The position numbers and the translations under genes were made by a program. Below are positions 1 through 64,000 of a stretch of 64,000 nucleotides of DNA, one piece after another; within the stretch, counting starts at the first letter, position 1, and every line of letters begins with the position of its first letter. Source of the stretch: a virus. The DNA is taken from IMG/VR virus record IMGVR_UViG_3300003322_000128, positions 1 to 64,000 of that record. One strand, written 5' to 3'. A model generated the notes under the pieces. The model saw only the letters and a program-made list of their open reading frames with translations. It had not been told where the DNA came from and did not search any database.

Positions 1-116
1 ATATCTCAAAGTCTATCATTATCAACAAGGAAAAGACACCGTTTGACAAGTACGCATATAAGGTGTTTAATCAGGACTGTGATTCAGTAATCGATGAAGT
101 TTTGGAGTCTCTGTGA
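1..116 (+). CDS. C-terminal fragment of an unknown protein
   Basis: An open frame enters from the left edge and stops at 114-116. The visible 37 residues are charged and end in an acidic tail (VIDEVLESL). The gene is truncated by the window, so its family cannot be judged. The next small gene starts inside its stop codon (GTGA overlap), as in a translationally coupled operon. Confidence 0.65.
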   Translation, partial: ISKSIIINKEKTPFDKYAYKVFNQDCDSVIDEVLESL

Positions 117-229
117 GAATTTATAAGGTCCATAAGAGTTTGCCATGTTCTATAAGATTTAGCCGTAGACCTTCAGGACATGTTGAAATCTGTATTTTTC
201 GGTATGTCATTACAACAGAGCCTAAGTGA
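113..229 (+). CDS. Small basic hypothetical protein, 38 aa
   Basis: A GTG start overlaps the upstream stop as GTGA, with GGAG about 8 nt upstream. The product is short and basic, with RFSRRP in the middle. It ends just before the macro-domain gene. I do not recognise the family; overlap and ribosome binding site are the only support. Confidence 0.5.
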   Translation: MRIYKVHKSLPCSIRFSRRPSGHVEICIFRYVITTEPK

Positions 230-237
230 GGTAAGAT

Positions 238-705
238 ATGGTAAAGTATGTCAAGGGTGACGCAACGAAGCCACAGGGTGATGGTAAGAAGATTATCGCT
301 CATGTGTGCAATGATAAGGGTGGCTGGGGAGCTGGATTTGTTCTTGCTTTGAATAAGCTTTCCATGAAGCCACAGAAGTTGTATCGGAATATGTATGAGC
401 GTAGGCGTGATTACTTCCTGCCTCTTGGCGCGACCCAGACTGTTTACTTGTCTGATGACCTGTACGTCTTGAATATGATTGCTCAACATGGTACAGTGAG
501 CAAGTTGAATCCGCAGCCTCTTTGCTATGATGCCCTTGAGATTGCTCTTGAGCAACTTGCTGAGCTTGCAATTGAGCTTGGTGCGACTGTTCATATGCCT
601 CGTATTGGTTGCGGTCTTGCGGGGGGTTCGTGGGATGTGGTAGAATCGATTATCAACCGAACGCTAACGCTGAGGGATGTCGATGTCACAGTCTATGACC
701 TTTGA
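238..705 (+). CDS. Macro domain protein (ADP-ribose binding or hydrolysing)
   Basis: The 155-residue protein is essentially one macro domain. GDAT at residues 7-10 and the glycine-rich HVCNDKGGWGAGF loop from 22 match the adenine/ribose-contacting segments, and PRIGCGLAGG near 119-128 matches the diphosphate-binding loop. The sequence is closest to the Poa1p/ALC1-like type that hydrolyses ADP-ribose-1''-phosphate or removes ADP-ribose from macromolecules; which reaction it performs is inference. GAGG lies just upstream of the ATG. A NADAR protein encoded at 16.4 kb also points to ADP-ribose chemistry. Confidence 0.9.
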   Translation: MVKYVKGDATKPQGDGKKIIAHVCNDKGGWGAGFVLALNKLSMKPQKLYRNMYERRRDYFLPLGATQTVYLSDDLYVLNMIAQHGTVSKLNPQPLCYDALEIALEQLAELAIELGATVHMPRIGCGLAGGSWDVVESIINRTLTLRDVDVTVYDL

Positions 706-919
706 ACAACTTCATTTGTTTGATATTGATATCATTCCGTGGGGTTATTGCTATGATTGCTACACCAAGACGGAGTGGAAGGTTGAGTGGTCTAGGCCAT
801 GGTGCGATGTTTGTAAGAAGCATATAACACCACATAATTGGTCTATGCAAAAGAAGTTTAAGGAGCTTGCCGTAAAGAATAGGTTCCTTAACAAGACTGT
901 TAAAATTGTAGAATGGTAG
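683..919 (+). CDS. Zinc-ribbon-like small protein, 78 aa
   Basis: Two Cys-x-x-Cys pairs (CYDC and CDVCKKH), about 18 residues apart, indicate a zinc ribbon. The C-terminus is basic. The start at 683 is preferred because GAGGG lies 7 nt upstream; an ATG at 677 is possible but has no spacing. It overlaps the end of the macro gene by 23 nt. Function unknown; nucleic-acid or protein binding is the usual role of such ribbons. Confidence 0.7.
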   Translation: MSQSMTFEQLHLFDIDIIPWGYCYDCYTKTEWKVEWSRPWCDVCKKHITPHNWSMQKKFKELAVKNRFLNKTVKIVEW

Positions 920-922
920 ACA

Positions 923-1117
923 ATGCGAGATTTCGTAAATGGTGACAAGGTGGAAGTACTGTCACCACGTGAGGAAAAGGGTGCCCAGGGAATTGTAACT
1001 GAGGTTACTTCTAAGGGATGCACTGTAAGAATTACTAGTTCTGGCCCTAGTTTTAAGATGACCAAGAAGATTGGTGAAGAAATCGGATATCTTAAGAGAA
1101 ATCTTAGGAGAATTTGA
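923..1117 (+). CDS. Small SH3/KOW-like beta protein, 64 aa
   Basis: The sequence starts FVNGDKVEVLSP and continues GAQGIVTEV, the alternating pattern of a KOW/SH3-like barrel. It starts 4 nt after the previous gene and ends with a basic tail. No enzyme motif is visible. It is the last gene before a stem-loop/AAGCTT element. Confidence 0.7.
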   Translation: MRDFVNGDKVEVLSPREEKGAQGIVTEVTSKGCTVRITSSGPSFKMTKKIGEEIGYLKRNLRRI

Positions 1118-1122
1118 TTTTG

Positions 1123-1146
1123 GCGGGGATTCGTCCCCGCAAGCTT
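1123..1146 (+). promoter_or_regulatory. Stem-loop/AAGCTT intergenic element 1
   Basis: Arms GCGGGG (1123-1128) and CCCCGC (1135-1140), 6-nt loop, AAGCTT at 1141-1146. It lies between a stop codon and the rIIA-like gene's ribosome binding site. There is no T tract, so it is not a normal terminator. Confidence 0.85.
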
Positions 1147-1174
1147 TCATTGGTACAACAAAAGGAGATAACCA

Positions 1175-3094
1175 ATGCGACCAAATTCGGCCGTAGCTAC
1201 TCGAATTGGTGACCTTGGTGGAGAAAAGGTTGCCATGTCGTTTGACCAGAACAGTCTTGCTCATATCATGTCTGTTCTGACGGACTTGTATTCTGACCCG
1301 GAGCTTGCTATTGTACGAGAGTACAGCACCAATGCTTGGGATGCACAAGTTCGGGCGGGTGTTACTAGTCCCATTGAAGTTTATACACCAAATTCTCTAA
1401 GCCCTATGTTTAAGGTTAAGGATAATGGTGTTGGAATGAATGCGGATGATATCCGCAAGGTTTATTCTCAGTATGGTGCTTCTACTAAGCGTGATTCTGA
1501 TGAGTTTACAGGAATGCTTGGTCTTGGTTGTAAGGCAGCACTTACTTACACGAATCAGTTCATGGTTAATTCTGTGAAGGATGGAATTCGTACTCAGGTT
1601 GTTGTTTCCCGGACCGAAGATGGTTCTGGTATTATGGAGATTCTTTCTGAGACGGAAACTGATGACAGCAATGGTGTTGAAATCACTGTTCCTGTTAAGA
1701 AGAATAACCTTTTTCACCGCAAGTCTACGGAGTTCTTCAGGTTTTGGCATGAGGGCACTGTCCTTCTTAATGGAGCTGAGCCAGAAAAGATTCAGGGGCG
1801 TAAGCTTACTGATGACCTAATTCTTGTTCCGAACCTTGAGAATGACTTTGTTGTTATGGGTCATGTTGCTTATCCGATTGATAGTGAGCATGCAATTCAT
1901 CGGCGGGACTGGCGTTCCCGTTTTGGTGTTATTGCCAAGGTTCAGATTGGTGATGTAACCTTTACACCATCACGAGAGGCTTTGCAGTATACTATTCGTA
2001 CAGAAAAGACTCTTGATGGGCTGAGGGATAAGTTCGCTCAGAATCTAACTGCGGCGGCGCAGCGCGATATTGACGCCTGTGATAATCACATGGATGCTGC
2101 AAAGGCTTTCTGTGACTGGTCTAAGATTCTTTATGGGCACATTCAGCGTGGACATAAGTTCACTTACATGGATGAGTCTATTCCCACTGAGATTAATATC
2201 AAGGGTGGAATGAATTTCAGACTTCATTATAGTCGCGGTGCTGTTGATGAAGCCCGCTATGAGTCTATTGATTCTCTGACGAATCGTGTGGTAATCTATA
2301 ATTACACGAACGTTGATATCAAGAGTCATAATCGTGAGAAGATTAGGCTGTGGCTTAGTCAGAGTTCCGTTCCTCAAACAAATGTAATTCTTGTTGTGGA
2401 TGAACTTCCTGAGATTTTTGGTAAGTGGGTTAGTGATGAACACACATACGATTGGGAAGATGTAAAGAAGGTTAAGGCTGCTCGACAGACTGTTGAGAGG
2501 ACTGAGCCAACTTATGATGTCTATACTTCTGCGGGATTCCGGTCAATGACACTCAGTACCATTGGTGATGAAAAGGTCAAGGCTATGATTTCTTCAGCTA
2601 AGTTGAAGGAGCTTGACCGAAACTTCATTAGTTGGCTGCGCAAGGAATTTCCAGACATGCACGTTGTGCGACTTGCCAGCAATCGATGGGATAAGTTGCG
2701 GCGGGAACGAAAGAACGTCACCACGGTTCATGAGGTTCTTGTGAAGCACTACAAGAATGTGGTAGACTCTCTTACAGAGGACGACAAGATTTACATGATG
2801 TTGGATTACAACTCAAAGTACATCCTGCCGAATTTGGACGAGTCTGAAGTTCATGACCCCATGCTTGCTAAGATGATTAGGGCTAGCAAGACGCTGGTTG
2901 AATCTGATAATGTTAAGAAGTATCAGGCTGCCAGGACTATGGTGCTGCAATTTGAGTACCTTGATGAAGTTGACCTTGGCGAGATTTATCAGCCATTTGA
3001 AAAGTATCCGCTTCTTAACGCCTTGAATCGTCATGACTACGAAACGTCACGCAATCATGCAATTCAGTATGTGAACATGGTTTACGCGATGTAA
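1175..3094 (+). CDS. rIIA: rIIA-like protein (GHKL ATPase fold)
   Basis: The 639-residue protein has a GHKL ATP-binding N-terminus: REYSTNAWDA near 48-57 (N box), DNGVGM at 83-88 (G1) and GLGCKA at 116-121 (G2). This is the arrangement in T4 rIIA and its relatives. rIIA proteins associate with the membrane or genome and counter host exclusion systems such as RexAB; here the role is inferred from homology. AAAGGAG precedes the ATG. An rIIB-like gene follows after another stem-loop element, as in T4. Confidence 0.88.
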   Translation: MRPNSAVATRIGDLGGEKVAMSFDQNSLAHIMSVLTDLYSDPELAIVREYSTNAWDAQVRAGVTSPIEVYTPNSLSPMFKVKDNGVGMNADDIRKVYSQYGASTKRDSDEFTGMLGLGCKAALTYTNQFMVNSVKDGIRTQVVVSRTEDGSGIMEILSETETDDSNGVEITVPVKKNNLFHRKSTEFFRFWHEGTVLLNGAEPEKIQGRKLTDDLILVPNLENDFVVMGHVAYPIDSEHAIHRRDWRSRFGVIAKVQIGDVTFTPSREALQYTIRTEKTLDGLRDKFAQNLTAAAQRDIDACDNHMDAAKAFCDWSKILYGHIQRGHKFTYMDESIPTEINIKGGMNFRLHYSRGAVDEARYESIDSLTNRVVIYNYTNVDIKSHNREKIRLWLSQSSVPQTNVILVVDELPEIFGKWVSDEHTYDWEDVKKVKAARQTVERTEPTYDVYTSAGFRSMTLSTIGDEKVKAMISSAKLKELDRNFISWLRKEFPDMHVVRLASNRWDKLRRERKNVTTVHEVLVKHYKNVVDSLTEDDKIYMMLDYNSKYILPNLDESEVHDPMLAKMIRASKTLVESDNVKKYQAARTMVLQFEYLDEVDLGEIYQPFEKYPLLNALNRHDYETSRNHAIQYVNMVYAM

Positions 3095-3099
3095 TCGCG

Positions 3100-3122
3100 G
3101 CGGGCTTTATGCCCGCAAGCTT
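3100..3122 (+). promoter_or_regulatory. Stem-loop/AAGCTT intergenic element 2
   Basis: Arms GCGGGC (3100-3105) and GCCCGC (3111-3116), AAGCTT at 3117-3122, followed by CCTAAGAT and an AAGGAG. It separates the rIIA-like and rIIB-like genes. Confidence 0.85.
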
Positions 3123-3149
3123 CCTAAGATATCTAATAAGGAGTAATAA

Positions 3150-4109
3150 ATGAGTTTTCCATTTAGCATCTTCCGTTTCTCTGAGTCCGATGAAGTTAAT
3201 CTGACTGCATTCATTGATGGAGAGATGTATTCTTGCACAAGCGGTCATGACAATTATGACCGCATTAAGGAAATGTGCGAAGCGGGCGATGCTTCTGTTG
3301 TTGCCCTGTTCGATGTTTCTGCTGCTGAAGAGCGTTTTCGGCGGCTTTCTGAGCGGGTTTCCATCAGTGGTGGCGTTATCTACTTTGATGGTGAGCCAGT
3401 AAACAATGCTCTAACCGAGCAGGTTGTTCGATTCATTAATGAGGGTGTTGAAGACTTCAATCCTCTGATTCTCTTTTTCGAGAAGGTTCAGACGAATCCA
3501 AATCCTCACAGCCGTGAGCAGCTTTACCGTTGGCTTAACGACAGGTCTTTCACGATTAACCCGGACGGCAACATTCTTGCTTACAAGGGCGTCCGGAAGG
3601 TTGGCGATGCTTATGAGAGCATTCACCACGGTCGTGCTGTTGTAGATGGTGAGGTTCACAATGGTGCCATTCCTAACCCGATTGGCGCGGTTATTGAGAT
3701 GCCTCGCGGAGAAGTTCAGCATGACCCGTCTCGCGGGTGCCATACTGGTCTTCACGCCGGTACGTGGAATTACGCAAGTGGATTTGCTGAGGGTGCAGTT
3801 CTGACTGTCGAGATTAATCCACGGGACGTAGTTTCCGTACCAACGGACTGTCAGGACCAAAAGATGCGCGTTTGCCGGTACACTGTTGTTGAGGTTGTAG
3901 ACCAGGAGCTTCCTGGTGCTCTTCATGGTACGGTTGACACGCCGGATGTTGATGAGTATGATGAAGAGTCTACTGAAGAGGAACTTGGACCAAAGTTTGA
4001 CAACATTCGGAATGTCCAGACGTATCAGCCGGTAGGACATCTGTACACCGTTCCTTATCCTTATGATGAAGATGATGATGACGAGTACGATGCACCCTGG
4101 AATCAGTAA
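3150..4109 (+). CDS. rIIB: rIIB-like protein
   Basis: The 319-residue protein matches the rIIB pattern: a segment with ENP-like QTNPNPHSREQLYRWL, then FTINPDGNILAYKGVRK, then the conserved block with MPRGEV, DPSRGCHTGLHAGTWNYA. The tail is strongly acidic (EDDDDEYD). It directly follows the rIIA-like gene, the order seen in T4-type phages, and presumably acts with it against host exclusion. Confidence 0.85.
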   Translation: MSFPFSIFRFSESDEVNLTAFIDGEMYSCTSGHDNYDRIKEMCEAGDASVVALFDVSAAEERFRRLSERVSISGGVIYFDGEPVNNALTEQVVRFINEGVEDFNPLILFFEKVQTNPNPHSREQLYRWLNDRSFTINPDGNILAYKGVRKVGDAYESIHHGRAVVDGEVHNGAIPNPIGAVIEMPRGEVQHDPSRGCHTGLHAGTWNYASGFAEGAVLTVEINPRDVVSVPTDCQDQKMRVCRYTVVEVVDQELPGALHGTVDTPDVDEYDEESTEEELGPKFDNIRNVQTYQPVGHLYTVPYPYDEDDDDEYDAPWNQ

Positions 4110-4117
4110 TTGATTCC

Positions 4118-4141
4118 GCCCCCTGAATTGGGGGCAAGCTT
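4118..4141 (+). promoter_or_regulatory. Stem-loop/AAGCTT intergenic element 3
   Basis: Arms GCCCCC (4118-4123) and GGGGGC (4130-4135), AAGCTT at 4136-4141, then TCTAATAAAGGAG. It lies just after the rIIB-like stop. Confidence 0.85.
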
Positions 4142-4160
4142 TCTAATAAAGGAGAAGGAA

Positions 4161-4343
4161 ATGCTATTCTACATTCAAGAACGTTCGACTGGAAAGCCTT
4201 GCCGACTCGACAGGGATGATAATATTGTTCCATGCGATGACTTTGCCGATATGGTAATCATTCGTGATATGGAATACGCAAGAGGTCTTGTGGCAAACGA
4301 CTACAGGTTTTGTGCAAGGGTATTCTTCGGGCAGATTATCTAA
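4161..4343 (+). CDS. Hypothetical protein, 60 aa
   Basis: A compact mixed-charge protein beginning MLFYIQERSTGKPCR. The ATG at 4161 is chosen because AAAGGAGAAGGAA precedes it; upstream in-frame codons run through the stem-loop. No family recognised. Confidence 0.7.
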   Translation: MLFYIQERSTGKPCRLDRDDNIVPCDDFADMVIIRDMEYARGLVANDYRFCARVFFGQII

Positions 4344-4355
4344 GGAGGTATATTT

Positions 4356-4517
4356 ATGCGAGAATTTGTACGCAAGCTGATGGATAGGGATTGGTACCCT
4401 GAAGACGATGTTCCAGAATTTTCTACGATTGAAGAAGAGGACTTCTGGAAGCCGGGCGGATGGATTGATAATAGGTCACACTGGCAACAGTATGACGAAA
4501 TGCCATGGAATGGATGA
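4356..4517 (+). CDS. Acidic Trp-rich hypothetical protein, 53 aa
   Basis: An ATG follows AAGGAGG with good spacing. The product is acidic and carries six tryptophans (DWYPEDD, EEDFWKPGGW, HWQQ, MPWNG). It stops 3 nt before the metallophosphoesterase start, consistent with coupled translation. Family unknown. Confidence 0.65.
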   Translation: MREFVRKLMDRDWYPEDDVPEFSTIEEEDFWKPGGWIDNRSHWQQYDEMPWNG

Positions 4518-4520
4518 GTA

Positions 4521-5294
4521 ATGAAGGTTATGGTCCTTGGGGACACACATGGTGAGACTCAGTGGCTGAAGAATATGGTTAATAAGGCCAAGCGAATGGG
4601 TTGTGACCGAATTCTTCAGGTTGGCGATTTTGGTATTTGGACTCACGAAGCAGAGGGTCACCGCTTTCTTGATACTGCAAATGAGGAACTACGACGAAAT
4701 GGTTTGAAGTTGTATTTTCTCGGCGGGAATCATGAAAACTGGGACCACCTCAATTGGTGGGAAAAGAACAACGCGAAGTCTTATCACGGACACGTATATG
4801 TTAGGTCTCACATTCTTTATACCGGGCGAGTTAATCGTTGGGTATGGGGAGAAAAGGGTTCTGAGAAAGTTTTTCAGGTTGTAGGTGGTGCTGTTTCTGT
4901 AGACAAGAATCATCGTACAGTTGGAAAGACTCTGTGGCTTGATGAGGAAATTCCTGAGCGGGTTGTTTATGGACTTGAGAAGGCTAACCGTCCATGTGAT
5001 TATCTGTTCACACACGATGCACCTACCTGTGTTCCGATGAGCAATTTGAAGCCTGACATTGATTCTGCTAGGCATCGTGGATATATGGACCGAATTGGGC
5101 GGGCTACCCGGCCGAACCTTTGGTTCCATGGCCACTATCATAAGTGGATGGAATATTCCTTTATGCACCAGCAGGGCTATTCATTTGTTTATGGGCTTGA
5201 CCGCGATTTCCAATTTTACAGTTATGTGATTTTGGACACAGATTCTGATAGCGTAAAGATGGCAACTGGCAAGGTTATCGAGCACGGGAATTGA
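4521..5294 (+). CDS. Calcineurin-like metallophosphoesterase, 257 aa
   Basis: The metal-binding motifs occur in order: GDTHG (7-11), GDFG (36-39), GGNHE (68-72), a THDAP segment and a C-terminal HGHYH. This is the binuclear-metal phosphoesterase fold. The substrate cannot be told; phage relatives act on nucleic acid ends, nucleotides or phosphoproteins. A second metallophosphoesterase of a different subtype is encoded at 28641. Confidence 0.9.
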   Translation: MKVMVLGDTHGETQWLKNMVNKAKRMGCDRILQVGDFGIWTHEAEGHRFLDTANEELRRNGLKLYFLGGNHENWDHLNWWEKNNAKSYHGHVYVRSHILYTGRVNRWVWGEKGSEKVFQVVGGAVSVDKNHRTVGKTLWLDEEIPERVVYGLEKANRPCDYLFTHDAPTCVPMSNLKPDIDSARHRGYMDRIGRATRPNLWFHGHYHKWMEYSFMHQQGYSFVYGLDRDFQFYSYVILDTDSDSVKMATGKVIEHGN

Positions 5295-5299
5295 GTCAT

Positions 5300-5328
5300 T
5301 TGCCATTTGAAAATAAACCTTCTATAAT
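5300..5328 (+). promoter_or_regulatory. Sigma70-type promoter
   Basis: TTGCCA (5300-5305), a 17-bp spacer and a perfect TATAAT (5323-5328). A small GGAGG/CCTCC hairpin sits in the 5' leader before an AAGGAGGTG ribosome binding site. It drives the gene at 5382. Confidence 0.8.
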
Positions 5329-5381
5329 TGACTTTATGGAGGTTGAAGCCTCCGAAAGTTTGAAGGAGGTGTAACATTCAA

Positions 5382-5819
5382 ATGGCAAATGATGAAAAGG
5401 CTCCAGAGTCACGTATCCTTTCTAAGGAAGAGCGTGCTGAGGCACTAAAGGCTTCTGATGCTAAGGCTGCAAAGCAGGAGTACAAGCCTTACACGTCAGT
5501 TGACGCCGTTGAACCACATGGTCCACATGGTGTTGAGGAGGCTGCCGCTAAGCGTGCTAAGGATGCTGGTGTGACTGACCCTGCCTTCGTTAATTACGAA
5601 GAGGCTCTAGAGAATTACCAGGCCCGTCCTGACGTTGAGCCACTAAATGAGCGTCGTGCTCGTGAGGGTGGTCGTGATTTCAACGCAGCTTCATTCCGTC
5701 GTGAGGTTGGAGGAACGGACAATGCAGGAGTAACCACTTCTGAGGACGTTTCTACAGATTCTGATGACGACAAGACAGCAAACAAGACTTCCGCTGTTCG
5801 TAAGCCTGCATCTAAGTAA
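5382..5819 (+). CDS. Disordered, highly charged hypothetical protein, 145 aa
   Basis: The protein lacks hydrophobic segments. It is rich in Ala, Glu, Lys and Asp and ends in a low-complexity Ser/Thr/Asp/Lys tail (VSTDSDDDK). It has its own strong promoter and a very strong AAGGAGGTG ribosome binding site, which suggests high expression. No domain recognised; an internal virion or DNA-associated protein is possible but not shown. Confidence 0.75.
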   Translation: MANDEKAPESRILSKEERAEALKASDAKAAKQEYKPYTSVDAVEPHGPHGVEEAAAKRAKDAGVTDPAFVNYEEALENYQARPDVEPLNERRAREGGRDFNAASFRREVGGTDNAGVTTSEDVSTDSDDDKTANKTSAVRKPASK

Positions 5820-5837
5820 GTCTAAGAAGTTTGGTGA

Positions 5838-5877
5838 AAACCCGGTGTTGACAAAGCGCCGGGTTTTTGCTTATACT
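5838..5877 (+). promoter_or_regulatory. Overlapping terminator and promoter
   Basis: AAACCCGG (5838-5845) pairs with CCGGGTTT (5859-5866), followed by Ts: an intrinsic terminator for the gene at 5382. Its loop holds TTGACA (5848-5853), the -35 of a promoter with TATACT at 5872-5877 (18-bp spacer). The downstream unit is thus started from inside the upstream terminator. Confidence 0.75.
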
Positions 5878-5895
5878 AGAAAGCCAGGAGGGAAA

Positions 5896-5946
5896 ATGAA
5901 CTGGTGGTGTAAGAACTGTCATCTATGTGGAAGGCCAAAGGAATGA
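5896..5946 (+). CDS. 16-aa Cys-rich leader peptide
   Basis: An ATG preceded by CAGGAGG encodes MNWWCKNCHLCGRPKE, with three cysteines spaced like a zinc knuckle. Its stop overlaps the next ATG as ATGA, so it probably feeds ribosomes into the downstream gene. It could be a regulatory leader; a similar 15-aa peptide is at 34333. Confidence 0.5.
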   Translation: MNWWCKNCHLCGRPKE

Positions 5947-6227
5947 AGTACCAAGAGGCTGTCAGAGTTTGGGGAGCAAAGAGACTTTCAACAGACAAGA
6001 GGCATGTTAACCCTGATGATGTCATGGTATTCATGGACTTTGATGAAGGATTCGCGTGTTGCGGTGGAACCCAAGAAGGCTGTTATTGTTCTTATGCATA
6101 TGGTCCTTCAGCAAATGTGGTAATTTCTGCCGGGAATTTGAGGGAGACCATCAATGTAGAAGACTTCAACTTTGTTGAAGTTGTAGGAGAAATTGTCAAG
6201 GCTGCCGATGGCATCTTGACAGACTAG
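5943..6227 (+). CDS. Hypothetical protein with Cys cluster, 94 aa
   Basis: The start is the ATG overlapping the leader-peptide stop; an upstream ATG at 5925 is less likely. A cysteine cluster (CCGGTQEGCYC) near residues 39-49 suggests metal binding. It ends 13 bp before a tRNA gene, so its mRNA is probably cleaved there by tRNA processing. Confidence 0.7.
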   Translation: MKYQEAVRVWGAKRLSTDKRHVNPDDVMVFMDFDEGFACCGGTQEGCYCSYAYGPSANVVISAGNLRETINVEDFNFVEVVGEIVKAADGILTD

Positions 6228-6240
6228 GGCTTAGGCCCAT

Positions 6241-6315
6241 AACCCGGTAGCTCAGTTGGTTTAGAGCAGCTTCCTTTTAAGTTGCAGGTCGTGGGTTCAA
6301 GTCCCACTCGGGTTA
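6241..6315 (+). tRNA. tRNA-Lys (TTT)
   Basis: Acceptor AACCCGG/TCGGGTT, D stem GCTC/GAGC, anticodon loop CTTTTAA and T arm GTGGG/CCCAC with TTCAAGT. The 75 bases plus U33 and position fix the anticodon TTT. The anticodon stem (GCTTC/GTTGC) has two T-T mismatches. No CCA is encoded. Confidence 0.88.
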
Positions 6316-6318
6316 CTC

Positions 6319-6348
6319 TTGACACAGACGTGTCAACTTTGTTAAAAT
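6319..6348 (+). promoter_or_regulatory. Promoter with a palindromic -35 region
   Basis: TTGACA (6319-6324), 18-bp spacer, TAAAAT (6343-6348). The -35 lies in an inverted repeat TTGACAC/GTGTCAA (6319-6336) with a 4-bp centre, which looks like an operator. It serves the WhiB operon. Confidence 0.7.
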
Positions 6349-6385
6349 ACTTGTATGATGCAAATTGAACGAAAGGTAAAGACCT

Positions 6386-6619
6386 ATGCCTAATCTTGGT
6401 TACAAGGCGGCACACCGATTTGTCCGTGAGCAGCGTTCGCTTGGAAACAACGTTCGTTGGGATGGATGGGATATGGTGTTTTGGAAGCCAACGCGCCATG
6501 GCTTCAACAGTGTTAACGGAGCATTTCTTAACGGCCGATGGGGCGTTGAGAGCAGGATTTCCGTTGATACTGACGGTGTGTGGAAGGTCCCTAATAAGAA
6601 TGTCAAGTCTTCTCGATGA
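6386..6619 (+). CDS. Hypothetical protein, 77 aa
   Basis: A basic, Trp-containing protein (NNVRWDGWDMVFWKP) behind a GAAAGG ribosome binding site, about 30 nt from the promoter. Its 3' end overlaps the WhiB gene by 20 nt. I do not recognise it; it may be translated to feed the WhiB start. Confidence 0.65.
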   Translation: MPNLGYKAAHRFVREQRSLGNNVRWDGWDMVFWKPTRHGFNSVNGAFLNGRWGVESRISVDTDGVWKVPNKNVKSSR

Positions 6620-6914
6620 ATTTGGACTAGACCCTGACGATTTTGAATGGCAAGACTTGGCCTTGTGTGCTAATATGCCTACATCATTCTTTTACGATAA
6701 ATATGAGACTGATGAAGAAACGGCAAAGGCAACTGACCAAGTCTGCCTTCATTGTCCAGTAATGAAACGGTGTTTCTTTGCAGGTGCAGACGGAGAGCAC
6801 GGTGTTTGGGGCGGGGTTTATTGGAATGGTGCTGGAAATCCAGAAAAGAATAGAAACTCTCACAAAACCCAAGAAATTTGGGATGAGATTCAAAGTGTGG
6901 TGAAAAACACATGA
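6600..6914 (+). CDS. whiB: WhiB-like [4Fe-4S] transcription factor, 104 aa
   Basis: The WhiB signature is complete: Cys23 (LCANM), then CLHCPVMKRC giving Cys49, Cys52 and Cys58, then the GVWGG turn at 68-72. WhiB proteins bind a redox/NO-sensitive [4Fe-4S] cluster and act with region 4 of the principal sigma factor. They are confined to actinobacteria and their phages, where they alter host division and transcription. An upstream start near 6396 would overlap the previous gene fully, so the ATG at 6600 is preferred. Confidence 0.92.
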   Translation: MSSLLDEFGLDPDDFEWQDLALCANMPTSFFYDKYETDEETAKATDQVCLHCPVMKRCFFAGADGEHGVWGGVYWNGAGNPEKNRNSHKTQEIWDEIQSVVKNT

Positions 6915-7165
6915 CAAAATACACCACTGAGATTCAGAGAATCTTCAAGGGTTTTAAGCCACCTTATCCAAATTTTATTGTAGATATTGTTGAATTCAAT
7001 GATTATCTCTCTTTGAGAGTGTATAAAGACAACATTGAGTCATTTAGTGAGTCGCAGAAAGTAGCACTTGCAGAATATCTCTACAGGGTTAGAGATGCTA
7101 TTAGGTCCGAAGTCAACTGCCACATTGAGGGAGTTACCAATGCACCACCTTCTAGAAGAAACTGA
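6911..7165 (+). CDS. Hypothetical protein, 84 aa
   Basis: Starts with an ATGA overlap on the WhiB stop, so it is in the same operon. The sequence is amphipathic with a helical C-terminal half. No family recognised. Confidence 0.7.
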   Translation: MTKYTTEIQRIFKGFKPPYPNFIVDIVEFNDYLSLRVYKDNIESFSESQKVALAEYLYRVRDAIRSEVNCHIEGVTNAPPSRRN

Positions 7166-7334
7166 CCGAATGACCCGGATTCATATGATTGATGAGAATG
7201 TTCCGGGTTGGCTTATCCAAGAGAACGCATTTTTTTCGCGGGTCGCGTATGACTACCTTGGACACCATTATGAAATTGACGTTCTCAATGATGATTACAT
7301 TGTTGTAGAACAGATTGGATATGAAAGCGATTGA
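7140..7334 (+). CDS. Acidic hypothetical protein, 64 aa
   Basis: The ATG at 7140 has GAGGGAG 7 nt upstream; farther upstream in-frame starts lie deep in the previous gene. It overlaps the preceding gene by 26 nt. The C-terminal half (HHYEIDVLNDDYIVVEQIG) is beta-like. Function unknown. Confidence 0.65.
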   Translation: MHHLLEETDRMTRIHMIDENVPGWLIQENAFFSRVAYDYLGHHYEIDVLNDDYIVVEQIGYESD

Positions 7335-7570
7335 GCGAAGTAGTATGCTACTGTTGTGGGGAGCAGCGCCATGAACTACGTGCGCACAAATCAAAACTTA
7401 TTGCCGACAAAAAGTATATGTTCTGTTCTAAGTGTAAGGCTGCTGGTCATGAGCCTCGCTATGTTCTGATTCTTGTGGCCAGGGCGGAAGGAACAAATTC
7501 TGTTGCAGAATTTATTAGAGGCGGAAAGTATTGTGGGCAGGCTATTCTTGGGCGCGAGATGATTCCCTGA
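7331..7570 (+). CDS. Zinc-ribbon protein, 79 aa
   Basis: The start is TTG in a TTGA overlap with the previous stop. CYCCGE near the N-terminus and FCSKC 25 residues later form a zinc ribbon. It closes the operon that begins at 6386. The role is unknown; zinc ribbons are very common among this phage's small proteins. Confidence 0.65.
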   Translation: MSEVVCYCCGEQRHELRAHKSKLIADKKYMFCSKCKAAGHEPRYVLILVARAEGTNSVAEFIRGGKYCGQAILGREMIP

Positions 7571-7601
7571 CAATTGAAAAACGGGCGGGTTTTCCCGTCA
7601 A

Positions 7602-7678
7602 CCCCGGTTAGCTTAACTGGCAAAAGCGGCGTAGTTATAATACGTTGGTTGTGGGTTCGAATCCCGCACTGGGGACCA
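7602..7678 (+). tRNA. tRNA-Ile (TAT), CCA encoded
   Basis: Acceptor CCCCGGT/ACTGGGG, D stem GCTT/AAGC, anticodon stem GCGTA/TACGT with loop GTTATAA, T arm with TTCGAAT. The anticodon is TAT, which would read ATA, a very rare codon in Streptomyces. The 3' CCA (7676-7678) is encoded. Confidence 0.88.
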
Positions 7679-7692
7679 TAATAAATACGTAA

Positions 7693-7722
7693 TTGGACAT
7701 TTAAGTATTGCCAAGTTATACT
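7693..7722 (+). promoter_or_regulatory. Promoter for a leaderless gene
   Basis: TTGGAC (7693-7698), 18-bp spacer, TATACT (7717-7722). The next gene's ATG begins 7 nt after the -10, where transcription would start, and no ribosome binding site is present. Confidence 0.65.
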
Positions 7723-7728
7723 TTTAAT

Positions 7729-8157
7729 ATGTCCAGACTAGTGAAATACGCTAGGAGTGTGTCCGAAAAACCGACAGAAGCTATCGAAGCAATTGTTGCT
7801 TTGGCTGTATTTTTGGCGGGGCTTTGGTTCCTTACTCCATATTATAAGCCATCTTCGTCTGTTCAGTCTCAGATTTGGGAAAGCGCACATATTCCTCAAT
7901 ATACTGGTGCTGTACAGATGGTTGTAGCAGGTCTTTTGCTATTTGCTCTGGTCAGAAAAGGTTGGGCAAGAAGGCAAATGATTCGTCGTCAGGCGACATT
8001 TGCCATTTTCATTCTCTATCTCTTCTACGGACTTTCCTCAACTATGATTCTAGGTTTGGGGAGGGTTTCATGGATTGCTACATTTGCACTGGCACTCATT
8101 TCAGGCGTGGCACATCTAAGGTTGAAGTGGGAGGAGGGTAATCATGCCAGAGATTAG
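7729..8157 (+). CDS. Membrane protein with four predicted TM segments, 142 aa
   Basis: Hydrophobic segments lie near residues 18-38, 62-80, 88-107 and 115-130, separated by basic loops (RKGWARRQMIRRQ). Placement before a one-TM coiled-coil protein recalls holin or lysis cassettes, but no endolysin is near. The protein at 57241 has a similar size and topology. The ATG at 7729 sits at the expected transcription start, so translation is probably leaderless. Confidence 0.75.
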   Translation: MSRLVKYARSVSEKPTEAIEAIVALAVFLAGLWFLTPYYKPSSSVQSQIWESAHIPQYTGAVQMVVAGLLLFALVRKGWARRQMIRRQATFAIFILYLFYGLSSTMILGLGRVSWIATFALALISGVAHLRLKWEEGNHARD

Positions 8158-8443
8158 TCAGGCGTGGCTTGCCCTGCTTGGGGCTTTGCTAGGTGGTTCA
8201 GGACTTAAGTTTATTGAGCATTGGCTTAGCCGTTCAAAGATTCGTGATGATGCTGCCGCGCAAATGAGGACTGAGCTTCGTGAAGAAATTAAGGGGCTTA
8301 GGGAAGAATTGCGCACAGTTGAAGATGAACTTGATAAGTGGCGAGGCAAGTACTATGAACTTATGGACGAATTCATGAAGGCAAAGGGAGACCTTGCCGA
8401 GGCTTTGCGCAATGCACAGAACAAGGCGAATGGACAACCTTGA
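8144..8443 (+). CDS. One-TM plus coiled-coil protein, 99 aa
   Basis: A short hydrophobic N-terminus (WLALLGALLGGSGLKFI) is followed by a long charged heptad region from about residue 30 to the end. It overlaps the four-TM gene by 14 nt. Proteins of this form occur beside holins in actinophages and may be a second holin-like or membrane-tethered component; that is inference. Confidence 0.72.
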   Translation: MPEISQAWLALLGALLGGSGLKFIEHWLSRSKIRDDAAAQMRTELREEIKGLREELRTVEDELDKWRGKYYELMDEFMKAKGDLAEALRNAQNKANGQP

Positions 8444-8499
8444 CCAGTGCAAGCGAGCGGAGCGCTATATCTCCGCATCTAAGAAGGGAGGTGTAAGTT

Positions 8500-8775
8500 T
8501 TGGCATATTATCAGATTTCCGGGTTTTACTATGATGATGATACAGACAATGTCTTTATCTATATCACTAAGCCTGTAGAAGTAGGATATGAGCATGCATT
8601 TGATGCACAGCCCGTCGATATTTATGAGGCTCAGATTTTCCTAGATGGTAACTCCACGCTTATTCAGAAGTGGCGTCCACCATCTGTTGATGGTGAGGTT
8701 CCGGGTGGTATCTATGGAAGAGAGGCAGACCCAAGCGGTAACGTAATTCTTCCGCTTGAAGATGCACCTGAGTGA
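8500..8775 (+). CDS. Hypothetical beta-rich protein, 91 aa
   Basis: The TTG start at 8500 is supported by AAGAAGGGAGGTG just upstream. The protein alternates aromatic and acidic residues (GFYYDDDTDNVFIYI) and has no membrane segment. A short GCGGAG/CTCCGC hairpin lies in the gap before it. Family unknown. Confidence 0.65.
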   Translation: MAYYQISGFYYDDDTDNVFIYITKPVEVGYEHAFDAQPVDIYEAQIFLDGNSTLIQKWRPPSVDGEVPGGIYGREADPSGNVILPLEDAPE

Positions 8776-8778
8776 CGC

Positions 8779-8807
8779 TTGACAGACCATAATGGTTTTG
8801 CTAAGAT
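8779..8807 (+). promoter_or_regulatory. Promoter of the tRNA-Glu unit
   Basis: TTGACA (8779-8784), 17-bp spacer, TAAGAT (8802-8807). The - strand promoter of the tRNA-Thr cluster (47492-47520) uses the same -10. Confidence 0.8.
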
Positions 8808-8922
8808 AGAACATGCGAGAGGGAGAAAGACCCTCAACGTCTGTCAGTAGGCGGAGGCACTAGACAAGAGCTAGTCGCTTAAGATATACTGAATGGAGAA
8901 GAACCGCCACAAAGGGTTCTAT
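8808..8922 (+). other. Untranslated tRNA leader
   Basis: These 115 bases hold two small hairpins (GAGGG/CCCTC; ACTAG/CTAGT) and no convincing reading frame. They are probably the precursor leader removed from tRNA-Glu. Confidence 0.5.
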
Positions 8923-8994
8923 GCCGCCATCGTATAACGGCTAGTACGTTGGGTTCTCAGTCCAGAAGTCGGGGTTCGATTCCCCGTGGCGGTA
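8923..8994 (+). tRNA. tRNA-Glu (CTC)
   Basis: Acceptor GCCGCCA/TGGCGGT, anticodon stem TTGGG/TCCAG with loop TTCTCAG, T arm CGGGG/CCCCG with TTCGATT. The anticodon is CTC (codon GAG). Confidence 0.9.
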
Positions 8995-8995
8995 C

Positions 8996-9154
8996 ATGGC
9001 TAAGGATAAGTACAAAGTTGGAGATTCTGTCCGTGTTGGTTATGAAGGTAAGCGATATGGTGCTAGAGTCATGAAGATTACCGGCAATAAGGCAAGAGTT
9101 AAGCTTAATGAAGGTCCTCACGCCGGAAAAGAATTTGATGTAAACATTGATTAA
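8996..9154 (+). CDS. Small KOW-like protein, 52 aa
   Basis: The frame opens one base after the tRNA-Glu body and closes before the next tRNA. It begins MAKDKYKVGDSVRVGYEGKRYGA, typical of a KOW/SH3-like barrel and akin to the gene at 923. No clear ribosome binding site other than GGCGG in the tRNA acceptor is seen, so translation must use RNA overlapping the tRNA end. Confidence 0.6.
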   Translation: MAKDKYKVGDSVRVGYEGKRYGARVMKITGNKARVKLNEGPHAGKEFDVNID

Positions 9155-9171
9155 CCGCCCGTAAGGGCAAT

Positions 9172-9243
9172 GCCCCCATCGTCTATGGGTTAGGATTAGA
9201 GGCTTTCAATCTTTAGGAGCGGGTTCGAGTCCCGCTGGGGGTA
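9172..9243 (+). tRNA. tRNA-Glu (TTC)
   Basis: Acceptor GCCCCCA/TGGGGGT, D stem GTCT/GGAT, anticodon loop CTTTCAA (anticodon TTC, codon GAA), T arm GCGGG/CCCGC with TTCGAGT. Together with the CTC gene it covers both Glu codons. Confidence 0.9.
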
Positions 9244-9319
9244 CTTTGCAAGGTCATGTCTGACGCGCATGTTAAATACTGTCGAATTGGAGCTAGCCCA
9301 ATTGAAAGTGCCTTGTTAT

Positions 9320-9392
9320 TCCGTAGTGGTGTAATGGCTGCACGTCTCCTTGCCAAGGAGAAGGCTTGCGAGTTCGATTCTCGTCTACGGGA
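9320..9392 (+). tRNA. tRNA-Gly (GCC)
   Basis: Acceptor TCCGTAG/CTACGGG, D stem GTGT/GCAC, perfect anticodon stem TCTCC/GGAGA with loop TTGCCAA (anticodon GCC), T arm GCGAG/CTCGT. The gap before it (9244-9319) holds only an AATTGG/CCAATT hairpin. Confidence 0.88.
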
Positions 9393-9399
9393 CTTTCCG

Positions 9400-9430
9400 G
9401 CCGGATTCATAAAGAGTCCGGCATTTTTAT
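9400..9430 (+). terminator. Intrinsic terminator after the tRNA-Gly gene
   Basis: GCCGGA (9400-9405) pairs with TCCGGC (9417-9422), followed by ATTTTTAT. It ends the tRNA unit that starts at 8779. Confidence 0.7.
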
Positions 9431-9441
9431 TGGAGTAAATT

Positions 9442-9645
9442 ATGATGCAGGTCACTCTTTGGAAGAAGGATAACGAACAGAGCGGTGTCTCTCTTTCGTA
9501 TGTTGGTGATGAAGTTGTTCTAGAATTTGACTATACTGGAAAGCCCACAGCTCATTACTTCGATACGAAGGCGGAAGCTATTGGGTTTATTATCAAGCAG
9601 GCTTATGCTCTGCTTTCTCTTGGATATGAGGTTTTTGCGGAATGA
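9442..9645 (+). CDS. Hypothetical protein, 67 aa
   Basis: GGAG lies 7 nt before the ATG. The N-terminal half is beta-like (VSLSYVGDEVVLEFDY) and the C-terminal half helical. It overlaps the next gene by ATGA. Family unknown. Confidence 0.68.
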   Translation: MMQVTLWKKDNEQSGVSLSYVGDEVVLEFDYTGKPTAHYFDTKAEAIGFIIKQAYALLSLGYEVFAE

Positions 9646-10205
9646 TTGTTAAGGGTTCTAAGGTTAAGATTAAGGACAATTACAGTGGTAACCTTTCCGA
9701 TGTTATTGGAAAGGTCGGAACTGTGATTGATGTTGAGACTCCTAGTGATGAAGCAATTGAGCGGCGTTTCCTTCTTGATATTGAGGGTGGCTATGTTCAT
9801 GAGGCCAGTTACTACCCTGGTGGCAAGAGGTACTACACTGCTAAGGCCATTGTTCATCGTAGTGAGATTGAGGAATACTCTTATGAGATGAAGGATTGCA
9901 AGGGTGTTCTTCTTGAGATTGGTGACAAGGTGGTGTATAGTGGTAACCGCCCCGGAATCATTGAGGGTGAGGTTGTTGACTTCAAGGACACTGAACACTC
10001 ATGGTACAGTGGCACCCGTCAGGTCAATAAGGTTCAACTGAAGATTACTGGCAGTAATCGTCATAGTGATGGTGTTCGATACTTTGACAGTGAGACTTCT
10101 CGTCTTCAGTGGTTTGAGAACACTGACCGAATGATGATTGTCCAGAAGGCTATTAAGCCGGGTGATGTTTTTGATATGCGCAATCTTCGTGTGCTAGACT
10201 GCTGA
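9642..10205 (+). CDS. Hypothetical protein with two SH3-like segments, 187 aa
   Basis: The start overlaps the previous stop. The sequence shows two similar beta segments: IVKGSKVKIKDNY with GKVGTVIDV near the N-terminus, and LEIGDKVVYSG with GEVVDF near residue 95. Such KOW-like modules occur repeatedly in this phage. No catalytic motif. Confidence 0.7.
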   Translation: MIVKGSKVKIKDNYSGNLSDVIGKVGTVIDVETPSDEAIERRFLLDIEGGYVHEASYYPGGKRYYTAKAIVHRSEIEEYSYEMKDCKGVLLEIGDKVVYSGNRPGIIEGEVVDFKDTEHSWYSGTRQVNKVQLKITGSNRHSDGVRYFDSETSRLQWFENTDRMMIVQKAIKPGDVFDMRNLRVLDC

Positions 10206-10206
10206 T

Positions 10207-10395
10207 ATGAAGAAAAAGCCAAAGCCAATCGGTGGCGGACACTACACAGTATGTCGAGAATGCAGAGGAACAGGCAAACGTCTTCTGACTAAGAAGGCAA
10301 ATAATCGACGTGGGCAGGCCATTGTTGCTGAAGATTGCCCAGATTGCCGGGACGGGACTGGAAGCAGTCGTGGATGGATTGCAGTCCCGCGTTGA
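10207..10395 (+). CDS. DnaJ-type zinc-finger protein, 62 aa
   Basis: CRECRGTGKR and CPDCRDGTG match the CxxCxGxG repeats of DnaJ-type zinc fingers, here a single two-half site. It has no J domain and is basic. It may bind zinc and protein or RNA partners. It starts 1 nt after the previous stop. Confidence 0.72.
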   Translation: MKKKPKPIGGGHYTVCRECRGTGKRLLTKKANNRRGQAIVAEDCPDCRDGTGSSRGWIAVPR

Positions 10396-10420
10396 CACTC
10401 CTGGTTGCCTGTGGTAGTAT
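10392..10420 (+). promoter_or_regulatory. Promoter of a short structured RNA
   Basis: TTGACA (10392-10397), 17-bp spacer, TAGTAT (10415-10420). The predicted start falls on the first strand of a long hairpin. Confidence 0.75.
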
Positions 10421-10424
10421 TTAA

Positions 10425-10500
10425 GTGTGGGTCGAAGAAGAACGGTTATCAAACTAATTATGGGTAAACACATCGTTCTTCGCTTTTATATCCACACATG
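10425..10500 (+). ncRNA. Candidate small structured RNA
   Basis: GTGTGG (10425-10430) pairs with CCACAC (10492-10497), and inside it GAAGAACG (10437-10444) pairs with CGTTCTTC (10474-10481). The element begins at the predicted start site, has no credible reading frame and ends before the next promoter. It may be a small RNA or an attenuating hairpin. Confidence 0.5.
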
Positions 10501-10542
10501 ACTTCTAGTATATTTGACATTAGAAGTCAAGCTTGTTATAAT
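10500..10542 (+). promoter_or_regulatory. Stem-loop/AAGCTT element that is a promoter
   Basis: GACTTCTA (10500-10507) pairs with TAGAAGTC (10521-10528), followed by AAGCTT (10529-10534). TTGACA (10514-10519) sits in the loop and TATAAT is at 10537-10542 (17-bp spacer). This is the full form of the family: stem, -35 in loop, AAGCTT, -10. Confidence 0.8.
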
Positions 10543-10548
10543 TCATCT

Positions 10549-10983
10549 ATGGATACGAAGTATTGCCCAAAGTGCAGGGACACAAAAGCTACAGATGAAT
10601 TTGCAAGGAATAAGGCAAGACCCGACGGACTTGCTGCAAGTTGTAAAAAGTGCAACAGTGATTATAAGAAGTTGCATTATGCGGTAAATAAAGATAAGGT
10701 CGTAGCTAAGGTAAAGGCTAGGAAACAAGAACTTATCGATAAGTGTTGGAAGTACAAAAGTGAGCATGCATGTGCTGATTGTGGATTGGTAGACCCTGTA
10801 GTAATGGAGTTTGACCACATCAGTGACAAAACGATGGGAATTGCCGAGATGGTCCAGCAAGGATATTCTTGGGACAATGTTCTTAAAGAAATCGAAAAAT
10901 GTGAACTTGTTTGTGCCAACTGTCACAGAAGAAGAACCCATACTAGAGCAGGATGGGTTAGAAACATAAACATTGTAGTTTAA
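10549..10983 (+). CDS. HNH endonuclease, 144 aa
   Basis: The N-terminus has a zinc pair (YCPKCRDTK and CKKC) of the type common in free-standing phage HNH enzymes. The core follows: CADCGLVDPVVMEFDHI and CELVCANCHRRRTH, with the DHI and NCH residues of an HNH/EndoVII-like site. The ATG is 6 nt after the -10, so the mRNA is likely leaderless. It may be a homing-type nuclease; it sits next to tRNA-Gly. Confidence 0.88.
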   Translation: MDTKYCPKCRDTKATDEFARNKARPDGLAASCKKCNSDYKKLHYAVNKDKVVAKVKARKQELIDKCWKYKSEHACADCGLVDPVVMEFDHISDKTMGIAEMVQQGYSWDNVLKEIEKCELVCANCHRRRTHTRAGWVRNINIVV

Positions 10984-11054
10984 GCGCTATTAGCTCAACA
11001 GTAGAGCGCCAGTCTTCCAAACTGGATACGCGGGGGCGGCACCCGCATAGCGCT
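10984..11054 (+). tRNA. tRNA-Gly (TCC), aberrant T loop
   Basis: Acceptor GCGCTAT/ATAGCGC with discriminator T, D stem GCTC/GAGC, anticodon stem CCAGT/ACTGG with loop CTTCCAA (anticodon TCC). The T stem GCGGG/CCCGC is intact but its loop is GGCGGCA instead of TTCRANY. It starts directly after the HNH stop codon. Confidence 0.8.
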
Positions 11055-11059
11055 CTTTA

Positions 11060-11087
11060 GCCCCGGAAAAGTTCCGGGGCATTTTCA
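11060..11087 (+). terminator. Intrinsic terminator
   Basis: GCCCCGGAA pairs with TTCCGGGGC (11060-11080), followed by ATTTTC. It closes the HNH/tRNA-Gly unit. Confidence 0.75.
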
Positions 11088-11100
11088 TTTAGGAGAAGAA

Positions 11101-11682
11101 ATGGCCACTGGTTATACAAGCAAGCTTCATGATGGCGAGCAGTCATTCAGCGATTTCGTTCTTGATTGTGCTCGGGCTTTTGGTGCATATGTTCATCTTC
11201 GTGACAACCTGAATACAGTAACTCTTCAAATTGAAGACCGCACATCTACATATGCTGGTTATGTTGATAAGTCTCAGACTGCTTATGACAATTTCACTGC
11301 CCTTACCGAAGATGAGCAGCGGCAGCAGTACAACAAGTATGTTGCTGATATGACAAAGTATTACTCTGACCAGAAGGTTAAGGATGCTGAACTTGCTAAG
11401 CGGTATGGCGAAATGCTTGGTAGGGTTATTGCATGGAATGTTCCTAAGGAGCTTAACAACCTTAAGGAATTCATGAAGGAGCAGCTTGAGCGCAGCATTG
11501 AATTTGATTGCAAGACATATAATTTCAATGCGCCTACATTTGAAGAGTGGCTTGATGATAAGGTTAGCTATCTCGAAAGGTCACTCAGAAATGATGTAGA
11601 AAGTCTAGAGAAGGAAAAGAAGAGGATTACAGAAGCACGTGCTTGGCATGAGGCTCTTCTGAAGGCTGCTCAGCAGTTCTGA
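11101..11682 (+). CDS. Helical hypothetical protein, 193 aa
   Basis: AGGAGAAGAA precedes the ATG. The sequence is mostly helical with charged heptads, strongest in the C-terminal 50 residues (SLEKEKKRITEA). No catalytic motif or membrane segment is seen. It stands alone between a terminator and a promoter. Confidence 0.75.
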   Translation: MATGYTSKLHDGEQSFSDFVLDCARAFGAYVHLRDNLNTVTLQIEDRTSTYAGYVDKSQTAYDNFTALTEDEQRQQYNKYVADMTKYYSDQKVKDAELAKRYGEMLGRVIAWNVPKELNNLKEFMKEQLERSIEFDCKTYNFNAPTFEEWLDDKVSYLERSLRNDVESLEKEKKRITEARAWHEALLKAAQQF

Positions 11683-11696
11683 AAAATCCGGGCGGG

Positions 11697-11725
11697 TTGG
11701 CTTGACTCGCCTAAGCTGCTATAAT
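11697..11725 (+). promoter_or_regulatory. Promoter for a leaderless gene
   Basis: TTGGCT (11697-11702), 17-bp spacer ending in AAGCTGC, TATAAT (11720-11725). The ATG follows 6 nt later. The AAGCT just before the -10 links it to the stem-loop/AAGCTT family. Confidence 0.7.
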
Positions 11726-11731
11726 ATACTC

Positions 11732-11929
11732 ATGGAAGAAACAGTTTCATACAGCTTTGCTGTACAAATCTATCGTAATGACGCAGGCACCTACACATAT
11801 GGTGTCTTTCAGGAAATTGAATCTGAAGAAGAGGACGACCTACAGTTGCTAGAAGTTGGTGAAGCTGATACAATCAACGAAGCAGCAGAGATGGTTGGAA
11901 AAAGTTTGAAGACTCTATTTCCTGCGTGA
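11732..11929 (+). CDS. Acidic hypothetical protein, 65 aa
   Basis: The ATG lies at the expected transcription start, so the message is probably leaderless. The product is acidic, with a run EIESEEEDD in the middle and a helical end. Family unknown. Confidence 0.68.
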   Translation: MEETVSYSFAVQIYRNDAGTYTYGVFQEIESEEEDDLQLLEVGEADTINEAAEMVGKSLKTLFPA

Positions 11930-11934
11930 TTTTT

Positions 11935-11953
11935 GACCCTTTCGTAAAGGGTC
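11935..11953 (+). promoter_or_regulatory. CTTTCGTAAAG hairpin
   Basis: GACCCTTT pairs with AAAGGGTC across a CGT loop, just before tRNA-Gln. The same loop and inner stem recur at 14144-14156, 18719-18731, 21470 and 21511. Here it may end the upstream mRNA or guide tRNA processing. Confidence 0.55.
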
Positions 11954-11955
11954 TT

Positions 11956-12027
11956 TCCCCTATGGTCTAATGGCAGTGACGCGGGTTTTTGGTGCCTGAG
12001 GTGTTAGTTCGAGTCTAGCTGGGGGAG
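11956..12027 (+). tRNA. tRNA-Gln (TTG)
   Basis: Acceptor TCCCCTA/TGGGGGA with discriminator G, D stem GTC/GAC, anticodon stem CGGGT/GCCTG with loop TTTTGGT (anticodon TTG), T arm TTAGT-type pairing with TTCGAGT. The G discriminator agrees with Gln identity. Confidence 0.87.
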
Positions 12028-12048
12028 CTGTCTAAAAAGGAGAAAATA

Positions 12049-12270
12049 ATGCCTGATTGGGTAGTTACGGTAACAATCATCTACTATCTTGTGGCAGCCA
12101 TTATGATGTTTATGCTCTTGTGTGGTATTGACAAGTATGATGGATTTATACCGAGGTACGGTATGTACCGAGGAGCTACATTGGAAATTGCAGTAAGACT
12201 TCTTATTGCGGCATTTTGGCTTCCATATGCTCTGTTCTTTTACATTCGCGGTCTGATTAGAGGAGACTGA
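12049..12270 (+). CDS. Two-TM membrane protein, 73 aa
   Basis: Hydrophobic stretches lie at about residues 5-25 and 46-66, with a basic end (IRGLIRGD). AAAGGAGAAAATA precedes the ATG. It is the first of six consecutive small membrane proteins, probably one operon. Function unknown. Confidence 0.72.
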   Translation: MPDWVVTVTIIYYLVAAIMMFMLLCGIDKYDGFIPRYGMYRGATLEIAVRLLIAAFWLPYALFFYIRGLIRGD

Positions 12271-12271
12271 A

Positions 12272-12469
12272 ATGCTTTGGCTGCTTATCGTTTTTTTGGC
12301 CGGGTTTGCTATTATGATGGCTGCAATGGGTCCATGGATTTACCGAGCATTTAGGGAAAGCATCCATGACGGATTGCTGATTCTACTGTTTGCAATTATT
12401 CTTGGAACGCTCTTTGTTCCTCTGTCTGTTTTTGGCATCATTGCCATGATGTTCCCTAAGAAGGATTAA
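12272..12469 (+). CDS. Two-TM membrane protein, 65 aa
   Basis: Hydrophobic segments at 2-22 and 33-60 are joined by a charged loop (RAFRESIHD). It starts 1 nt after the previous stop. A gene pair with the previous protein is likely; no family is recognised. Confidence 0.7.
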   Translation: MLWLLIVFLAGFAIMMAAMGPWIYRAFRESIHDGLLILLFAIILGTLFVPLSVFGIIAMMFPKKD

Positions 12470-12470
12470 G

Positions 12471-12734
12471 ATGGAAATTCTGTTCTGGGTTTGGGTTATT
12501 CCTGCCGCTGTATTTGCGATTATCCTTTCACTCATGGTGTTTTGCTTTGCTATGATGAATAGTCAGTCTGGTGACCAAGTTGGAGCATTTCTGACTCTTC
12601 TGCTGATTCCTGTTGTTATTGCTGGTTCATCAATTTGGCCGGTTTCCTTCCCGATTGTTTCTTATCTTGGATATCGAGATGAGAAGCGTATTAAGAAGGT
12701 TAATGCTGAATGGCAGGCTAAGCACGGTCTATGA
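12471..12734 (+). CDS. Two-TM membrane protein, 87 aa
   Basis: Two long hydrophobic regions (about 3-28 and 38-66) are followed by a basic cytoplasmic-type tail (RDEKRIKKVNAEW). It begins 1 nt after the preceding stop. Function unknown. Confidence 0.72.
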   Translation: MEILFWVWVIPAAVFAIILSLMVFCFAMMNSQSGDQVGAFLTLLLIPVVIAGSSIWPVSFPIVSYLGYRDEKRIKKVNAEWQAKHGL

Positions 12735-12741
12735 ACAACCC

Positions 12742-12761
12742 GCCCGGAAACGGGCAAGCTT
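12742..12761 (+). promoter_or_regulatory. Stem-loop/AAGCTT intergenic element
   Basis: Arms GCCCG and CGGGC around a GAAA tetraloop (12742-12755), AAGCTT at 12756-12761, then GAAGGGAG. Confidence 0.85.
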
Positions 12762-12776
12762 TGAAGGGAGATTGTT

Positions 12777-13073
12777 ATGGGATGGGTGTTGCTGGTTGTC
12801 GTCTTGGTTGCACTGTGGTACCGTAGCAACTACAAAGGCGCAATAAAAATGTATGAGCATGAGAAAATGCTCAACAAACTAGCCCAAGGTGAAAATTACC
12901 GAAGGCTTGTGGGATTTACTCATAACGGTAGGAAGTATAAGGCCAGGGTTAGGCGCTGGGATGTTGACGAAGCCGGGCCGGATATGGCAGAGTTGTGGTG
13001 TATTGAAGGTTCTAATCCAGACGGATGGACCGAATATTTTTTGTGGAATAAGAAGGACTTGAAGTTCCTATGA
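12777..13073 (+). CDS. One-TM membrane protein, 98 aa
   Basis: An N-terminal anchor (WVLLVVVLVALWY) is followed by a soluble domain of about 80 residues with basic and aromatic residues. It overlaps the next gene by ATGA. No family recognised. Confidence 0.72.
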   Translation: MGWVLLVVVLVALWYRSNYKGAIKMYEHEKMLNKLAQGENYRRLVGFTHNGRKYKARVRRWDVDEAGPDMAELWCIEGSNPDGWTEYFLWNKKDLKFL

Positions 13074-13267
13074 TATTCTTTATCATTGCATATACAGTGG
13101 TTGGAATGTATGCAACTCTCCTTGCATGGGGTCTTGCGACTATTGATATCCGGAAGCGAGACATTTCTTTGCTTGGGGCAATTCGTTCTATTGCCATAGG
13201 AATTTTCTGGCTTCCTTGTTTGATAATCTGTCTAATTTGGGTTGGATGGGAATATCATACAAAGTAA
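13070..13267 (+). CDS. Two-TM membrane protein, 65 aa
   Basis: Hydrophobic segments near 2-22 and 38-58 flank a charged turn (DIRKRD). It is coupled to the previous gene by a 4-nt overlap. It resembles the 12049 product in layout (a TM pair ending in W and basic residues). Confidence 0.7.
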   Translation: MIFFIIAYTVVGMYATLLAWGLATIDIRKRDISLLGAIRSIAIGIFWLPCLIICLIWVGWEYHTK

Positions 13268-13273
13268 TAAACT

Positions 13274-13291
13274 GCCCGAAAGGGCAAGCTT
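13274..13291 (+). promoter_or_regulatory. Stem-loop/AAGCTT intergenic element
   Basis: GCCC/GGGC stem with GAAA tetraloop (13274-13285), AAGCTT at 13286-13291. Confidence 0.82.
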
Positions 13292-13311
13292 TCATAACAG
13301 GAAGGTTGACA

Positions 13312-13509
13312 ATGGACATCCTTTTTAGCTTCTATATGGTTGGCGCAATTGTAATGCTCTGCTTTGTAATTCTATGTATGTTCCTTGCCGTAATGGGTGG
13401 GGAAATTCCATGGAATTGGTTTGTGCAGGCTGTTCTTATCGCAGCAACTTGGCCAATCATGATTGCATGGGGATTGGCTGCTGTTGTCTGGAATAAGATT
13501 AGGAAGTAA
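13312..13509 (+). CDS. Two-TM membrane protein, 65 aa
   Basis: The ATG at 13312 follows CAGGAAGG; an upstream in-frame TTG would run through the stem-loop. Hydrophobic segments at about 4-27 and 36-58 end in a basic tail (NKIRK). It abuts the next gene, which starts right after its stop. Confidence 0.7.
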   Translation: MDILFSFYMVGAIVMLCFVILCMFLAVMGGEIPWNWFVQAVLIAATWPIMIAWGLAAVVWNKIRK

Positions 13510-14124
13510 ATGGATTTTAAAACTCTGCATGAATCAATTCCCTATGCAACTGGGGATAAACTTCATGTAATGGAAATGAAGCCTTATCCCAATATTACAT
13601 TGTCAATGCCTGGACGGCATCAAAACGATACTGACCCTAAGGGCGGAGATTTTGTTGTCATGGTTGATGATGTAAATAAGGGTTGGGTGAAGCATCAGTT
13701 TACTCATGGTGACCTTTGGCATGACCTTGAAAAGAAGCTCTGGGCTCATGGTCCGGAGGCTAAGGAATTGATGAGAGATTATGCCAAGGTTGTCCGTGGT
13801 GCAGACCCTGAGTCTACTGGTTGGGATTTTGAGAACGGTCTTATTTCTGAGACGCTAGAGGAGTGGTGGGGGCATACGCTGTTGCCTCAGACATTTTTGT
13901 ACGCTGTTCAGTGCCTAGCTGTGGCTGAACACCGCCGCTATTGGCCTCATGAGTGCAAGGGTGGCGGAAGGTACTTGCCAGCACGCTTCTCAATGGGTAT
14001 CATCGAAGGAAAGTGGTCCGCCGAAGATGCTGAGAAGTTTCAATATCGTGGCAGACAGGGACTTGAGAATCTGATTAAGGAGAAGGGCAGGCCCACTCCG
14101 CTTAAGAAGTTCGCCGAAAGCTAA
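13510..14124 (+). CDS. Hypothetical soluble protein, 204 aa
   Basis: A globular protein with conserved-looking His and Trp residues (HQFTHGDLWHDLEKKLWAHG; EEWWGHTLLPQTF). It starts immediately after the previous stop. No known fold can be named from the sequence. Confidence 0.75.
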   Translation: MDFKTLHESIPYATGDKLHVMEMKPYPNITLSMPGRHQNDTDPKGGDFVVMVDDVNKGWVKHQFTHGDLWHDLEKKLWAHGPEAKELMRDYAKVVRGADPESTGWDFENGLISETLEEWWGHTLLPQTFLYAVQCLAVAEHRRYWPHECKGGGRYLPARFSMGIIEGKWSAEDAEKFQYRGRQGLENLIKEKGRPTPLKKFAES

Positions 14125-14139
14125 TTTTGGCGGGTTTAC

Positions 14140-14167
14140 GGGACCTTTCGTAAAGGGCCCGAAGCTG
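14140..14167 (+). promoter_or_regulatory. Stem-loop/AAGCTG intergenic element
   Basis: GGG-A-CCTTT pairs with AAAGG-G-CCC across a CGT loop (14140-14160), then G and AAGCTG (14162-14167). TACAAT (14169-14174) follows as a possible -10. Confidence 0.7.
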
Positions 14168-14172
14168 ATACA

Positions 14173-14382
14173 ATGAAAGGCATGATGACACAGAATCCAA
14201 AGGCTACTGAGAAAACAGTTACCTTGACACTGAAGATTAAAGCGGATAACATGGCTGAGGTTTACGGCCGGATTGCAGAGATTGTAAAGTCTGCTGAGAA
14301 TTCCGCAGATGTTGTTTCAGTAGATGTAAGGGACGCAACCCCTAAGATTACTATTGGGGCAACGCGTGAAGCAACTTTCTGA
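14173..14382 (+). CDS. Small helical/beta hypothetical protein, 69 aa
   Basis: The first ATG at 14173 overlaps the possible TACAAT -10, so translation may instead begin at the ATG at 14182, which lies where a transcript would start. The sequence EKTVTLTLKIKADNMAEVYGRIAEIV suggests an alpha/beta fold. Function unknown. Confidence 0.62.
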   Translation: MKGMMTQNPKATEKTVTLTLKIKADNMAEVYGRIAEIVKSAENSADVVSVDVRDATPKITIGATREATF

Positions 14383-14623
14383 AGAATTGGCCACCCACTT
14401 CCTTGCTAAAGATTATAAGTGGAAGTTCGATTATGGCTATGCCAATCCCGACGCTGATGACATTGAAAAGGCTCTTCAGAAAGCCGTGCTAATGTTGACA
14501 GAACACGATGACAATACTCAACTTGAGGTTGGGCATCTGCTGTTTAAAAAGCGGACAGGTGTTATTGACGTGTTTGTTCATGCAGGAACAATTGGAGAAA
14601 ATAATGAAGACAGCAACGTTTGA
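14366..14623 (+). CDS. Hypothetical protein, 85 aa
   Basis: GTG at 14366 is preferred, with GGGG 6-9 nt upstream; it overlaps the previous gene by 17 nt. The protein is helical at its N-terminus and ends in a beta-like VIDVFVHAG. Family unknown. Confidence 0.65.
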   Translation: MKQLSEELATHFLAKDYKWKFDYGYANPDADDIEKALQKAVLMLTEHDDNTQLEVGHLLFKKRTGVIDVFVHAGTIGENNEDSNV

Positions 14624-15047
14624 GTATACTGATAAGACCGACGTTGATAGCAGTCTTGCCACGACTGTATATTACAATTCTGGCAATGAGACGATGGCCA
14701 TTGAGTTTCACAATGGCGGGTCTGCAATTTACGGCAGCGTGCCCGAGGGATTTTACAAGGGATTTGTAACCCTTGAAAGCATCGGCGGAACGTACAACAG
14801 TTTCGTTAAGAAGACTTTCCCTAATGTAAGTGATGGGACTGTTTACGATGTAAACTATGTTGACGTCAATTCTAAGAAGCCAACTCATCGCTATATGGTG
14901 AAGGGTTATGTACGCCACTTCGGTACATTTACGGCCGGAAGTGATGAAGAGGCACGTCAGCAGTTCCTTGACAGCCTTCATGATGATGGCTATGATGGTG
15001 CCGACCTTGCGGTAACGGAGGTGTACATTCTTGAGTCAGGTTCATAA
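14604..15047 (+). CDS. KTSC-domain protein, 147 aa
   Basis: Residues 12-65 fit the KTSC domain: SSLATTVYYNSGNETMAIEF, GSAIYGSVPEGFY and a SIGGTYNSFVKK segment like the Lys-Thr-Ser-Cys region at the end of lysyl-tRNA synthetases. The remainder (RYMVKGYVRHFGTF, EARQQFLDSL) is a second small domain. GGAGAAAATA precedes the ATG. Role unknown. Confidence 0.75.
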   Translation: MKTATFEYTDKTDVDSSLATTVYYNSGNETMAIEFHNGGSAIYGSVPEGFYKGFVTLESIGGTYNSFVKKTFPNVSDGTVYDVNYVDVNSKKPTHRYMVKGYVRHFGTFTAGSDEEARQQFLDSLHDDGYDGADLAVTEVYILESGS

Positions 15048-15342
15048 TGCTCGGTCTATTGCTGAGCTAACGGAACTGATGAACAACAATGATGAACTTG
15101 TTGTTGATTTCAGTAAGTCAGTTGGTTGTGTTTACTGTACTAGGCTGAAGCCTCATTTTGAAAAGGCAGCCGCGAAGTCTGATAAGACTTTTGTGGTTGT
15201 TGACCTTCTTGAGGTTCCTGATGCCATTAATGCATATGGTATTCAGTCAGTCCCTACTGTTCTGCACTTTAAGGTAGGGGAACAGACTGCTGTTATTACT
15301 GGCCGAACATCCGTCACAATCCTCAGGGAGCTTGGCGAATAA
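15031..15342 (+). CDS. Thioredoxin-like protein, 103 aa
   Basis: The redox motif is GCVYC at residues 32-36 within a VVDFSKSVGCVYCTRLKP strand-loop-helix, and SVPT supplies the cis-proline. The TTG start is supported by GGAGGTG upstream. It probably reduces a phage or host enzyme; the class II ribonucleotide reductase encoded at 50449 needs such a partner. Confidence 0.88.
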   Translation: MSQVHNARSIAELTELMNNNDELVVDFSKSVGCVYCTRLKPHFEKAAAKSDKTFVVVDLLEVPDAINAYGIQSVPTVLHFKVGEQTAVITGRTSVTILRELGE

Positions 15343-15348
15343 TTCGGG

Positions 15349-15372
15349 GCGGGTGTAAAAACCCGCAAGCTT
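15349..15372 (+). promoter_or_regulatory. Stem-loop/AAGCTT intergenic element
   Basis: Arms GCGGGT (15349-15354) and ACCCGC (15361-15366), AAGCTT at 15367-15372, then an AT-rich stretch and AAAGGAG. Confidence 0.85.
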
Positions 15373-15400
15373 TCAATTTTAAAATTTAAAGGAGAATCAG

Positions 15401-15676
15401 ATGCTTAAGGATTTGGACCTTCCTGCTCTTCCTGAGAATATGCGATGGAATTTTCGGCGGGTTGAGCTTGATTATGTACTTCCAGTACTTTCAATTCAAT
15501 ATCTTAAGAAGCCCCGCTTTGGTAAGGCTAGGTGGGAAGACCTTGATTCAGTTGCTCCTAGCAAGTCATTTGCCAATTACTCAACTGAGAATGCTATCCT
15601 TAAGGCAGCAAAGGTTCTCGTTGAACGAAATGGCCTTGACAAGGAATTCTTCAAGTACTTCGGCACCAAGCCCTAG
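15401..15676 (+). CDS. Hypothetical protein, 91 aa (tandem paralogue 1)
   Basis: Begins MLKDLDLPALPENMRW and shares this opening with the next gene (MLSDIDLPKLPHGYRW), so the two arose by tandem duplication. The C-terminus is helical and basic. Function unknown. Confidence 0.72.
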   Translation: MLKDLDLPALPENMRWNFRRVELDYVLPVLSIQYLKKPRFGKARWEDLDSVAPSKSFANYSTENAILKAAKVLVERNGLDKEFFKYFGTKP

Positions 15677-15688
15677 AGTGGAGACAGA

Positions 15689-15958
15689 ATGCTAAGTGAT
15701 ATTGACCTTCCTAAGCTTCCTCATGGATATCGATGGAGGCTGTGCAATAAGTATAATCCAACACTTTATCTTGAAGCCCACGTTGCATTCGGTCTATACA
15801 ATTTTGTAGATTCTGAACTTCTTGACAAGAGTCTTGAAGATGATGATGAAATTCGAAAGAATATTCTGAGTGCGGCAGAAAAGATAAAGTCTGATATGCA
15901 TGGCTTGCTGTATCCGACAAAGAACAAGAAGTATTATAAGTACGAAGGGACTATTTAA
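15689..15958 (+). CDS. Hypothetical protein, 89 aa (tandem paralogue 2)
   Basis: Similar to the preceding protein in its first 20 residues and overall layout; the remainder has diverged. It ends TAATG, sharing an A with the next start. Function unknown. Confidence 0.72.
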   Translation: MLSDIDLPKLPHGYRWRLCNKYNPTLYLEAHVAFGLYNFVDSELLDKSLEDDDEIRKNILSAAEKIKSDMHGLLYPTKNKKYYKYEGTI

Positions 15959-16146
15959 TGGGCAACTATGATTTGGTAATTGCTAAGGCTAAGGCTTTTC
16001 GCGGAGAGACCTATGTGGGTCTTTTGAGAGAGATTGCCGATTTTGCAGAGGCTGTCAGTCACCGGGTGATTCTTGGTATAAATATCGAGGCGAATGCGGA
16101 AGATGATGAGTTTCCTCTGACAGCATATGTGATGTATGAAGATTGA
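15958..16146 (+). CDS. Hypothetical protein, 62 aa
   Basis: The ATG overlaps the previous stop by one base. The sequence is helical at first, then beta-like (VILGINIEA), and acidic at the end. It is the last gene before a terminator. Confidence 0.68.
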   Translation: MGNYDLVIAKAKAFRGETYVGLLREIADFAEAVSHRVILGINIEANAEDDEFPLTAYVMYED

Positions 16147-16153
16147 TACAATT

Positions 16154-16183
16154 GGGCTAGGGAGAAATCCCTGGCCCTTTTTG
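16154..16183 (+). terminator. Intrinsic terminator
   Basis: GGGCTAGGGA (16154-16163) pairs with TCCCTGGCCC (16168-16177) around a GAAA loop, followed by TTTTTGT. Confidence 0.85.
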
Positions 16184-16200
16184 TATTTGAAAGGAAATTA

Positions 16201-16380
16201 ATGAAGACGATTCATTACTACTATGACAAGCTGGGATTTGAGGAAACTCATGAAGGCTCTGCACATAGTTGTATGATGAAGGGATGTGTGCGTGAGCGCA
16301 AGTATTATGCTAGCGTCCCCACAATAGACCCCGGACCGGATGTACCGGACCCGTGGATGTTCAACCGATATGCGGAGTAA
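16201..16380 (+). CDS. Hypothetical protein, 59 aa
   Basis: GAAAGGAAATTA precedes the ATG. The product is Tyr- and Pro-rich (HYYYDKLG; IDPGPDVPDP) with two cysteines. It stops 3 nt before the NADAR gene. Family unknown. Confidence 0.6.
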   Translation: MKTIHYYYDKLGFEETHEGSAHSCMMKGCVRERKYYASVPTIDPGPDVPDPWMFNRYAE

Positions 16381-16383
16381 AAA

Positions 16384-16878
16384 ATGCATGTAGTACCTAG
16401 ATTTGATGGAGAGTACTTTTTCCTCAGCAACTTTTTTGAGGCTCCCACAATTTTTTCTATGAATGGTGAGGAGGTGTCCATGCCTACAGGAGAGCATGCC
16501 TTCCAGGCCGCCAAGTGTCACGCCATGCTTGACACAGCCAAGAGGAGGGAGTATGTTCTTTCGGTAGCCAACGCACCATCACCCGGTAAGGCAAAGTATC
16601 TTGGTCGTTCTGTCAAGATTGACACCCGTAAGTGGGATGATATCAAGGTCGAATGTATGCGAGAGGTTGTCTGGCAAAAGTTTTATCAGCACACTGACCT
16701 TCGCGGGGAACTATGTATGACTGATGATGCAATGCTTGTGGAAGGAAATGACTGGGGCGATACTTTTTGGGGTCGCGTAGGTGGCAAGGGTTATAATAAG
16801 CTCGGTGTCATTTTGATGGAAGTGCGTGGATTCTGGCTTTGGCAGGGTAGGCGCAATCAATTGGAGATGGGTTCATGA
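16384..16878 (+). CDS. NADAR-family (YbiA-like) N-glycosidase, 164 aa
   Basis: All family blocks are present: YFFLSNFFEAP (11-21), GEHAFQAAKC (37-46), the KWDDIKVECM region, LVEGNDWGDTFWG (about 118-130) and GYNKLGVILMEVR. NADAR enzymes cleave N-glycosidic bonds of ADP-ribose-type substrates, including riboflavin intermediates and ADP-ribosylated guanine. In a phage the likely job is reversing host ADP-ribosylation or salvaging NAD derivatives; this is inference, strengthened by the macro domain at 238. Confidence 0.9.
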   Translation: MHVVPRFDGEYFFLSNFFEAPTIFSMNGEEVSMPTGEHAFQAAKCHAMLDTAKRREYVLSVANAPSPGKAKYLGRSVKIDTRKWDDIKVECMREVVWQKFYQHTDLRGELCMTDDAMLVEGNDWGDTFWGRVGGKGYNKLGVILMEVRGFWLWQGRRNQLEMGS

Positions 16879-17069
16879 GTGACTTAAAGTTTTCAAGAGG
16901 GCAATTCGTTCAGCTTGGTGATATTTCAATGATGAGAGGTAGAATCATTGAAGCAAAGCCGGGCAGGAAGAGAAATAAGTACAAGGTAAGAATGATTTAT
17001 CAAACTGGTCCTATTAGAACATACTGGGAAAGTCAATTGAAGTTGTGTAAGGAACAGAGATGGCTTTGA
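16875..17069 (+). CDS. Small basic KOW-like protein, 64 aa
   Basis: Starts as an ATGA overlap on the NADAR stop. FSRGQFVQLGDI and RGRIIEAKPGRKRNKYKV form a basic SH3-like barrel. Probably binds nucleic acid; not shown. Confidence 0.66.
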   Translation: MSDLKFSRGQFVQLGDISMMRGRIIEAKPGRKRNKYKVRMIYQTGPIRTYWESQLKLCKEQRWL

Positions 17070-17185
17070 GGTATCGTAAGGCACAGCGTCTTATTGCATC
17101 CCGCCGTTATTCGCGGCGGGTCCGTAATAGATGGCGTAAGTACGGTTGTTCTTGTAACAACCACAACATGAGAGGTGATAAATGA
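17060..17185 (+). CDS. Arginine-rich peptide, 41 aa
   Basis: The ATG overlaps the previous gene by 10 nt and follows TAAGGAACAGAG. About a third of the residues are Arg or Lys (ASRRYSRRVRNRWRKYG), and it ends in CSCNNHN, a possible metal site. The stop overlaps the next ATG. It could bind RNA or DNA. Confidence 0.58.
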   Translation: MALRYRKAQRLIASRRYSRRVRNRWRKYGCSCNNHNMRGDK

Positions 17186-17349
17186 GTAATCGACAGCCTA
17201 ACTTCAAGAATAATGAATGGGTCGAGTATAATGGTAGGCAAGGACAGATTACAAAGGTCTGGACTACTGACCCTAGGGCACCAAAGTACACTGTTAAGTT
17301 TTCTGATGGGAATCGCATTCTTAGTGAAGGACAGCTAAAGCGAGCATGA
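17182..17349 (+). CDS. Small KOW-like protein, 55 aa
   Basis: The ATG overlaps the previous stop (ATGA). The sequence NNEWVEYNGRQGQITKVW is a KOW/SH3-like opening followed by KYTVKFSDG. A similar plan is seen at 923, 8996 and 16875. Confidence 0.62.
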   Translation: MSNRQPNFKNNEWVEYNGRQGQITKVWTTDPRAPKYTVKFSDGNRILSEGQLKRA

Positions 17350-17534
17350 AGTATAACGTAATTGTACAGACGGATGGAAAGCACGATACATACAAGGTAT
17401 ATTCTCACAGACTTGAGAATTACTGTCTTGTTCTGAATTTCGGCAGGCTTGAGAAATCAAAGGCTCCGGAAGAGATTGCTATTCCTGTTTTTACGTTTGA
17501 TTTGTTCTACACTGAAGATATTGATGAAGCCTAA
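17346..17534 (+). CDS. Hypothetical protein, 62 aa
   Basis: Coupled to the previous gene by ATGA. Mostly beta (YNVIVQTDG; CLVLNFGRL) with an acidic end. Family unknown. Confidence 0.66.
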   Translation: MKYNVIVQTDGKHDTYKVYSHRLENYCLVLNFGRLEKSKAPEEIAIPVFTFDLFYTEDIDEA

Positions 17535-17679
17535 GTACAAAAAGGGCCAGATTGTAACAGGTCCAGGTAACATTTCTGCAACAATTATTAACATTCTGTC
17601 AGATGCGGCGGGATTTAAGTATATCGTAAAGCCAGATGGCAAAAATCCTGTCATCTGGAGAGAGCACGATATCAAATAG
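17524..17679 (+). CDS. Small KOW-like protein, 51 aa
   Basis: The ATG at 17524 overlaps the previous gene by 11 nt. KPKYKKGQIVTGPGNISATI resembles the other short SH3-like proteins. It is the last gene before a promoter. Confidence 0.6.
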   Translation: MKPKYKKGQIVTGPGNISATIINILSDAAGFKYIVKPDGKNPVIWREHDIK

Positions 17680-17686
17680 TTACCAA

Positions 17687-17723
17687 GAGAGGGGTTGACA
17701 GCTCCTCTCAAGCTAGTTAGAAT
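17687..17723 (+). promoter_or_regulatory. Stem-loop/AAGCTA element that is a promoter
   Basis: GAGAGG (17687-17692) and CCTCTC (17704-17709) flank TTGACA (17695-17700). AAGCTA (17710-17715) and TAGAAT (17718-17723) follow, with a 17-bp spacer. A 60-nt leader separates it from the next gene. Confidence 0.82.
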
Positions 17724-17783
17724 AGAAAAAGAATAAAACAACTTATAGCAAAGATATAGAATCAAAGAGAATAGATAATAATT

Positions 17784-17972
17784 ATGACTATTTCGCTAGT
17801 GGTTCTCTTCGGCATCGCCCTTGTGGTGTGTATTCTGAAGGACAATATGGGTAAGCTCCACGCGTTCATCGCTGTGATGTTCGGGCTTTACCTTGGTTCT
17901 ACTGGAGTTGGACCTTCTCTCAAGGAGGGGACTGAGAATTTCCTCCATTGGCTGAGTCAGATTCAATTCTGA
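17784..17972 (+). CDS. Small membrane protein, 62 aa
   Basis: A hydrophobic N-terminus (ISLVVLFGIALVVCIL), then HAFIAVMFGLYLGSTGVGPSL. The layout resembles short membrane proteins of Streptomyces plasmids and phages whose second segment ends in LGSTG. No strong ribosome binding site is seen. Function unknown. Confidence 0.7.
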   Translation: MTISLVVLFGIALVVCILKDNMGKLHAFIAVMFGLYLGSTGVGPSLKEGTENFLHWLSQIQF

Positions 17973-17978
17973 TTTGGC

Positions 17979-18005
17979 GGGGTTTCGTAAAGAGACCCCA
18001 AGCTT
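17979..18005 (+). promoter_or_regulatory. Stem-loop/AAGCTT intergenic element
   Basis: GGGGT (17979-17983) pairs with ACCCC (17995-17999); the loop contains TTCGTAAAG. AAGCTT at 18000-18005, then an AAGGAG. Confidence 0.82.
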
Positions 18006-18027
18006 TGTCTACATAAGGAGAGATATA

Positions 18028-18681
18028 ATGCGCGAGTACCCTAAGATTGATAATCTGTACAAGCGTAATCCTGAGAAGAAGTCAGAGCTTCTTGTCGGTA
18101 CATATACCCGGCCGGAATTTTCTCTGATTGATGCTTGGGATGTTACGGAGAAGGTTGACGGTACAAACGTTCAGCTGAAGTTCCACAGGGTTTTTAACGG
18201 CTCGTTTGATATTAATGGGCGTACCGAGCGCGCGCAGTTTACCATTGGCCAGGAGAATTTTCTTGAGGAGCTTGGTGACAGCATTCGCGGTAAGGTTCTT
18301 CACACCATTAATGCATTCAACCTTGATACGCTGACCATCTATGGTGAGCTATATGGCCCAAGGATTCAGTCTGGTGGGAATTATTCTACTGAGCTTGGAT
18401 TCCGGGCATTTGACATGATGGTGAATGACAAGGTATGGTTGGCACCTGAGGATGTTCGTAAGAACGCCGAGTACTTTGGTGTTGAGCAGGTTCCTAACCT
18501 GGGGACAATGACTACTGAGAGTATCTTTCTGATGGTTGCCGGGGGATTTAAGTCCACCTTTGCAATCAATGAAGATTATGATGCAGAAGGTGTTATTGCA
18601 AAGCCGCCGTGGAATCTGTATGACCAGCGTGGAGAGCGGGTTATGTTTAAGCTCAAGACGTGCGATTTGAAGCATCTGTAA
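18028..18681 (+). CDS. RNA ligase, T4 Rnl2-like, 217 aa
   Basis: Nucleotidyltransferase motif I is EKVDGTN with the adenylated lysine at residue 42. Motif III-like GELYG, IIIa-like FRAFDMMV, motif IV EGVIAKP and motif V FKLKT follow. The length suits a minimal Rnl2-type adenylyltransferase domain. It would seal 3'-OH/5'-phosphate RNA nicks, for example in tRNAs cut by host nucleases. The ATG at 18028 follows AAGGAGAGATATA. Confidence 0.9.
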   Translation: MREYPKIDNLYKRNPEKKSELLVGTYTRPEFSLIDAWDVTEKVDGTNVQLKFHRVFNGSFDINGRTERAQFTIGQENFLEELGDSIRGKVLHTINAFNLDTLTIYGELYGPRIQSGGNYSTELGFRAFDMMVNDKVWLAPEDVRKNAEYFGVEQVPNLGTMTTESIFLMVAGGFKSTFAINEDYDAEGVIAKPPWNLYDQRGERVMFKLKTCDLKHL

Positions 18682-18687
18682 AGATGC

Positions 18688-18713
18688 GGCCAGATGAAAA
18701 TCTGGCCAAGCTT
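18688..18713 (+). promoter_or_regulatory. Stem-loop/AAGCTT intergenic element
   Basis: GGCCAGAT and ATCTGGCC around a GAAA tetraloop (18688-18707), AAGCTT at 18708-18713. Confidence 0.87.
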
Positions 18714-18718
18714 TTTCC

Positions 18719-18731
18719 CCTTTCGTAAAGG
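18719..18731 (+). promoter_or_regulatory. Hairpin sequestering a ribosome binding site
   Basis: CCTTT (18719-18723) pairs with AAAGG (18727-18731) across CGT. The AAAGGA half is the only Shine-Dalgarno sequence for the ATG at 18739, so the hairpin would mask it. Confidence 0.55.
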
Positions 18732-18738
18732 ACATATA

Positions 18739-19506
18739 ATGACAAGAATTCTTATTGGTTCTCAGGCAATGAAGTTCTGGTTTGGGGAGCATTTCCCAAG
18801 AACGCCTAGCGATACAGATTGCTTTTCGGATGAATTTATTCCAAATGTTGAGTCATTCTGGCATCCGAAGCTTTCTGAATATGAATGGAAGTTTGGGATT
18901 GTTGCTTCCATTGAAGAGCTATACACCATCAAAGTTTCCCATGCTTTTTGGTTTCATGGTGACCGCAAGTGGTGGAAGCATATGTACGATGTGAAGTTCC
19001 TTCAGGACAAGGGGTACGACCATCTTGTTCCTGAGCTGTATGATATTCTGTATAGTATTTGGGTTGAGCGTCATGGAAAGAAGAAGGCGTTTCTTAACGT
19101 ACCCGCCGATGAATTTTTCAATCCAAATGTGGACCGGATTTATGAGCATGACAGCATTCATCAGTCTATTGCCTATTATGATGAACCGCTATTCAGCAGA
19201 ATTTTGCGGGACGGGCATGAAGTTATGGTAGATGAATCAAAGTTCTGGTCTCTCTCACAAGAGGATAGGTTCAAGCTTGTCCGTGAAGAGGTGTACGCAA
19301 CGGCTCTAGAACGAATTCTCATCCCCAGCAATTATGTGAAGAGTCCTAGAGGCGCCTACAATTGGGCAATGCGGAAGACAATTACTGACTTCTCAAAGGG
19401 TTGGTTTCCCAAGTTCATCGTGCTACACTGGAATGAGCTGTACCGGCCGGATGTTGATTACTTGAAGATTCATCTGAATAATAAGGATAAGTTGATAACG
19501 CTATGA
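18739..19506 (+). CDS. Nucleotidyltransferase-fold-like protein, 255 aa
   Basis: The N-terminus reads ILIGSQAMKFWF then RTPSDTDCFSD, the GSxxxx...DxD arrangement of minimal nucleotidyltransferases of the polymerase-beta type. The rest is a helical domain typical of phage proteins in this group. It directly follows the RNA ligase, which suggests a joint role in RNA end repair; that is inference and the substrate is unknown. Confidence 0.65.
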   Translation: MTRILIGSQAMKFWFGEHFPRTPSDTDCFSDEFIPNVESFWHPKLSEYEWKFGIVASIEELYTIKVSHAFWFHGDRKWWKHMYDVKFLQDKGYDHLVPELYDILYSIWVERHGKKKAFLNVPADEFFNPNVDRIYEHDSIHQSIAYYDEPLFSRILRDGHEVMVDESKFWSLSQEDRFKLVREEVYATALERILIPSNYVKSPRGAYNWAMRKTITDFSKGWFPKFIVLHWNELYRPDVDYLKIHLNNKDKLITL

Positions 19507-19838
19507 ATGATTTTGTAACTGAATTTGAACAGTATCTTGCCAAGAATTGGGAGTTTAAGTTCAGGTATGGTACCTTCCATGGAACCTTTGGATTTTATCA
19601 GGTTCTTTGGTCCGGTGATGCTATTGAGCTGAATACCCTATATGGTAAGGCTAAGGTTGTTGAGCGTTCTACTGACTATGCAGATGGTCAGGAAGAACGA
19701 ACCATGGTTGTTAAGATTGGTGACCGATTCGTAAAGAAGGTTGGTTACTACGACTCATGGGACAGTTCAGATTGGGATGGCTCTATTACTGAGGTAAAGC
19801 CTGTAGACAGGATTGTCACGGTTTATGAGCCAGTCTGA
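19503..19838 (+). CDS. Repeated family member 1, 111 aa
   Basis: The C-terminal half (VVKIGDRFVKKVGYYDSWDSSDW-DGSITEVKPV) aligns with the ends of the next two proteins, so these three genes form a family. It overlaps the previous gene by ATGA. The domain has alternating beta pattern and conserved Trp and Asp. Function unknown. Confidence 0.75.
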   Translation: MNDFVTEFEQYLAKNWEFKFRYGTFHGTFGFYQVLWSGDAIELNTLYGKAKVVERSTDYADGQEERTMVVKIGDRFVKKVGYYDSWDSSDWDGSITEVKPVDRIVTVYEPV

Positions 19839-19844
19839 TATCCC

Positions 19845-19864
19845 GCCCCGAAAGGGGCAAGCTT
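19845..19864 (+). promoter_or_regulatory. Stem-loop/AAGCTT intergenic element
   Basis: GCCCC/GGGGC with GAAA tetraloop (19845-19858), AAGCTT at 19859-19864. Confidence 0.85.
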
Positions 19865-19881
19865 TCTGATTGGAGAATAAC

Positions 19882-20196
19882 ATGACTAAGTTCAGTGCTG
19901 CTCAGGTTGAGGCGGCTATTGAGGAAGAGTTTGACGGTTATCCCGAAGAATTCTATGGTGAGGTTGGCACGGATGGCTACGAATTGACCATGCTTGATGG
20001 TGCAGTGGCTTATGGTGTTGCCCGTGAAGGTGGTTATGAAGGCGGCGGGGATTACATGGATGTAGTCTTTCGAATTGGACAACAGTTTTTCCGTAAGCAG
20101 GGAACACACAACTCTTGGGATGCTAGCTATTGGGATGGCACTCTCGAAGAGGTTGAGCCTTATCAAGAGACTGTTACAAAGTACCGGGCGGTTTAA
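19882..20196 (+). CDS. Repeated family member 2, 104 aa
   Basis: Carries the same C-terminal module (FRIGQQFFRKQGTHNSWDAS, then EEVEPY). The N-terminus is acidic and different from member 1. TTGGAGAATAAC precedes the ATG. Function unknown. Confidence 0.75.
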   Translation: MTKFSAAQVEAAIEEEFDGYPEEFYGEVGTDGYELTMLDGAVAYGVAREGGYEGGGDYMDVVFRIGQQFFRKQGTHNSWDASYWDGTLEEVEPYQETVTKYRAV

Positions 20197-20495
20197 TGTA
20201 TACTAAGAATCAAATTCAAGATGCAATTCTTGAAGACTATGATGGCGATTGGTCAGAGTTCCTTTACATGGTGAATGACAGTCATGATGAAGAGGCAGAG
20301 CTTCCGTCACTTGGTGTAAAGGCAATTGGTGTTGAAAATGGCGGAGAAAAGTATCTCTGGGAAGTTTTCAAGGTTGGTGACCAGTATTTCCGCATGAACG
20401 GCACTCATGATTCTTATGAGGGTTCTATGTGGGATGGAGAGCTTGAAGAGGTTGAGCCCTTCAAGAAGACTGTGGTAGACTATCGTTCTAAGTGA
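20196..20495 (+). CDS. Repeated family member 3, 99 aa
   Basis: The ATG shares a base with the previous stop. The shared C-terminal module reads FKVGDQYFRMNGTHDSYEGS then EEVEPF. Members 2 and 3 are closer to each other than to member 1, which suggests two successive duplications. Confidence 0.75.
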   Translation: MYTKNQIQDAILEDYDGDWSEFLYMVNDSHDEEAELPSLGVKAIGVENGGEKYLWEVFKVGDQYFRMNGTHDSYEGSMWDGELEEVEPFKKTVVDYRSK

Positions 20496-20502
20496 CGGTG
20501 CT

Positions 20503-20522
20503 GCGGGGCAACCCGCAAGCTT
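20503..20522 (+). promoter_or_regulatory. Stem-loop/AAGCTT intergenic element
   Basis: GCGGG/CCCGC with GCAA tetraloop (20503-20516), AAGCTT at 20517-20522, immediately followed by GGAGG. Confidence 0.85.
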
Positions 20523-20531
20523 GGAGGTATT

Positions 20532-20726
20532 ATGAAGTTCAAGTATAGAATTTGGGTTACAGAGCGTGAGCGCGGTTGGGGTGAATCTTGCTGGACTGAA
20601 GACTTTGATACACCAGAAGAGGCCCAGGAAAGAATTAACAAAATTAATGAACGTAATAAGCCTGGTCCTGTTCCAGATTACTATATTCAGGCAGACAATG
20701 AAATTCGCGCTGTTCGAGTAGCTTGA
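20532..20726 (+). CDS. Hypothetical protein, 64 aa
   Basis: Starts KFKYRIWVTERERGWGESCWTEDFDTPEEAQ, an alpha/beta pattern also seen in the short proteins at 20759, 28344 and 28493 (beta strand, then PEEA/SEKA helix). Ribosome binding site GGAGG. Function unknown. Confidence 0.68.
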   Translation: MKFKYRIWVTERERGWGESCWTEDFDTPEEAQERINKINERNKPGPVPDYYIQADNEIRAVRVA

Positions 20727-20752
20727 CATCTGATATGAAGGGTTGGTAATAT
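20723..20752 (+). promoter_or_regulatory. Promoter for a leaderless gene
   Basis: TTGACA (20723-20728), 18-bp spacer, TAATAT (20747-20752). The ATG begins 6 nt later and has no ribosome binding site. Confidence 0.72.
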
Positions 20753-20758
20753 CTGACC

Positions 20759-20935
20759 ATGAGATATGAAGTTCGAGAAGATGTAGACCGATACAACAAG
20801 CCTACGGGACAGTGGGCTATTTGGGATACACATGAAGGCAAGGCGACAGCCCGGTTTAGTGAAAAGGCCAGGGCTGAAGAGATTGTCGATAAGTACTATG
20901 CCGCACAATTCGCGGCTGAATCTGCTGCGGAGTAA
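20759..20935 (+). CDS. Hypothetical protein, 58 aa
   Basis: Begins MRYEVREDVDRYNKPTGQWAIW; the helix FSEKARAEEIVDKYYAAQ follows. The ATG is at the expected transcription start. It immediately precedes the SsgA-like gene and probably shares its message. Confidence 0.66.
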   Translation: MRYEVREDVDRYNKPTGQWAIWDTHEGKATARFSEKARAEEIVDKYYAAQFAAESAAE

Positions 20936-20937
20936 AC

Positions 20938-21324
20938 GTGTCTGTTGAGTTTAACACCTTTTGTGCTGTTGGGGATAAGGAAATTCCTGCTAAGCTTTTC
21001 TATAGCAGTGATGACCCTGCTGTACTTGAATTCACATTCTATAATACTGGTAAGACCACAACATCCGCCCGGTGGATTTTTGCCCGGGATTTGATTCATG
21101 ATGCATTCAATTCAGAATGCGGAGAATCAGGGATTGGTGATATCAGGGTAGAAGCAGACAATGAATCCGTTTTGTTCTGGATTACCTCAAATGACGGAGA
21201 TGCTTTGGCTACATTTGAGCGGGCGGTCATTGATGAGTTTATGGAATGTGTATATGATGAAGTTCCCGAAGGAGAAGACCACTACGAAATCCCGGATGAA
21301 TTTCCTGAGGAATGGCTAGTGTAA
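20938..21324 (+). CDS. SsgA-like (SALP) protein, 128 aa
   Basis: The sequence follows the SsgA/SsgB plan through its length: a DDPAVLEFTF strand (25-34), the signature RWIFARDLI (45-53), GIGDIRV (65-71), an LFWITSNDGDALATFER strand-helix, and a C-terminal EVPEGEDH like the VPxGxE of SALPs. Host SALPs localise FtsZ and control septation and sporulation in mycelial actinomycetes. A phage copy could modulate host cell division or spore formation; that is inference. The GTG start lies 2 nt after the previous stop. Confidence 0.85.
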   Translation: MSVEFNTFCAVGDKEIPAKLFYSSDDPAVLEFTFYNTGKTTTSARWIFARDLIHDAFNSECGESGIGDIRVEADNESVLFWITSNDGDALATFERAVIDEFMECVYDEVPEGEDHYEIPDEFPEEWLV

Positions 21325-21357
21325 AACTCTTGAGGTACAATAGACTCAGGAGGCAAT

Positions 21358-21510
21358 ATGGAAGGTGAGCTAATTTCCGTGGACCAGGTATGGTTTGGAA
21401 TTCGAGAACCAGAATGGTGGCCGGAAGACGAAGAAGATTTTGAAGAAAGACTTTTTGTGCCAAAAAAGGTGACCTTTCGTAAAGAGCTAAAAATTCGGCG
21501 CAAAAATTAG
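21358..21510 (+). CDS. Acidic then basic hypothetical protein, 50 aa
   Basis: AGGAGG precedes the ATG. The middle is acidic and Trp-rich (EPEWWPEDEEDFEE) and the end is basic (RKELKIRRKN). A CTTTCGTAAAG hairpin is embedded in its 3' coding end, with a second copy just downstream. Function unknown. Confidence 0.6.
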   Translation: MEGELISVDQVWFGIREPEWWPEDEEDFEERLFVPKKVTFRKELKIRRKN

Positions 21511-21532
21511 ACCTTTCGTAAAGGGCCTATTT

Positions 21533-21553
21533 GCCCCATTCAGGGGCAAGCTT
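21533..21553 (+). promoter_or_regulatory. Stem-loop/AAGCTT intergenic element
   Basis: GCCCC/GGGGC (21533-21547), AAGCTT at 21548-21553. A perfect 12-bp palindrome CACGCATGCGTG (21569-21580) follows, possibly an operator. Confidence 0.82.
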
Positions 21554-21610
21554 GAATGTATATATGAACACGCATGCGTGATACCATACTTCGGTTGAGG
21601 AATCAAGAGG

Positions 21611-21639
21611 TTGACATCTTCCCTCTGCTCCCGTAGTGT
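21611..21639 (+). promoter_or_regulatory. Promoter, distal of a tandem pair
   Basis: TTGACA (21611-21616), 17-bp spacer, TAGTGT (21634-21639). Confidence 0.65.
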
Positions 21640-21676
21640 CTGACCCATCGAAGCAACCCGCCCAAAAAATTGGGGG

Positions 21677-21705
21677 TTGACAGCAAGAGACAAGACAGCT
21701 AAAGT
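21677..21705 (+). promoter_or_regulatory. Promoter, proximal of a tandem pair
   Basis: TTGACA (21677-21682), 17-bp spacer, TAAAGT (21700-21705), 30 nt before the gene at 21735. Confidence 0.75.
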
Positions 21706-21734
21706 AGGACTCAAGAAACCAACAGGAGGTCAAA

Positions 21735-22088
21735 ATGAAGGTGTCCGTTCGATTCAACAAGAGCACGGTTAAGAAGACCTCTCGCTCTAAGGTTGGCGGG
21801 ATTGTTGTCAAGCGTCTCGGCAAGGTTCGTGACACCCACGTTGCCGGAACTGTTGTGCTTAAGAAGGTGCATTTTGGCCGGACTCTCCTTGGTGAGGTGA
21901 TTGAGGAGACCGACAACATCTTGACCCCCCGTGCTGAGGATGGTATGTTTTCTCGTGCGGTGAAGAACTGGAATCGTGCTCGGTTCATCGGCTCTCTTGG
22001 TGGATACTACAACACCAGGACTGGTGAGCGTGTGATGGATGCCGAGTATGTTTACATGGCTGGTTCTGACATTTACTACACTGACTGA
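21735..22088 (+). CDS. Basic hypothetical protein, 117 aa
   Basis: The N-terminal 30 residues are strongly basic (RFNKSTVKKTSRSKVGG), the rest beta-rich with conserved-looking aromatic residues. Tandem promoters and an AGGAGG site suggest high expression together with the Lsr2-like gene. It may bind DNA. Confidence 0.75.
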   Translation: MKVSVRFNKSTVKKTSRSKVGGIVVKRLGKVRDTHVAGTVVLKKVHFGRTLLGEVIEETDNILTPRAEDGMFSRAVKNWNRARFIGSLGGYYNTRTGERVMDAEYVYMAGSDIYYTD

Positions 22089-22102
22089 AAAGGAATAGTT
22101 AA

Positions 22103-22684
22103 ATGGCTACGGAGCGTGAATACCTTATTAGCATCGGTCTCGCTAAGGAAGGACGCGGGCGGTTTTCTTCTGAAGCTAAGGCTGCTTTGGAAAAGGCTAA
22201 GTCTGAGGGTATGGTTTTTGACCTGACCCCGGCTGAAATTGCTAAGCTGGAAAGGCAGAATAGGACAAAGAGGGTCAAGGAAGTTTCTCCTAAGCCTGTG
22301 AGTGTCCGTCGCCCCACTCAGGATGAATACGACGTCAAGGCTGTTCGTGCATGGGGTGAGCAGACTGGGGCTATCGAAAAGGGAAAGCGCGGTAAGCTTT
22401 CTACAGCTCTTATCAACGCCTACCTTGCATCTAACAAGGTTGAAAAGAAGGTGGCCGTTAAGAAGTCTGCTGTAAAGAGGTCTATTGTCAGGTCTGAGAC
22501 GGTTGGTTATACTTTTGCCAAGCGTAAGGATACTGACCCGGCATTCATTTCGGAGCCGCTGGTTGCCGTGATGACTTGCGGGAAGTGCTCTCGTGGGGTA
22601 TCCTACTGTGGATGCCAGGATGGTCCGGTTGCCCCAAGTTATCTTGGTGGTCAGCCTCTGATGTTGACCCGCCCGGTTAAGTAG
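22103..22684 (+). CDS. Lsr2-like DNA-binding protein with zinc motif, 193 aa
   Basis: Residues 76-105 (VRAWGEQTGAIEKGKRGKLS then LINAYLASNK) match the Lsr2 C-terminal DNA-binding module, in which an RGR-type turn inserts into the AT minor groove. An N-terminal segment (YLISIGLAKEGRGRFSSEAKAAL) repeats the same helix-turn-helix pattern. A Cys cluster (TCGKCSRGVSYCGC) follows near 172-185. Phage Lsr2-like proteins may silence or protect AT-rich DNA in a GC-rich host. Confidence 0.75.
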   Translation: MATEREYLISIGLAKEGRGRFSSEAKAALEKAKSEGMVFDLTPAEIAKLERQNRTKRVKEVSPKPVSVRRPTQDEYDVKAVRAWGEQTGAIEKGKRGKLSTALINAYLASNKVEKKVAVKKSAVKRSIVRSETVGYTFAKRKDTDPAFISEPLVAVMTCGKCSRGVSYCGCQDGPVAPSYLGGQPLMLTRPVK

Positions 22685-22693
22685 GGTAACGTT

Positions 22694-22718
22694 GTTGGGG
22701 AGGATAAACCTCCCCAAC
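22694..22718 (+). promoter_or_regulatory. Intergenic hairpin without AAGCTT
   Basis: GTTGGGGAGG (22694-22703) pairs with CCTCCCCAAC (22709-22718). It occupies the usual place of the stem-loop family but lacks AAGCTT and a T tract. Confidence 0.65.
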
Positions 22719-22730
22719 TGAGAGGAAAAA

Positions 22731-23057
22731 ATGTACGGAGACAATTCATATCGGCCGGATTATCCTGGTGCTAGGCTGACGAATCACCAGCACCGTGGAA
22801 ATAGGCGCGATAATGCTGCGATTAACAAGCTTCTTGACTCCATTACCAATGTGGATAGCAATGTCATTCAGTTGGCTAATGCTATGGTAAATACTGCTAG
22901 TCCAGGAGTTCGCGGTAGGCTTATGGATTTGGCAATTGCCATTATCTTTGCCGAAGCAGATGCATACGTTTATCAGAATGATGATTCTGATGGACCGAAG
23001 AACGCCATGGTTTTGGTTGACACTATGAACCAGTTTGGCATCCAACTGAAGCCTTGA
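22731..23057 (+). CDS. Hypothetical protein, 108 aa
   Basis: The N-terminus is Asn/Arg/Tyr-rich and probably flexible; residues 28-105 are helical (INKLLDSITNVDSNVIQLA...). GAGAGG precedes the ATG. Function unknown. Confidence 0.72.
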   Translation: MYGDNSYRPDYPGARLTNHQHRGNRRDNAAINKLLDSITNVDSNVIQLANAMVNTASPGVRGRLMDLAIAIIFAEADAYVYQNDDSDGPKNAMVLVDTMNQFGIQLKP

Positions 23058-23082
23058 CAGGCACCGAAGCACCTGCTAGTCT
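23054..23082 (+). promoter_or_regulatory. Promoter
   Basis: TTGACA (23054-23059) overlaps the upstream stop; 17-bp spacer, TAGTCT (23077-23082). It drives the DUF932 gene. Confidence 0.75.
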
Positions 23083-23120
23083 TTAATCAATCAAGCAAGA
23101 CAAACCGAGGAGAAAAAATC

Positions 23121-24134
23121 ATGGTTGCTGCTGTTGAGACCTACAAGGATATGGCTGCATTTGCTTCCCTCCGTGAGGAAGCTTGGCATGGACTTGGTAC
23201 GGTGTTTGACAAGCCGGTCACCACGTCTGAGATGTTGGACCTTGCTCACCTTTCTAACTGGAATCTTCGTATGGTTCCACTGGACATCGATGGTGAGTAT
23301 TCTGACCGTATCGAGTACAAGATTCTTCGCGACAATCCGTTCATGAAGCGCGTTGACCGTCTTGGAATTGTTGGGCGGCGCTATAAGCTTTTCCCGAACG
23401 AAGAGCTTTTCGCCTTCGGTGACAATCTGACCAATCAGAGGCGCCGGTGGGAAACGGCTGGTAGCCTTGATGGTGGCCGAACGGTATTTGCAACTCTTGC
23501 CGATACGGAAGACATTGTTCTTGACCCGAATGGCGCAGGAGATATCATTAAGAAGTATCTTCTTCTGAAGTCTTCTCACGATGGTTCTGGCAAGATTGTT
23601 GCCAAGCGTATCAACACCCGTGTTGTTTGCAAGAATACTCTGAACATTGGTCTGAAGGAGAATGGCGCGGAATTCAGCATTCGTCACACTCAGAAGCTGG
23701 AAGGCCGTCTTGCTGAGGCTAAGTTGGCTCTAGGGTTTGCTGAGGATTACGATGAAGAGTTTGAGGCTGCCATGCAGACTCTTTACGCCAAGGATATGAC
23801 CATGGTGGAATTCGAGCGGATTGTTCTGGCCGAATTCCCTGAGCCGGATGCCGAAAAGGCTGGGGCTTACACTCGGTGGGAAAACAAGATTGATACTATT
23901 CTGGATGTCTGGGGAGACTCTACCAAGTCTGTCACTGACCTTCCGAATAACGCCTACCGTGGTCTTCAGGTTCTGACTGAGCACAACCAGTGGTTCCGTA
24001 ACCTGCGAAATGAAGAGGGAACGGATACTCCGAATCTGGAGAACTTCCATGCTGCTGGAATGGGTATGGAGGCAAAGACGAATGAGTTCCGGACCCGGGT
24101 CTTCGGCCGGATGATGGAATTCGCAACTGCCTAA
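23121..24134 (+). CDS. DUF932 / phage-plasmid-like protein, 337 aa
   Basis: The family (TIGR03299-like) signature is seen: EEAWHGLGTVF near the N-terminus, then RRYKLFPNEELFAF, the VKRINTRVVCKNTL segment (KRINTRVVCKNTLN) and a late WGDSTK. Members are common on actinobacterial plasmids and phages, where their role is unknown. It has its own promoter and GAGGAG site, which points to a major early product. Confidence 0.87.
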   Translation: MVAAVETYKDMAAFASLREEAWHGLGTVFDKPVTTSEMLDLAHLSNWNLRMVPLDIDGEYSDRIEYKILRDNPFMKRVDRLGIVGRRYKLFPNEELFAFGDNLTNQRRRWETAGSLDGGRTVFATLADTEDIVLDPNGAGDIIKKYLLLKSSHDGSGKIVAKRINTRVVCKNTLNIGLKENGAEFSIRHTQKLEGRLAEAKLALGFAEDYDEEFEAAMQTLYAKDMTMVEFERIVLAEFPEPDAEKAGAYTRWENKIDTILDVWGDSTKSVTDLPNNAYRGLQVLTEHNQWFRNLRNEEGTDTPNLENFHAAGMGMEAKTNEFRTRVFGRMMEFATA

Positions 24135-24144
24135 TCTGTGAATA

Positions 24145-24182
24145 GAGGGGCTATCTCATAAACGGGATAGCCCCTCAAGCTT
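24145..24182 (+). promoter_or_regulatory. Stem-loop/AAGCTT intergenic element
   Basis: An 11-bp stem GAGGGGCTATC/GATAGCCCCTC (24145-24176), AAGCTT at 24177-24182. TATAAT lies at 24191-24196 but no -35 is at the right distance. Confidence 0.87.
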
Positions 24183-24210
24183 TTGTATTGTATAATGAGG
24201 AGATAAAGCG

Positions 24211-24375
24211 ATGGCAGAGTTTCTGCTTTCTGTAGTTGGGAGTGCAGTAATTGCCGGGGTTATTGAGGCAATTGCATTCATGACTGGCCATGACCCGAAT
24301 TACTTCGTTGTCTGGCTTTTTGTATTCCTTGCATGGTGGGGTATCTTCCTGATTGATGCAGACCTTGACTTTTAG
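24211..24375 (+). CDS. Two-TM membrane protein, 54 aa
   Basis: Hydrophobic segments at 4-24 and 33-49 around a polar loop (TGHDPNY). GAGGAGATAAAGCG precedes the ATG. Function unknown. Confidence 0.66.
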   Translation: MAEFLLSVVGSAVIAGVIEAIAFMTGHDPNYFVVWLFVFLAWWGIFLIDADLDF

Positions 24376-24383
24376 GAATACAT

Positions 24384-24405
24384 GGGGAAGTAATTCCCCA
24401 AGCTT
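24384..24405 (+). promoter_or_regulatory. Stem-loop/AAGCTT intergenic element
   Basis: GGGGAA/TTCCCC with GTAA loop (24384-24399), AAGCTT at 24400-24405, then GAAGGAGG. Confidence 0.85.
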
Positions 24406-24414
24406 GAAGGAGGA

Positions 24415-24753
24415 ATGAAATTGAAACTGCCAATGTTCACCAAAGCTTTGGAGACAAAGGTAATCGAAGAAAGGGTATTCGTTGACCTAGAGCATCTAGT
24501 TCAGCTATTGTTTGATATCTCGAATGAAACATCTATTGCAGCAACTAAGAACAGGGACCCGGCATTGGGTGCCATGACTCTTGGTGTGACGACCATCGGA
24601 CAGGCTCTAGATGGGGCTCTGACAGCCCACAAGGAAGCCAACGGACTTACGGAGCAACCGAAGCCTTGTGGAGTCTCACGGCCACACCCTAGCCATTTGA
24701 GGATGCTGGACCGTAAGAGGGTTCGTTGTCCTGGTGTTGACCAGCCTGATTAA
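24415..24753 (+). CDS. Hypothetical protein, 112 aa
   Basis: Helical centre (EHLVQLLFDISNETSIAATK) and a basic, Cys/His-containing tail (CGVSRPHPSHL, RKRVRCPG). The ATG at 24415 follows GAAGGAGG. The next promoter's -35 lies within its 3' end. Confidence 0.72.
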   Translation: MKLKLPMFTKALETKVIEERVFVDLEHLVQLLFDISNETSIAATKNRDPALGAMTLGVTTIGQALDGALTAHKEANGLTEQPKPCGVSRPHPSHLRMLDRKRVRCPGVDQPD

Positions 24754-24765
24754 ACATGCTACACT
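24737..24765 (+). promoter_or_regulatory. Promoter of a structured leader
   Basis: TTGACC (24737-24742), 17-bp spacer, TACACT (24760-24765). The transcript would begin near 24772 and carry about 145 untranslated bases. Confidence 0.75.
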
Positions 24766-24810
24766 AGATACATTCGTTAGGTTGAATAACCAACGCCTTT
24801 CTTTCAAATA

Positions 24811-24879
24811 GATTCCGGTACTCCTATCAGTCTAATCAGGCAAGGAGCTAAGCAACAAGTCGGCTGTTGTGCCGGAATC
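24811..24879 (+). ncRNA. Three-way-junction RNA leader
   Basis: GATTCCGG (24811-24818) closes with CCGGAATC (24872-24879). Inside are two further stems: CTCCT/AGGAG and CAACA/TGTTG. An upstream hairpin (AGGTTG/ACCAAC-type) precedes it. The fold sits between a good promoter and an AAGGAGG site, as a riboswitch or protein-binding leader would. No known class is recognised. Confidence 0.55.
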
Positions 24880-24915
24880 TCTTCATATCAGCAAACATAA
24901 ACAAGGAGGATTAAC

Positions 24916-25041
24916 ATGCCTACGGTTTACGATTACGATGACGAGACTGGTGACTTCAAGGTCATTGATGAGCCAGAGCAGCGTACTTTTGTTGATTCTA
25001 GCTTTGATTTTGACCCTTATAGTTACATTGAGAACAAGTAA
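24916..25041 (+). CDS. Acidic peptide, 41 aa
   Basis: Asp/Tyr-rich (YDYDDETGDFKV; FDFDPYSY), no basic or membrane segment. AAGGAGGATTAAC precedes the ATG. It lies under the structured leader, so it may be the regulated product. Function unknown; DNA mimicry would fit the composition but is speculation. Confidence 0.62.
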   Translation: MPTVYDYDDETGDFKVIDEPEQRTFVDSSFDFDPYSYIENK

Positions 25042-25052
25042 AAGGAAATACA

Positions 25053-25277
25053 TTGGCTATTGTTAAGGTAAGCACCACTCAGCGGAATGCGTCTGTTGTT
25101 AATGTTCAGGCTTGTGTGTTTGGTGTAGAGTCTGAAATTCTTCAAGCAACTGACCCTAAGAATATCATTATTGAATTGATGGGTGCTCCGGAAAAGATTG
25201 CTCAAATTGTTGGCCGAACGGGTTCCCGAATTGTGGCACAGGTTGACCGTATGCCACGGGACATGAACGCAGAGTAA
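25053..25277 (+). CDS. Hypothetical protein, 74 aa
   Basis: TTG start with AAAAGGAAATACA upstream. Alpha/beta pattern (VNVQACVFGVE; NIIIELMGAPEKIAQIVGR). It is followed by a promoter-type stem-loop. Family unknown. Confidence 0.66.
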   Translation: MAIVKVSTTQRNASVVNVQACVFGVESEILQATDPKNIIIELMGAPEKIAQIVGRTGSRIVAQVDRMPRDMNAE

Positions 25278-25283
25278 TCTTCT

Positions 25284-25320
25284 GGTGGGGCTTGACAGCC
25301 TCACCAAGCTTAGGTAGGGT
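25284..25320 (+). promoter_or_regulatory. Stem-loop/AAGCTT element that is a promoter
   Basis: GGTGGGGC/GCCTCACC (25284-25305) with TTGACA in the loop (25292-25297), AAGCTT (25306-25311), TAGGGT (25315-25320) at 17 bp. Confidence 0.82.
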
Positions 25321-25354
25321 TCTCTCAAGAAGCCCGGAAGAAAGGCAAGGAAAA

Positions 25355-26020
25355 ATGGCTGACCCTAACTCACTTGATGGAGTGTTCGAGAGCTGGAAGG
25401 GAATCTGCTGGATTTGCGATAAGCGAGTCAAGCGAACTGTAGCCAGTCGGGACCACATCATTCCAAAGTCTCATGGTGGACCTAACCATGCGGCCAACTA
25501 CGCTCTTGCTCACAAGATTTGCAATGAGCGGCGGGGTAATGATACACACCTTCCTAGTGTTACTGAGGCACTTCGCATTCTGAACATTTGCCAGAATGAC
25601 ATTTGTGGCCGGTGTGGAATTGAAAAGCAGAACTGTGGTATGATTCTGTTGGTTCAGAAGGGAACATCCCGCTGGATTTTGACAGCAGTGTGCCTGATGT
25701 GTAAGCTTATGGACCAGACAGCTTCGGATGAAGAGCGATTTTCATCTATTCCATTTCAAAAGAAGAGGATTGAGAGAGTTTCTATGGATGACATGTCTGT
25801 TGTTGACACCCTGACTCCTGCTCAGCTTGAAGAGGGCGACTATGTTCTTTTCCGGGCCGGAAAGAAGGAGCACATGGGAGTCGTATCCAGTCTTCCCACC
25901 GATAATGGGACTTTCTTTTCTGTGGAAATTCATGATGATGAGCGTGACGAGAAGGTTGTTTACAATCTGAGTGTTGACGCTGAAATTAGCCTTCTGATGT
26001 ATACTCAGATGGCTGTTTGA
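25355..26020 (+). CDS. HNH endonuclease with C-terminal domain, 221 aa
   Basis: The HNH core is CWICDKRV, SRDHIIPKSHGGPNHAANY and AHKICNERRGN, in the order of McrA-type HNH enzymes. A second Cys set (CGRCGIEKQNC, CLMC) follows, then a beta-rich C-terminal domain (EEGDYVLFRAGKKEHMGVV). Such enzymes may cut host DNA or act in phage DNA processing. It has its own promoter. Confidence 0.87.
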   Translation: MADPNSLDGVFESWKGICWICDKRVKRTVASRDHIIPKSHGGPNHAANYALAHKICNERRGNDTHLPSVTEALRILNICQNDICGRCGIEKQNCGMILLVQKGTSRWILTAVCLMCKLMDQTASDEERFSSIPFQKKRIERVSMDDMSVVDTLTPAQLEEGDYVLFRAGKKEHMGVVSSLPTDNGTFFSVEIHDDERDEKVVYNLSVDAEISLLMYTQMAV

Positions 26021-26026
26021 TAAATT

Positions 26027-26059
26027 GGGCCGGGTTGCAAATCAACCCGGCCCAAGCTT
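26027..26059 (+). promoter_or_regulatory. Stem-loop/AAGCTT intergenic element
   Basis: A 10-bp stem GGGCCGGGTT/AACCCGGCCC (26027-26053), AAGCTT at 26054-26059, then TTTAAGGAG. Confidence 0.87.
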
Positions 26060-26074
26060 ATTTAAGGAGATGCA

Positions 26075-26182
26075 ATGCGAATCATTGAATGGCTTTTCAA
26101 GCTGGTAATTTACACCACCTGTGGTGTTCTTGGCGGCGTGGTAGGTTTCTGGGGTTCAGTGTGGATTGTGTCACACATGTGA
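26075..26182 (+). CDS. One-TM peptide, 35 aa
   Basis: A single hydrophobic segment (LVIYTTCGVLGGVVGFWGSVWIV). AAGGAGATGCA precedes the ATG. Size and layout fit a small membrane modulator; function unknown. Confidence 0.6.
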   Translation: MRIIEWLFKLVIYTTCGVLGGVVGFWGSVWIVSHM

Positions 26183-26191
26183 CCACATCAC

Positions 26192-26224
26192 GGGGTTGAC
26201 GTTCAACCCCAAGCTTGTTAGACT
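26192..26224 (+). promoter_or_regulatory. Stem-loop/AAGCTT element that is a promoter
   Basis: GGGGTT/AACCCC (26192-26210), TTGACG (26196-26201) overlapping the left arm, AAGCTT (26211-26216), TAGACT (26219-26224) at 17 bp. Confidence 0.82.
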
Positions 26225-26247
26225 TGCACCAACGAATGGAGGTAAAG

Positions 26248-26667
26248 ATGGAATCCACTAATGGAATGAAGCTTATTTTTACACGGCATGCAGAGGAGCA
26301 GATTCAGGCTAAGGGATTCGACAAGGATTTGATTGTCTCTGAATTCCCGAATGTGACCGAAGACAAGATTTCTCCGAATAAGAAGTTTGAGGGGCAGTTC
26401 CGAGTAGTTGTGGGAGATGTCTGCCTTGTCGGTGCTCCAATGTACGGCATGTTTAGGGTGTTTACTTTGTATGAGGATGGTGTGATGACACCCCCTCGCC
26501 CTGACCAACTCAATACTATTGAGGGCCAGCGGTATGCTCACCTGTATGAGAAGATGCAGCGTGAGAAGAATCGTACGGCAAACAATGGGAATATGAAGCG
26601 GAAGAATGAATACTGGCCGCGAGTTCATGAGCGTCGTAGTGAGATTGGTCACAGGCTCATAAAGTAA
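26248..26667 (+). CDS. DUF4258/RelE-like N-terminus protein, 139 aa
   Basis: The opening MKLIFTRHAEEQIQAKGFDKDLI matches the TrHAxxRixxRgi start of DUF4258-type RelE/BrnT-fold proteins, followed by beta strands (FRVVVGDVCLVG, FRVFTLYEDGVM). A basic helical tail extends it. A nuclease function is possible, but no antitoxin is evident. GGAGGTAAAG precedes the ATG. Confidence 0.66.
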   Translation: MESTNGMKLIFTRHAEEQIQAKGFDKDLIVSEFPNVTEDKISPNKKFEGQFRVVVGDVCLVGAPMYGMFRVFTLYEDGVMTPPRPDQLNTIEGQRYAHLYEKMQREKNRTANNGNMKRKNEYWPRVHERRSEIGHRLIK

Positions 26668-26695
26668 TTGTAAGTATGGTACCCTAGTGAAATCC

Positions 26696-26717
26696 GTTAC
26701 CCCAGAAATGGGGTAAC
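26696..26717 (+). promoter_or_regulatory. Intergenic hairpin without AAGCTT
   Basis: GTTACCCC (26696-26703) pairs with GGGGTAAC (26710-26717), 28 nt before the NlpC/P60 gene. Confidence 0.65.
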
Positions 26718-26745
26718 GCGCACTAAACTTAGGAGATATTTTAAT

Positions 26746-27213
26746 ATGTATAAGAAGACTGCGGTAGTCGGAAGTCTGATTGCCTCAACACTGGTAATGG
26801 CTGTTCCGGGAAATGCGGAAGCCGCCACAATTCAGAGTAAGGCAGTAACCGTTGCAAAGGGCAAGATTGGTTCCCCATATAAGTGGGGTGCTAAGGGCCC
26901 AAGCAAGTTCGATTGCTCAGGTCTGACATGGTATTCCTTCAAGCAGGCTGGTAAGAATTGGAAGTATAAGCCTACTAACGGAATGCGAAAGTATCAGACA
27001 AAGGATATTACAGTCAATGAACGTAAGCCTGGTGACCTTATCTTTTTCAGGCGCAAGGGTTCATCTGATTGGAGCCATGTTGGAATCTACGTTGGTAGTG
27101 GATACATGGTGAATGCGGTAAATGGTAACACGTATAAGGGTGTTCGCAAGGGTAAGGTAAAGGATGGCTATTGGAACAAGTATTACGTCATCGATTACCG
27201 CCGCGTAAAGTAA
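26746..27213 (+). CDS. Secreted NlpC/P60 peptidase, 155 aa
   Basis: A signal peptide (KKTAVVGSLIASTLVMAVPGNAEAA, cut near residue 27) precedes a minimal NlpC/P60 domain. The catalytic cysteine is in FDCSGL, the histidine in WSHVGIYVG, with a following VNAV strand. It should cleave peptidoglycan stem peptides outside the membrane. Because it is exported by Sec during infection and lies far from the endolysin, it may act in wall remodelling or superinfection control. Confidence 0.9.
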   Translation: MYKKTAVVGSLIASTLVMAVPGNAEAATIQSKAVTVAKGKIGSPYKWGAKGPSKFDCSGLTWYSFKQAGKNWKYKPTNGMRKYQTKDITVNERKPGDLIFFRRKGSSDWSHVGIYVGSGYMVNAVNGNTYKGVRKGKVKDGYWNKYYVIDYRRVK

Positions 27214-27233
27214 GACCTCAAAATCAGAAATAC

Positions 27234-27266
27234 GCGGGGTGTTTTCCCTTGACACCCCGCAAGCTA
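27234..27266 (+). promoter_or_regulatory. Stem-loop/AAGCTA intergenic element
   Basis: GCGGGGTGT/ACACCCCGC (27234-27260) with TTGACA overlapping the right arm, AAGCTA at 27261-27266. The next ATG overlaps the last base. Confidence 0.78.
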
Positions 27267-27445
27267 TGAACAACCTAATTATTGCAGGAATCGCATCCTT
27301 TGTCATGGCATTTGTTTGCCTGATGGCTTCTACAATTCTAGAGGGGTTCGAAATGTTTGCTGCCGGATTTTTTGCGGCGGCTGTGTATTGGATACTTGCA
27401 GGCATGTTGCCCGATGGTGTTGACAGCCCCGAAGCAAGCGAGTAG
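27266..27445 (+). CDS. Two-TM membrane protein, 59 aa
   Basis: Hydrophobic segments at about 3-22 and 30-48, acidic end. ATG at 27266 is preferred though it lacks a ribosome binding site; a GTG at 27239 inside the hairpin is the alternative. Function unknown. Confidence 0.58.
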   Translation: MNNLIIAGIASFVMAFVCLMASTILEGFEMFAAGFFAAAVYWILAGMLPDGVDSPEASE

Positions 27446-27464
27446 GGTAGTAACCAGAAAGCTT
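27420..27464 (+). promoter_or_regulatory. Promoter plus AAGCTT
   Basis: TTGACA (27420-27425), 17-bp spacer, TAGGGT (27443-27448), the same -10 as at 25315. AAGCTT (27459-27464) follows without a stem. Confidence 0.72.
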
Positions 27465-27481
27465 CAATTTGAGGAGAAAAA

Positions 27482-27724
27482 ATGTATCACAAGATTGCCG
27501 CTAGGAAGTCACTCGCTGCACTGGCTAACTTCTTTATCTGTGCGGTAAATGCCTCACTTGCATGGGTTTCCTACAATGCAGGAAGCTCATTGTATGGAGT
27601 GAACATCATTTTCAGCATCTTCAGCGCAATTCTTGCCCTTGGTAACTTTTTCGGTTACCTTGATGCCAAGGATAGGGCGAATGCCGAAGACATGTACAAT
27701 GAGGTTTACGGACGTCGTCGTTAG
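27482..27724 (+). CDS. Two-TM membrane protein, 80 aa
   Basis: Hydrophobic segments at about 10-32 and 38-58, then a charged C-terminus (DAKDRANAEDMYNEVYGRRR). GAGGAGAAAA precedes the ATG. Function unknown. Confidence 0.72.
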   Translation: MYHKIAARKSLAALANFFICAVNASLAWVSYNAGSSLYGVNIIFSIFSAILALGNFFGYLDAKDRANAEDMYNEVYGRRR

Positions 27725-27731
27725 CAATACC

Positions 27732-27751
27732 GGCCCGAAAGGGCCAAGCTT
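27732..27751 (+). promoter_or_regulatory. Stem-loop/AAGCTT intergenic element
   Basis: GGCCC/GGGCC with GAAA tetraloop (27732-27745), AAGCTT at 27746-27751. Confidence 0.85.
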
Positions 27752-27768
27752 TCTGAATAGGAGAAGAA

Positions 27769-27996
27769 ATGCCTAAGGAAACTGTCAAGTACGAAGTCGA
27801 GCGGATTCCTAATGGAATGTACCGCAGTTCTATCACTCGTAAGCTAGATGGTGAGTGGAAGGAAATGCATCGCGAGATTACCCACACAATGTGGGGCGGA
27901 AAGTCTCATTGTAAGCGCTGGATTAAGAAGTGGGCTAACGGAAACTACCGGCAGCACAGCTATATGAACCTTGTGACTGTTGACCGTAAGTGGTAA
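27769..27996 (+). CDS. Basic hypothetical protein, 75 aa
   Basis: Basic and Trp-rich (MWGGKSHCKRWIKKWANGNYRQHSY) with an N-terminal beta part. AGGAGAAGAA precedes the ATG. It may bind nucleic acid; family unknown. Confidence 0.7.
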   Translation: MPKETVKYEVERIPNGMYRSSITRKLDGEWKEMHREITHTMWGGKSHCKRWIKKWANGNYRQHSYMNLVTVDRKW

Positions 27997-28008
27997 ACTG
28001 GCAACATC

Positions 28009-28030
28009 GCCCCAGAGATGGGGCAAGCTT
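28009..28030 (+). promoter_or_regulatory. Stem-loop/AAGCTT intergenic element
   Basis: GCCCC/GGGGC (28009-28024), 6-nt loop, AAGCTT at 28025-28030. Confidence 0.85.
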
Positions 28031-28053
28031 TCATAGAGACCAAGGAGAATGAA

Positions 28054-28272
28054 ATGTTTATTAATGACCCAAGCATTTTTCTCAAGGACGCTGAAGATGA
28101 AACTTACGTTGGAGTTGATAGGCAGTCTGGTGGATATCCTTACAGGGCTACTACCCTTAAGGAAGTGGAATTCTTTCCAACAGTGGAAGAGGCTGAAGAG
28201 TACGCTAACCACTGGCCTGGTAGATTCACCATTCATCGCCTTACCTCAATGAATTCAGAGCGGGTCAAGTAA
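28054..28272 (+). CDS. Hypothetical protein, 72 aa
   Basis: The ATG at 28054 follows CAAGGAGAATGAA. An alpha/beta protein with EVEFFPTVEEAEEYANHW, the strand-helix pattern shared with several other short proteins here. Function unknown. Confidence 0.68.
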   Translation: MFINDPSIFLKDAEDETYVGVDRQSGGYPYRATTLKEVEFFPTVEEAEEYANHWPGRFTIHRLTSMNSERVK

Positions 28273-28278
28273 AAATCC

Positions 28279-28301
28279 GCCCGGCTATGTCGGGCAAGCT
28301 T
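28279..28301 (+). promoter_or_regulatory. Stem-loop/AAGCTT intergenic element
   Basis: GCCCG/CGGGC (28279-28295), 7-nt loop, AAGCTT at 28296-28301. Confidence 0.85.
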
Positions 28302-28343
28302 TCCTTCTAGATGATAATTGGATATCAATACTAGGAGGACAAA

Positions 28344-28496
28344 ATGAAGATATGGGTTATTACGACAGAGTGCGCTTGTGGATGGTACTCTGGAGAAGAA
28401 ATCGCTGGAGCCTACAGCACTGAAGAAAAGGCTAAGGAAGCCTTGAAGGAATTCAACGGAGAATTCTATTACATCAGTGAACTGGAGGTAAAGTGA
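28344..28496 (+). CDS. Short alpha/beta protein, 50 aa (paralogue pair)
   Basis: AGGAGGACAAA precedes the ATG. KIWVITTECACGWY then AYSTEEKAKEALKEF; the next gene has the same pattern (KVWLVSEGNCNCCMY, FSTEEKAKAYET), so the two are tandem duplicates with a Cys cluster. Function unknown. Confidence 0.66.
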   Translation: MKIWVITTECACGWYSGEEIAGAYSTEEKAKEALKEFNGEFYYISELEVK

Positions 28497-28639
28497 AGGT
28501 TTGGCTGGTAAGTGAAGGTAATTGCAACTGCTGCATGTATGTTGCGGCTGTCTTTTCAACAGAAGAGAAGGCTAAGGCTTACGAAACTGACAGCGAATTC
28601 GTAGAAATTAACTTTCACATTGTAGATGAAGGGGAATAA
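28493..28639 (+). CDS. Short alpha/beta protein, 48 aa (paralogue pair)
   Basis: GTG start overlapping the previous stop (GTGA). Clearly related to the preceding 50-aa protein, with a CNCC cluster and the same STEEKAKA helix. It ends 1 nt before the phosphoesterase gene. Confidence 0.65.
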   Translation: MKVWLVSEGNCNCCMYVAAVFSTEEKAKAYETDSEFVEINFHIVDEGE

Positions 28640-28640
28640 A

Positions 28641-29222
28641 ATGGCTAGGTTCTTTACCAGCGATACGCATTTTGGCCATCAGCGTATTATAGAGCTGTGC
28701 AATCGCCCATTCAGTTCTGTTGAGGAAATGAATGAGGCTATGATTGAGCGGTGGAATGCAGTTGTGCGACCGACTGATACCGTTTACCATATGGGTGATG
28801 TTGCCATGGGTAGAATTGCAGAATCTCTGCCACTTGTTGGCAGGCTGAATGGTCGTAAGAAGCTGGTTCCTGGTAATCATGACCGGATTTTCTCTGGAGA
28901 AAAGGCAAAGCAGCGAGAGCGTTTTACTCCAGAGTATGAGAAGGTGTTTCAGGAGATTCTTCCTGAGCAGGTTGCTCTGAATCTGGATGGTCGTTGGGAT
29001 GGCGTCTTTCCTATTCTGTGCCATTTCCCATACAGTGGTGATTCTCATGGGGAAGACCGTTATGCTGATAAGCGCCCCATTGATGTCGGCACCCCGCTGA
29101 TTCACGGTCATGTTCATGATTCATGGCAGTTTAACGGCCGGATGTTTAATGTAGGTGTTGATGTAAACAACTTCACTCCTGTTCATGAAGATGTGGTCAG
29201 GGATTGGATTAAGGCTCTGTAA
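28641..29222 (+). CDS. Metallophosphoesterase, 193 aa
   Basis: Motifs in order: SDTHFGH (7-13), HMGDVA, VPGNHD, CHFPYSGD and HGHVHDSW. This is the small phage/bacterial calcineurin-like type, different from the 257-aa enzyme at 4521. Candidate substrates are nucleic-acid ends or cyclic phosphates. AAGGGGAATAAA precedes the ATG. Confidence 0.9.
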   Translation: MARFFTSDTHFGHQRIIELCNRPFSSVEEMNEAMIERWNAVVRPTDTVYHMGDVAMGRIAESLPLVGRLNGRKKLVPGNHDRIFSGEKAKQRERFTPEYEKVFQEILPEQVALNLDGRWDGVFPILCHFPYSGDSHGEDRYADKRPIDVGTPLIHGHVHDSWQFNGRMFNVGVDVNNFTPVHEDVVRDWIKAL

Positions 29223-29225
29223 TAT

Positions 29226-29253
29226 GATGGGGTGGAAACACCCCATCAAGCTT
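29226..29253 (+). promoter_or_regulatory. Stem-loop/AAGCTT intergenic element
   Basis: GATGGGGTG/CACCCCATC with GAAA tetraloop (29226-29247), AAGCTT at 29248-29253. Confidence 0.88.
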
Positions 29254-29270
29254 TCAACAAAGGAGACGAA

Positions 29271-29567
29271 ATGTTTTACGACTGGTCATTGCTGGACCTG
29301 ATTCCACTGCCATTGTTTATTTTGGCCGTCCGGGCGCTGATTTTCAAGCGGGTTGCCGGACAAACATCGAATAAGGAATGCGAAGGATACATGGCCCTGC
29401 ATAGCCTGGTTTATCTTGTGATAGACATTATTCGTCATTGGAATGGTCACGCTGTGCTTGATTCAGCATTCTTGGCTTATTGGGCATATTCGTGGTGGAA
29501 TTCTGGTGGTGGAGACTCTGTTAAGAACTTCATTCGGAGTTTTGGATTGAAGCCCGCAGTGAATTGA
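29271..29567 (+). CDS. Membrane protein, 98 aa
   Basis: Hydrophobic stretches at 6-24 and about 40-70 with a Trp/Tyr-rich region (FLAYWAYSWWNSGGG). AAAGGAGACGAA precedes the ATG at 29271. Function unknown. Confidence 0.7.
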   Translation: MFYDWSLLDLIPLPLFILAVRALIFKRVAGQTSNKECEGYMALHSLVYLVIDIIRHWNGHAVLDSAFLAYWAYSWWNSGGGDSVKNFIRSFGLKPAVN

Positions 29568-29573
29568 AATACC

Positions 29574-29597
29574 GCCCGATGAAAATCGGGCAAGCTT
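29574..29597 (+). promoter_or_regulatory. Stem-loop/AAGCTT intergenic element
   Basis: GCCCGAT/ATCGGGC with GAAA tetraloop (29574-29591), AAGCTT at 29592-29597. Confidence 0.88.
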
Positions 29598-29647
29598 GCT
29601 ACAACACACAGTACAAAGATTGGCTGTGTTGCTTTCTAGGAGGATAG

Positions 29648-29830
29648 ATGAACGTGGCTAGGGAGTTGCGCCGGAAGGAACATTCTAGGCCCGGACACAA
29701 GCTGAGGGACACTACGGATGAGGTGACTAGGAAGAACGTTGACACCGTAACCCGCCGCTTTCATCGCTGTTCGTGTGGTTGGTTCGGATGGTTGACAGCC
29801 GAGACGGAAGCAACTAAGGTCAAGCCATGA
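29648..29830 (+). CDS. Basic hypothetical protein, 60 aa
   Basis: Arg/Lys/His-rich N-terminus (ARELRRKEHSRPGHKLR) with a CSCGWFGW motif near residue 42. It overlaps the cREC-like gene by ATGA. Family unknown. Confidence 0.66.
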   Translation: MNVARELRRKEHSRPGHKLRDTTDEVTRKNVDTVTRRFHRCSCGWFGWLTAETEATKVKP

Positions 29831-30135
29831 AGATTTGGCTTGATGACGAGAGAGACCCGCAAGGTCGGGTGGATAACCCAAAGTCGTGGTTTTGGGTCAA
29901 GAACAGCTATGATGCAATTGAGCTTCTTGACGACATTCGTCGCAAGGGTAATTCAATTGATGTCATGTCCTTTGACCATGACTTGGGTGGTGACGACACA
30001 TCCCGCCGTGTGGTATTGTGGATGTGCGAAAATGATTTCTGGCCGGATGAGTGTCGAGTGCACAGCATGAACAATGTTGGCCGTGAATGGTTGACCGGAA
30101 TGATTGACAGATATGGACCGGGAGTTTCCAAGTGA
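29827..30135 (+). CDS. cREC-type receiver-like protein, 102 aa
   Basis: The sequence KIWLDDERDPQG opens the protein, followed by VMSFDHDLGGDDTS, the two acidic blocks of the cyclic-phosphate-processing receiver (cREC) family, and VHSMNNVGREWL with the conserved H-S-x-N and G. The family is predicted from gene neighbourhoods to process cyclic-phosphate RNA ends. It would fit with the RNA ligase and phosphoesterases in this phage. Confidence 0.8.
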   Translation: MKIWLDDERDPQGRVDNPKSWFWVKNSYDAIELLDDIRRKGNSIDVMSFDHDLGGDDTSRRVVLWMCENDFWPDECRVHSMNNVGREWLTGMIDRYGPGVSK

Positions 30136-30332
30136 GACCTGATGATAGTTATGAGCGCCTGATTTCTGACCCAACCCTGTTTGAGGGTGCTTTGGGTCAT
30201 GCTATTGACAATGAAGGCTTGACACATGGTGAGGCTCTTGCTATGCTGCTGCTTGTCAGAGGAGACCGTGCGTGGAATAATAATCCTGGTGTATTCGCTG
30301 GAATGGAGCCGATTGATGATTCAGCACTTTAA
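30132..30332 (+). CDS. Hypothetical protein, 66 aa
   Basis: GTG start overlapping the previous stop (GTGA). Mostly helical and acidic. It overlaps the next gene by 17 nt. Family unknown. Confidence 0.66.
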   Translation: MRPDDSYERLISDPTLFEGALGHAIDNEGLTHGEALAMLLLVRGDRAWNNNPGVFAGMEPIDDSAL

Positions 30333-30684
30333 GCAAATCTGCAAGTGTGGTATCGTTGATTTCGAATGCAAGTGTTCCGCCCCAAATAAGCGGATTGACA
30401 CGCTTATGACGTGCTCTCATGAGTGGTGGGAAGACATCATCACTGAGCTTGATGAGCAGTATGATATTGCCGCTTATTGGGATAAGCGTCACAGGTATCT
30501 GGAAATTGACCTTCCGGCTTCCCGGCACAGCCTTGAGGTTTCGCTGACCAATGTTTATGGTTTCGTTATCTCACTGGTGATTACCAACGAAACCGGCGGG
30601 GTCATGAAGGACATAACCATATTTTCTTGCGTCAATCGAAAGAACCTTGCCACCGACATTCACAGCGTGTACAATAGCTACTGA
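30316..30684 (+). CDS. Hypothetical protein with N-terminal Cys cluster, 122 aa
   Basis: The ATG at 30316 lies in the end of the previous gene. ICKCGIVDFECKC at 8-20 suggests a metal site; the rest is alpha/beta (HSLEVSLTNVYGFVISLVI). Function unknown. Confidence 0.68.
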   Translation: MIQHFKQICKCGIVDFECKCSAPNKRIDTLMTCSHEWWEDIITELDEQYDIAAYWDKRHRYLEIDLPASRHSLEVSLTNVYGFVISLVITNETGGVMKDITIFSCVNRKNLATDIHSVYNSY

Positions 30685-30693
30685 AGAGGGATT

Positions 30694-30885
30694 ATGACAC
30701 ACGATACAGAATTCCCATCTAATTGGGATATGATGACCAGTGCTGAAAGGACTGCTTGGTTAGCTAAGTGGTTCGATGCTAACGTAAGTAAGCATCAGAA
30801 CATTGGGAACATGAAGCGTGCAAAGGCAGAACGTGAATGGAGGGCTTACCGCACTAAGAACGGTAGGGGTAAGCGCAGGAAGTAG
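30694..30885 (+). CDS. Basic helical protein, 63 aa
   Basis: Helical, with a very basic C-terminus (KRAKAEREWRAYRTKNGRGK). GAGGG precedes the ATG. Its stop overlaps the GTG of a zinc-ribbon gene. Confidence 0.66.
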   Translation: MTHDTEFPSNWDMMTSAERTAWLAKWFDANVSKHQNIGNMKRAKAEREWRAYRTKNGRGKRRK

Positions 30886-30998
30886 TGCCAAGTTGTCCAA
30901 GATGCAGGAAAAGCGATAAGGTACAAAAATCAAAGTCTAGGTCCATTTTAATCAAATTCATCTGTAAGAGATGCAATCACGAATTTGAGGCGCCTTGA
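30885..30998 (+). CDS. Zinc-ribbon peptide, 37 aa
   Basis: GTG start sharing a base with the previous stop (TAGTG); AGGAAG precedes it. CPRC and CKRC pairs 24 residues apart are joined by basic residues and followed by NHEF. It is a minimal zinc ribbon, probably nucleic-acid binding. Confidence 0.62.
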   Translation: MPSCPRCRKSDKVQKSKSRSILIKFICKRCNHEFEAP

Positions 30999-31004
30999 TT
31001 TTGC

Positions 31005-31031
31005 GGGGGTGGGCTTTCCACCCCCAAGCTT
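31005..31031 (+). promoter_or_regulatory. Stem-loop/AAGCTT intergenic element
   Basis: GGGGGTGG/CCACCCCC (31005-31025), 5-nt loop, AAGCTT at 31026-31031. Confidence 0.87.
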
Positions 31032-31049
31032 GTCTACATAGGAGAAAAA

Positions 31050-31241
31050 ATGATTTCCCGTAATGGATGTATTGCTTTTGCATGTGGAGCTTTTCTACTT
31101 GCCTTCGTGAATTTTATCGCGGGATTGGGTGCTGTTGTTACTCATGACCCGTTGTGGCTTGTGGGAGTAAAGTTTGCAAGTGCAGCGATTTGGTTTGCAT
31201 GTTGTGCGGTGTGGGTTGTTGGAGCCATTACCCGCGAGTAA
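31050..31241 (+). CDS. Two-TM membrane protein, 63 aa
   Basis: Hydrophobic segments at 7-29 and 36-60 with several cysteines. AGGAGAAAAA precedes the ATG. Function unknown. Confidence 0.7.
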   Translation: MISRNGCIAFACGAFLLAFVNFIAGLGAVVTHDPLWLVGVKFASAAIWFACCAVWVVGAITRE

Positions 31242-31251
31242 CCTATTGACA

Positions 31252-31275
31252 GGCAGATGAAAGTCTGCCAAGCTA
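31252..31275 (+). promoter_or_regulatory. Stem-loop/AAGCTA intergenic element
   Basis: GGCAGA/TCTGCC (31252-31269), AAGCTA at 31270-31275. TTGACA (31246-31251) abuts it but no -10 stands at the right distance. Confidence 0.75.
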
Positions 31276-31302
31276 GCACTACCAACAGCAAGGAGGTAGG
31301 AG

Positions 31303-31743
31303 ATGCTGAACCAATATATTTGCCTAAATTGTTACAATGGCAATTGCGACGAGTGTGCTGATAAGCACAAGGTTTTCCCTGATTGTCAGCATGAATGTAA
31401 CAGGCAGAAGGAAGAGGCTCGGAAGATGAACGTCCACAAGCTTGACGTAGTTGCCGAGAATGGTGTACCGTTCCGAGTGGTGGTGCTGGTTGACGGGAAG
31501 TCTGAGAATTTCAACACGGCTTCCTTGAGCAATAAGAGTCTGGTAGAGTTCTATGACAGGCGCTATGACTTCACCCCTGATGGTCAGTTTACCGGTCATC
31601 GTATCTACCTTGACACTGCTCTTGAAGCCTCTGTGTACACCATGAGCTTTGACCAGCCTTCTTGGCAGATGGACTCTCGTACTTCCCGAACGGTTCGCGA
31701 TTGGTTGCACTTCCTGGTTGACAGGGAATCGGTTCGGGTGTAA
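31303..31743 (+). CDS. Protein with N-terminal Cys/His cluster, 146 aa
   Basis: Residues 7-32 carry CLNCYNGNCDECADKH and CQHEC, a probable zinc site. The remainder is alpha/beta (FRVVVLVDGKSENF; TSRTVRDWLHFLV). Overlapping its 3' end is the -35 of the next promoter. Family unknown. Confidence 0.72.
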   Translation: MLNQYICLNCYNGNCDECADKHKVFPDCQHECNRQKEEARKMNVHKLDVVAENGVPFRVVVLVDGKSENFNTASLSNKSLVEFYDRRYDFTPDGQFTGHRIYLDTALEASVYTMSFDQPSWQMDSRTSRTVRDWLHFLVDRESVRV

Positions 31744-31746
31744 GGT
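31718..31746 (+). promoter_or_regulatory. Promoter of the long untranslated RNA unit
   Basis: TTGACA (31718-31723), 17-bp spacer, TAAGGT (31741-31746). The transcript would start near 31753 and run to the terminator at 32116-32190. Confidence 0.72.
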
Positions 31747-31849
31747 AGTAACACGTAAAACGGTGGGGCAAGGTGAGATAAGTTCCCCAAACTCCACCAA
31801 GCTTTCTAAACTGCCGATGACCCCGGAATGAAAATTCCGGGCGAGGACA

Positions 31850-31924
31850 GCCCCAATAGCATAATCCCGGCGAATGCGCCTTTAGAATAGTAGGAGATAG
31901 CAGGTTCAAATCCTGCTGGGGTTG
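31850..31924 (+). tRNA. tRNA-like element, anticodon not assignable
   Basis: AGCCCCA pairs with TGGGGTT as an acceptor, GCAT/ATGC as a D stem, and GCAGG-TTCAAAT-CCTGC is a perfect T arm. The anticodon arm region (CCT...AGG) gives at best a 6-nt loop with a mismatch and no U33. It may be a degenerate tRNA or a tRNA mimic. Confidence 0.5.
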
Positions 31925-32115
31925 CTAGGACAAATCTTCTGTTAGATTGTGTCCTAAGTAAAATGACCGGCTAGCTCGTGTGCAGGAACGCTAAGGGTGC
32001 TTTCGCGGGGATTCAGTTAGAATCCCACCGAACGTTTAAAGGTCCTGTTCCTGTACTAGGCGAGGGTTAATGGGCTTAGTAGGAAATCCCCGAAAAGTCA
32101 CTGATAACAATTACC

Positions 32116-32190
32116 GGGTAGCCCAGTTAAATAGCGAGGTGGAGACGAAAGTCGTAGAAGCCAATGACCTATTTAACTGGGCTTTTTGTT
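32116..32190 (+). terminator. Long-stem terminator of the RNA unit
   Basis: AGCCCAGTTAAATA pairs with TATTTAACTGGGCT (14 bp) across a structured loop that contains an ACG/CGT-type inner hairpin, followed by TTTTTG. Confidence 0.78.
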
Positions 32191-32221
32191 TGACCAAAAT
32201 CGTCTGAAGGAGACAGTAAAC

Positions 32222-32410
32222 ATGATGATTCCCGCTCCCCGTGTTGCTGAGCCTACCGTATTGAAGTGCCGTGAGGATGGCTGTGAAGGCACTTATGAGC
32301 CGTACCGAGATGGTTCGCTGTCCTGTTACTGCGGCAGCCGCTCTAACCTCACTGTGGACGATGTAGAGATTCTGAACATGACCATTGTGTATGAGCGTAG
32401 CGACTGCTAA
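32222..32410 (+). CDS. Zinc-ribbon protein, 62 aa
   Basis: CREDGCEG and CYCG about 18 residues apart form a zinc ribbon, followed by a beta/acidic part. AAGGAGACAGTAAAC precedes the ATG pair. Function unknown. Confidence 0.68.
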   Translation: MMIPAPRVAEPTVLKCREDGCEGTYEPYRDGSLSCYCGSRSNLTVDDVEILNMTIVYERSDC

Positions 32411-32417
32411 GATTTAT

Positions 32418-32445
32418 GCTGGGGATGAAAATCTCCAGCAAGCTT
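32418..32445 (+). promoter_or_regulatory. Stem-loop/AAGCTT intergenic element
   Basis: GCTGGGGAT/ATCTCCAGC with GAAA tetraloop and one G-T pair (32418-32439), AAGCTT at 32440-32445. Confidence 0.87.
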
Positions 32446-32476
32446 GCAACATCGACATTCTAATTAAGGAAACAAA

Positions 32477-32689
32477 ATGGTGTTTTTCGTTCTGCTCCTG
32501 GTTCTCGGTTCGGCTTGGGTTATTTCTGCCTGGTCTTTCATGCTGTTCGTTGGTATGGTTCATCATGACATTCTTCCGGCCGTGATTCCCATTTCGTATC
32601 AGACTTCTCTTCAGATTACTGGTGTGATGCTTGCGTTCACCTTTGGCTTTGCTCTTCTTTCTGGAATTCTTCGAGAGGCTGCAAAGTAG
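32477..32689 (+). CDS. Two-TM membrane protein, 70 aa
   Basis: Hydrophobic segments at 2-26 and 42-64. A weak TAAGGAAACAAA site precedes the ATG. Function unknown. Confidence 0.7.
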   Translation: MVFFVLLLVLGSAWVISAWSFMLFVGMVHHDILPAVIPISYQTSLQITGVMLAFTFGFALLSGILREAAK

Positions 32690-32695
32690 TAATCC

Positions 32696-32720
32696 GGCCG
32701 GATTTATTCCGGCCAAGCTT
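32696..32720 (+). promoter_or_regulatory. Stem-loop/AAGCTT intergenic element
   Basis: GGCCGGA/TCCGGCC (32696-32714), 5-nt loop, AAGCTT at 32715-32720. Confidence 0.87.
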
Positions 32721-32746
32721 TCAACAACAAATGTGAGGTAAATTAA

Positions 32747-33121
32747 ATGCTATTCAGTGATGCACAGAGCCTCAATGAGGGCGACGAGATGTTCGTTACC
32801 GATGGTGTTGGTCGTGCTACTCATCAGGTGGTTACCAAGCTGAGTGGCCCATACTACAATGGATTCTCAAGCCACGGTGTCCTTGTTGTCAGGGATGAGA
32901 GCAACCAGGTTCGGGTCTACAACCTTGGTGACCTAGTGATAAAGCCTGCTGTGCCTGTTGAGGGACAAACGTGGGTTCGTAAGACTGATGGTAAGAGCCG
33001 ATATGTTGCTGGTGTGACAGACAATTTTGTCATCGTAAAGCAGAGTGCCGGGGCTTCTAATGCCAGGGCATATGTGGTTGAGATGAGCCTGTTTCTGACT
33101 ACGTATCGTAAGTACAGTTAG
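32747..33121 (+). CDS. Beta-rich hypothetical protein, 124 aa
   Basis: Two similar beta segments (GDEMFVTDGVGRATHQVV; GQTWVRKTDGKSRYVAGV) suggest duplicated SH3-like modules. GTGAGGTAAATTAA precedes the ATG. Function unknown. Confidence 0.72.
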   Translation: MLFSDAQSLNEGDEMFVTDGVGRATHQVVTKLSGPYYNGFSSHGVLVVRDESNQVRVYNLGDLVIKPAVPVEGQTWVRKTDGKSRYVAGVTDNFVIVKQSAGASNARAYVVEMSLFLTTYRKYS

Positions 33122-33128
33122 GATTGTC

Positions 33129-33602
33129 ATGATTGGCTGTGTTGAGGATGCCGAATTCATTGCAGAATGGGATTTTCGGCATCCTCTTCCAGATGGGTGG
33201 AGTTTTGCCGGTGAAGGCGCAACACGTGTTGCAGTGATAAGCCCGGATGGAATTGTCTATAAGGTAGAGCTTAGTCCAGATGGTTCTAATTCAAACGAAT
33301 ATATGAACATTCAGAGGATTAAAAAGCTGCCTCCCATTAAGGGATGGGAAATTGCGGATGCCTCCCTTTACATTCTAGATAACTTCAAATCAGTCATTGC
33401 TATGGAATACATTGAAGGCAGTGATGATATTGAATGCGGTTCGTATCTTGGACCAGAGTTTAAATGCACATGTAAAATGAAGCCTTGTGTGGCTTATGTG
33501 TGGGAGGTCACCGCTAGACTGTGGGGTGTGTGGGACCTTACAAGTGATAACATCAGAGTGCAGCCTGATGGTACTCGGATTGTCATCGATGCAGTGTCTT
33601 GA
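33129..33602 (+). CDS. Kinase-fold-like protein, 157 aa
   Basis: The pattern recalls a compact protein-kinase/APH fold: GEGATRVAVI as a nucleotide loop, IVYKVEL with a candidate lysine, VIAMEYIEG as hinge, and WDLTSDNIRV with RIVIDAVS where the catalytic D-x-x-x-x-N and metal-binding D occur. It is much shorter than normal kinases, so it may be a pseudokinase or have a different use. Confidence 0.6.
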   Translation: MIGCVEDAEFIAEWDFRHPLPDGWSFAGEGATRVAVISPDGIVYKVELSPDGSNSNEYMNIQRIKKLPPIKGWEIADASLYILDNFKSVIAMEYIEGSDDIECGSYLGPEFKCTCKMKPCVAYVWEVTARLWGVWDLTSDNIRVQPDGTRIVIDAVS

Positions 33603-33609
33603 CTGACCA

Positions 33610-33637
33610 GCCCAGTCTTGATAGACTGGGCAAGCTT
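33610..33637 (+). promoter_or_regulatory. Stem-loop/AAGCTT intergenic element
   Basis: GCCCAGTC/GACTGGGC (33610-33631), 6-nt loop, AAGCTT at 33632-33637. Confidence 0.87.
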
Positions 33638-33669
33638 CAGAAGGAACCATATCCTTTAAGGAAGAGAGT

Positions 33670-33909
33670 ATGGGAACGAAGATTCGGCACGTGACGGTAA
33701 TGATTGGTAAGGTTGAGTCCGTACCATTGACCCGTTTTGCCAAGCGAATTTGTCCGGCATGCAAGACTGAGCGTTTCATTACTCAGCGCAGTAAGTTTCT
33801 CAAGCACAATAATGGCGAAAAGGAATGCCGTGCTGTTGGCCTGACAATTGACCAGTACAATAAGCTTAACGAAGAGCTGATTGCAGCTCGTAAGGCAACT
33901 TTCAAGTAA
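33670..33909 (+). CDS. Basic zinc-finger-like protein, 79 aa
   Basis: CPACKTERF, later a lone His and ECR give one possible zinc site (CxxC...H...C). The protein is basic and helical at its end. AAGGAAGAGAGT precedes the ATG. Possibly nucleic-acid binding. Confidence 0.7.
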   Translation: MGTKIRHVTVMIGKVESVPLTRFAKRICPACKTERFITQRSKFLKHNNGEKECRAVGLTIDQYNKLNEELIAARKATFK

Positions 33910-33919
33910 GGATATGCAT

Positions 33920-34066
33920 ATGGCTAAGGTTGTTCGTCGTCAGCAGACCCGCAAGATTCAGACTCCTCGGAGTAAGAAGACTCGGGACTATCGCAACGGC
34001 AATGACTTTTCCAATTTCAAGGGTCCTAGGTATTCTCGTAAGGATAAGTATCCTGTAGCGTACTGA
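33920..34066 (+). CDS. Very basic peptide, 48 aa
   Basis: About one third Arg/Lys (KVVRRQQTRKIQTPRSKKTRDYR). TAAGGATATGCAT precedes the ATG at 33920; an ATG at 33914 is possible. A nucleic-acid-binding role is likely from composition only. Confidence 0.6.
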   Translation: MAKVVRRQQTRKIQTPRSKKTRDYRNGNDFSNFKGPRYSRKDKYPVAY

Positions 34067-34074
34067 CTAATTCG

Positions 34075-34105
34075 CCCGGCTGTGATAACATGGCCGGGTA
34101 AGCTT
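34075..34105 (+). promoter_or_regulatory. Stem-loop/AAGCTT intergenic element
   Basis: CCCGGC/GCCGGG (34075-34098), 12-nt loop, then TAAGCTT (AAGCTT at 34100-34105). Confidence 0.78.
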
Positions 34106-34128
34106 CCAACAAACAATGGAGAATAAAA

Positions 34129-34278
34129 ATGAGTGAGTTTGACAAGAGTGTGGATGAGCTTTTCGACACTGCTGCTCGATGGAGTAAGGGAATTGTAGTA
34201 GCGTCTGTCGTTCTGGCCCTGGGGGTCCTGAGCGTTGTTCTTTGGGCCATTATTTCTCTGGTCCTTCACTTCACGTGA
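34129..34278 (+). CDS. One-TM protein, 49 aa
   Basis: An acidic N-terminus (SEFDKSVDELFD) is followed by one long hydrophobic segment (22-47). GGAGAATAAAA precedes the ATG. Function unknown. Confidence 0.64.
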   Translation: MSEFDKSVDELFDTAARWSKGIVVASVVLALGVLSVVLWAIISLVLHFT

Positions 34279-34284
34279 AATTTC

Positions 34285-34310
34285 GGCGGGTTGAAAAATC
34301 CGCCAAGCTT
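34285..34310 (+). promoter_or_regulatory. Stem-loop/AAGCTT intergenic element
   Basis: GGCGGGTT/AATCCGCC with GAAA tetraloop (34285-34304), AAGCTT at 34305-34310. Confidence 0.87.
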
Positions 34311-34332
34311 TAGCACCATCGTAAGGAGAGAA

Positions 34333-34380
34333 ATGTATTGTCGCTGTGGTAGACCTTACCCCTGCTTTGAACATCAGTGA
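34333..34380 (+). CDS. 15-aa Cys-rich leader peptide
   Basis: TAAGGAGAGAA precedes the ATG of MYCRCGRPYPCFEHQ, a zinc-knuckle-like peptide. Its stop lies 10 nt before the GTG of the next gene, so it probably acts by translational coupling. Compare the 16-aa peptide at 5896. Confidence 0.5.
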   Translation: MYCRCGRPYPCFEHQ

Positions 34381-34390
34381 AGGAACCAAA

Positions 34391-34750
34391 GTGAAGCTGT
34401 TCAAGACAAAGGAAATTCCCTCCGCTCGTAAGCCTGATTATGATTTCATCAGTAAGGCTGAGAAGGAATTCCGAATTGATGATGAGGGTTTCAATGAGAG
34501 GTTTGATGAAGCTCTCATTAATGATTACAAGGCCCGGAAGAATGCATCAAACTGGACTACAGAGGAACGGCTGAGGGAAGTCGAGAGGCTTTCTTCTCAG
34601 CTGACATCTTTCAGGTGGAAGATGGTTGCTGTCAATCAGACTGTCCGAATTGAAAGTCAGTTGCGTGATGAACGCCATGGCCCTGGCTTTGATGCAGCAT
34701 GCAAGGCACTGCGTAGTCGAATGATGTTGCCCCGAAGCATCAACAGATAA
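34391..34750 (+). CDS. Helical charged hypothetical protein, 119 aa
   Basis: The GTG at 34391 with GAAGGA upstream is preferred; a GTG at 34346 would overlap the leader peptide. The protein is helical and charged (EERLREVERLSSQL) with basic C-terminus. Function unknown. Confidence 0.66.
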   Translation: MKLFKTKEIPSARKPDYDFISKAEKEFRIDDEGFNERFDEALINDYKARKNASNWTTEERLREVERLSSQLTSFRWKMVAVNQTVRIESQLRDERHGPGFDAACKALRSRMMLPRSINR

Positions 34751-34756
34751 AATTGC

Positions 34757-34784
34757 GGCGGGTTAGAAATAACCCGCCAAGCTG
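34757..34784 (+). promoter_or_regulatory. Stem-loop/AAGCTG intergenic element
   Basis: GGCGGGTTA/TAACCCGCC with GAAA tetraloop (34757-34778), AAGCTG at 34779-34784. Confidence 0.86.
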
Positions 34785-34821
34785 CAACACCAAAATAAAT
34801 AATAAACCGTTAGGAATAAAA

Positions 34822-35196
34822 ATGAACCGTCGTATTACGGCTGCTGTTGTCTCTGCTGTTGCTGTCTCTGTGGTGGCTACGGGTTGTTCTGCCTCTGCTG
34901 GTCACTCTGTCAGCCGCGCGGGAATTGTGGTGGACCGCGATATTGAAGGGCATGGCTATGAACTGGAGACTAAGAACAGTTCTGGCAAGCACGAGTTTAG
35001 TGTGAGCGCCAAGGTTTATCACGATTGTCAGAAGCGCGAGTACTACCCCTCTTGCATTAAGAGCAGCAAGAAGGACAGCGATAACCGCAAGAGCTACAAG
35101 AAGTCCAAGAAGAAGCGCTCTTGGTCTTGGACTAAGAAGAACAAGTCTAAGAAGTCTTCTAAGGGATTTAGCTTTAAGCGGAGTAAGAGGCGCTAA
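34822..35196 (+). CDS. Putative lipoprotein with Lys-rich tail, 124 aa
   Basis: A signal peptide with lipobox VATGC (cysteine 22) precedes a short beta domain with two cysteines, then a Lys/Ser-rich tail (KKSKKKRSWSWTKK). It would be anchored outside the membrane. Phage lipoproteins often block superinfection; here that is inference. TAGGAATAAAA precedes the ATG. Confidence 0.78.
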   Translation: MNRRITAAVVSAVAVSVVATGCSASAGHSVSRAGIVVDRDIEGHGYELETKNSSGKHEFSVSAKVYHDCQKREYYPSCIKSSKKDSDNRKSYKKSKKKRSWSWTKKNKSKKSSKGFSFKRSKRR

Positions 35197-35205
35197 GTAA
35201 AACCC

Positions 35206-35231
35206 GGGCGAAAGAAATTTCGCCCAAGCTT
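35206..35231 (+). promoter_or_regulatory. Stem-loop/AAGCTT intergenic element
   Basis: GGGCGAAA/TTTCGCCC with GAAA tetraloop (35206-35225), AAGCTT at 35226-35231. It is the last clear + strand copy before the family disappears. Confidence 0.87.
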
Positions 35232-35527
35232 GCAATTTTGCCAAAAATTATGACCATCGTAACAGCAAATTCTGTGGCAGTTTTTTGGACCATCGTAAAG
35301 GGGTTCCCGGCGAGTCGGGAATGTCGGACATGCCCCGCTTCGCGGGGCTTAGCCCGTGTTTGTACCAATTTGATAGTGTTTGTACAAATATGTACCAGAA
35401 TGTCCGATTTGCCCAAGGCTAGTCGGCAAGGTGGGAAACTTTACCAAACCGTGACCAAAAAACCTTCCGTGACGTGCTATCGCGCGATAGGATGGCGCTA
35501 CGCGCCACCCAAACAGGAGGTACCAAA
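35232..35527 (+). promoter_or_regulatory. Repeat-rich control region
   Basis: No gene. It holds two GACCATCGTAA repeats, a GCCCCG/CGGGGC hairpin, two copies of GTGTTTGTAC spaced exactly 20 bp (35356, 35376), the palindrome TTTGTACAAA, the 14-bp palindrome CTATCGCGCGATAG (35477-35490) and a TGGCGC/GCGCCA hairpin. The layout suggests operators for a DNA-binding protein. Confidence 0.6.
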
Positions 35528-35782
35528 ATGGCCAGGATTACGAACAACAAGCACGTTATGCACTGGAGCGGCGAGACTGTCACCATTACCCGTCGGTTTC
35601 TCAAGTCGGGCGCCGTGCGCGTTCGTGTTGTTGTGGCTGAATCATTCAATGGTACGGAGCGTTTGAACGAATACCGCGATTACGTTGACATGCACAAGGG
35701 TGATGCTGTATATGCTCGACACATCAAAAAGTTTGAGCGTGCAATTGAGTCAGCCGCTCGCGAAGCTTGGAACGCTCGTTAG
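35528..35782 (+). CDS. Basic hypothetical protein, 84 aa
   Basis: AGGAGGTACCAAA precedes the ATG. The N-terminal half is beta and basic (ITRRFLKSGAVRVRVVV), the C-terminal half helical. It is the only gene between the two control regions and could be the DNA-binding protein that uses the upstream palindromes; that is inference. Confidence 0.7.
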   Translation: MARITNNKHVMHWSGETVTITRRFLKSGAVRVRVVVAESFNGTERLNEYRDYVDMHKGDAVYARHIKKFERAIESAAREAWNAR

Positions 35783-35795
35783 GCATACCTAACCA

Positions 35796-35822
35796 GGGAG
35801 CCGGACAACCGGCTCCCTTTTC
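35796..35822 (+). terminator. Intrinsic terminator
   Basis: GGGAGCCGG/CCGGCTCCC with ACAA loop (35796-35817), followed by TTTTCT. Confidence 0.88.
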
Positions 35823-35849
35823 TATGCCTGCTAAAAGGTTGAATTCTGT

Positions 35850-35881
35850 ACATCCACAGCTGTGGATAAACCTGTGGATAA
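35850..35881. promoter_or_regulatory. DnaA-box cluster
   Basis: Two perfect TGTGGATAA sequences (35861-35869, 35873-35881; complement TTATCCACA) lie 3 bp apart, with a third near-match in the opposite orientation (35850-35858). A further perfect copy is at 36126-36134. Confidence 0.6.
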
Positions 35882-36176
35882 CTTCGCTACTCTCTGCAAT
35901 GTTACTTTACAGTATGTGAGAAAAGCTCTGTACGCCCTTCTAAGAGCCTCCCAGGGATGCCAATAGGCGACCACCCCAGGACACCCGCGAAAGGCCGTTA
36001 GACGCGATTTTCACGTTGTGTAGTATCTGATGGAGTGTCAGAGAACCAACGAAAGCGCAGGTCAGACACTGTTTTTCAATCTGACAGCGTGTCAGGTTAC
36101 CGGCCAGTGGTCACAGACTGCTGACTGTGGATAACTTTCTTTACCTAAACGTTACGAAGACACGCCGACATAGGGG

Positions 36177-36206
36177 TTGACAATCTTTAAAAAATTTGCA
36201 TAGGGG
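36177..36206 (+). promoter_or_regulatory. Candidate promoter
   Basis: TTGACA (36177-36182), 18-bp AT-rich spacer, TAGGGG (36201-36206). The nearest + strand gene is 700 bp away, so it may drive an untranslated RNA. Confidence 0.5.
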
Positions 36207-36255
36207 GAAAAGCCGGCCACTTAGGTAAAATTTTGGTAAAGAAAATCAGAAATGG

Positions 36256-36284
36256 TTGACACAGACTGAGAGTGCCTGTATTTC
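36256..36284 (+). promoter_or_regulatory. Candidate promoter
   Basis: TTGACA (36256-36261), 17-bp spacer, TATTTC (36279-36284); a weak -10. Confidence 0.4.
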
Positions 36285-36905
36285 GCGCACACTCACACAC
36301 TCGCCGCATGTTGGGAGCGGCTAGGTTACTCGCGAGTTAACTAACGATGTGACGCACGTCACACAAATAGCATGGGAAAGGTTAGGCATGCTAAACATGG
36401 CCTCTGACCTGCGAAAACTCACAAAACCGCAGGTCAGAGCATAGGCTAGTGTTTACCTCAGAACGAACGGCCCGGAGGAAAGCCCCGCAAGGGGCGAGTA
36501 CAAAGGAAGTCGCGGTTACTTGAGAACTAAATAGCGGGATTCAGAAACACATTACGCACAAGGAAACTCGCGGGTCACTGCCTAGAGGTCTAGCTAGGAA
36601 ATCACCCCTTACATTCTGCGAGTTGAATTGACATTCTCGGCACTTTGCCAGGATTAGCGAACGGGCGGTTCTTCCCTTTCCGATATGCCAGGAAATATCG
36701 ACCGTCGAATATAGTGCGATTCCTTTTGGGATAGCGGTAGATATCCAATGCCACTAAAGGGATTCAAGTAGCGAAATCCAGCGGGTGTTTTGTTTGTCAG
36801 TCGAAAGTGCGCCGTGTCCCGATTATCTAGGGACTGTGGCTTTAGACGCTTACCCTTTCGAGCGTCTAGTGTCCACAAAGGAATTAGGGAAGAAAGTGAG
36901 TCATC

Positions 36906-37235
36906 ATGACGACTGCCGCTCCTGCCAAGAAGACTGCCGCCCCGCGCAAGCGGGCGACTAAGAAGGCTGTCAGCACTCCTCAGACGGCCGAACAGACGAC
37001 GACTGTGTCTGTTGTTGACCCGGACGTCTACGTGCCCCCTACGGGGCTTGCAGAGGGTTTCCAGAGTGATGGGTCCGGCCCGCTGTTGGATGACCGTCTG
37101 ACTCCGCGTGCGCTGGAGAACCTGACAGAGCTTGCCACGGACGGAAACACGAACACGGCCCGAAAGTACTGGATTGCCGTGCTGGCAAAGTACGGCGTCA
37201 CGGTTCCTTTTGTGCCGGTTGACGAAAGCGAGTAA
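36906..37235 (+). CDS. Protein with histone-like tail, 109 aa
   Basis: The first 21 residues (APAKKTAAPRKRATKKA) resemble Ala/Lys/Pro-rich DNA-binding tails; the rest is acidic and helical. It is the first gene of a higher-G+C block. A DNA-associated role is likely from the tail only. Confidence 0.7.
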   Translation: MTTAAPAKKTAAPRKRATKKAVSTPQTAEQTTTVSVVDPDVYVPPTGLAEGFQSDGSGPLLDDRLTPRALENLTELATDGNTNTARKYWIAVLAKYGVTVPFVPVDESE

Positions 37236-37322
37236 AACCGCCGCGCAAAACAACTGAATAGCAATTCCCAAACAAACAACCCCCTAATTCCTCTGCGGAC
37301 ACTAGAAACCGGAGGAAAAGTA

Positions 37323-37724
37323 ATGGACGCAATGACCGCAAAGGTTGCTCTCCGCATTCTCAAGAAATTGAAGCAGCGTGAGGCGGAATACTGGGAGGCT
37401 CGCCGCTATTGGTATGAAAGCGGTGATGGACGTCCGTCCGATTGGCGAGTTGACCCGGAAACGGGTCGGCACTGGAATGCAGGCGGTAAGGGTTGGACCT
37501 ATCCGGAATGCATTCATGGCACTTCCCGTTGGACGGATTATGACAACATTTGTGGCGGGTGTGAGGATGGATATTCCATCTATCAACTCGCCATTTGGGA
37601 GGCCCAAGAAAAGGTCGCTCAATTCAAGGAACGTGCCGAATGGGTTGGGGCAATGCCTAGTTCCTTTAGGCACACGGAAATGTATCATGACGTGCTCGAT
37701 TGGGTTTTCGAGACCGTCCGGTAA
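37323..37724 (+). CDS. Trp-rich hypothetical protein with Cys pair, 133 aa
   Basis: Helical N-terminus (LRILKKLKQREAEYWEAR), a central Trp/Gly part with CIHG and ICGGCEDG, and a helical end. GGAGGAAAAGTA precedes the ATG. Function unknown. Confidence 0.72.
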   Translation: MDAMTAKVALRILKKLKQREAEYWEARRYWYESGDGRPSDWRVDPETGRHWNAGGKGWTYPECIHGTSRWTDYDNICGGCEDGYSIYQLAIWEAQEKVAQFKERAEWVGAMPSSFRHTEMYHDVLDWVFETVR

Positions 37725-37798
37725 TTCCAAGCTGTAGGGATTTGGGGGCGTTATCCGAAAGGATGACGTTCCCCATGTCCACACAGAGGGGAAACGCA

Positions 37799-38272
37799 AT
37801 GCAGCACTACAACCCGACCAAACCGCTTACGTTGGACAACTATGCTATTCAGGTTGACTATTACCTGAATGGTGAAAGCGGCGAAAAGTGCGCGCGGTTC
37901 GGTTCGGCAAAGGAATTTGCCGAATGGATGGACTCATTCGACTACAGTTCGGGTGACATTACTGGCTGGACTGGCGACAGTGCGACCATGCAGGCGGTAA
38001 ACAGTTACCGCAATGACAGGCCATACCGCGCAATTCCGGAGTTCATCACGGAATTCAACACGAACGATGGTAGTTCGGAAATCGTTGGGGCAGACCAATT
38101 CCACAATTTGCGTCGCATGTTTACCCGCGACCGCGATAACTACCGCGTTTACCGGCATTACGCCGATGACGCAAAGGTCTACTCGGTAATGTACGTCGGA
38201 AAGGGGGATGCCCGACTTTCTTCCTACGTCTGGCATGTTCCTTTTGGAGCGGATGAAATTCCGATTTCCTGA
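37799..38272 (+). CDS. Hypothetical protein, 157 aa
   Basis: Begins MQHYNPTKPLTLDNYAIQVDYYL; later RDRDNYRVYRHYADDAKVYS. The ATG at 37799 follows AGAGGGGAAACGCA. Upstream lies a GNRA-loop hairpin GGGGGCGTTATCC with GAAA. An alpha/beta protein of unknown role. Confidence 0.74.
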   Translation: MQHYNPTKPLTLDNYAIQVDYYLNGESGEKCARFGSAKEFAEWMDSFDYSSGDITGWTGDSATMQAVNSYRNDRPYRAIPEFITEFNTNDGSSEIVGADQFHNLRRMFTRDRDNYRVYRHYADDAKVYSVMYVGKGDARLSSYVWHVPFGADEIPIS

Positions 38273-38420
38273 AAAGGAACGTGCGAGAATGAAAGGGGGT
38301 GGTTTCCTTGCGACGTAGGCGCAAGCGCAAATTACCCGGGTAAAAACCCAAGCTAATTGATTTGGCCCCGGGCATTCTTCGGAATGTTCGGGGAGCATGT
38401 CCATTAGAAGGGTGAAGCAA

Positions 38421-38834
38421 ATGGTGGATGAGTGGCATTACTATTCTGACCAATTCGATGCCCGCGAGACTGGGGAGCATGGTTGGCGGAAATCAAATGT
38501 GAAGCCACGGGAAAGCATCCTGCGTAGGGATTCAACACACCGCGCGGGAAGTCGTTGCGGAAAGCTGTGCGTTGACGGGCTGTGGCCTATTCCTAGGGAA
38601 TTGACGAGTGTCAAGCCTCCCCAGGGTCCGGGCCCATTCGGATTCACTTCCAATGAATTCGCGTGTGCTTGGTATGTGACGCAAAACGGCCGGATTTTCA
38701 AGCTCATTCGCCACCACGGGAACAATCACAATCTCGTGGTGGAAATTGCTTGGCAGATTCATCAGCCGTATTCATGGATTCCGAATTACCCCCGGACGCA
38801 AGTTTGGGATTGGGTCGGAGTTCAGAGCATCTAG
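38421..38834 (+). CDS. Hypothetical protein, 137 aa
   Basis: The ATG at 38421 with AGAAGGG upstream is preferred to 38397. The central part (CGKLCVDGLWPIPREL) and the AWYVTQNGRIFKLIRHHGNNH segment suggest a small mixed fold. A short GGGT/ACCC hairpin with AAGCTA lies at 38338-38355. Family unknown. Confidence 0.68.
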   Translation: MVDEWHYYSDQFDARETGEHGWRKSNVKPRESILRRDSTHRAGSRCGKLCVDGLWPIPRELTSVKPPQGPGPFGFTSNEFACAWYVTQNGRIFKLIRHHGNNHNLVVEIAWQIHQPYSWIPNYPRTQVWDWVGVQSI

Positions 38835-38922
38835 TGACATTTAGTGTGTCAGGGGACGCACAAGCCTTTCCGGTTGTGCTTTCCCCTAATGCATTGAAAG
38901 TCAATGCATGAAAGGGGTCAAA

Positions 38923-39102
38923 ATGCGTACCTGCACCGTGAACGGCCGGACGGGCATCATCACTGCACAGAACGGTAAGAGTGGCGTTCCCGCCACTCAG
39001 GTTTTCGTTCTGTTCGATGACAACCGTCCGACCGAATCGGATGCTGCATGGTTCGACGTGTCCGCCGTTCTGCCCACGGGCATGGTGACTGTCACGTTCT
39101 GA
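38923..39102 (+). CDS. Small beta protein, 59 aa
   Basis: ATG at 38923 with AAAGGGG upstream. CTVNGRTGIITAQNG and VFVLFDDNRP suggest an SH3/KOW-like barrel. An ATGCATTG/CAATGCAT hairpin precedes it. Confidence 0.66.
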   Translation: MRTCTVNGRTGIITAQNGKSGVPATQVFVLFDDNRPTESDAAWFDVSAVLPTGMVTVTF

Positions 39103-39111
39103 GTGTCTGGG

Positions 39112-39141
39112 GACCGTTCTAAGCGACTCGGAACGGTCCCC
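39112..39141 (+). promoter_or_regulatory. Intergenic hairpin of the second type
   Basis: GGGGACCGTTC pairs perfectly with GAACGGTCCCC around a short loop after the 38923 gene. It has no T tract and no AAGCTT. Similar long-stem hairpins follow most genes of this block. Confidence 0.65.
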
Positions 39142-39205
39142 CGGCCCGGTTGTCCAACCAAGCCACGAACGGCCGTTAGAACGGCACAGAGAGGTTTTTT
39201 GTACC

Positions 39206-39430
39206 ATGGCACGTACCAAGTGGGAAATCCTGACTGCCCGACTCGAAAAGGCACGGCAGGAAGTTGCCGAACTGGAAAGCATTATGCGGGGGATGGAAAA
39301 CACCCCGGATAACGTTGCATGCTCCGGTTGCGGTGAACAGTTCCGAGTGAATGCCGATTTCGCGCGGCATTTCAAGATTCCGAATGAGCAATTGCTCAAC
39401 ACGGGATATTGCCCCAACAATCCGCGATAG
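39206..39430 (+). CDS. Coiled coil plus zinc finger protein, 74 aa
   Basis: Residues 5-28 form a helix (EILTARLEKARQEVAELES); CSGCGEQF with a following ARHF and a late CP suggest a zinc finger. No strong ribosome binding site besides GAGAGG. Function unknown. Confidence 0.66.
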   Translation: MARTKWEILTARLEKARQEVAELESIMRGMENTPDNVACSGCGEQFRVNADFARHFKIPNEQLLNTGYCPNNPR

Positions 39431-39439
39431 GGGCGAGAA

Positions 39440-39685
39440 ATGGAAAACGCGGAAAACTGCAAGGATTGTCGGACTCCTATCACCTTTGCTTATCGCGAAT
39501 GGTGGGATGAGAACGACGACAATACATGTCCCAAGGGTGGAACGCATTTCCCGTATTTCAAGACGGAACTTGCGCCTACTCCGGTTTTTTCGACTTCCGG
39601 GCCGATAGCGAAGAATCGCGAAAAGCGTTTCGTTCCGCTCCGGGCCCAAAGGGCACAAAGAAGGGGTTTGGTTACTGACGCTTAG
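39440..39685 (+). CDS. Cys-containing hypothetical protein, 81 aa
   Basis: CKDCRTPITFAYREWWD and TCPKG give a CxxC...C site, followed by a basic, Arg-rich tail. GGGGCGAGAA precedes the ATG. Function unknown. Confidence 0.64.
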   Translation: MENAENCKDCRTPITFAYREWWDENDDNTCPKGGTHFPYFKTELAPTPVFSTSGPIAKNREKRFVPLRAQRAQRRGLVTDA

Positions 39686-39761
39686 TTGTCTTGGGATTGC
39701 CATTCTTTCGGGAATGGCATTGCCCAAAATGTCTAAGGGTTAGGCATTAGAAGGGGCTGCA

Positions 39762-40094
39762 ATGCTTATTCAGATTCTCGACATTCTCTCTCGCCAGATG
39801 CGGGGTCAGTCACTTACGACTGGTCTTGAAACGGCGCGAGAAATTGAGGCCCTGGTTAGGGAGACTTCCCCTAAGTCTCCCGTTCGTTCGAATCACTCGG
39901 ACGAGATTCCGCTTTCGGTCGATATGATTCGCGCGACTGCATGGGCCGAGCGGGCTTTCAATTCCGATGATTTGACGAATTACAAGATTCGTGCAATCAA
40001 GGAAATCCGCACGAATTGGAATTTGGGCCTTAAGCAGGCTAAGGACATTGCCGATAACGTTTACGGTTCGGCGCCTAAGTCCTATTGGGACTAG
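39762..40094 (+). CDS. Protein with L7/L12-like C-terminal motif, 110 aa
   Basis: The C-terminus (KIRAIKEIRTNWNLGLKQAKDIADNV) matches the IKxIRxxTxLGLKEAKxLV helix-turn-helix of ribosomal L7/L12 C-terminal domains. The N-terminal 55 residues are helical and then flexible. It might contact translation factors; this is inference. Confidence 0.7.
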   Translation: MLIQILDILSRQMRGQSLTTGLETAREIEALVRETSPKSPVRSNHSDEIPLSVDMIRATAWAERAFNSDDLTNYKIRAIKEIRTNWNLGLKQAKDIADNVYGSAPKSYWD

Positions 40095-40186
40095 CTCTCT
40101 GCGCTTTATGGTGGTGGCCATTTCGGGCGGGTTTTGAAATGGCCATTCGCCAAATGCGTTAAGGGTTAACGCAGGAAAGGGAATCA

Positions 40187-40549
40187 ATGCGTACGGAAAT
40201 GGTTCACCTCACCAATGCGTTTGTCCGTTACTGCGCTTCCGCTCGGAAGCTTGGTTACGACACTACGGGTTGGGGGCTTACGGTCGGTTCTAAGACCCAA
40301 GGGAACCCCTACAAGGTTGGGGTGAAGGGTGAATGCGGTAAGAGTCTTCCTGGCATGGGAGATGGAGATATCGGCCGGACCCGTGGCGAGGCTTACGACA
40401 GGTTGGTTACCGCCGCGAACGTGCTTGACGACGTGTGCAAGCATCTTTACGGATGTTCCGGAGACGGCTATGCGAGTGAAATGCCGCATGACACTTTCGT
40501 TCGGGAATCTCTGCACGTTTCCGGATTTCATCAGTACTGCAATAACTGA
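40187..40549 (+). CDS. Hypothetical protein, 120 aa
   Basis: Gly-rich centre with several Cys and His (GECGKSLPGMGDGD; CKHLYGCSGDG). GCAGGAAAGGGAATCA precedes the ATG. Hairpins with long stems lie in the gap before it. Function unknown. Confidence 0.7.
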   Translation: MRTEMVHLTNAFVRYCASARKLGYDTTGWGLTVGSKTQGNPYKVGVKGECGKSLPGMGDGDIGRTRGEAYDRLVTAANVLDDVCKHLYGCSGDGYASEMPHDTFVRESLHVSGFHQYCNN

Positions 40550-40568
40550 ATAGAAAGGAAAAGACATC

Positions 40569-40760
40569 ATGCGAATTCAGCCGCGCCAAAGTGTTCAGAC
40601 TACTTGGAATCGAGCTATCAACGATTCGTTTTTCCGGTTTGAGCATTACGTTATTCCGGGCAAGGAATCCGCCACTTACGTTTATCGGCGGGTTTTCGAT
40701 TCGTGGACTCCCGATGGACGTTGGGAGCTGGAAAAGCTCATTCGGCTCTATGCTGAATAG
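40569..40760 (+). CDS. Basic hypothetical protein, 63 aa
   Basis: GAAAGGAAAAGACATC precedes the ATG. Short mixed protein with aromatic residues (FFRFEHYVIPG) and a helical end. Family unknown. Confidence 0.66.
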   Translation: MRIQPRQSVQTTWNRAINDSFFRFEHYVIPGKESATYVYRRVFDSWTPDGRWELEKLIRLYAE

Positions 40761-40829
40761 CTGAATGTCCGGGGCACAATGTGTCCCGTGGCATTGTCTA
40801 TTCAGAGTGAGTAGGCAGGAAAGGGCATC

Positions 40830-40910
40830 ATGCGGAAGATTCTTGGTGACATTGCGCTTACGGTCGTTGTCTTTGTGGGCGTTACTGTTGTCTGGAATTG
40901 GCTTTTCTGA
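40830..40910 (+). CDS. One-TM peptide, 26 aa
   Basis: CAGGAAAGGGCATC precedes the ATG. Nearly the whole peptide is one hydrophobic segment (LTVVVFVGVTVVWNWLF). Very short, but spacing and ribosome binding site match its neighbours. Confidence 0.5.
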   Translation: MRKILGDIALTVVVFVGVTVVWNWLF

Positions 40911-40974
40911 GTAGCTGAATGCGGCGGGTATGCCTTTATGGATATCCGTTCGCATTGTCTACTTAGGAGGAGCA

Positions 40975-41130
40975 ATGCGGGAAGTTGCCAGTATCTATCT
41001 TTCCAGCAATGGAAAGGAATTCCTGATTTATGACAGAAACGAGCAATTGGTTTCTGTCAAGGCAATTAGCGACCTTGCCGATTTGGGAGAGACGGTTGTC
41101 AATACTGTCTCGGAAGCTATTGAGGAGTAG
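40975..41130 (+). CDS. Hypothetical protein, 51 aa
   Basis: AGGAGGAGCA precedes the ATG at 40975. Beta hairpin (ASIYLSSNGKEFLIYDRNEQ) then an acidic helix. It ends 2 nt before the next gene. Function unknown. Confidence 0.66.
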   Translation: MREVASIYLSSNGKEFLIYDRNEQLVSVKAISDLADLGETVVNTVSEAIEE

Positions 41131-41132
41131 AA

Positions 41133-41471
41133 ATGCCCTACGGAACGATTTCGCCGGAAGTCAAGAATTTCGTCGAAATGCGTGCAAGGCAGGGGAACGT
41201 TTTCGGGCGCTTCGAACTTGAGCCGCAAACGTGTGAATTTCCCGATGACTGCGAAAAGGCGGAAAACTGCATCTGCTTTGTTCCGGGCCTTTCGCGAATC
41301 TCCATTATCGTCGAAGGTGCCCTAGACGAAGAATTCGAAATCCGGGGTGGCGGCTTTGAGGTCAACATTGCCGACTGGATTTCAGAATTCATGTTCTGTG
41401 AGAACGTCGGCAATTACTGGATTATGGTTTCCGACAGTGAGGGAAACCTGACTTACTCGGTAGAGGGGTGA
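41133..41471 (+). CDS. Acidic hypothetical protein, 112 aa
   Basis: Four central cysteines (CEFPDDCEKAENCIC) suggest a metal or disulfide site; the rest is beta-rich and acidic. Coupled to its neighbours by short gaps. Function unknown. Confidence 0.7.
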   Translation: MPYGTISPEVKNFVEMRARQGNVFGRFELEPQTCEFPDDCEKAENCICFVPGLSRISIIVEGALDEEFEIRGGGFEVNIADWISEFMFCENVGNYWIMVSDSEGNLTYSVEG

Positions 41472-41477
41472 CCAGCA

Positions 41478-41837
41478 ATGGCATGGGTTGAATTCACGCC
41501 GGGTGTTCCGGACATTGTCCGCGAATACCAAAGCAAGGTTGAGGACACAGAAAATGGAATCACCCTTTATGAAAACATCGGGTTGATTTCGGCAATTCGA
41601 AAGTCCGGGGACCGCTACTGGATTTACGAAACGGATTTCCGGGAAATGCTGGAAATTGACGTCACGGAATTGCAGCCGGGTGATGTTATCTGGCATTGCT
41701 TGGATGACGGCCCGGTTAAGAGTCACGAACCGTATTCGTCATATCCGACTGAGGAATTGGTTTCTTTTCGGTCTGGCACAGCTGAACGGTTCGGCAAGCC
41801 GCAAAAGTTGGGTGTTTTGAGGGGTGGGCAGTTTTAG
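41478..41837 (+). CDS. Acidic hypothetical protein, 119 aa
   Basis: Beta-rich with the segment ELQPGDVIWH and a basic tail. It starts 6 nt after the previous stop. No family recognised. Confidence 0.7.
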   Translation: MAWVEFTPGVPDIVREYQSKVEDTENGITLYENIGLISAIRKSGDRYWIYETDFREMLEIDVTELQPGDVIWHCLDDGPVKSHEPYSSYPTEELVSFRSGTAERFGKPQKLGVLRGGQF

Positions 41838-41937
41838 GCAGTAGATTGGTACATAGCTTGCTACAAAAAGGGGCTGTGTGCCTTTCTAGGGCCCCGGACA
41901 ATCGAGCCGGGGTCATTGCCTAGGGGAGGTCCTGAAA

Positions 41938-42294
41938 ATGGCTTACAGCGCAACTGAGTGCAAGGGTGACGGCATGGGGGACTACGGGCGTCCCTGCAAC
42001 GGATACGCGCGTACCGAATCGCCGTGTGCGGTATGCCTGCTGGCACACAAGCTCTATTCCACTGAAGAGAATTCGGCCGGGTTTGTTGAGGTAGAAGAGA
42101 CAGATAACTTCCCCATTACAGTAATTGCCTATAGAGGAATAAACACAGTAACAGTGAAGGGTATTCGCTGTGACTCAATCAGTACTCAGGTAGACAAGCG
42201 GGGCAATGCCCATCTGTCCTTTGAGTTCTACGAGAATGCAAACCGAATCGGTTACATTCCTTGCGTCGATTGGTACGAGACGGTATGCGAGTAA
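41938..42294 (+). CDS. Cys-containing hypothetical protein, 118 aa
   Basis: GRPCNGYARTESPCAVC near residues 18-34 looks like a small metal site. The remainder is beta (ITVIAYRGINTVTVKGIRC). GGGGAGGTCCTGAAA precedes the ATG. Codon use drops back towards AT-rich within this gene. Confidence 0.7.
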   Translation: MAYSATECKGDGMGDYGRPCNGYARTESPCAVCLLAHKLYSTEENSAGFVEVEETDNFPITVIAYRGINTVTVKGIRCDSISTQVDKRGNAHLSFEFYENANRIGYIPCVDWYETVCE

Positions 42295-42449
42295 AGGTAT
42301 GCAGGAAGTGTGCCCATGACATACCCCATCCTTTGGCACATTGGCATGTGTGGTGCCGTTACTGCCATAGGGTAAGGGTATTCAGGGGACCTAGCTGTAA
42401 GGTCTGTTACAGGAAGGCTAGGGCCCTTGTAGCAGACCTGTTCAAATAG
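42285..42449 (+). CDS. Zinc-ribbon protein, 54 aa
   Basis: Three Cys-x-x-Cys motifs (CRKC, CRYC, CKVC) and several His residues in a basic protein. The ATG at 42285 overlaps the previous gene by 10 nt. Probably nucleic-acid binding. Confidence 0.68.
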   Translation: MRVKVCRKCAHDIPHPLAHWHVWCRYCHRVRVFRGPSCKVCYRKARALVADLFK

Positions 42450-42576
42450 GAACTACCCACTATCTTTTGGAAAGCACTAACTAAAAGTTAGTGTAAATGT
42501 AGGGTATTTGTGCGGCTATCTAGGCGCAATTAAGCCGCATTTCTGCCTGAATTCGGGCAAAAACAAGGGAAAAAGC
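42450..42576 (+). other. Intergenic gap with a perfect hairpin
   Basis: CACTAACT/AGTTAGTG (42475-42493) is a perfect 8-bp hairpin; a GCGGC/GCCGC pair lies downstream near 42512-42537. No T tract. I see no gene. Confidence 0.5.
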
Positions 42577-42663
42577 ATGTATTCGCTTGCATTTCTTGCA
42601 ATTACGGCCCTTTTCCTGATTGCCGCCTACTTTGCCGGGGTATTGCCGGGCGGTATTCAGTAG
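42577..42663 (+). CDS. One-TM peptide, 28 aa
   Basis: CAAGGGAAAAAGC precedes the ATG. The peptide is one hydrophobic segment (FLAITALFLIAAYFAGVL) with a short polar end. Comparable to the 26-aa peptide at 40830. Confidence 0.5.
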   Translation: MYSLAFLAITALFLIAAYFAGVLPGGIQ

Positions 42664-42683
42664 ATACAGAAAGGTAAATACAC

Positions 42684-42971
42684 ATGCCTATTGCTATTCA
42701 GTATATGGATAGGCCCAATTCTCCTAATGGTGCATACTATGGGGGGTATTGTGTGAATGATGGTAGCAATACCGTATTCATAGAAACCCGGGCTGCAAAT
42801 AATCTCTTGCCTGTATATGCATGGCTAGGTAATGGAGATAGGGCTATTGGCAGGGAGGTCTATAAGACAGCTCTAGTTATGCCTAGCGTTACTCTCAATG
42901 CCAAGCAGTACAATACCTTGGTATGTTCTATTCCTACTCATGAGCAGAGGGCATATAGCAAAGGAGATTGA
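42684..42971 (+). CDS. Hypothetical protein, 95 aa
   Basis: GAAAGGTAAATACAC precedes the ATG. Asn/Gly/Tyr-rich N-terminus, then beta and helical parts. Function unknown. Confidence 0.68.
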   Translation: MPIAIQYMDRPNSPNGAYYGGYCVNDGSNTVFIETRAANNLLPVYAWLGNGDRAIGREVYKTALVMPSVTLNAKQYNTLVCSIPTHEQRAYSKGD

Positions 42972-43149
42972 GACAGAAATTCCCCCGAATTCTCCTGAAA
43001 TCAATAGGGGAAAGGCAATTGCAGCTAGTTCTATAACTGTAGTTGTGGGAAGTGGCTTTTCTGCCTTGGTCATCATTGCAGTCTCGTTTATCCTGGTCAC
43101 AATTCTTTGTGTCCTATGGGGCGTAGGGATTGCTATTTCGGCAGTATAG
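42940..43149 (+). CDS. Membrane protein with one or two TM segments, 69 aa
   Basis: A hydrophilic N-terminus is followed by about 40 hydrophobic residues (SSITVVVGSGFSALVIIAVSF and on). The start is uncertain: ATG at 42940 lies inside the previous gene, and AAGGAG at 42963 has no good start after it. Confidence 0.5.
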   Translation: MSRGHIAKEIETEIPPNSPEINRGKAIAASSITVVVGSGFSALVIIAVSFILVTILCVLWGVGIAISAV

Positions 43150-43374
43150 GAATTCTTTAGTGGGACCCCCGAGATAATTTCAAATGGGTCCCCCGAATTC
43201 TTTTTGAATTCAATATGCATTTGCTTTTATGGGCGCACTAATTGCAAGTGCGAATTCTATTTGCCGGCCTATATCATACATCTACAAAATTTTTTAACAT
43301 TTTGAATCTGGAAATTAGGTTACTTTGAGTTGATTGTAGCTAACTGAGAGTAATGGTCTGTAAACATAGAAAAT

Positions 43375-43399
43375 CCCCACACCCTTTTTGGGTGTGGGG
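43375..43399. terminator. Bidirectional terminator between convergent operons
   Basis: CCCCACACCC (43375-43384) and GGGTGTGGGG (43390-43399) around a T5 loop, with A/T-rich flanks. It separates the + strand block from the - strand operon. A GGGACCC/GGGTCCC inverted repeat lies upstream at about 43162-43189. No gene is seen from 43150 to 43406. Confidence 0.85.
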
Positions 43400-43406
43400 A
43401 AGTCTT

Positions 43407-43556
43407 TCATGAATAAATCTGTGCATGCTTCTTACACATCATTCTCAAAACGCCTCTGAAGAAAACTTTTTGAAATGGTTTATTTTGACATCTTGCCATG
43501 AAGCATTTGTTGTCGTTTCCTGACCTGTCTTCTCTCTTTGGTCCGCTATGTCCCAT
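43407..43556 (-). CDS. Zinc-binding peptide, 49 aa
   Basis: CFMARC followed 16 residues later by MCKKH gives a C-x4-C...C-x2-H site. The downstream-placed start overlaps the stop of the related 42-aa gene, and ACTATGG is the start context. It is the last gene of the - strand operon. Confidence 0.58.
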   Translation of the reverse strand: MGHSGPKREDRSGNDNKCFMARCQNKPFQKVFFRGVLRMMCKKHAQIYS

Positions 43557-43674
43557 AGTATTCCTTACTATGTTTTTTACATAGGAGGAGTGTTCTTCCT
43601 CTTACTTTTGTCTTATAAACCCGGCCGGATTTCTTACATAGGAAACACTTGCCAGTTAACTTCTCTTCGCTCAT
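43546..43674 (-). CDS. Zinc-binding peptide, 42 aa
   Basis: CFLCKKS and LLLCKKH form a CxxC...CxxH ribbon. The ATG overlaps the previous stop (ATGA) and GGAGGAA precedes it. It is similar to the next peptide (CFMARC...CKKH), so the two are probably duplicates. Confidence 0.62.
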   Translation of the reverse strand: MSEEKLTGKCFLCKKSGRVYKTKVRGRTLLLCKKHSKEYYGT

Positions 43675-43877
43675 TCTTCCTCCATAGAAAATGCGGGATT
43701 AGGGGTAAAGGTCAATCCCTTCTCATGCATATCCGCCAATTGTGTAGCCTTAACAGGGTCATGTACAGACAACAAAGCAAGGTTGATATCATACAGTCTC
43801 ATAAGCATAATCAAGAGTACTGTTTGAAAATTTTCCGGGTCAAAAGCGAAGCCCGGCTGGATTTCTTCCTCACTCAT
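43671..43877 (-). CDS. Acidic hypothetical protein, 68 aa
   Basis: Begins MSEEEIQPGFAFDPENF; central helix with Met and Leu (TVLLIMLMRLYDINLALL), acidic end. Linked to both neighbours by ATGA overlaps. Function unknown. Confidence 0.68.
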   Translation of the reverse strand: MSEEEIQPGFAFDPENFQTVLLIMLMRLYDINLALLSVHDPVKATQLADMHEKGLTFTPNPAFSMEEE

Positions 43878-44041
43878 TGAATAAACAACAACTTATCATT
43901 ACGGTCTAGAACACACTTCAAATGCCCCACGAAAATATAGTTGGCGCCCTCTACTGTATTGGCACCAATCTTCTTTGCATACTTAATAATGTCCTTCTTG
44001 TTCTTACAACGAAGAAGGAGCTTTGCATTTGGTTCACTCAC
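43874..44041 (-). CDS. Basic hypothetical protein, 55 aa
   Basis: GTG start with GAAGG upstream, overlapping the preceding gene's end. The sequence LLLRCKNKKDIIKYAKKIGANTV is an alpha/beta, basic motif. Function unknown. Confidence 0.62.
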   Translation of the reverse strand: MSEPNAKLLLRCKNKKDIIKYAKKIGANTVEGANYIFVGHLKCVLDRNDKLLFIQ

Positions 44042-44249
44042 TGTATTCCTTCAATCTTTCAATCAAATCATGTAGAGCTTGATTTGCCAGGGCTGTGGCG
44101 GATGTAAGAGGTGGATACATTACCTTGTCTGACATATGAAGCCCGGCGTTTGCCTCGCTTTGTATTTGCAGATACTTTGTAACCTTCTCAAACACGCCCT
44201 CAACCTTTTCTAGCTCTCTAATCAAATCTTCGTTTTTCAAATTCTTCAC
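44034..44249 (-). CDS. Helical hypothetical protein, 71 aa
   Basis: Charged helices at both ends (DLIRELEKVEGVFEKV; LHDLIERLKEY) with a polar centre. It overlaps the methyltransferase gene end by 32 nt. Function unknown. Confidence 0.68.
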   Translation of the reverse strand: MKNLKNEDLIRELEKVEGVFEKVTKYLQIQSEANAGLHMSDKVMYPPLTSATALANQALHDLIERLKEYSE

Positions 44250-44871
44250 CTATATATCTTGTATATGCTGGAGGAATGGCTTCGTTGATTTCTTTTGTAA
44301 TCATCCAGTCAATTCCCATAGCTGCCCTCTTTGCCGCGATAGGAGCATTTCCTCCGCCTGTTACCTGAACGAACATATCATCAGTCAATGGCCGTCCAAA
44401 ATGATGCTTTCGTTTATCGAATGTATATACGAGTGCTGTGTGCTTTGGATGGTCTGGTTGTTTCAGAGACCAATTAGTCTCAAATAGTCTATGCCTGTAG
44501 ACTCTAAGCCCCTTGAACATCCCGCCGCAAAGCATCACCGGCTGCTCCAATGGAGCAGTATCTACATTCTCAATAACGTAAGGCAATCCAGAGTCCTGTA
44601 GCATTTCCCTCACAGGTTTAATTAGGTCTGGATATTCCTTGCCTGTTCGTTTTTGCAAGTCGCTGTATTTTTGGCAGGGAGGCGATGCGTGTACAAGGTC
44701 GAATCGACCAGACATCATCATACGCCAACCTACAGAAAGAGCGTCACCCAATACGAAATTGAAAGGGTAACGCACTTGAAAACGATTGTCAACACCGACA
44801 ACCTCAAATCCAGCTTGGTGATAGCCCATTGCACTACCACCAGCTCCGCTAAACAAATCCAATACTCTCAC
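44218..44871 (-). CDS. DNA (cytosine-5) methyltransferase, 217 aa
   Basis: Motif I DLFSGAGGSAMGY (5-17), motif II-like VGVDN, motif IV ASPPCQ with the catalytic cysteine, and motif VI VIENV. The protein is short, with a reduced target-recognition region, as in several phage enzymes. It likely protects phage DNA from host restriction. No cognate nuclease is adjacent. Confidence 0.9.
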   Translation of the reverse strand: MRVLDLFSGAGGSAMGYHQAGFEVVGVDNRFQVRYPFNFVLGDALSVGWRMMMSGRFDLVHASPPCQKYSDLQKRTGKEYPDLIKPVREMLQDSGLPYVIENVDTAPLEQPVMLCGGMFKGLRVYRHRLFETNWSLKQPDHPKHTALVYTFDKRKHHFGRPLTDDMFVQVTGGGNAPIAAKRAAMGIDWMITKEINEAIPPAYTRYIGEEFEKRRFD

Positions 44872-45110
44872 GAATCAATTTTATCAGATTCTGCGGGCTT
44901 TGTCTCTGTCCATTCGAAGAAATTCTTTACATAAATCACTAGATAAACTACACATACTATAATAAACGGATATTGCTTAGTAAAGTATGCGTAAAGAATC
45001 CATAGGATTTGGTAAAGCGCTCCGATGGCCCATCCCCATCTGTTCTTCTTGCCAGCGATGTAGACACCAATGATGCCTACAGCCGCCAAAATCCAGCTAA
45101 AAAGTTCCAT
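44868..45110 (-). CDS. PnuC-like small membrane protein, 80 aa
   Basis: Three hydrophobic segments; the motif AGKKNRWGWAIGALYQILWILYAY resembles the K-x-x-x-GW...Q...W...Y signature of PnuC-type nicotinamide riboside/NMN transporters, in a truncated form. Overlaps the methyltransferase start by ATGA. A role in NAD precursor supply would match the NADAR and macro proteins, but transport is not shown. Confidence 0.65.
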   Translation of the reverse strand: MELFSWILAAVGIIGVYIAGKKNRWGWAIGALYQILWILYAYFTKQYPFIIVCVVYLVIYVKNFFEWTETKPAESDKIDS

Positions 45111-45304
45111 CAGCTAAGCTGCTTCACTACATGCTCAGCTACTGAAATAATTGTTCCTTGAGTGTCCTCACTCTGGTAAATCTTTACAAGAGCGTTACCC
45201 CTCATATAATTTGAGGCAGCAAGGAATTCCCTTATTTCAGAAAGAGTGACTTCTCCATTGCGACCAACGTTCATTTCTACTTTCGTCTTTACAATGCTTG
45301 ACAT
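45110..45304 (-). CDS. Hypothetical protein, 64 aa
   Basis: Alpha/beta: VKTKVEMNVGRNGEVTLSEIREFLAASN, then ALVKIYQSEDTQGTIISV. It abuts ThyX. Function unknown. Confidence 0.68.
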   Translation of the reverse strand: MSSIVKTKVEMNVGRNGEVTLSEIREFLAASNYMRGNALVKIYQSEDTQGTIISVAEHVVKQLS

Positions 45305-46071
45305 TACTTGTCCTTAATAGTTTCCATACATACAGGGAAGTGTTCGTGTGTCAACTCCCACACTCCCTTGGCGTAATCCTGAATTTCCTTCTGAGCATCA
45401 TGCTCAAGTCTCTGGTGAAGGAAATGAGTTAGAGCGCCAAGAGAGCAAGTCCAGCGCCAACGGACATAAAGTCCATAAGCGGGGAGAAATAGTCTTGCTT
45501 GCTCAGCACAAACACCATTAGCCATGGCGGAGTCATAAAGGTCAACGCTCTTACGGACAAGCTCTGTAAGCTCGTCTGACCAGAAGTTTCCGTACTCCTC
45601 AGCAAAATCGTCCCTAACATCAAGTGAATAGTCGTTGTATCGCCAAGCACCCCACTCAACATCATCAAGTGACTTGAGAGGTTCGCTTGAACCCTGCTTC
45701 TTGTTCTCTGGAGCAGAGCGCCACTCATTTGGTGCAGGAACATAAAATTCTGGGATTTCAGTTACATAACGACGACTCGACTCATTCCAACCATTCTGGT
45801 CCTCAAGATGAGTGGACGCTACTGCGTACTTCCACCACTGTCTTGCAACGAAGAGTGGTGCATAAACCTCAAAAGTGAGAGCGGAATGACGGAACACTGA
45901 GGAGTGCTCTTCACGTTGAAGAAAGGCGAGAAGTCGTGCCTCTCTATCTCCAAACTCTGCTGACTCCTTGGCAAAGGAAACTTTTGCTGAGTTCACTGGG
46001 TCCAAATCGTCACCCATGTGCTTAATGTATCTTACATAGCCCTTGTCAAGGACTTCAATCTTATCTATCAT
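45304..46071 (-). CDS. thyX: FAD-dependent thymidylate synthase ThyX, 255 aa
   Basis: FRHSALTFEVYAPLFVARQWW (60-80) and WNESSRRY (95-102) place the dUMP/FAD site. It converts dUMP to dTMP using methylenetetrahydrofolate and NADPH. The canonical RHR of the ThyX signature after the ARQWW is replaced by KYA (81-83), as in a divergent phage-type group. With class II ribonucleotide reductase it supplies DNA precursors. Confidence 0.9.
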   Translation of the reverse strand: MIDKIEVLDKGYVRYIKHMGDDLDPVNSAKVSFAKESAEFGDREARLLAFLQREEHSSVFRHSALTFEVYAPLFVARQWWKYAVASTHLEDQNGWNESSRRYVTEIPEFYVPAPNEWRSAPENKKQGSSEPLKSLDDVEWGAWRYNDYSLDVRDDFAEEYGNFWSDELTELVRKSVDLYDSAMANGVCAEQARLFLPAYGLYVRWRWTCSLGALTHFLHQRLEHDAQKEIQDYAKGVWELTHEHFPVCMETIKDK

Positions 46072-46282
46072 ATGTATTTCCCAAAACGTGTCTCATAAGT
46101 GCTTCGTGCTTGTTTGTCATTTCGTACTTTCGGCGGGCTTCGTCATAACCCGCCATAATTGCATTAGCGAACCAGCCATGCATCATGTCTTCATCAATTT
46201 GCAGATTGCCATCTTCAACAACCTTCATAAATTCTTCTGCCCAAGCAAGCGCGTCGGTGTTTGATGTATCGAAGTGAGTCAT
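46061..46282 (-). CDS. Acidic helical hypothetical protein, 73 aa
   Basis: Helical with acidic N-terminus (ALAWAEEFMKVVEDG) and basic C-terminal part. It overlaps ThyX by 11 nt. Function unknown. Confidence 0.68.
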   Translation of the reverse strand: MTHFDTSNTDALAWAEEFMKVVEDGNLQIDEDMMHGWFANAIMAGYDEARRKYEMTNKHEALMRHVLGNTYDR

Positions 46283-46434
46283 TGAATCTTATTCAAGTCA
46301 TTCTGAAGTTTCTTGATTTTATTCTCAGCGCGCTTGGCACCAACTTCATTGCCCTCACGCTTATGCTGCTCAAGAATAGCCTTCTGATGATTAATCAGAT
46401 TCGTCAGCCTCAGTGCCTCTAGCATCGAGCCCAT
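46279..46434 (-). CDS. Short coiled-coil protein, 51 aa
   Basis: GGAGGTTGTAA precedes the ATG. Charged helix throughout (QKAILEQHKREGNEVGAKRAENK). The motif REGNEVGAKRA resembles NSGDELGMRRA in the 55-aa protein at 46721, so the two are related. Its stop overlaps the next start. Confidence 0.64.
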   Translation of the reverse strand: MGSMLEALRLTNLINHQKAILEQHKREGNEVGAKRAENKIKKLQNDLNKIQ

Positions 46435-46549
46435 TTACAACCTCCTCAAACTTCTTAGAGTCATTGACCTTTTCCTGAGTGACGTAGAAAGCTCCATCGT
46501 CGTCCTGTTCGAATGGAATTCCGTCTGCGCCAATAACGACGTTTCCCAC
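46391..46549 (-). CDS. Acidic hypothetical protein, 52 aa
   Basis: GTG start with AAAAGGAGACAAA upstream. Acidic, beginning VGNVVIGADGIPFEQDDDGAF. It overlaps the coiled-coil gene by 44 nt in another frame. Function unknown. Confidence 0.58.
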   Translation of the reverse strand: MGNVVIGADGIPFEQDDDGAFYVTQEKVNDSKKFEEVVNGLDARGTEADESD

Positions 46550-46718
46550 TTTGTCTCCTTTTCATAACAATCCAGCCCTTTTCTTGACATTGCCAGCAGG
46601 GTTGGAATACGTAGTTATCCATGTCCAGAACAGACTTTCGAATCTGACAAACTGGACATGCGTAATCATGTTGTGCAAACAGGCCATCGGTTAGAATCTT
46701 TGGCTTATGCATCTTCAT
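46461..46718 (-). CDS. Zinc-ribbon protein, 85 aa
   Basis: CPVC and CWQC, 18 residues apart, form a clear zinc ribbon. After residue 50 the frame continues as an Arg-rich tail that overlaps the 46391 gene by 89 nt. The tail may be real or the overlap may mean the smaller gene is not translated. Confidence 0.6.
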   Translation of the reverse strand: MKMHKPKILTDGLFAQHDYACPVCQIRKSVLDMDNYVFQPCWQCQEKGWIVMKRRQSGKRRYWRRRNSIRTGRRWSFLRHSGKGQ

Positions 46719-46720
46719 TG

Positions 46721-46888
46721 CTACTTCCTTTCTCGGAAGAGCCTTACAATTTCCTTATTGATTTTCTCAATTGCTTCGCGTGCCCTGCGCATACCAAGTT
46801 CATCGCCTGAATTTCTTGCGGCCTCATACTTGGTTGCCTGGACTACCTTATCTTGCTTGAGATTTTGAAGTGTTTTCTTTCTGGACAT
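46721..46888 (-). CDS. Basic coiled-coil protein, 55 aa
   Basis: A basic helix (SRKKTLQNLKQDKVVQATKYE) and a second one (RAREAIEKINKEIVRLFRERK). No strong ribosome binding site. It is the first gene after the tRNA-Thr cluster. Related to the 51-aa protein at 46279. Confidence 0.62.
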   Translation of the reverse strand: MSRKKTLQNLKQDKVVQATKYEAARNSGDELGMRRAREAIEKINKEIVRLFRERK

Positions 46889-46937
46889 AAAAATGCCGCT
46901 GTGAATACAGCGGCGGGTCTCCTTTTCTATTCACAAG

Positions 46938-47010
46938 AGCCTAGTGTGAGAATCGAACTCACGACCTCTTCCGTACCAAGGAAGCGTTCTTCCACTGCAA
47001 CTAACTAGGC
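46938..47010 (-). tRNA. tRNA-Thr (GGT)
   Basis: Acceptor GCCTAGT/ACTAGGC, D stem GTT/AAC, perfect anticodon stem CTTCC/GGAAG with loop TTGGTAC (anticodon GGT), T arm GTGAG/CTCAC with TTCGATT. Confidence 0.9.
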
Positions 47011-47061
47011 AAGTATAAGCTTGCCGGTATCAAGAAAGGAGAATAAAAAGATACCGACCAG

Positions 47062-47133
47062 AGCCAAATAACGGATTCGAACCGTTTTCTCATCTTTACG
47101 AGAGATGCGTTTTTCCTATTAAACTAAGCTGGC
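47062..47133 (-). tRNA. tRNA-Thr (CGT)
   Basis: Acceptor GCCAGCT/ATTTGGC (one mismatch and one G-T), D stem GTTT/AAAC, anticodon stem CATCT/AGATG with loop CTCGTAA (anticodon CGT), T arm AACGG/CCGTT with TTCGAAT. Confidence 0.88.
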
Positions 47134-47138
47134 AAGAG

Positions 47139-47210
47139 AGCCGCCTGGGGATTCCGAGACCCCGACCTGTGCTTTACAAGAGCACTGCTCTGCCTCTGAG
47201 CTAAGGCGGC
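47139..47210 (-). tRNA. tRNA-Thr (TGT)
   Basis: Acceptor GCCGCCT/AGGCGGC, D stem GCTC/GAGC, anticodon stem GTGCT/AGCAC with loop CTTGTAA (anticodon TGT). The T arm is GGGG/CCCC with the loop TCTCGGAAT, so the last stem pair is T-T and the loop is unusual. Confidence 0.87.
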
Positions 47211-47491
47211 AACGCCAGTATATCACATAGCTTCCCCTCAGGGCAAGATTTCTGTCGCATTCAGTCCTCTTGGTAACATACTGGTAAGTTGGTTCCGTTA
47301 ACAACGACCAACGGTTTCCGAAATGTCTCGTGCGCCCCTAGAGACTTAAACTCCAGACTACCAGCGTATCAGGCATGGCGTGCAATCGTAACACTAGAGC
47401 GCATGCGGTCAGTTTCTATTTCAACTATTTCATCAATCTGACCAAGCTTGGGATGCTTTGTTCGAAGCCCCATCCCTAGGCCAGTTACTAC
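47211..47491 (-). other. Untranslated leader of the tRNA-Thr unit
   Basis: About 280 bases between promoter and first tRNA, without a credible gene. On the - strand a GGTCAG/CTGACC hairpin (arms at 47438-47443 and 47407-47412) follows the stem-loop/AAGCTT element. The rest shows no fold I can name. Confidence 0.5.
47444..47476 (-). promoter_or_regulatory. Stem-loop/AAGCTT element on the - strand
   Basis: Read on the - strand: GGGATG (47476-47471), loop, CATCCC (47455-47450), AAGCTT (47449-47444). It is the only clear copy on this strand and lies just downstream of the tRNA-Thr promoter. Confidence 0.75.
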
Positions 47492-47520
47492 ATCTTAGCA
47501 TAACGGATTATGCGTGTCAA
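47492..47520 (-). promoter_or_regulatory. Promoter of the tRNA-Thr/ThyX operon
   Basis: On the - strand: TTGACA (47520-47515), 17-bp spacer, TAAGAT (47497-47492). The spacer is an inverted repeat GCATAA/TTATGC, a possible operator. Confidence 0.8.
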
Positions 47521-47523
47521 GAA

Positions 47524-48177
47524 TCAGTAGCCGCAACGTGGGGCTGTAACCCAGTTGCCTGCTCCCCTTCCATTATTCCACAACTTCCAGAATGCCGCAT
47601 CCTGTTGTGCAGGTGAGTAATTCATGGCCTTTCCTGAAAGTCCGGTCACTGTGTGCCAAGTGGCATCCATGAACTGATAAGCTCCTGATGCTCCAGAGCT
47701 AGGGTTTAGCGCTCTGTAGTTTCCACCTGACTCATACTTCCGGATACACGCGGCAATTCCTCCTGGGGCCGCGTAATTATTCTTTGGTTGAGTTGCCCTA
47801 TGCTTATATACTCGTGGCTTAGAATTTAGCTGACGCTGCTTCCTGGCCTTTTCAGCAGCAGCCGCTAGGGCTGCCTTTCGGGCTGCTTCTTCACGAGCCT
47901 TCTTTTCTTCGGCCCGCTTCTTTGCTTCTGCAATATCCCTTAGGCGCTTCTCTTCAATTGCCTTCTGGTTATTGCGTTTATCAATTGCCATTTGTTCAAC
48001 TTCTGAAACAAGTGGCTGCCGCGTTTCACTTCGTGATGTCCTATGGTCATCTTCTCTGCTATCCGACTGGCTGTCGGCTGCTACGACAGGTCTTTCTGTA
48101 TTACTCTCCACAACTACAAAAGATGTAGTTCCTCCGACTGCAAGGATTGTGGCTAGTGTTGCGATTGTTCTCTTCAT
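47524..48177 (-). CDS. Secreted Rpf/transglycosylase-like protein, 217 aa
   Basis: A signal peptide (KRTIATLATILAVGGTTSFVV) and a long Lys/Glu/Ala coiled region (about 60-115) precede a C-terminal lysozyme-like domain: IRKYESGGNYRALNPSSGASGAYQFM with the catalytic Glu, then a WN..GAGNW end. This is the resuscitation-promoting-factor/SLT fold. It may cut glycan strands outside the membrane during infection or be a virion-associated lysin. Confidence 0.87.
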   Translation of the reverse strand: MKRTIATLATILAVGGTTSFVVVESNTERPVVAADSQSDSREDDHRTSRSETRQPLVSEVEQMAIDKRNNQKAIEEKRLRDIAEAKKRAEEKKAREEAARKAALAAAAEKARKQRQLNSKPRVYKHRATQPKNNYAAPGGIAACIRKYESGGNYRALNPSSGASGAYQFMDATWHTVTGLSGKAMNYSPAQQDAAFWKLWNNGRGAGNWVTAPRCGY

Positions 48178-48207
48178 GAGACCTCCTTTGTCAGCAACGA
48201 TTCATCT

Positions 48208-48236
48208 AATGTATCAGAACTGTAACAGCAATGCAA
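48208..48236 (-). promoter_or_regulatory. Promoter of the Rpf-like gene
   Basis: On the - strand: TTGCAT (48236-48231), 17-bp spacer, TACATT (48213-48208), followed by AAAGGAGG and ATG. Confidence 0.68.
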
Positions 48237-48270
48237 GTACGATATTGGAAAAATTGCCGGGGTTTACTAC

Positions 48271-48300
48271 TTGACAGACAAAGGAAGGTGTTGGTAGAGT
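48271..48300 (+). promoter_or_regulatory. Promoter of the glycosyltransferase pair
   Basis: TTGACA (48271-48276), 18-bp spacer, TAGAGT (48295-48300). It diverges from the Rpf-like promoter 35 bp away, so both could share a regulator. Confidence 0.68.
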
Positions 48301-48341
48301 ATTAATTATACTAGAAACAAAGGAAAGAAGAGTATCTACAA

Positions 48342-49346
48342 TTGAAAATAAGTTTTTATACAGTTAGAGGAGATATTAGAGAAGATAATGGATTCGGTTA
48401 CGCTGGTAATAGCATTCGTAACAGCCTTCAGAATCTTGGTCATGATGTCTCCCTTTTTGATGACCAAGCAGACGTTCAACTGAGCTTTTGTCATCCAACA
48501 TATTACGAGCCCAACCATCAGTATCAGATTGGTTACTCTCCATGGGAGTCCTCAGCCTTGCCAGAAGGATGGCTTGAAGGATTTAATTCTATGGATGAGG
48601 TATGGACTACATCTCGTAAGTGTCAAGAATGGTTTCATGATGCTGGCGTAGAGAAGCCTATTTATGTTTATGAACATGGTGTAGACTCTATTTGGACTCC
48701 TAAGCATCGAAAGCCTCAGCAGAAGATTAGATTTCTTCATATTGGCGAACCCGCCCCAAGAAAGGGTGGACAGCTTGCTTTTGAGGCATTTATTGAAGCC
48801 TTTGGAGCAAGACAGGATGTTCATTTGACTATCAAGGCTAATGGTCATAATACAACCAGAGCATACGTTCCCGGCCAAATTCGGCGGGGTGGTCCAAGGA
48901 ACATTCTTGGATTGCCACATCAAGTTTATAGAAATGTTACATTGATTGAAGACTCCCTGTCTCTTGAAGAACTTGTTGCACTGTACCATAGCCATGATGT
49001 GTTGGTCTACCCATCCTGGGGAGAAGGTTTCGGACTCATTCCATTGCAAGCTTTGGCTACAGGAATGCCAACGATTTGTACAGCCGAATGGGCTTCTTAC
49101 GATAGATTTCTTGGTAATCTCGCCCTTGATTCGCATGAAGTCTCATCGCCATGGCCAGATATTCATCCTGGCATGATGTCAGAACCAGATAGACATCATC
49201 TAGTTGAGCTATACAGATATTCATATGAAAACTTTGACGCCTTGTCAAGGACTCATTTTGATAACGCTGAGGATGTTCATAGCCAATATAATTGGAATGA
49301 ACTTACTAAAAATGCATTTACATATTTGGAGAATAAGATTAAGTGA
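48342..49346 (+). CDS. GT4-family glycosyltransferase 1, 334 aa
   Basis: TTG start behind AGGAAAGAAGAG. The GT-B C-terminal nucleotide-sugar site is clear: FLHIGEPAPRKGG, LYHSHDVLVYPSWGEGFGLIPLQALATGMP with the E-x7-E-type EGFGLIPLQA. The N-terminus is typical of phage GT4 enzymes. It may glycosylate DNA bases or virion proteins; the acceptor is unknown. Confidence 0.87.
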   Translation: MKISFYTVRGDIREDNGFGYAGNSIRNSLQNLGHDVSLFDDQADVQLSFCHPTYYEPNHQYQIGYSPWESSALPEGWLEGFNSMDEVWTTSRKCQEWFHDAGVEKPIYVYEHGVDSIWTPKHRKPQQKIRFLHIGEPAPRKGGQLAFEAFIEAFGARQDVHLTIKANGHNTTRAYVPGQIRRGGPRNILGLPHQVYRNVTLIEDSLSLEELVALYHSHDVLVYPSWGEGFGLIPLQALATGMPTICTAEWASYDRFLGNLALDSHEVSSPWPDIHPGMMSEPDRHHLVELYRYSYENFDALSRTHFDNAEDVHSQYNWNELTKNAFTYLENKIK

Positions 49347-50338
49347 AAATTTCATTTCACACTGTAAAAGACAATCTGGATACAACACGTGGATACGGTA
49401 ATGCTGGAATGCATGTTGTCAAGTCATTGCAATCTCTAGGTCATGAAGTTCCTTTTGACGACCCTACAGCTCCTGTTCAGATTTCCTTCTGCCCGCCGCA
49501 TTGGTACAACTTCCATGAGGGGCAGTACAAGATTGGATATACTCCTTGGGAATCTACTGAATTGCCTAGTGGTTGGGCTGAAATCATGAATGAATGTGAT
49601 GAGGTATGGGCTACATCACAGTGGGTTGCCGATGTTTATAAAAATGCTGGAGTGACAAAGCCAATCTACGTTTATCACCATGGCCTTGACCACAAGTGGA
49701 AGCCAAAGAAGCGTGAGAGAGGAGACGTAGTCAAGTTTCTTCATATGGGTGAGCCTGCTTTGCGCAAGGGTGGTCAGATGACTGTTGATGCATTTCGGGC
49801 GGTCTTTGGAGATAGAACAGATGTTCATCTGACAATCAAGGCTTATCATCAGCATTTTTTGCGGGTCTGGCATAACGGTAAGGTAATTGAACCGGATGAT
49901 GCATACAATAATGTAACAGTAATCAAGGATTCTATTCCTGAGAATGAATTGTTGCAACTGTATTACGACCACGACGTTCTTGTTTATCCTTCATATGGTG
50001 AAGGCTTTGGTCTTATTCCATTGCAAGCACTTGGAACTGGAATGCCCGTGATTTGTACAGATGAATGGGCACCATACAGAAATTACACACAAATGCTATC
50101 AATTGGCGGCCGGTGGGATAGAAGTATTTGGGCTCTTCACCCTGGTGATGTTTTCTATCCTGACTACGAATGGTTGAAGTCTAAGATGGAACGTCTTGTT
50201 GACGACGAACCAAACCTACTGGATAAGATGTTCAAGTACTATTTTGACCAGGCTGACCACATCCATAAGCAATTTGATTGGGATTTCCAAACTGAATATG
50301 CCTTCCGTCATATTGTTGAGAAGTTTACAGAAACGTGA
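49343..50338 (+). CDS. GT4-family glycosyltransferase 2, 331 aa
   Basis: GTG start overlapping the previous stop (GTGA). It is a paralogue of the upstream enzyme along its whole length (KISFHTVKDN, HMGEPALRKGG, YPSYGEGFGLIPLQALGTGMP). Two diverged copies suggest sequential addition of two sugars. Confidence 0.87.
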   Translation: MKISFHTVKDNLDTTRGYGNAGMHVVKSLQSLGHEVPFDDPTAPVQISFCPPHWYNFHEGQYKIGYTPWESTELPSGWAEIMNECDEVWATSQWVADVYKNAGVTKPIYVYHHGLDHKWKPKKRERGDVVKFLHMGEPALRKGGQMTVDAFRAVFGDRTDVHLTIKAYHQHFLRVWHNGKVIEPDDAYNNVTVIKDSIPENELLQLYYDHDVLVYPSYGEGFGLIPLQALGTGMPVICTDEWAPYRNYTQMLSIGGRWDRSIWALHPGDVFYPDYEWLKSKMERLVDDEPNLLDKMFKYYFDQADHIHKQFDWDFQTEYAFRHIVEKFTET

Positions 50339-50353
50339 CCTAAAAACTCCTGA

Positions 50354-50388
50354 AACACCCCTGTCTTCTAAAGATGGGGGTGTTATCA
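50354..50388 (+). terminator. Intrinsic terminator
   Basis: AACACCCC (50354-50361) pairs with GGGGTGTT (50377-50384), with an inner TCTT/AAGA pairing. The T tract is short. Confidence 0.65.
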
Positions 50389-50448
50389 TAGAAGAACCAC
50401 AACATATTGTATATAGGCCCGGAAGGGTCAGAAGGAGTTTTGTTTTTT

Positions 50449-52395
50449 ATGGATTTCATCGACGCTTCGGGCCGGATTACCGACCCTTATCGTAACTTTA
50501 TTCACTTGTCTCGCTACTCAAGATGGCTAGAAGACAAGGAACGCAGAGAGACTTGGGTTGAGACAGTTGACCGTTATGTCAGTTTTATGCTTGACCATCT
50601 GAACAAGAACAATGGATATACACCACCTGAGCATGATGTTCAGCTTGTTCGCACTTTTATTCTTGAGCACATGGCACTTCCATCAATGCGTGCTCTTATG
50701 ACAGCAGGACCCGCCCTTGAGCGCAATAACATTGCAGGATATAACTGCTCCTATGTAGTTTTGGATAATCCAACAGCATTCGATGAGATTCTTTACATTC
50801 TTATGAATGGAACAGGTGTTGGGTTCTCTTGCGAAGAGCGATATGTCTCTCAGCTTCCTGTTATTCCTCAACTTCATGATTCAGAAAATACGATTGTAGT
50901 TGAGGATTCCAAGGAAGGATGGGCAAATGCTTACAAGGAGCTTGTTGCAGGTCTTTACAACGGAGTCATTCAGGGTTGGGATGTTAGCAAGGTTCGACCA
51001 GCAGGCGCAAGACTTATGACTTTTGGTGGTCGCGCTTCCGGTCCAGCACCACTTGTTGAGCTATTTGAGTTCACTATTGACACGTTTCTTCGTGCTCAGG
51101 GTCGTAAGCTGACTGACCTTGAAGCGCATGACATCGTGTGTGAAATTGCAAGCGTTGTAGTTGTTGGTGGCGTTCGGCGCTCCGCTCTTATTTCTCTGGG
51201 AGACCTAGATTCCTCTGGGCACCGTACAGCAAAGTCAGGTGCATGGTGGGAGAAGGACGGACAGCGCGCTCTTGCTAATAACTCAGCAGTATTCGATGAG
51301 AAGCCTTCCCGTGAGCGTTTTGATGAAGAATGGCAGTCATTGATTGATTCTGGTTCTGGTGAGCGTGGTATTTTCAGCCGGGTTGCTTCTCAGAAGCAGG
51401 CATCAAAGTTTGGTCGTAGGAGTCCAGATATTGAATATGGAACGAATCCATGCTCGGAAATTATTCTTCGTCCTAATCAGTTCTGTAACCTGACAACAGT
51501 TGTTGTTTCTGGCGACGACGATTATCTGATTTTGTCAAAGAAGGTTGAAGCCGCAACCATTCTTGGAACATGGCAATCAACTTTGACAAACTTTAAGTAT
51601 CTTCGTCCAATCTGGAAGCAGAACACTGAAGAGGAAAGACTTCTTGGAGTTTCAATGACAGGCCCGTTCGGTAACAAGTTGCTGAATGGCTCTCTTGGAA
51701 TGAGGAAGACAGAAGAGGTTCTTTATGCTCTCCGCGCACATGCTGTAAAGGTTAACAAGATTGTTGCTGAGCAGATTGGAATTCCTCAGGCGTCGGCGGT
51801 TACGTGTGTAAAGCCAGAGGGAACATCTTCACAATTGACCCTTACTTCATCTGGATTGCATGCTTGGCATAAGGAGAAGTACATTCGTACAGTAAGAATG
51901 GACCGAAAGGACCCACTTGCCCAGTATATGATGGACGCGGGCTTCCCATGGGAGCCTGATGTTATGAATCCAGAGAATACCGCAGTGTTCTCATTCCCTA
52001 TTGCAGCTCCAGAGGGCGCATTGACAAGGAATGACCTTACTGCGATTGAGCACCTTGAGCTTTGGATGACATATCAGAGAATGTGGTGTGAGCACAAGCC
52101 TTCGGTTACTATTTATGTGAAGCCTGAAGAGTGGGAGGAGGTTGGAAATTGGGTTTATGACAATTTTGATGAAGTTTCTGGAATCTCATTCCTTCCTCAT
52201 TCAGAGCACACATACCAGCAGGCTCCATATCAGGATATTACTGATGCCGAATATGATGAGTGGATTGCTAGAATGCCTAAGGATGTTGATTGGGATATGC
52301 TTTCTTCTTATGAGTTGGAAGACACAACTACTGGAACGCAGGAGCTTGCTTGCGTTGCGGGTTCTTGTGAAGTCGTAGATACTGTTACTAGTTAA
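50449..52395 (+). CDS. nrdJ: Class II (B12-dependent) ribonucleotide reductase, 648 aa
   Basis: NCSYVV (Cys100), MNGTGVGFS, NPCSEI with the N-x-C-x-E of the thiyl-radical site, PEGTSSQLTLTSSGLH and a C-terminal CVAGSC redox pair. This set and the monomeric length match the adenosylcobalamin-dependent RTPR/NrdJ type. It reduces ribonucleotides to deoxyribonucleotides without oxygen-dependent radical generation and needs a thioredoxin-like partner (15031). ATG at 50449 is chosen; AAGGAG is 11 nt upstream. Confidence 0.88.
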   Translation: MDFIDASGRITDPYRNFIHLSRYSRWLEDKERRETWVETVDRYVSFMLDHLNKNNGYTPPEHDVQLVRTFILEHMALPSMRALMTAGPALERNNIAGYNCSYVVLDNPTAFDEILYILMNGTGVGFSCEERYVSQLPVIPQLHDSENTIVVEDSKEGWANAYKELVAGLYNGVIQGWDVSKVRPAGARLMTFGGRASGPAPLVELFEFTIDTFLRAQGRKLTDLEAHDIVCEIASVVVVGGVRRSALISLGDLDSSGHRTAKSGAWWEKDGQRALANNSAVFDEKPSRERFDEEWQSLIDSGSGERGIFSRVASQKQASKFGRRSPDIEYGTNPCSEIILRPNQFCNLTTVVVSGDDDYLILSKKVEAATILGTWQSTLTNFKYLRPIWKQNTEEERLLGVSMTGPFGNKLLNGSLGMRKTEEVLYALRAHAVKVNKIVAEQIGIPQASAVTCVKPEGTSSQLTLTSSGLHAWHKEKYIRTVRMDRKDPLAQYMMDAGFPWEPDVMNPENTAVFSFPIAAPEGALTRNDLTAIEHLELWMTYQRMWCEHKPSVTIYVKPEEWEEVGNWVYDNFDEVSGISFLPHSEHTYQQAPYQDITDAEYDEWIARMPKDVDWDMLSSYELEDTTTGTQELACVAGSCEVVDTVTS

Positions 52396-52407
52396 GAATA
52401 CTCTTAG

Positions 52408-52436
52408 AACCCCGCCTTTTTGGCGGGGTTTCTTTG
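52408..52436 (+). terminator. Intrinsic terminator
   Basis: AACCCCGCC/GGCGGGGTT (52408-52430) with a T loop, followed by TTTCTTTG. Confidence 0.88.
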
Positions 52437-52462
52437 TATTCACACATCTTTCAATGTATAAT
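52434..52462 (+). promoter_or_regulatory. Promoter of the endolysin gene
   Basis: TTGTAT (52434-52439), 17-bp spacer, TATAAT (52457-52462), then AAGGAGGTG. Confidence 0.7.
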
Positions 52463-52488
52463 ATGTAAAGGAGGTGAAGAAATAAGAT

Positions 52489-53373
52489 ATGGCAACACCA
52501 ATGACATCCTCACAGATTGTAGCTCAGCTAAAGAAGTGGGGAATTAAGTACAAGGAAGTAAAGTCATGGGAGACCCACAACCGTAATTCCAAGGGAGCTT
52601 GGGGCGGTATGAATGGTTTCATTTGGCACCACACCGGAGCTGATGTTTCGGCGGCTAATGCAGCATCATATGCTGGTTCTACTCTTTATAATGGGCTAAG
52701 TACATTGCCAGGACCGCTTTGCCACTTTGGTCTAGCGCCTGATGGAACAGTTTATCTAGTAGGTTGGGGTAGAGCAAACCATGCTGGTGGTGGAGACCCA
52801 GTAGTTTTGAATCATGTCATTAATGAAGATTATTCCGGTCAGCTAAAGCCAACTAAGGGTAATGCTGATGGTACAGATGGTAATGCTCACTTTTATGGTG
52901 TAGAAATTATGTATTCAGGAAGCCATAAGATGACTGATGCTCAGTATCAGGCAGCTCTAAAGCTTTCTGCTGCTATTCTCGATTTCCACAAGTGGACAGA
53001 GAAGTCTGTAATTGGTCATGGAGAGTGGTCTAACGATAAGTGGGACCCAGGTTATGCTTCTGGAAAGATTATGGATATGTCTGCTGTACGTAAGGATGTT
53101 CTAGCGACATTGAAGGCTGGACCTAATACAACACCAGCAAAGCCAAGTACCCCTTCAACGGGAGGTGGAACTGTGACAACACCAGCAAAGGATGCAACGT
53201 ATAAGTCAGTATGGGACCTTGATGTGGCTACTCCACCAAAGGGGCACGAGACTACTGAGAATCCAAAGTGGGCGCCAATGAGTCTTCTTAAGGGAATTTA
53301 TGAAAATCTGGATGTTCTTTCAAAGAAGGTCGATGAACTTTCTAAGAAGATTGACGCTCTAGAATCAAAGTGA
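52489..53373 (+). CDS. Endolysin, N-acetylmuramoyl-L-alanine amidase, 294 aa
   Basis: Amidase_2/PGRP-type domain: GFIWHHTGADV with the first zinc His, VGWGRANHAG, FYGVEIMYSG and IGHGEWSNDKWDPG with the second His and Asp/Cys-type ligand. A Thr/Pro linker (about 208-232) leads to a C-terminal segment KSVWDLDVATPP then a heptad coil (LSKKVDELSKKIDAL), common in actinophage lysins. No holin is adjacent. Confidence 0.92.
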   Translation: MATPMTSSQIVAQLKKWGIKYKEVKSWETHNRNSKGAWGGMNGFIWHHTGADVSAANAASYAGSTLYNGLSTLPGPLCHFGLAPDGTVYLVGWGRANHAGGGDPVVLNHVINEDYSGQLKPTKGNADGTDGNAHFYGVEIMYSGSHKMTDAQYQAALKLSAAILDFHKWTEKSVIGHGEWSNDKWDPGYASGKIMDMSAVRKDVLATLKAGPNTTPAKPSTPSTGGGTVTTPAKDATYKSVWDLDVATPPKGHETTENPKWAPMSLLKGIYENLDVLSKKVDELSKKIDALESK

Positions 53374-53379
53374 TATAAT
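53351..53379 (+). promoter_or_regulatory. Strong promoter of a short RNA
   Basis: TTGACG (53351-53356), 17-bp spacer, extended -10 TGATATAAT (TATAAT 53374-53379). It lies in the end of the endolysin gene. Confidence 0.82.
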
Positions 53380-53385
53380 CTAAGT

Positions 53386-53490
53386 ACAGCCTATGGAAAT
53401 GAGTCCGGGTTGTCTATGGCGCTAAGTGCAGCGCTACTTAGGTGGTTATACTTACCGACATACCCCGTCTTTGGACGGGGTTTTGTCGTT
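53386..53490 (+). ncRNA. Short terminated RNA, possible attenuator or sRNA
   Basis: About 100 nt from a strong promoter to a strong terminator, with no gene. CTAAGTA (53380-53386) can pair with TACTTAG (53435-53441), while an internal CTAAGT (near 53422) can pair with the same ACTTAG. GGGTTGTC (near 53407-53414) can pair with GACATACCC (53457-53465), which overlaps the terminator's left arm. These exclusive pairings are typical of a switch. No known class recognised. Confidence 0.6.
53463..53490 (+). terminator. Intrinsic terminator of the short RNA
   Basis: ACCCCGTC and GACGGGGT around TTTG, followed by TTTGTCGTTT. Confidence 0.85.
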
Positions 53491-53511
53491 TAATCTCCAT
53501 AGTGATATACT
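53483..53511 (+). promoter_or_regulatory. Promoter of the LamG tail gene
   Basis: TTGTCG (53483-53488), 17-bp spacer, extended -10 TGATATACT (TATACT 53506-53511). The ATG follows 9 nt later without a ribosome binding site. Confidence 0.68.
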
Positions 53512-53520
53512 TTAATTACA

Positions 53521-55239
53521 ATGACTTATGTATATAGTGTATTGAGAGACGGACCTATTGGATTGTGGTCTTTTGATTCTCTACCACTTAATGATTCTAC
53601 TGGATATGGTAACAATGCCACTTATTCAGGTACTCCACAAACAACCCGCCCAATTGTGGCGGGCGGTGTTGCTGCTCAGTATCTAAGCTCAGACGACACA
53701 GTAAATTATCCAGTGTCCTCAATTATGATTGCTGGTCGAGAGTCCAGGGCATTTTCTCTGGAGGCGTGGATTAAGCCTCAAAGCGGTACAGCAGCAATCT
53801 TGGCAAGAGACAATAGCGGACTCTTCCTTGACGGATTGACCCTTAGATTCTCGATGGACTTTTCTTCACTGGTTAGTGTTATTTATGAACACTTGCAGGC
53901 TGGTGAAATCTATCATGTTGTAGCTGTCTATGATGGCAAGTCAATGGTTTTGTATGTTAACGGGGAAACTGTTGCCAGTTCTGATATTGACGACTCAGAG
54001 ATTTTGGCCGGGATTTCAGATACAACCACCAATCTTAAGACTACAATGACAACAACTATGGTTATGGATACTCCAGCAGTATATAACTATGGACTAGATT
54101 ACGTTCGTGTAAGCAGACATTACAACACTGGAATAAAGTACCCGCAAGTTGTCAATCTTTCAGCGAATAATTCTGGCAAGTATTATCTGTTCTCAGATGC
54201 ATACAGTTCGGTATATGACACAGTTTCATTTGGTGAAACTGATGACTGGAATTCAGGAATTTTCGCGGGTAATGTAACGTCAGTAGACGATGAGCTTGTC
54301 AATCTATTTGATGAAACAACAGGAGAGTGGCTTACTGGAACATGGACATACCAATATTCTGTAGCAGGAGACGAAGGTTCCGGTATTACACTCAATGGCT
54401 CAAGAATCACATGGGACTCGCTTGACACAATCACTGTAGAAACATCAACAGACAATGTAACGTGGACTCCAGTAACAAATGGCAGTTCAATTGTTGGAAC
54501 TCAGAGTCTGTCTTCTGGATGGGCTATTGCTGTCAGAGTAACTATTCCAACAACAACTGACCATCAATCCACTGTTAGCAACCTGAAGGTTGTATTTTAC
54601 ACAGACAAGCATATTAAGGGTTCCGACGAGTCTCTTGTTGCTTCATTTAATGCACCACTGACAGTCACATTGGCAGATATGGCATATCCACCAGCAAGTT
54701 TCAATGATAACGCCGGGGTTTTGTTGCCAGCATCCAATGGGATTTCAATTCCAGCAGACACAGACTTTGACCCTTATTCTGTAGTGGAGATGACTGTTAA
54801 ATTCGATACCAGCACAGCGAGTAAGACGGTCCTTGCCCTAGGTTCTGCTTCAATTACATCAAATGGTTCGGGCCAGTGGGTTTCTACAGGACTCACCGCT
54901 TTGTACGTTGATGGAGTATCGGTTTCATCACCATTTTCTATTGCTGCGGGAAAGTGGCACCATGTGTTGGCTGTATTTCCGGCAACAACAGATATTGTTT
55001 ATATTGGAAATAGTTCAGCAGGTTCTGCGGGCTACCCAATGAGGGTCGGATATGTTGCCTTGTATCCAGACACTATCACATCAGGCACAGCAACTGCAAT
55101 TTATGATGCTTGGGTTGGGGTAGCAGCAGTTCAGATGGAAGATGAGAATACATCGAACATTTCTGAGCATATTTTTTCAGATACTTCGTCACCATTCAGG
55201 GGATATTCATTCGATTGGTCTATTACGGGCGCCGGATAA
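53521..55239 (+). CDS. LamG-domain tail or receptor-binding protein, 572 aa
   Basis: Two concanavalin/LamG-like jelly-roll domains: residues 10-175 (IGLWSFDSLPLNDSTGYGNNATY, FSLEAWIKP, YHVVAVYDGKSMVLYVNG) and about 390-545 (VEMTVKFDT, WHHVLAVFP). A beta-rich linker lies between. Such domains bind glycans; the protein is likely displayed on the tail or capsid. It stands before the portal operon. Confidence 0.83.
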   Translation: MTYVYSVLRDGPIGLWSFDSLPLNDSTGYGNNATYSGTPQTTRPIVAGGVAAQYLSSDDTVNYPVSSIMIAGRESRAFSLEAWIKPQSGTAAILARDNSGLFLDGLTLRFSMDFSSLVSVIYEHLQAGEIYHVVAVYDGKSMVLYVNGETVASSDIDDSEILAGISDTTTNLKTTMTTTMVMDTPAVYNYGLDYVRVSRHYNTGIKYPQVVNLSANNSGKYYLFSDAYSSVYDTVSFGETDDWNSGIFAGNVTSVDDELVNLFDETTGEWLTGTWTYQYSVAGDEGSGITLNGSRITWDSLDTITVETSTDNVTWTPVTNGSSIVGTQSLSSGWAIAVRVTIPTTTDHQSTVSNLKVVFYTDKHIKGSDESLVASFNAPLTVTLADMAYPPASFNDNAGVLLPASNGISIPADTDFDPYSVVEMTVKFDTSTASKTVLALGSASITSNGSGQWVSTGLTALYVDGVSVSSPFSIAAGKWHHVLAVFPATTDIVYIGNSSAGSAGYPMRVGYVALYPDTITSGTATAIYDAWVGVAAVQMEDENTSNISEHIFSDTSSPFRGYSFDWSITGAG

Positions 55240-55252
55240 CCAACTTATGGAC

Positions 55253-55327
55253 AAAACTTGCCTCTAAAGCTGAATTTTGACGCAAAACTTGCCTAAATTT
55301 GCTCATAGGCAAGGATAAAGGTATAAT
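55253..55327 (+). promoter_or_regulatory. Promoter with repeated operator
   Basis: AAAACTTGCCT occurs twice (55253-55263, 55284-55294; 31 bp apart) and AGGCAAG in inverse (55307-55313). The promoter TTGCTC (55299-55304), 17-bp spacer, TATAAT (55322-55327) lies between the second copy and the inverse one. It controls the head operon. Confidence 0.7.
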
Positions 55328-55334
55328 TTCTGAT

Positions 55335-55652
55335 ATGAAGACTACACGAAAGCAAATTGTAGAAGAGGTCCCCTGGGGTGTTTATGTCTGGGAAATGCCT
55401 GATGGTCGCTGGATTGGCGACGATGAAGGCAATTTCTTGAGTATTGCATCCATGAAGGGTGATAAGAAGCGAATGCAGCAGCTAAAGGACTCTGTTCGCT
55501 CATATGGTGTTACCGAGGGTAAGCCATTCTTCCTTTCTGGTCACAGAAAGGTCTCAGATGAAGAGTTCGAAAATCAGAAGCGACGCATGGAATTCGGTTT
55601 GATTCCAGATGAGCTTGATATTGCAGCGTTTAGAGAGGGTCAGGTTAGCTAA
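55335..55652 (+). CDS. Conserved phage protein upstream of portal, 105 aa
   Basis: The ATG is 7 nt after the -10, so the message is probably leaderless. VPWGVYVWEMPDGRWIGDDEGNFLSI is characteristic of a short protein found before portal genes in actinophages. It may help portal assembly; function is unproven. Confidence 0.75.
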   Translation: MKTTRKQIVEEVPWGVYVWEMPDGRWIGDDEGNFLSIASMKGDKKRMQQLKDSVRSYGVTEGKPFFLSGHRKVSDEEFENQKRRMEFGLIPDELDIAAFREGQVS

Positions 55653-57235
55653 TGGCAAATAAGGTTGTATCAGCAGAGGAAGAGTCAAGGGAAATTGAGG
55701 TTAAGGTAGGCTCAATCGTAGAATATTCGGCATCTTCTTCTGAAATTGATGTATTCTCAAAGTCAGCAGATGAAGTCCGTAAGATGGATGGAATCACTCC
55801 TGCCCTTAAGAGGAAGACGACTCGTGAAATCCAGAAGTTCCAACGTGGAACTGGTGGAGCAAAGACCAAGCGTGAAGAGCGAGACGAGATTACGGGGTAC
55901 AACCTATTTGAAGTAGTTATGCCACCCTATAATCTTGATTATCTAGCAGCTCTATACGAGAAGTCTTCTCCACATGCGGCAGCTGTTAAGGCTAAGGTCA
56001 AGAATATCGCCGGGTTGGGTTATCAGTTTGTAGAATCAGAGGCAACGAAGGAACTTCTAGACAGAGCAGAAGGAAATGAGTCTAAGCTTTCTCAGCTACG
56101 TAGGAGACTGTCCCGTGGTCGTATCCAGCTCAACGAGTGGCTTGACTCATGTAATGAAGAGGATGAATTCGATGAGACTCTAGGGAAGCTGTGGACAGAT
56201 TATGAAACCACCGGAAACGCTTACCTTGAGATTGGTAGAAAGAACACTGGAGAAATCGGATATCTTGGACATATTCCTGCAACTACATTGAGAATCCGTA
56301 AGCAGCGTGATGGATTTGTTCAGATTATCTCAAATCGGGCGGTTTTCTTTAGGAACTTTGGTGACAAGGAAACAACCGACCCAATTGGTCATGACCCACG
56401 TCCTAATGAGATTATCCACTTCAAGAAGTACACTCCTACACATGGATATTACGGTGTTCCTGATATCATTTCTGCAATGACGGCGGTTACTGGTAATGAG
56501 TTCTCCGCTCGATTTAATCTTGATTATTTTGAGAACAAGGCAGTTCCTCGTTATGTTATCGTTATCAAGGGTGGCAACCTTTCTGCTCGTTCAGAGCAGC
56601 AGATTCTAGAATTCTTCCAGGCTTCTTTGAAGGGTAAGAATCACAGGACTCTGTATGTTCCACTTCCAGCAGATGAGGAAGGCAAGAAGGTTTCGTTCGA
56701 AATGAAGCCTGTTGAAACTGGAACGCAGGATTCTTCGTTCAATAATTACCGAAAGGGCAATCTGAACGAAATTCTGATGGCTCATGGAGTCCCTATCTCA
56801 AAGGTGTCTCTTGGTGAGGGAGTTTCTTTGGCGGCGGCTAGAGATGCAGACAAGACGTTCAAGGAACAAGTATGTAGGCCAGACCAGAGAATTCTTGAAA
56901 AGAAGTTGAACAAGATTGTCAAGGAACTCACACAAGTATTTGTGTTGAAGTTGAATGAGCTTTCTTTGACTGATGAAGATACTCAGTCAAAGATTGATGA
57001 GCGTTACCTACGTCTTGGTACCTATTTGCCAAATGAGGTTCGTGCTCGTAAGGGTATGCCTGGCATTAAGGGCGGAGACAAGCCTGTAGAACTTAAGCCA
57101 CAGCAGGCGGCAGAGCAAAAGACTCAGGCTTCCGGTAATAGAAAGAGGGACCAGGAGCGTCAGGGTAATTCGACAGATTCCGCTTCCTCAAATAACACAA
57201 GAAATCCGCAAGGGGAAGGAAGACAGACCGCCTAA
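55652..57235 (+). CDS. Portal protein, 527 aa
   Basis: Fits the HK97-type phage portal family: YNLDYLAALYEKSSPHAAAV early, DYETTGNAYLEI (wing/stem start), HFKKYTPTHGYYGVPDI, and the long helix ARFNLDYFENKAVP. The C-terminal tail is disordered and Gln/Ser/Asn-rich. It forms the dodecameric DNA entry channel. It starts on the last base of the previous gene. Confidence 0.9.
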   Translation: MANKVVSAEEESREIEVKVGSIVEYSASSSEIDVFSKSADEVRKMDGITPALKRKTTREIQKFQRGTGGAKTKREERDEITGYNLFEVVMPPYNLDYLAALYEKSSPHAAAVKAKVKNIAGLGYQFVESEATKELLDRAEGNESKLSQLRRRLSRGRIQLNEWLDSCNEEDEFDETLGKLWTDYETTGNAYLEIGRKNTGEIGYLGHIPATTLRIRKQRDGFVQIISNRAVFFRNFGDKETTDPIGHDPRPNEIIHFKKYTPTHGYYGVPDIISAMTAVTGNEFSARFNLDYFENKAVPRYVIVIKGGNLSARSEQQILEFFQASLKGKNHRTLYVPLPADEEGKKVSFEMKPVETGTQDSSFNNYRKGNLNEILMAHGVPISKVSLGEGVSLAAARDADKTFKEQVCRPDQRILEKKLNKIVKELTQVFVLKLNELSLTDEDTQSKIDERYLRLGTYLPNEVRARKGMPGIKGGDKPVELKPQQAAEQKTQASGNRKRDQERQGNSTDSASSNNTRNPQGEGRQTA

Positions 57236-57240
57236 TTTAA

Positions 57241-57675
57241 ATGGTTAAGATTCTAAGAAGGGCTTGGGAGAGCCTAGCCACAGCTTTGGCTAGGCCAATC
57301 AATAAAGTAGCCGCAGTAGTTTTGTCAGTTTATACATTTCTCTGGGGGTTCTGGATTGCCAACCCCTTCTGGGATGTTTTTGGAAATGCACATGTATATG
57401 ATTGGCTATCTAGTGTAGCCCCAGAAGAATATTGGGGTAGTATGGCAATGGCTGTTGGCGCAATCATGACTTATGGGGTAATTCGCGGCTCCAGAAAATC
57501 CTTGACGATTGGAGCATTTGTCGGTTTTATTCATTGGCTAATCATTGCCATGGGATATTTTGCGGGTGACTGGAGAAATACCGGTGGAATTACATCAAGC
57601 GCAATGGCACTTTATTGTGCAGCTATCTATCTAAACATCAGATACCTTCATTTTAAAGAAACACATCCCGAATAA
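57241..57675 (+). CDS. Four-TM membrane protein, 144 aa
   Basis: Hydrophobic segments near 23-42, 68-82, 88-108 and 115-132; basic N-terminus. Its layout parallels the protein at 7729 (same length, four segments, a Trp/Pro-rich first loop). Placed between portal and protease, it could be a holin-like or head-associated protein; function unknown. Confidence 0.75.
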   Translation: MVKILRRAWESLATALARPINKVAAVVLSVYTFLWGFWIANPFWDVFGNAHVYDWLSSVAPEEYWGSMAMAVGAIMTYGVIRGSRKSLTIGAFVGFIHWLIIAMGYFAGDWRNTGGITSSAMALYCAAIYLNIRYLHFKETHPE

Positions 57676-57711
57676 TTTGCCTTTTTAAAAGGCGGCTGAT
57701 AATATACAACT

Positions 57712-59025
57712 ATGGAGATTAAGAAGGCTCAGTGGGCTTCAGATGGCGAAAGTATTCGTCTGACGATGCCACTTTCTAAGGTTGATAAGGAGAACCGCCT
57801 AGTTTCAGGGTGGGCCTCTCTTGACAACGCTGATAGCCAAGGAGATGTAGTTCTCAAGGAGGCCAACCAGCGTGCATTCAGCCGTTTCCGTGGAAACATC
57901 CGAGAGATGCATCAGCCAATTGCTGTTGGTCGCATGGTTGATTTCAAGGAAGACTCCTACTTCGACCAGGAGACGCAGAAGTTCTATAATGGAATTTTTG
58001 TTACAGTATATGTTTCCAAGGGTGCGCAGGATACTTGGGAGAAGGTTCTAGACGGAACGCTCCAGGGATTTTCTATCGGCGGTGCGATTAAGGATGCTGA
58101 GACTCAGTGGGTAAAGGAAGCAAATGCAGCCATCCGCTTTGTTAAGGACTATGACCTAGTTGAACTAAGCTTGGTAGATTCTCCAGCTAACCAGCTTGCA
58201 AATATCTTCTCTATTACAAAGTCATCTGATGGTGAGGTTGTAATGAAGGGAATTGTAGCAGATACTCATTCAGAGAATGTCTACTACTGTGAGCAGGATG
58301 GTATTGCTAAGACTTCCACTGATGAGTCAGCAGAATGCGGTAACTGCGGTTCCGCAATGCAAAACATTGGATGGTTTGAGTACGGCAGCGATGAAGAGAA
58401 GGCGGAAAAGGTTTCGTCACTAGTTGCTGCACGTAATTCTTCTAACACGAGCGGTTCAGAGGAACCAATCGCTAAGCAGGATACTGCACAAAACGAAGGA
58501 GGTGTAATCGTGGCAGAAGAGAACAAGAATTCTGAGACTGAGGTTCCGGCCGGTTCTACTTCAACTGAGGTTAACGAAGTTGCAGAAGAAGGAAAGGCTG
58601 AGACTGAAGTTGAGTCAAGCACAGAGACAGTAGCAGAAGAGGCAAAGAAGGAAGAGGAGACCGCCGACAATTCGGAGGTTGCTCCAGAGCCAGACATTGC
58701 AAAGATGTTTGGTGACCTACAGACTGCTATTTCGTCTGGCCTTGAGAAGAATGCAAAGGCGGCTGAGGAAGCAATTGCTAAGGCAGCAGAAGCATTCGAG
58801 ACCAAGGTAGGAGAACTTGTAGAGAAGCACGAAGAGCTTGTAAATAAGTTTGAGTCTCTAAAGACTGACATCGGTGGCGTTGAAAAGCGTCTTGAGGGTG
58901 TAGAGTCTGAGACTGCTATGAAGAAGTCCGGAGACCTAGGCGGGTCAACGGAGGATACCCTAAAGAAGAGTAAGGGTTCAACGTGGGGCGGGCGCTTCCT
59001 CGGCCTTTCCGACCTACAAAACTAA
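57712..59025 (+). CDS. Prohead protease fused to scaffold, 437 aa
   Basis: Residues 1-170 match the HK97/XkdF-type prohead serine protease: VSGWASLDNADSQGD, the catalytic-type His in REMHQP, GFSIGGAI and LVELSLVDSPAN. Then a zinc-type segment (CEQDG...CGNCG). The C-terminal 170 residues are acidic then coiled coil, the pattern of a scaffold. The protease would cleave scaffold and capsid during maturation. Confidence 0.87.
   Translation: MEIKKAQWASDGESIRLTMPLSKVDKENRLVSGWASLDNADSQGDVVLKEANQRAFSRFRGNIREMHQPIAVGRMVDFKEDSYFDQETQKFYNGIFVTVYVSKGAQDTWEKVLDGTLQGFSIGGAIKDAETQWVKEANAAIRFVKDYDLVELSLVDSPANQLANIFSITKSSDGEVVMKGIVADTHSENVYYCEQDGIAKTSTDESAECGNCGSAMQNIGWFEYGSDEEKAEKVSSLVAARNSSNTSGSEEPIAKQDTAQNEGGVIVAEENKNSETEVPAGSTSTEVNEVAEEGKAETEVESSTETVAEEAKKEEETADNSEVAPEPDIAKMFGDLQTAISSGLEKNAKAAEEAIAKAAEAFETKVGELVEKHEELVNKFESLKTDIGGVEKRLEGVESETAMKKSGDLGGSTEDTLKKSKGSTWGGRFLGLSDLQN
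58510..59025 (+). CDS. Nested scaffold protein, 171 aa (internal start)
   Basis: Inside and in frame with the protease gene, AAGGAGGTG (58496-58504) is followed by a GTG at 58510. This is one of the best ribosome binding sites in the window and is out of place within a coding region. It would give the scaffold domain alone, as in lambda C/Nu3. Confidence 0.65.
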   Translation: MAEENKNSETEVPAGSTSTEVNEVAEEGKAETEVESSTETVAEEAKKEEETADNSEVAPEPDIAKMFGDLQTAISSGLEKNAKAAEEAIAKAAEAFETKVGELVEKHEELVNKFESLKTDIGGVEKRLEGVESETAMKKSGDLGGSTEDTLKKSKGSTWGGRFLGLSDLQN

Positions 59026-59056
59026 TTTCTAGGAAATATGGAGGTGACACAAACAG

Positions 59057-60055
59057 ATGAGTAATACAGAACTACTAGAGAAGGTTATCCGTACTACCGA
59101 GGTTGGTTCCGGTGGTGGTGGTCTTCTTAACGCAGAGCAGGCAGACCGTTTCATTGATTACATGTGGGATGCAACTGTACTTGGTTCACAGGTACGTACA
59201 ATCCGCATGCGTGCAACGGAGCAGGACATCGACAAGATTGGTGTTGGAGAGCGTCTAATGCGTGTTGCAACTGAGGCTGTTGACGACGGTGTCAACGCTG
59301 GTGCGACATTCACCAAGATTTCTCTAACTACAAAGAAGTTGCGTCTTGACTGGGAGCTTTCAACCGAGTCTCTTGAGGACAACATTGAAGGTGACGCTCT
59401 TGAGGACCACATTGCGCGCCTTATGGCAACGCAGGCGGGTAACGACATTGAGGATGTTGCTATTAACGGTAACACCGCTCTTACTTCAGACCCGCTGATG
59501 AAGGCATTTGACGGTTGGCGTAAGCTAGCCCTTGCAGGTGGACACGTTGTTGACCACGCTGGACAGCCACTTAACCGTGCTGCTGCCAACAAGGCTCTTA
59601 AGGCAATGCCACGTAAGTACATGCAGCGACGTAACGGTCTTAAGTTCTTCACCGGTTCAAACCTAATTCAGGATTACCTATACGGTCTAACACAGACTGC
59701 TTCTGGCCTAATCAGCCTTGAGCAGGTTGCGCAGAACGTAACCCAGAACGGTGTTCGTACTGAGGGTCCTGCTGGATTTACCAGTCAGGCAATCTTCGGT
59801 GTTCCAGTTCAGGAGGTTCCACTATTCCTTGAGACAGTGGATGGTGACTACTCAGGTGCTACAGGTGACCATGGTGACCTATGGCTAACATTCCCACAGA
59901 ACATGCTTTGGGGTGTAAAGCGTGAGATTCAGGTTTACCGTGAGTTCAAGCCAAAGAAGGACACAATCGAGTACACAATGTACTGCCGTGTTGGTACACA
60001 GATTGAGAATGCAGACGCTTTCGTTGTTGTAAAGAACGTTAAGGTCTCAGCCTAA
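59057..60055 (+). CDS. Major capsid protein, HK97 fold, 332 aa
   Basis: The length, position after protease/scaffold and pattern fit HK97-fold capsid proteins: an N-terminal helix (LLNAEQADRFIDYMWDATVL), the E-loop/P-domain region with LRLDWELSTESLEDNIEG, and the end VPLFLETVDGDYSG then YCRVGTQIENADAFVVVKNV. GGAGGTGACACAAACAG precedes the ATG. Codon use is strongly biased, as for a highly expressed gene. Confidence 0.92.
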   Translation: MSNTELLEKVIRTTEVGSGGGGLLNAEQADRFIDYMWDATVLGSQVRTIRMRATEQDIDKIGVGERLMRVATEAVDDGVNAGATFTKISLTTKKLRLDWELSTESLEDNIEGDALEDHIARLMATQAGNDIEDVAINGNTALTSDPLMKAFDGWRKLALAGGHVVDHAGQPLNRAAANKALKAMPRKYMQRRNGLKFFTGSNLIQDYLYGLTQTASGLISLEQVAQNVTQNGVRTEGPAGFTSQAIFGVPVQEVPLFLETVDGDYSGATGDHGDLWLTFPQNMLWGVKREIQVYREFKPKKDTIEYTMYCRVGTQIENADAFVVVKNVKVSA

Positions 60056-60069
60056 AATTCTGTTTGACG

Positions 60070-60098
60070 AACCCCGCCCAAAAGGGCGGGGTTTCGTG
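60070..60098 (+). terminator. Intrinsic terminator after the capsid gene
   Basis: AACCCCGCCC/GGGCGGGGTT with AAAA loop (60070-60093), then TTCGTGTTTT. An AAGCTT (60107-60112) and TATAAT (60117-60122) follow, so a promoter may overlap; no good -35 is seen. Confidence 0.87.
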
Positions 60099-60147
60099 TT
60101 TTACACAAGCTTCTGCTATAATGAAATCAACATGGAGGATATGATTA

Positions 60148-60537
60148 ATGAGTTTTGAGACACTAAAGAAGGAAGACCTTCTGAAGATTGCCGATGATTA
60201 CGGCGTAGAAACAAAGCCAACCGACACTAAGGCGGTCATTATTGCTGCGCTTGCTGAGGATGGCGTTAATTGGGAAGATGTTGCTAAGATGGACAAGACT
60301 GTTGCAGAACAGGATGCTGTTCTAAAGGAAGAGGCTGCTGAAAAGAAGTCTAATGGACCTAAGCAGCTTCTTAAGATGCTTCGTGCGAATGGAACATACG
60401 AAATTCGCGGGATTAAGTTCACCAAGGAACACCCATTTGCTCTTGTACCAGAAGATGATGCTGAGTATATCGTAGAAAGCGATGCTCAGGGATTCCGTTA
60501 CGCAACTCCAAAGGAGGCTGCGGAATATTATGGCTGA
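60148..60537 (+). CDS. HeH/LEM-domain head protein, 129 aa
   Basis: The N-terminal 40 residues (KKEDLLKIADDYGVETKPTDTKAVIIAALAEDG) form a HeH/LEM helix-extended-loop-helix. The C-terminal half is beta-like (GTYEIRGIKFTKEHPFALV). Similar proteins sit after capsid genes in actinophages and may be capsid decoration or head-completion factors. Confidence 0.75.
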   Translation: MSFETLKKEDLLKIADDYGVETKPTDTKAVIIAALAEDGVNWEDVAKMDKTVAEQDAVLKEEAAEKKSNGPKQLLKMLRANGTYEIRGIKFTKEHPFALVPEDDAEYIVESDAQGFRYATPKEAAEYYG

Positions 60538-60916
60538 TATTGTCTTCCCAGGAATGGCAGCGGGGGGTCCTATTGGACAGGACTATCTTCCTGCCAATTA
60601 TGACCTTGTGCTGTATAAGGGAGACTATCTACCATTTACAGTAACTCTTAAGGACAGCCAGGGTAATGCGATTGACCTAACGGGTCATACAGCAAAGTGC
60701 AGTCTAAGGACGTCCTTTGATGCAGTAGAATCTTTTGACGCAGATTGCACAATTACTCCGTCAGAGGGAACAATTGATATTGTATTTCCATCATCGTTGA
60801 CATCAACTTTGACAGCAAGTTCCTACATTTGGGATTTTCAGGTAACTGATGAAGATGGAAATAACAGAACGTATTTTGCTGGTGACGTCACAGTATACTC
60901 AGAGGTAACAAGGTGA
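60530..60916 (+). CDS. Ig-like head or tail protein, 128 aa
   Basis: ATG at 60530 overlaps the previous stop. After a flexible start, the segment [27 protein letters not shown] resembles the BppU/Ig-like N-terminal modules of phage tail and fibre proteins. It may attach the downstream fibre proteins. Confidence 0.7.
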
Positions 60917-61467
60917 CAACCCCATCAGGGCCAATTAATATTGAAATTGTGCAGGCGGAGTCCCCAATGGTATCTATTACCAGGACTCCGCCACCTGGTG
61001 TTTCTGTTTCAGGTTCTGGGCCAAGAGGTCCGCAGGGAATTCAGGGACCTACAGGGGCTACCGGAGCGACAGGGCCCAAAGGAGATAAAGGCGACACTGG
61101 TAATACTGGTGCAACAGGAGCCACGGGCGCAACTGGTCCTGCCGGAAATAATGGTACAGATGGTGCACAATGGTTGAATGGAACAGTAAATCCAACAAGT
61201 GGCCAGGGTGTTGTTGGAGACTGGTTTATTAATACAACAAGTCAGGATGTATTTAAGAAGACTAATTCAACCACATGGACATTGCAAGTCAATATTAAGG
61301 GTGCCACTGGTGCTACTGGAAGTACAGGTGCGCAAGGTGTCAAGGGCGATACTGGAGCAGCCGGACCAAATAATTTGGTTATTGTTACGGCTGGAACTGC
61401 ACTACCAACCGACCCAACAGAACTAGCTGCTCTTGAAGGCAAGTTGTGGGTGGAGTACACGCCATGA
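60913..61467 (+). CDS. Collagen-like tail fibre protein, 184 aa
   Basis: GTG start overlapping the previous stop (GTGA). Residues 34-88 and 127-150 are Gly-X-Y repeats ([16 protein letters not shown]), forming a collagen-like triple helix, interrupted by a globular piece with W. It is probably a fibre shaft followed by the LamG tip protein. Confidence 0.87.
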
Positions 61468-62246
61468 CAGGAGTTCTACTTGGTGAGTGGGGATTTCTCG
61501 ATAATCTGAATGATACATCTGGTCATGGTCATACAGCTACTGTAAATTACACTCCAACGTATGTAAATGGACCTCATGCTGGTTCACGGGGGATTACATT
61601 TTCGGCAGACGGACAGACTATTACTTATGGCCGAACAGGTCTAGAACCAGTCGCATCAGACGGGGGTGTTTGTATGATGGCTTGGGTTAAACTTTCGGCA
61701 TCATCAACCGGATATCTTGGAGTTATCCATAAGCACAGAGACCCAAGCTCATTGTCTACTAGAGCAGGCTGTGACATGATTGGGAACAAGTTCAGACCAT
61801 TTGCGAGATGGCGTGACCAGCTAGCTTTTGCAGATGGAATTGGCCCGGATTTGAACGATAACACTTGGCATCATCTTGCTGTAGTAGATGCAGATGACAG
61901 ATATGAATGGTATGTCGATGGAACAAGTGTTCAGTCTGCAAGTAGAACGGGAACGGGAAGTGTAACTTGGGAGCCTTATCCATGGTTTAGTGGTTTTACT
62001 GCGGACATGCATTCAAGCTCTCTGCTTTCAATTTCTGGAGTGAGGATTTTTTCCGGGTCACTGACAACAACTGAAGTAAATACATGGAAGAACACTGCTA
62101 TTACATCTGCTCAGCCGGGAAATATTATTGTGGGCGGTATTAAGAAGCCGGTTTCTTCAAAGTCTGCCATTGTCGGCGGGGTTAAGAAGTCAGTTTCAGG
62201 TGCATATGTTATTGTAGGTGGAGTAAAGAAGCCTGCAAACCTATAA
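61464..62246 (+). CDS. LamG-domain fibre protein with C-terminal repeats, 260 aa
   Basis: The ATG overlaps the previous stop. A LamG-like domain ([40 protein letters not shown]) fills residues 4-210. The tail has three short repeats, [36 protein letters not shown]. Likely receptor or surface-glycan binding. Confidence 0.82.
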
Positions 62247-62276
62247 CTCAATTTTAGGTTTTATATATTCAAATGT

Positions 62277-62284
62277 GATATACT
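62277..62284 (+). promoter_or_regulatory. Extended -10 promoter for a leaderless gene
   Basis: TGATATACT (-10 TATACT 62279-62284), the same extended form as at 53374 and 53506. No good -35 is seen. The ATG follows 6 nt after the -10. Confidence 0.55.
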
Positions 62285-62290
62285 GACGAC

Positions 62291-63211
62291 ATGGAAATCT
62301 ATAGAAATGAACTAGCAAATATTGACCTGAAGGTGCCTGTCACTGCGGTCAGTGGAACCTTTGAGGTAGCTGCCTATGAAGGTAACACACTGCTGTACAC
62401 GTTCGCAACTGTATCACAGATTTCTGGTGGCTATAGAGTCGTGCTTCCATTCAGCCTTGTTCAGTCAGATAAGACTATCCAGATTAGATGGAAGTTCAAT
62501 TATGTTGAAAATTCTGTAACCAAGACATACAACTACACTACTGTTGTTGATGTTGTGACTCCGTATGTGACTTTGGATGAAATTAAGGAAGCTATTCCTG
62601 AAGTTTTGACCATGTTCGATACCACTGACAAGATGGACCTTGAGCTGAAGAGGCTTGAGAGAAGGATTCGCGGCATTATTGATAATTATACCGGGCAGTC
62701 ATTTGGCAGGTATGTTGGAACACGTGAGGTGATTGGTTCTGGTGATGAAGAGCTTAAGCTTTCTGATAGGCTGGTTTCTCTAGAAAACATTGCTGGAGCG
62801 AATATTATTTACTCAAGTGACGGCATTTCTTCTCCTGGCCTTTACACTTCTAGAGGAGACGGATGGTACATTGGATTTTCCGCCCCAACTCCTACAGGTG
62901 ATTATGTGTTTGAGAATGTTATCAGAGACCCGGACAGTGTTTATTCGCGCGGGTTTAGGGATAATTTTGTCTATACAATTACTGGAGTATGGGGATGGGA
63001 CGATGTTCCTGCCGAAGTTAAAGAAGCAGCCCTGTCACTTTGTGAAGATGAATTGTGTCCACAAGCAGAATATAGAGACAGATACTTGAAGAGCATTTCT
63101 GGAGATGGCTGGAGATACGAGTACAATCCAAATGCTTACTATGGAACAGGAAGTGTGATTGTAGACCAGCTTCTTGAGCCTTTCCGACGTAGCACTATGG
63201 TTGTGATTTAA
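62291..63211 (+). CDS. Head-tail connector with N-terminal beta domain, 306 aa
   Basis: Residues 1-95 are a beta domain like the BppU/Ig module. From 95 the pattern DEIKEAIPEVLTMFD, LKRLERRIRGIIDNYTGQSFG and VPAEVKEAALSLCEDEL matches gp6-type head-tail adaptor proteins that bind the portal. The fusion is unusual. The mRNA is probably leaderless. Confidence 0.75.
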   Translation: MEIYRNELANIDLKVPVTAVSGTFEVAAYEGNTLLYTFATVSQISGGYRVVLPFSLVQSDKTIQIRWKFNYVENSVTKTYNYTTVVDVVTPYVTLDEIKEAIPEVLTMFDTTDKMDLELKRLERRIRGIIDNYTGQSFGRYVGTREVIGSGDEELKLSDRLVSLENIAGANIIYSSDGISSPGLYTSRGDGWYIGFSAPTPTGDYVFENVIRDPDSVYSRGFRDNFVYTITGVWGWDDVPAEVKEAALSLCEDELCPQAEYRDRYLKSISGDGWRYEYNPNAYYGTGSVIVDQLLEPFRRSTMVVI

Positions 63212-63700
63212 TTGATTAGATGTCTAGCAAGTGCGAAGTTCAGTATGCTGGCAGACATTGTGAAGCCTGATGCTGCACCAGATGATTCTTCATCATCAAC
63301 AGGTCATTGGGAATGGGTTCAGGACCCTGATTCCTGGGCTTTCATTCAGGTTTGGGTAACAGATGACCCAAATACCCCGGATGTGGAAGGTCATGTTGTC
63401 ACAGTTAAGTGTCGTGCTAAGGCTGCAATGACCGGAAGCATCCGAGCAGCAGAACAGTTTGGCTCAGAGTATTTGAATGAGGAGTGGGTTAAGCTCGAAC
63501 TACCATTTAATGCCGATATTACTCTGAGAGACAGAGTAGCCAATATCAGGACTCTCAAGGGACAGACTCTTTGGTCTGAAGAGGAATCTGATGGCAATCC
63601 ACCAACTACATTCGATGTATTCAGGGTTTCTCCTGAAATCGACGGGTTTGGAATGCTTATTGGCAAAATTGCTCTAGTCAAGAGGGCGGTTGTTCAATAA
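63212..63700 (+). CDS. Head-tail joining or neck protein, 162 aa
   Basis: TTG start directly after the previous stop; ATG at 63249 is an alternative. The sequence has a flexible Ser-rich part, then a beta-rich domain (WAFIQVWVTDD; ITLRDRVANIRTLKGQTLW) of the type found in head-closure proteins. Assignment rests on position as well as pattern. Confidence 0.66.
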   Translation: MIRCLASAKFSMLADIVKPDAAPDDSSSSTGHWEWVQDPDSWAFIQVWVTDDPNTPDVEGHVVTVKCRAKAAMTGSIRAAEQFGSEYLNEEWVKLELPFNADITLRDRVANIRTLKGQTLWSEEESDGNPPTTFDVFRVSPEIDGFGMLIGKIALVKRAVVQ

Positions 63701-64000
63701 TGGCTAAAAAGTACATTGGTTTCAATGTTGACATTGCTGAGTCAGCCGCCCTCACCGGATTTTTGCAAGAGCTTTCTATGGGTATTAAGACATCTAGACA
63801 TATTGGTCCAGTCCTTAAGTATACCCATGTGATTATGTCACAAGCATTTACTGATTATATGTCAGTAGTTGGTCCAGCGCAGCCTTCAAGGTTCCATCAT
63901 GTCTATGAATGGGGGCAGATTGGAGACCCTACAGCTAAATTGTGGGACGATAAGCTTTTGGGAAGCGGTGCTACAAGGACAGCGACATTTTCTTGGCGGG
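63700..64000 (+). CDS. Neck/tail protein, N-terminal fragment
   Basis: The ATG shares a base with the previous stop and the frame runs off the window after 100 codons. IAESAALTGFLQELSMGIKTSRH, then GPAQPSRFHHVYEWGQIGDP, is the form of minor tail or tail-completion (gp10/HK97 gp10-like) proteins. Truncated by the window edge. Confidence 0.65.
   Translation, partial: MAKKYIGFNVDIAESAALTGFLQELSMGIKTSRHIGPVLKYTHVIMSQAFTDYMSVVGPAQPSRFHHVYEWGQIGDPTAKLWDDKLLGSGATRTATFSWR

Follow-up and report, generated by a model that had tools for sequence, protein, structure and literature searches.

In the cip-cel operon of Ruminiclostridium cellulolyticum, GC-rich stem-loops lie between the genes of one long message, cuts fall mostly 3′ of the stem, and the hairpins stabilise the processed ends (PMC10311766). 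In mycobacteria, RNase E cleaves at the motif RR|CNU, its sites are enriched between genes, and sequence context is weak, with neighbouring bases mattering little (PMC10641625). Cluster K mycobacteriophages carry many copies per genome of start-associated and extended sequences at gene boundaries, which are mostly on one strand, are kept with gene families and include some inverted repeats; the fixed 13-mer GGGATAGGAGCCC is located at the start codon, and the 17 bp inverted repeats also have a fixed sequence (PMC3203893). In phage T4, sites of RegB or of host RNase E occur between genes, some adjoining stop codons (e.g., gene 32, +831), and RegB cuts GGAG in ribosome-binding sites (PMC3014915).

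The DNA analysed here (the window, 64,000 nucleotides of IMG/VR record IMGVR_UViG_3300003322_000128) belongs to a Streptomyces phage of the subfamily Loccivirinae and contains a family of intergenic hairpins followed by AAGCT. Its resemblance to the cip-cel stem-loops provides a precedent for a processing model; however, the operon has six sites in a single bacterial transcript, with no shared 3′ sequence and cleavage independent of the cut sequence (PMC10311766), whereas each phage carries roughly 40-60 elements, in which AAGCU is near-invariant and the spacing to the stop codon is fixed. Written with its putative cut as AAG|CUU, the phage motif matches every stated position of the mycobacterial RNase E motif, but the mycobacterial sites have no fixed stem-loop, and bases that matter little there are near-invariant in the phage elements (PMC10641625). 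Unlike the cluster K sequences, the phage elements have a free stem sequence and are anchored at the stop codon; their start distance is loose. The first-pass annotation had distinguished them from mycobacteriophage start-associated sequences, and indeed no copy of GGGATAGGAGCCC with 0 or 1 mismatch was detected in any Loccivirinae sequence examined. T4 differs both in the GGAG target of RegB and in having no repeated hairpin-plus-pentamer family (PMC3014915). An Rfam search of the window at the gathering score returned tRNAs only, so the element matches no described family, and the literature searched held no description of such elements in Streptomyces phages.

On the + strand of positions 1-36000, 32 hairpins followed by AAGCT were found; 100 dinucleotide shuffles gave 0.13 on average and never more than 3. 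The opposite strand had none. The + strand of the whole window holds 36 perfect hairpins ending at AAGCT; two of these, at 23168 (within a gene) and 38338, appear to be chance occurrences and were dropped, leaving 34 credible copies. AAGCT was by far the commonest pentamer 3′ of + strand hairpins (n=23), followed by AGCTT, which is AAGCT shifted by one base (n=6), and then by a pentamer with n=4; it was not the commonest after - strand hairpins. The family proposed by the first-pass annotation is thus confirmed, and its nine + strand example coordinates are all correct. The - strand copy that it placed at 47444 did not hold up, as folding there was no better than in shuffles (z = 0.20).

All copies listed here are on the + strand, and the distance of the stem past the upstream stop codon is given as +n. 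Hairpins with a GAAA loop and AAGCTT are located at 12742..12761 (5 bp stem, +7), 13274..13291 (4 bp, +6), 18688..18713 (8 bp, +6), 19845..19864 (5 bp, +6), 27732..27751 (5 bp, +7), 29226..29253 (9 bp, +3; the junction used for the covariation test), 29574..29597 (7 bp, +6; a compensatory swap in the near-identical genome G001), 32418..32445 (9 bp, +7), 34285..34310 (8 bp, +6) and 35206..35231 (8 bp, +5). The same loop precedes AAGCTA at 31252..31275 (7 bp, +10) and AAGCTG at 34757..34784 (9 bp, +6). Other tetraloops, each with AAGCTT, are TTCG at 1123..1146 (7 bp, +5), GCAA at 20503..20522 (5 bp, +7), GTAA at 24384..24405 (6 bp, +8) and GAGA at 28009..28030 (6 bp, +12), where G001 shows a compensatory swap and a GAAA loop. 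Additional AAGCTT copies are found at 3100..3122 (6 bp, +5), 4118..4141 (6 bp, +8), 15349..15372 (6 bp, +6; orthologous site present in 11 other genomes), 17979..18005 (8 bp, +6), 21533..21553 (5 bp, +22), 24145..24182 (13 bp, +10), 26027..26059 (11 bp, +6), 28279..28301 (7 bp, +6), 31005..31031 (9 bp, +6), 32696..32720 (7 bp, +6), 33610..33637 (9 bp, +3) and 34074..34105 (11 bp, +7), and a copy with AAGCTA at 27234..27266 (10 bp, +20).

Five copies in the window contain promoter-like hexamers. The element at 10500..10534 has a 10 bp stem with TTGACA, AAGCTT and TATAAT, and a nearby stop codon was not found; that at 11690..11718 has AAGCTG and TATAAT/TATACT (+7). In the three composite elements, the first hexamer is part of the hairpin and the second lies 17 nt further: 17687..17715 (TTGACA, AAGCTA, TAGAAT; +7), 25284..25311 (TTGACA, AAGCTT, TAGGGT; +6) and 26192..26216 (TTGACG, AAGCTT, TAGACT).

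Twelve genomes together yielded 588 candidate copies. In phages of sister subfamilies, counts were near chance, and the element is confined to one subfamily of large Streptomyces phages, whose members have many private genes in common. Matches to a degenerate pattern outside this subfamily were not accepted as copies: unrelated viral contigs hold 1-5 hairpin-AAGCT sites without strand bias, and the sole bacterial match was a Campylobacterales MAG. The element amounts to an RNA code at gene ends that is dense and shared across the clade; the phages carrying it are cultured and have been sequenced repeatedly. It bears on the way in which large phages define the limits of their messages in a high-GC actinobacterial host. 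Since each genome offers 40-60 natural variants in which pairing is kept and sequence is free, this question is directly testable.

The consensus form is G(stem)C-AAGCU, with a bottom pair that is G-C in nearly every copy, a feature that had escaped the first-pass annotation. Stems range from 4 to 18 bp, and many are only 4-5 bp. Tetraloops are mostly GNRA, which that annotation had noted in many copies, or UUCG, the latter closed by C-G. As it had also stated, stem sequences differ between copies: among 388 distinct stop-linked elements in the 12 genomes there were 195 distinct left arms, unlike REP-type repeated palindromes, which have a conserved stem sequence. G3 and T5 of AAGCTT are near-invariant. 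The sixth base is T in 79% of elements, and single mismatches number 50 at base 6 versus 6 at base 1. Self-pairing of the AAGCUU palindrome between copies was considered and rejected, because T6 is variable whereas A1 is not.

Covariation was assessed by an ortholog test and by pair counts. Where AAGCT was retained, the hairpin was retained at 188 of 199 orthologous junctions (background, 4.4%), and at 26027 the window and G001 have different but equally perfect stems. Judged by these comparisons, pairing is under selection as RNA; covariation in related phages, whose absence would by the first-pass annotation's own criterion have refuted it, was found, and the strand bias and the RNA tetraloops with their proper closing pair agree with it. 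The hairpin is predicted to fold in context with a mean pair probability of 0.95. Predicted openness was 0.68 for A1 and 0.78 for A2, compared with 0.52 and 0.54 in random hexamers, and was no higher than control for G3-T6.

The first-pass annotation had emphasised the start side of the element. However, the constrained distance is that to the upstream stop codon, a relationship it missed: stems begin 5-8 nt (typically ~6) 3′ of the stop, whereas the distance to the downstream ribosome site or start is loose. Elements are absent at overlapping genes and at gaps of <30 nt, and the leader after AAGCTT is A-rich. Retention was 89% when both neighbouring genes were kept, 71% with the upstream gene alone and 63% with the downstream gene alone (base rate, 30%); the two single-neighbour values do not tie the element to one gene.

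We tentatively favour, as a reading that may well prove wrong, an intercistronic mRNA processing and 3′-end-capping signal with a putative cut at AAG|CUU by an RNase E-like host enzyme or a phage nuclease. The GC-rich hairpin would be positioned just outside the ribosome terminating at the upstream stop codon, and so would stay folded while the upstream gene is translated. AAGCU at its 3′ base would serve as an endoribonuclease recognition site, most likely cut as AAG|CUU, leaving the upstream message protected from 3′ exonucleases by a terminal hairpin; the downstream message would begin with a short leader and have an accessible ribosome site. The element fits RR|CNU as A-AG|CUU, although this motif is mycobacterial rather than from Streptomyces, and RRCNU fits a random register by chance in 1/64 of cases. 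Given the weak context of RNase E and the near-invariant G3 and T5, RNase E alone would be insufficient to explain the motif; no RNase E/G homologue was detected in the three phage genomes searched. Compensatory and whole-stem replacement with AAGCT retained, the GNRA and C-G-closed UUCG loops, the stop-linked position with a loose ribosome-site distance, and predicted folding with A1/A2 exposed are in line with processing, whereas the predicted openness of G3-T6, no higher than control, and the sister phages, which manage without the element in the same kinds of host, are not. Should the element prove to be a processing site, the hairpin with AAGCU would make a useful part for cutting or capping in Streptomyces expression vectors. 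Avoidance of AAGCT within genes, a sign of a free-standing nuclease, was not consistent in three genomes (observed versus expected: 79 vs 83.5, 93 vs 83.6 and 73 vs 98.2).

Because elements directly follow genes and some have promoter-like sequence fused downstream, as at unit boundaries, each might end a transcription unit as a non-canonical pause or conditional terminator lacking a T tract. We regard this as unlikely. The hairpins are GC-rich as in intrinsic (Rho-independent) terminators, but AAGCTT takes the place of the T tract directly 3′, the first 8 nt contain no more than 2-3 U, many stems are 4-5 bp long, and T-tract hairpins are present separately in these genomes. In addition, the ribosome site is ≤15 nt from AAGCTT in 64% of non-promoter copies possessing one, so that transcription must read through to the next gene and there is no room for a promoter. 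These observations uphold the earlier view that the elements are not canonical terminators. The same lack of promoter room in non-composite copies makes a DNA-level promoter, operator, recombination or replication site very improbable: AAGCTT is a DNA palindrome, and a sigma-70-type pair (TTGAC and TANNNT, spaced by 16-18 nt and leaving room ahead of the ribosome site) is present in 49/588 copies (about 8%), whose ribosome sites are ~19 nt or more downstream, but the elements occupy one strand only, are linked to stop codons, carry RNA tetraloops and tolerate mismatches asymmetrically.

A site for a dedicated putative phage RNA-binding protein, which would read G(stem)C-AAGCU and control stability or translation without cutting, is possible if somewhat doubtful. 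A near-invariant AAGCU and bottom G-C beside a free stem have the look of protein recognition, and confinement to one subfamily with many private genes would fit; however, no such protein was found, and a translation operator would be expected to sit at a constant spacing from the ribosome site, whereas here it is the spacing to the stop codon that is constant. The position between stop and following ribosome site, the absence at overlaps and short gaps and the A-rich leader could also suggest a translation insulator, whose hairpin blocks post-stop ribosomes from sliding to the next start while leaving the next ribosome site free, but this would leave the near-invariant AAGCU unexplained and seems quite improbable. 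With little confidence, we also consider a phage-encoded, subfamily-wide mRNA segmentation, in which a dedicated nuclease would read the hairpin against the terminating ribosome together with AAGCU and cut the long transcripts into units capped by a hairpin, perhaps in step with translation termination. That nuclease, or the enzyme of the favoured processing model, might be a BrnT/DUF4258-like, RelE-fold protein seen only in this phage group, a candidate factor with a putative link to the elements; its gene (26248..26667, + strand) begins 31 nt downstream of the composite element at 26192.

Hairpins in the window were listed irrespective of their 3′ sequence, and the pentamers directly 3′ of the stems were then counted. 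AAGCT was the most frequent pentamer after + strand hairpins (23), followed by its shifted form AGCTT (6) and a next count of 4; it was not prominent after - strand hairpins. In positions 1-36000, 32 hairpin-AAGCT sites were observed vs a mean of 0.13 (maximum 3) in 100 shuffles. The census gave 36 sites on the + strand, 34 of them credible, and 5 chance sites on the - strand. The family of at least 34 + strand stem-loops ending at AAGCT, proposed in the first-pass annotation, is thus upheld; the - strand copy that it placed at 47444 shows no folding advantage over shuffled sequence. This intercistronic element has no match in Rfam, and no published description was found in a literature search that covered few subscription papers. 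It belongs in kind with intercistronic stem-loop signals and is distinguished by its stop-codon anchor, its free stem joined to a fixed AAGCU, and its copy number.

Of a virus record 98.8 kb long, the window covers the first 64 kb; a DNA search places it among the Streptomyces phages Faust, TunaTartare, Sham and their relatives (family Stanwilliamsviridae, subfamily Loccivirinae). The end/beginning of a near-identical 129.9 kb contig, G001, falls inside the window, at 37242 and 37322. The elements cease at 35.2 kb because the other genome arm begins past this point. The terminal repeats of Faust are 772 bp, and three tandem tRNA-Thr genes (anticodons ggt, cgt, tgt) occupy the - strand at window 46937-47210.

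We identified 588 candidate elements in 12 Loccivirinae genomes, 7 of which were covered from 60 kb onward only (40-62 per genome); part of these are due to chance, since 4.4% of - strand AAGCT also carry such a hairpin. In fully read genomes, elements were located chiefly in the right arm, among small genes of unknown function, and the structural operon was nearly devoid of them. Forward matches to a strict pattern, CAAGCTT plus a ribosome site, numbered 10-24 per genome in five Loccivirinae genera (Faustvirus, Annadreamyvirus, Gilsonvirus, Wakandavirus and Wilnyevirus). Byblos, an unclassified relative, had 9, and four Boydwoodruffvirinae and Elmer had 0-3. No strand bias of hairpin-AAGCT was detected in Mildred21 or Elmer, where + and - counts were equal within chance.

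Stems were mostly 4-13 bp with 83% GC, and 195 distinct left arms occurred among 388 distinct stop-linked elements. The bottom pair was G-C in 376 of the 388, defining the fixed part as G(stem)C-AAGCT. Tetraloops were present in 268 elements (GNRA in 141, UUCG in 74), and a C-G pair closed 57/74 UUCG loops vs 17/53 other tetraloops; C-G closure of UUCG is an RNA stability rule. When AAGCT was not required, 640 hairpins were found 3-9 nt after an open-frame end, with AAGCTT at the 3′ flank of 369 and one-mismatch forms at 59; 50 of these mismatches fell on the sixth base, implying near-invariance of AAGCT with more freedom at the sixth base. Stems began 5-8 nt downstream of the upstream stop codon (mode 6), and no peak in this distance was seen in sister phages. 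The spacing between AAGCTT and the ribosome site was loose (quartiles 7 and 21). With genes called roughly, an element was present in 70% of the gaps of 40-60 nt and in 0-1% of those shorter than 30 nt.

Selection on pairing was assessed at junctions downstream of orthologous genes in 6 representative genomes. AAGCT was kept at 199 orthologous junctions, 188 of which also kept a perfect hairpin, vs the 4.4% background. Two-sided pair changes outnumbered one-sided changes (434 vs 74 cells), a count conditioned on perfect stems, as 188/199 is not. One aligned set of 8 sequences had two-sided changes at 6 of 11 pairs with pairing in all cells, and neither value was matched in 500 shuffles (0/500). 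At 26027, 10 of the 11 differences found over 280 nt between the window and G001 lie within the stem-loop, where they exchange one perfect hairpin for another; a single compensatory swap is seen at each of 28009 and 29574. The earlier suggestion of RNA-level selection, with pairing kept while stems vary, is therefore borne out, and covariation extends across related phages.

In 49 composite elements, the hairpin contains TTG(A/C)C, and TANNNT follows 16-18 nt further along, just past AAGCTT. These elements have longer stems, and their ribosome sites are about 19 nt or more away, the spacing that a promoter would need; the hexamers are promoter-like in sequence. In some elements (G001 90526, Faust 84814 and relatives), the TT of AAGCTTGACA doubles as the start of a putative -35 box (TTGACA, 17-18 nt, TANNNT), which would be a second mode of hairpin-promoter joining. 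A second repeated palindrome, CTTTCGTAAAG, occurs in 2-5 copies per Loccivirinae genome, on the + strand only and often close to promoters or a tRNA; G001 copies are at 104530, 106736, 111311, 114065 and 114104 (window about 11.5-21.5 kb).

Action at the RNA level is well supported. That the hairpins terminate transcription is unlikely, as the first-pass annotation held: no T tract follows them, stems are often of 4-5 bp, and T-tract hairpins occur separately in these genomes. Moreover, the ribosome site starts within 15 nt in 64% of non-composite copies having one, so expression of the downstream gene requires read-through. A gap of 5-8 nt is about that at which a stem meets a ribosome with the stop codon in its A site, as in frameshift spacers. 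The hairpin would thus be as near the gene as it can be while staying unmelted at termination, a position that fits a 3′-end function. In addition, AAGCUU includes the RR|CNU motif of mycobacterial RNase E cleavage sites (PMC10641625), and intergenic stem-loops of the cip-cel operon, likewise between genes, are cut 3′ of the stem (PMC10311766). On these grounds we favor, tentatively and at somewhat below even odds, a putative processing and capping site. Predicted openness supports single-strandedness of AAGCUU at A1 and A2 only. Given that RRCNU matches any register by chance 1 in 64, and that the near-invariant G3 and T5 exceed the reported RNase E requirement, a dedicated factor reading the element is a serious possibility.

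A candidate for such a factor is a 139-residue BrnT/DUF4258-like protein (window 26248-26667) with a RelE-type predicted fold. Its gene belongs to the set that the fully read Loccivirinae share and that was not detected in two sister phages. Orthologs occur in all 12 Loccivirinae genomes, and 8 of 11 have a hit to DUF4258 that falls short of the curated cut-off (best E 0.002). The predicted model, whose mean pLDDT is 73 with low values beyond residue 108, best matches RelE, YoeB, HigB and YafQ toxins (E from 0.002 up), which is only suggestive of a related fold. The protein was found in 38 phage records, all from Streptomyces phages and some annotated as BrnT-like toxin, and not in Elmer or four Samistivirus genomes; no adjacent antitoxin gene is evident in the Faust annotation. 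In 11 of 12 genomes (the exception being Wakanda), its gene directly follows a hairpin-AAGCT element that also contains promoter-like hexamers; 9 of these elements passed a strict spacing test. Shared ancestry alone could explain co-occurrence of protein and elements.

Other genes include one for a phage-borne SsgA-like protein (window 20953-21321; L002:24520-24897); the Faust copy matches Pfam PF04686 (E 1.6e-16), a Streptomyces sporulation and cell-division family. An RNA ligase private to Loccivirinae (PF09414; window 18028-18678; L002:262-2039) is accompanied elsewhere in the genome by another RNA ligase and a polynucleotide kinase, and the three together form an RNA repair set.
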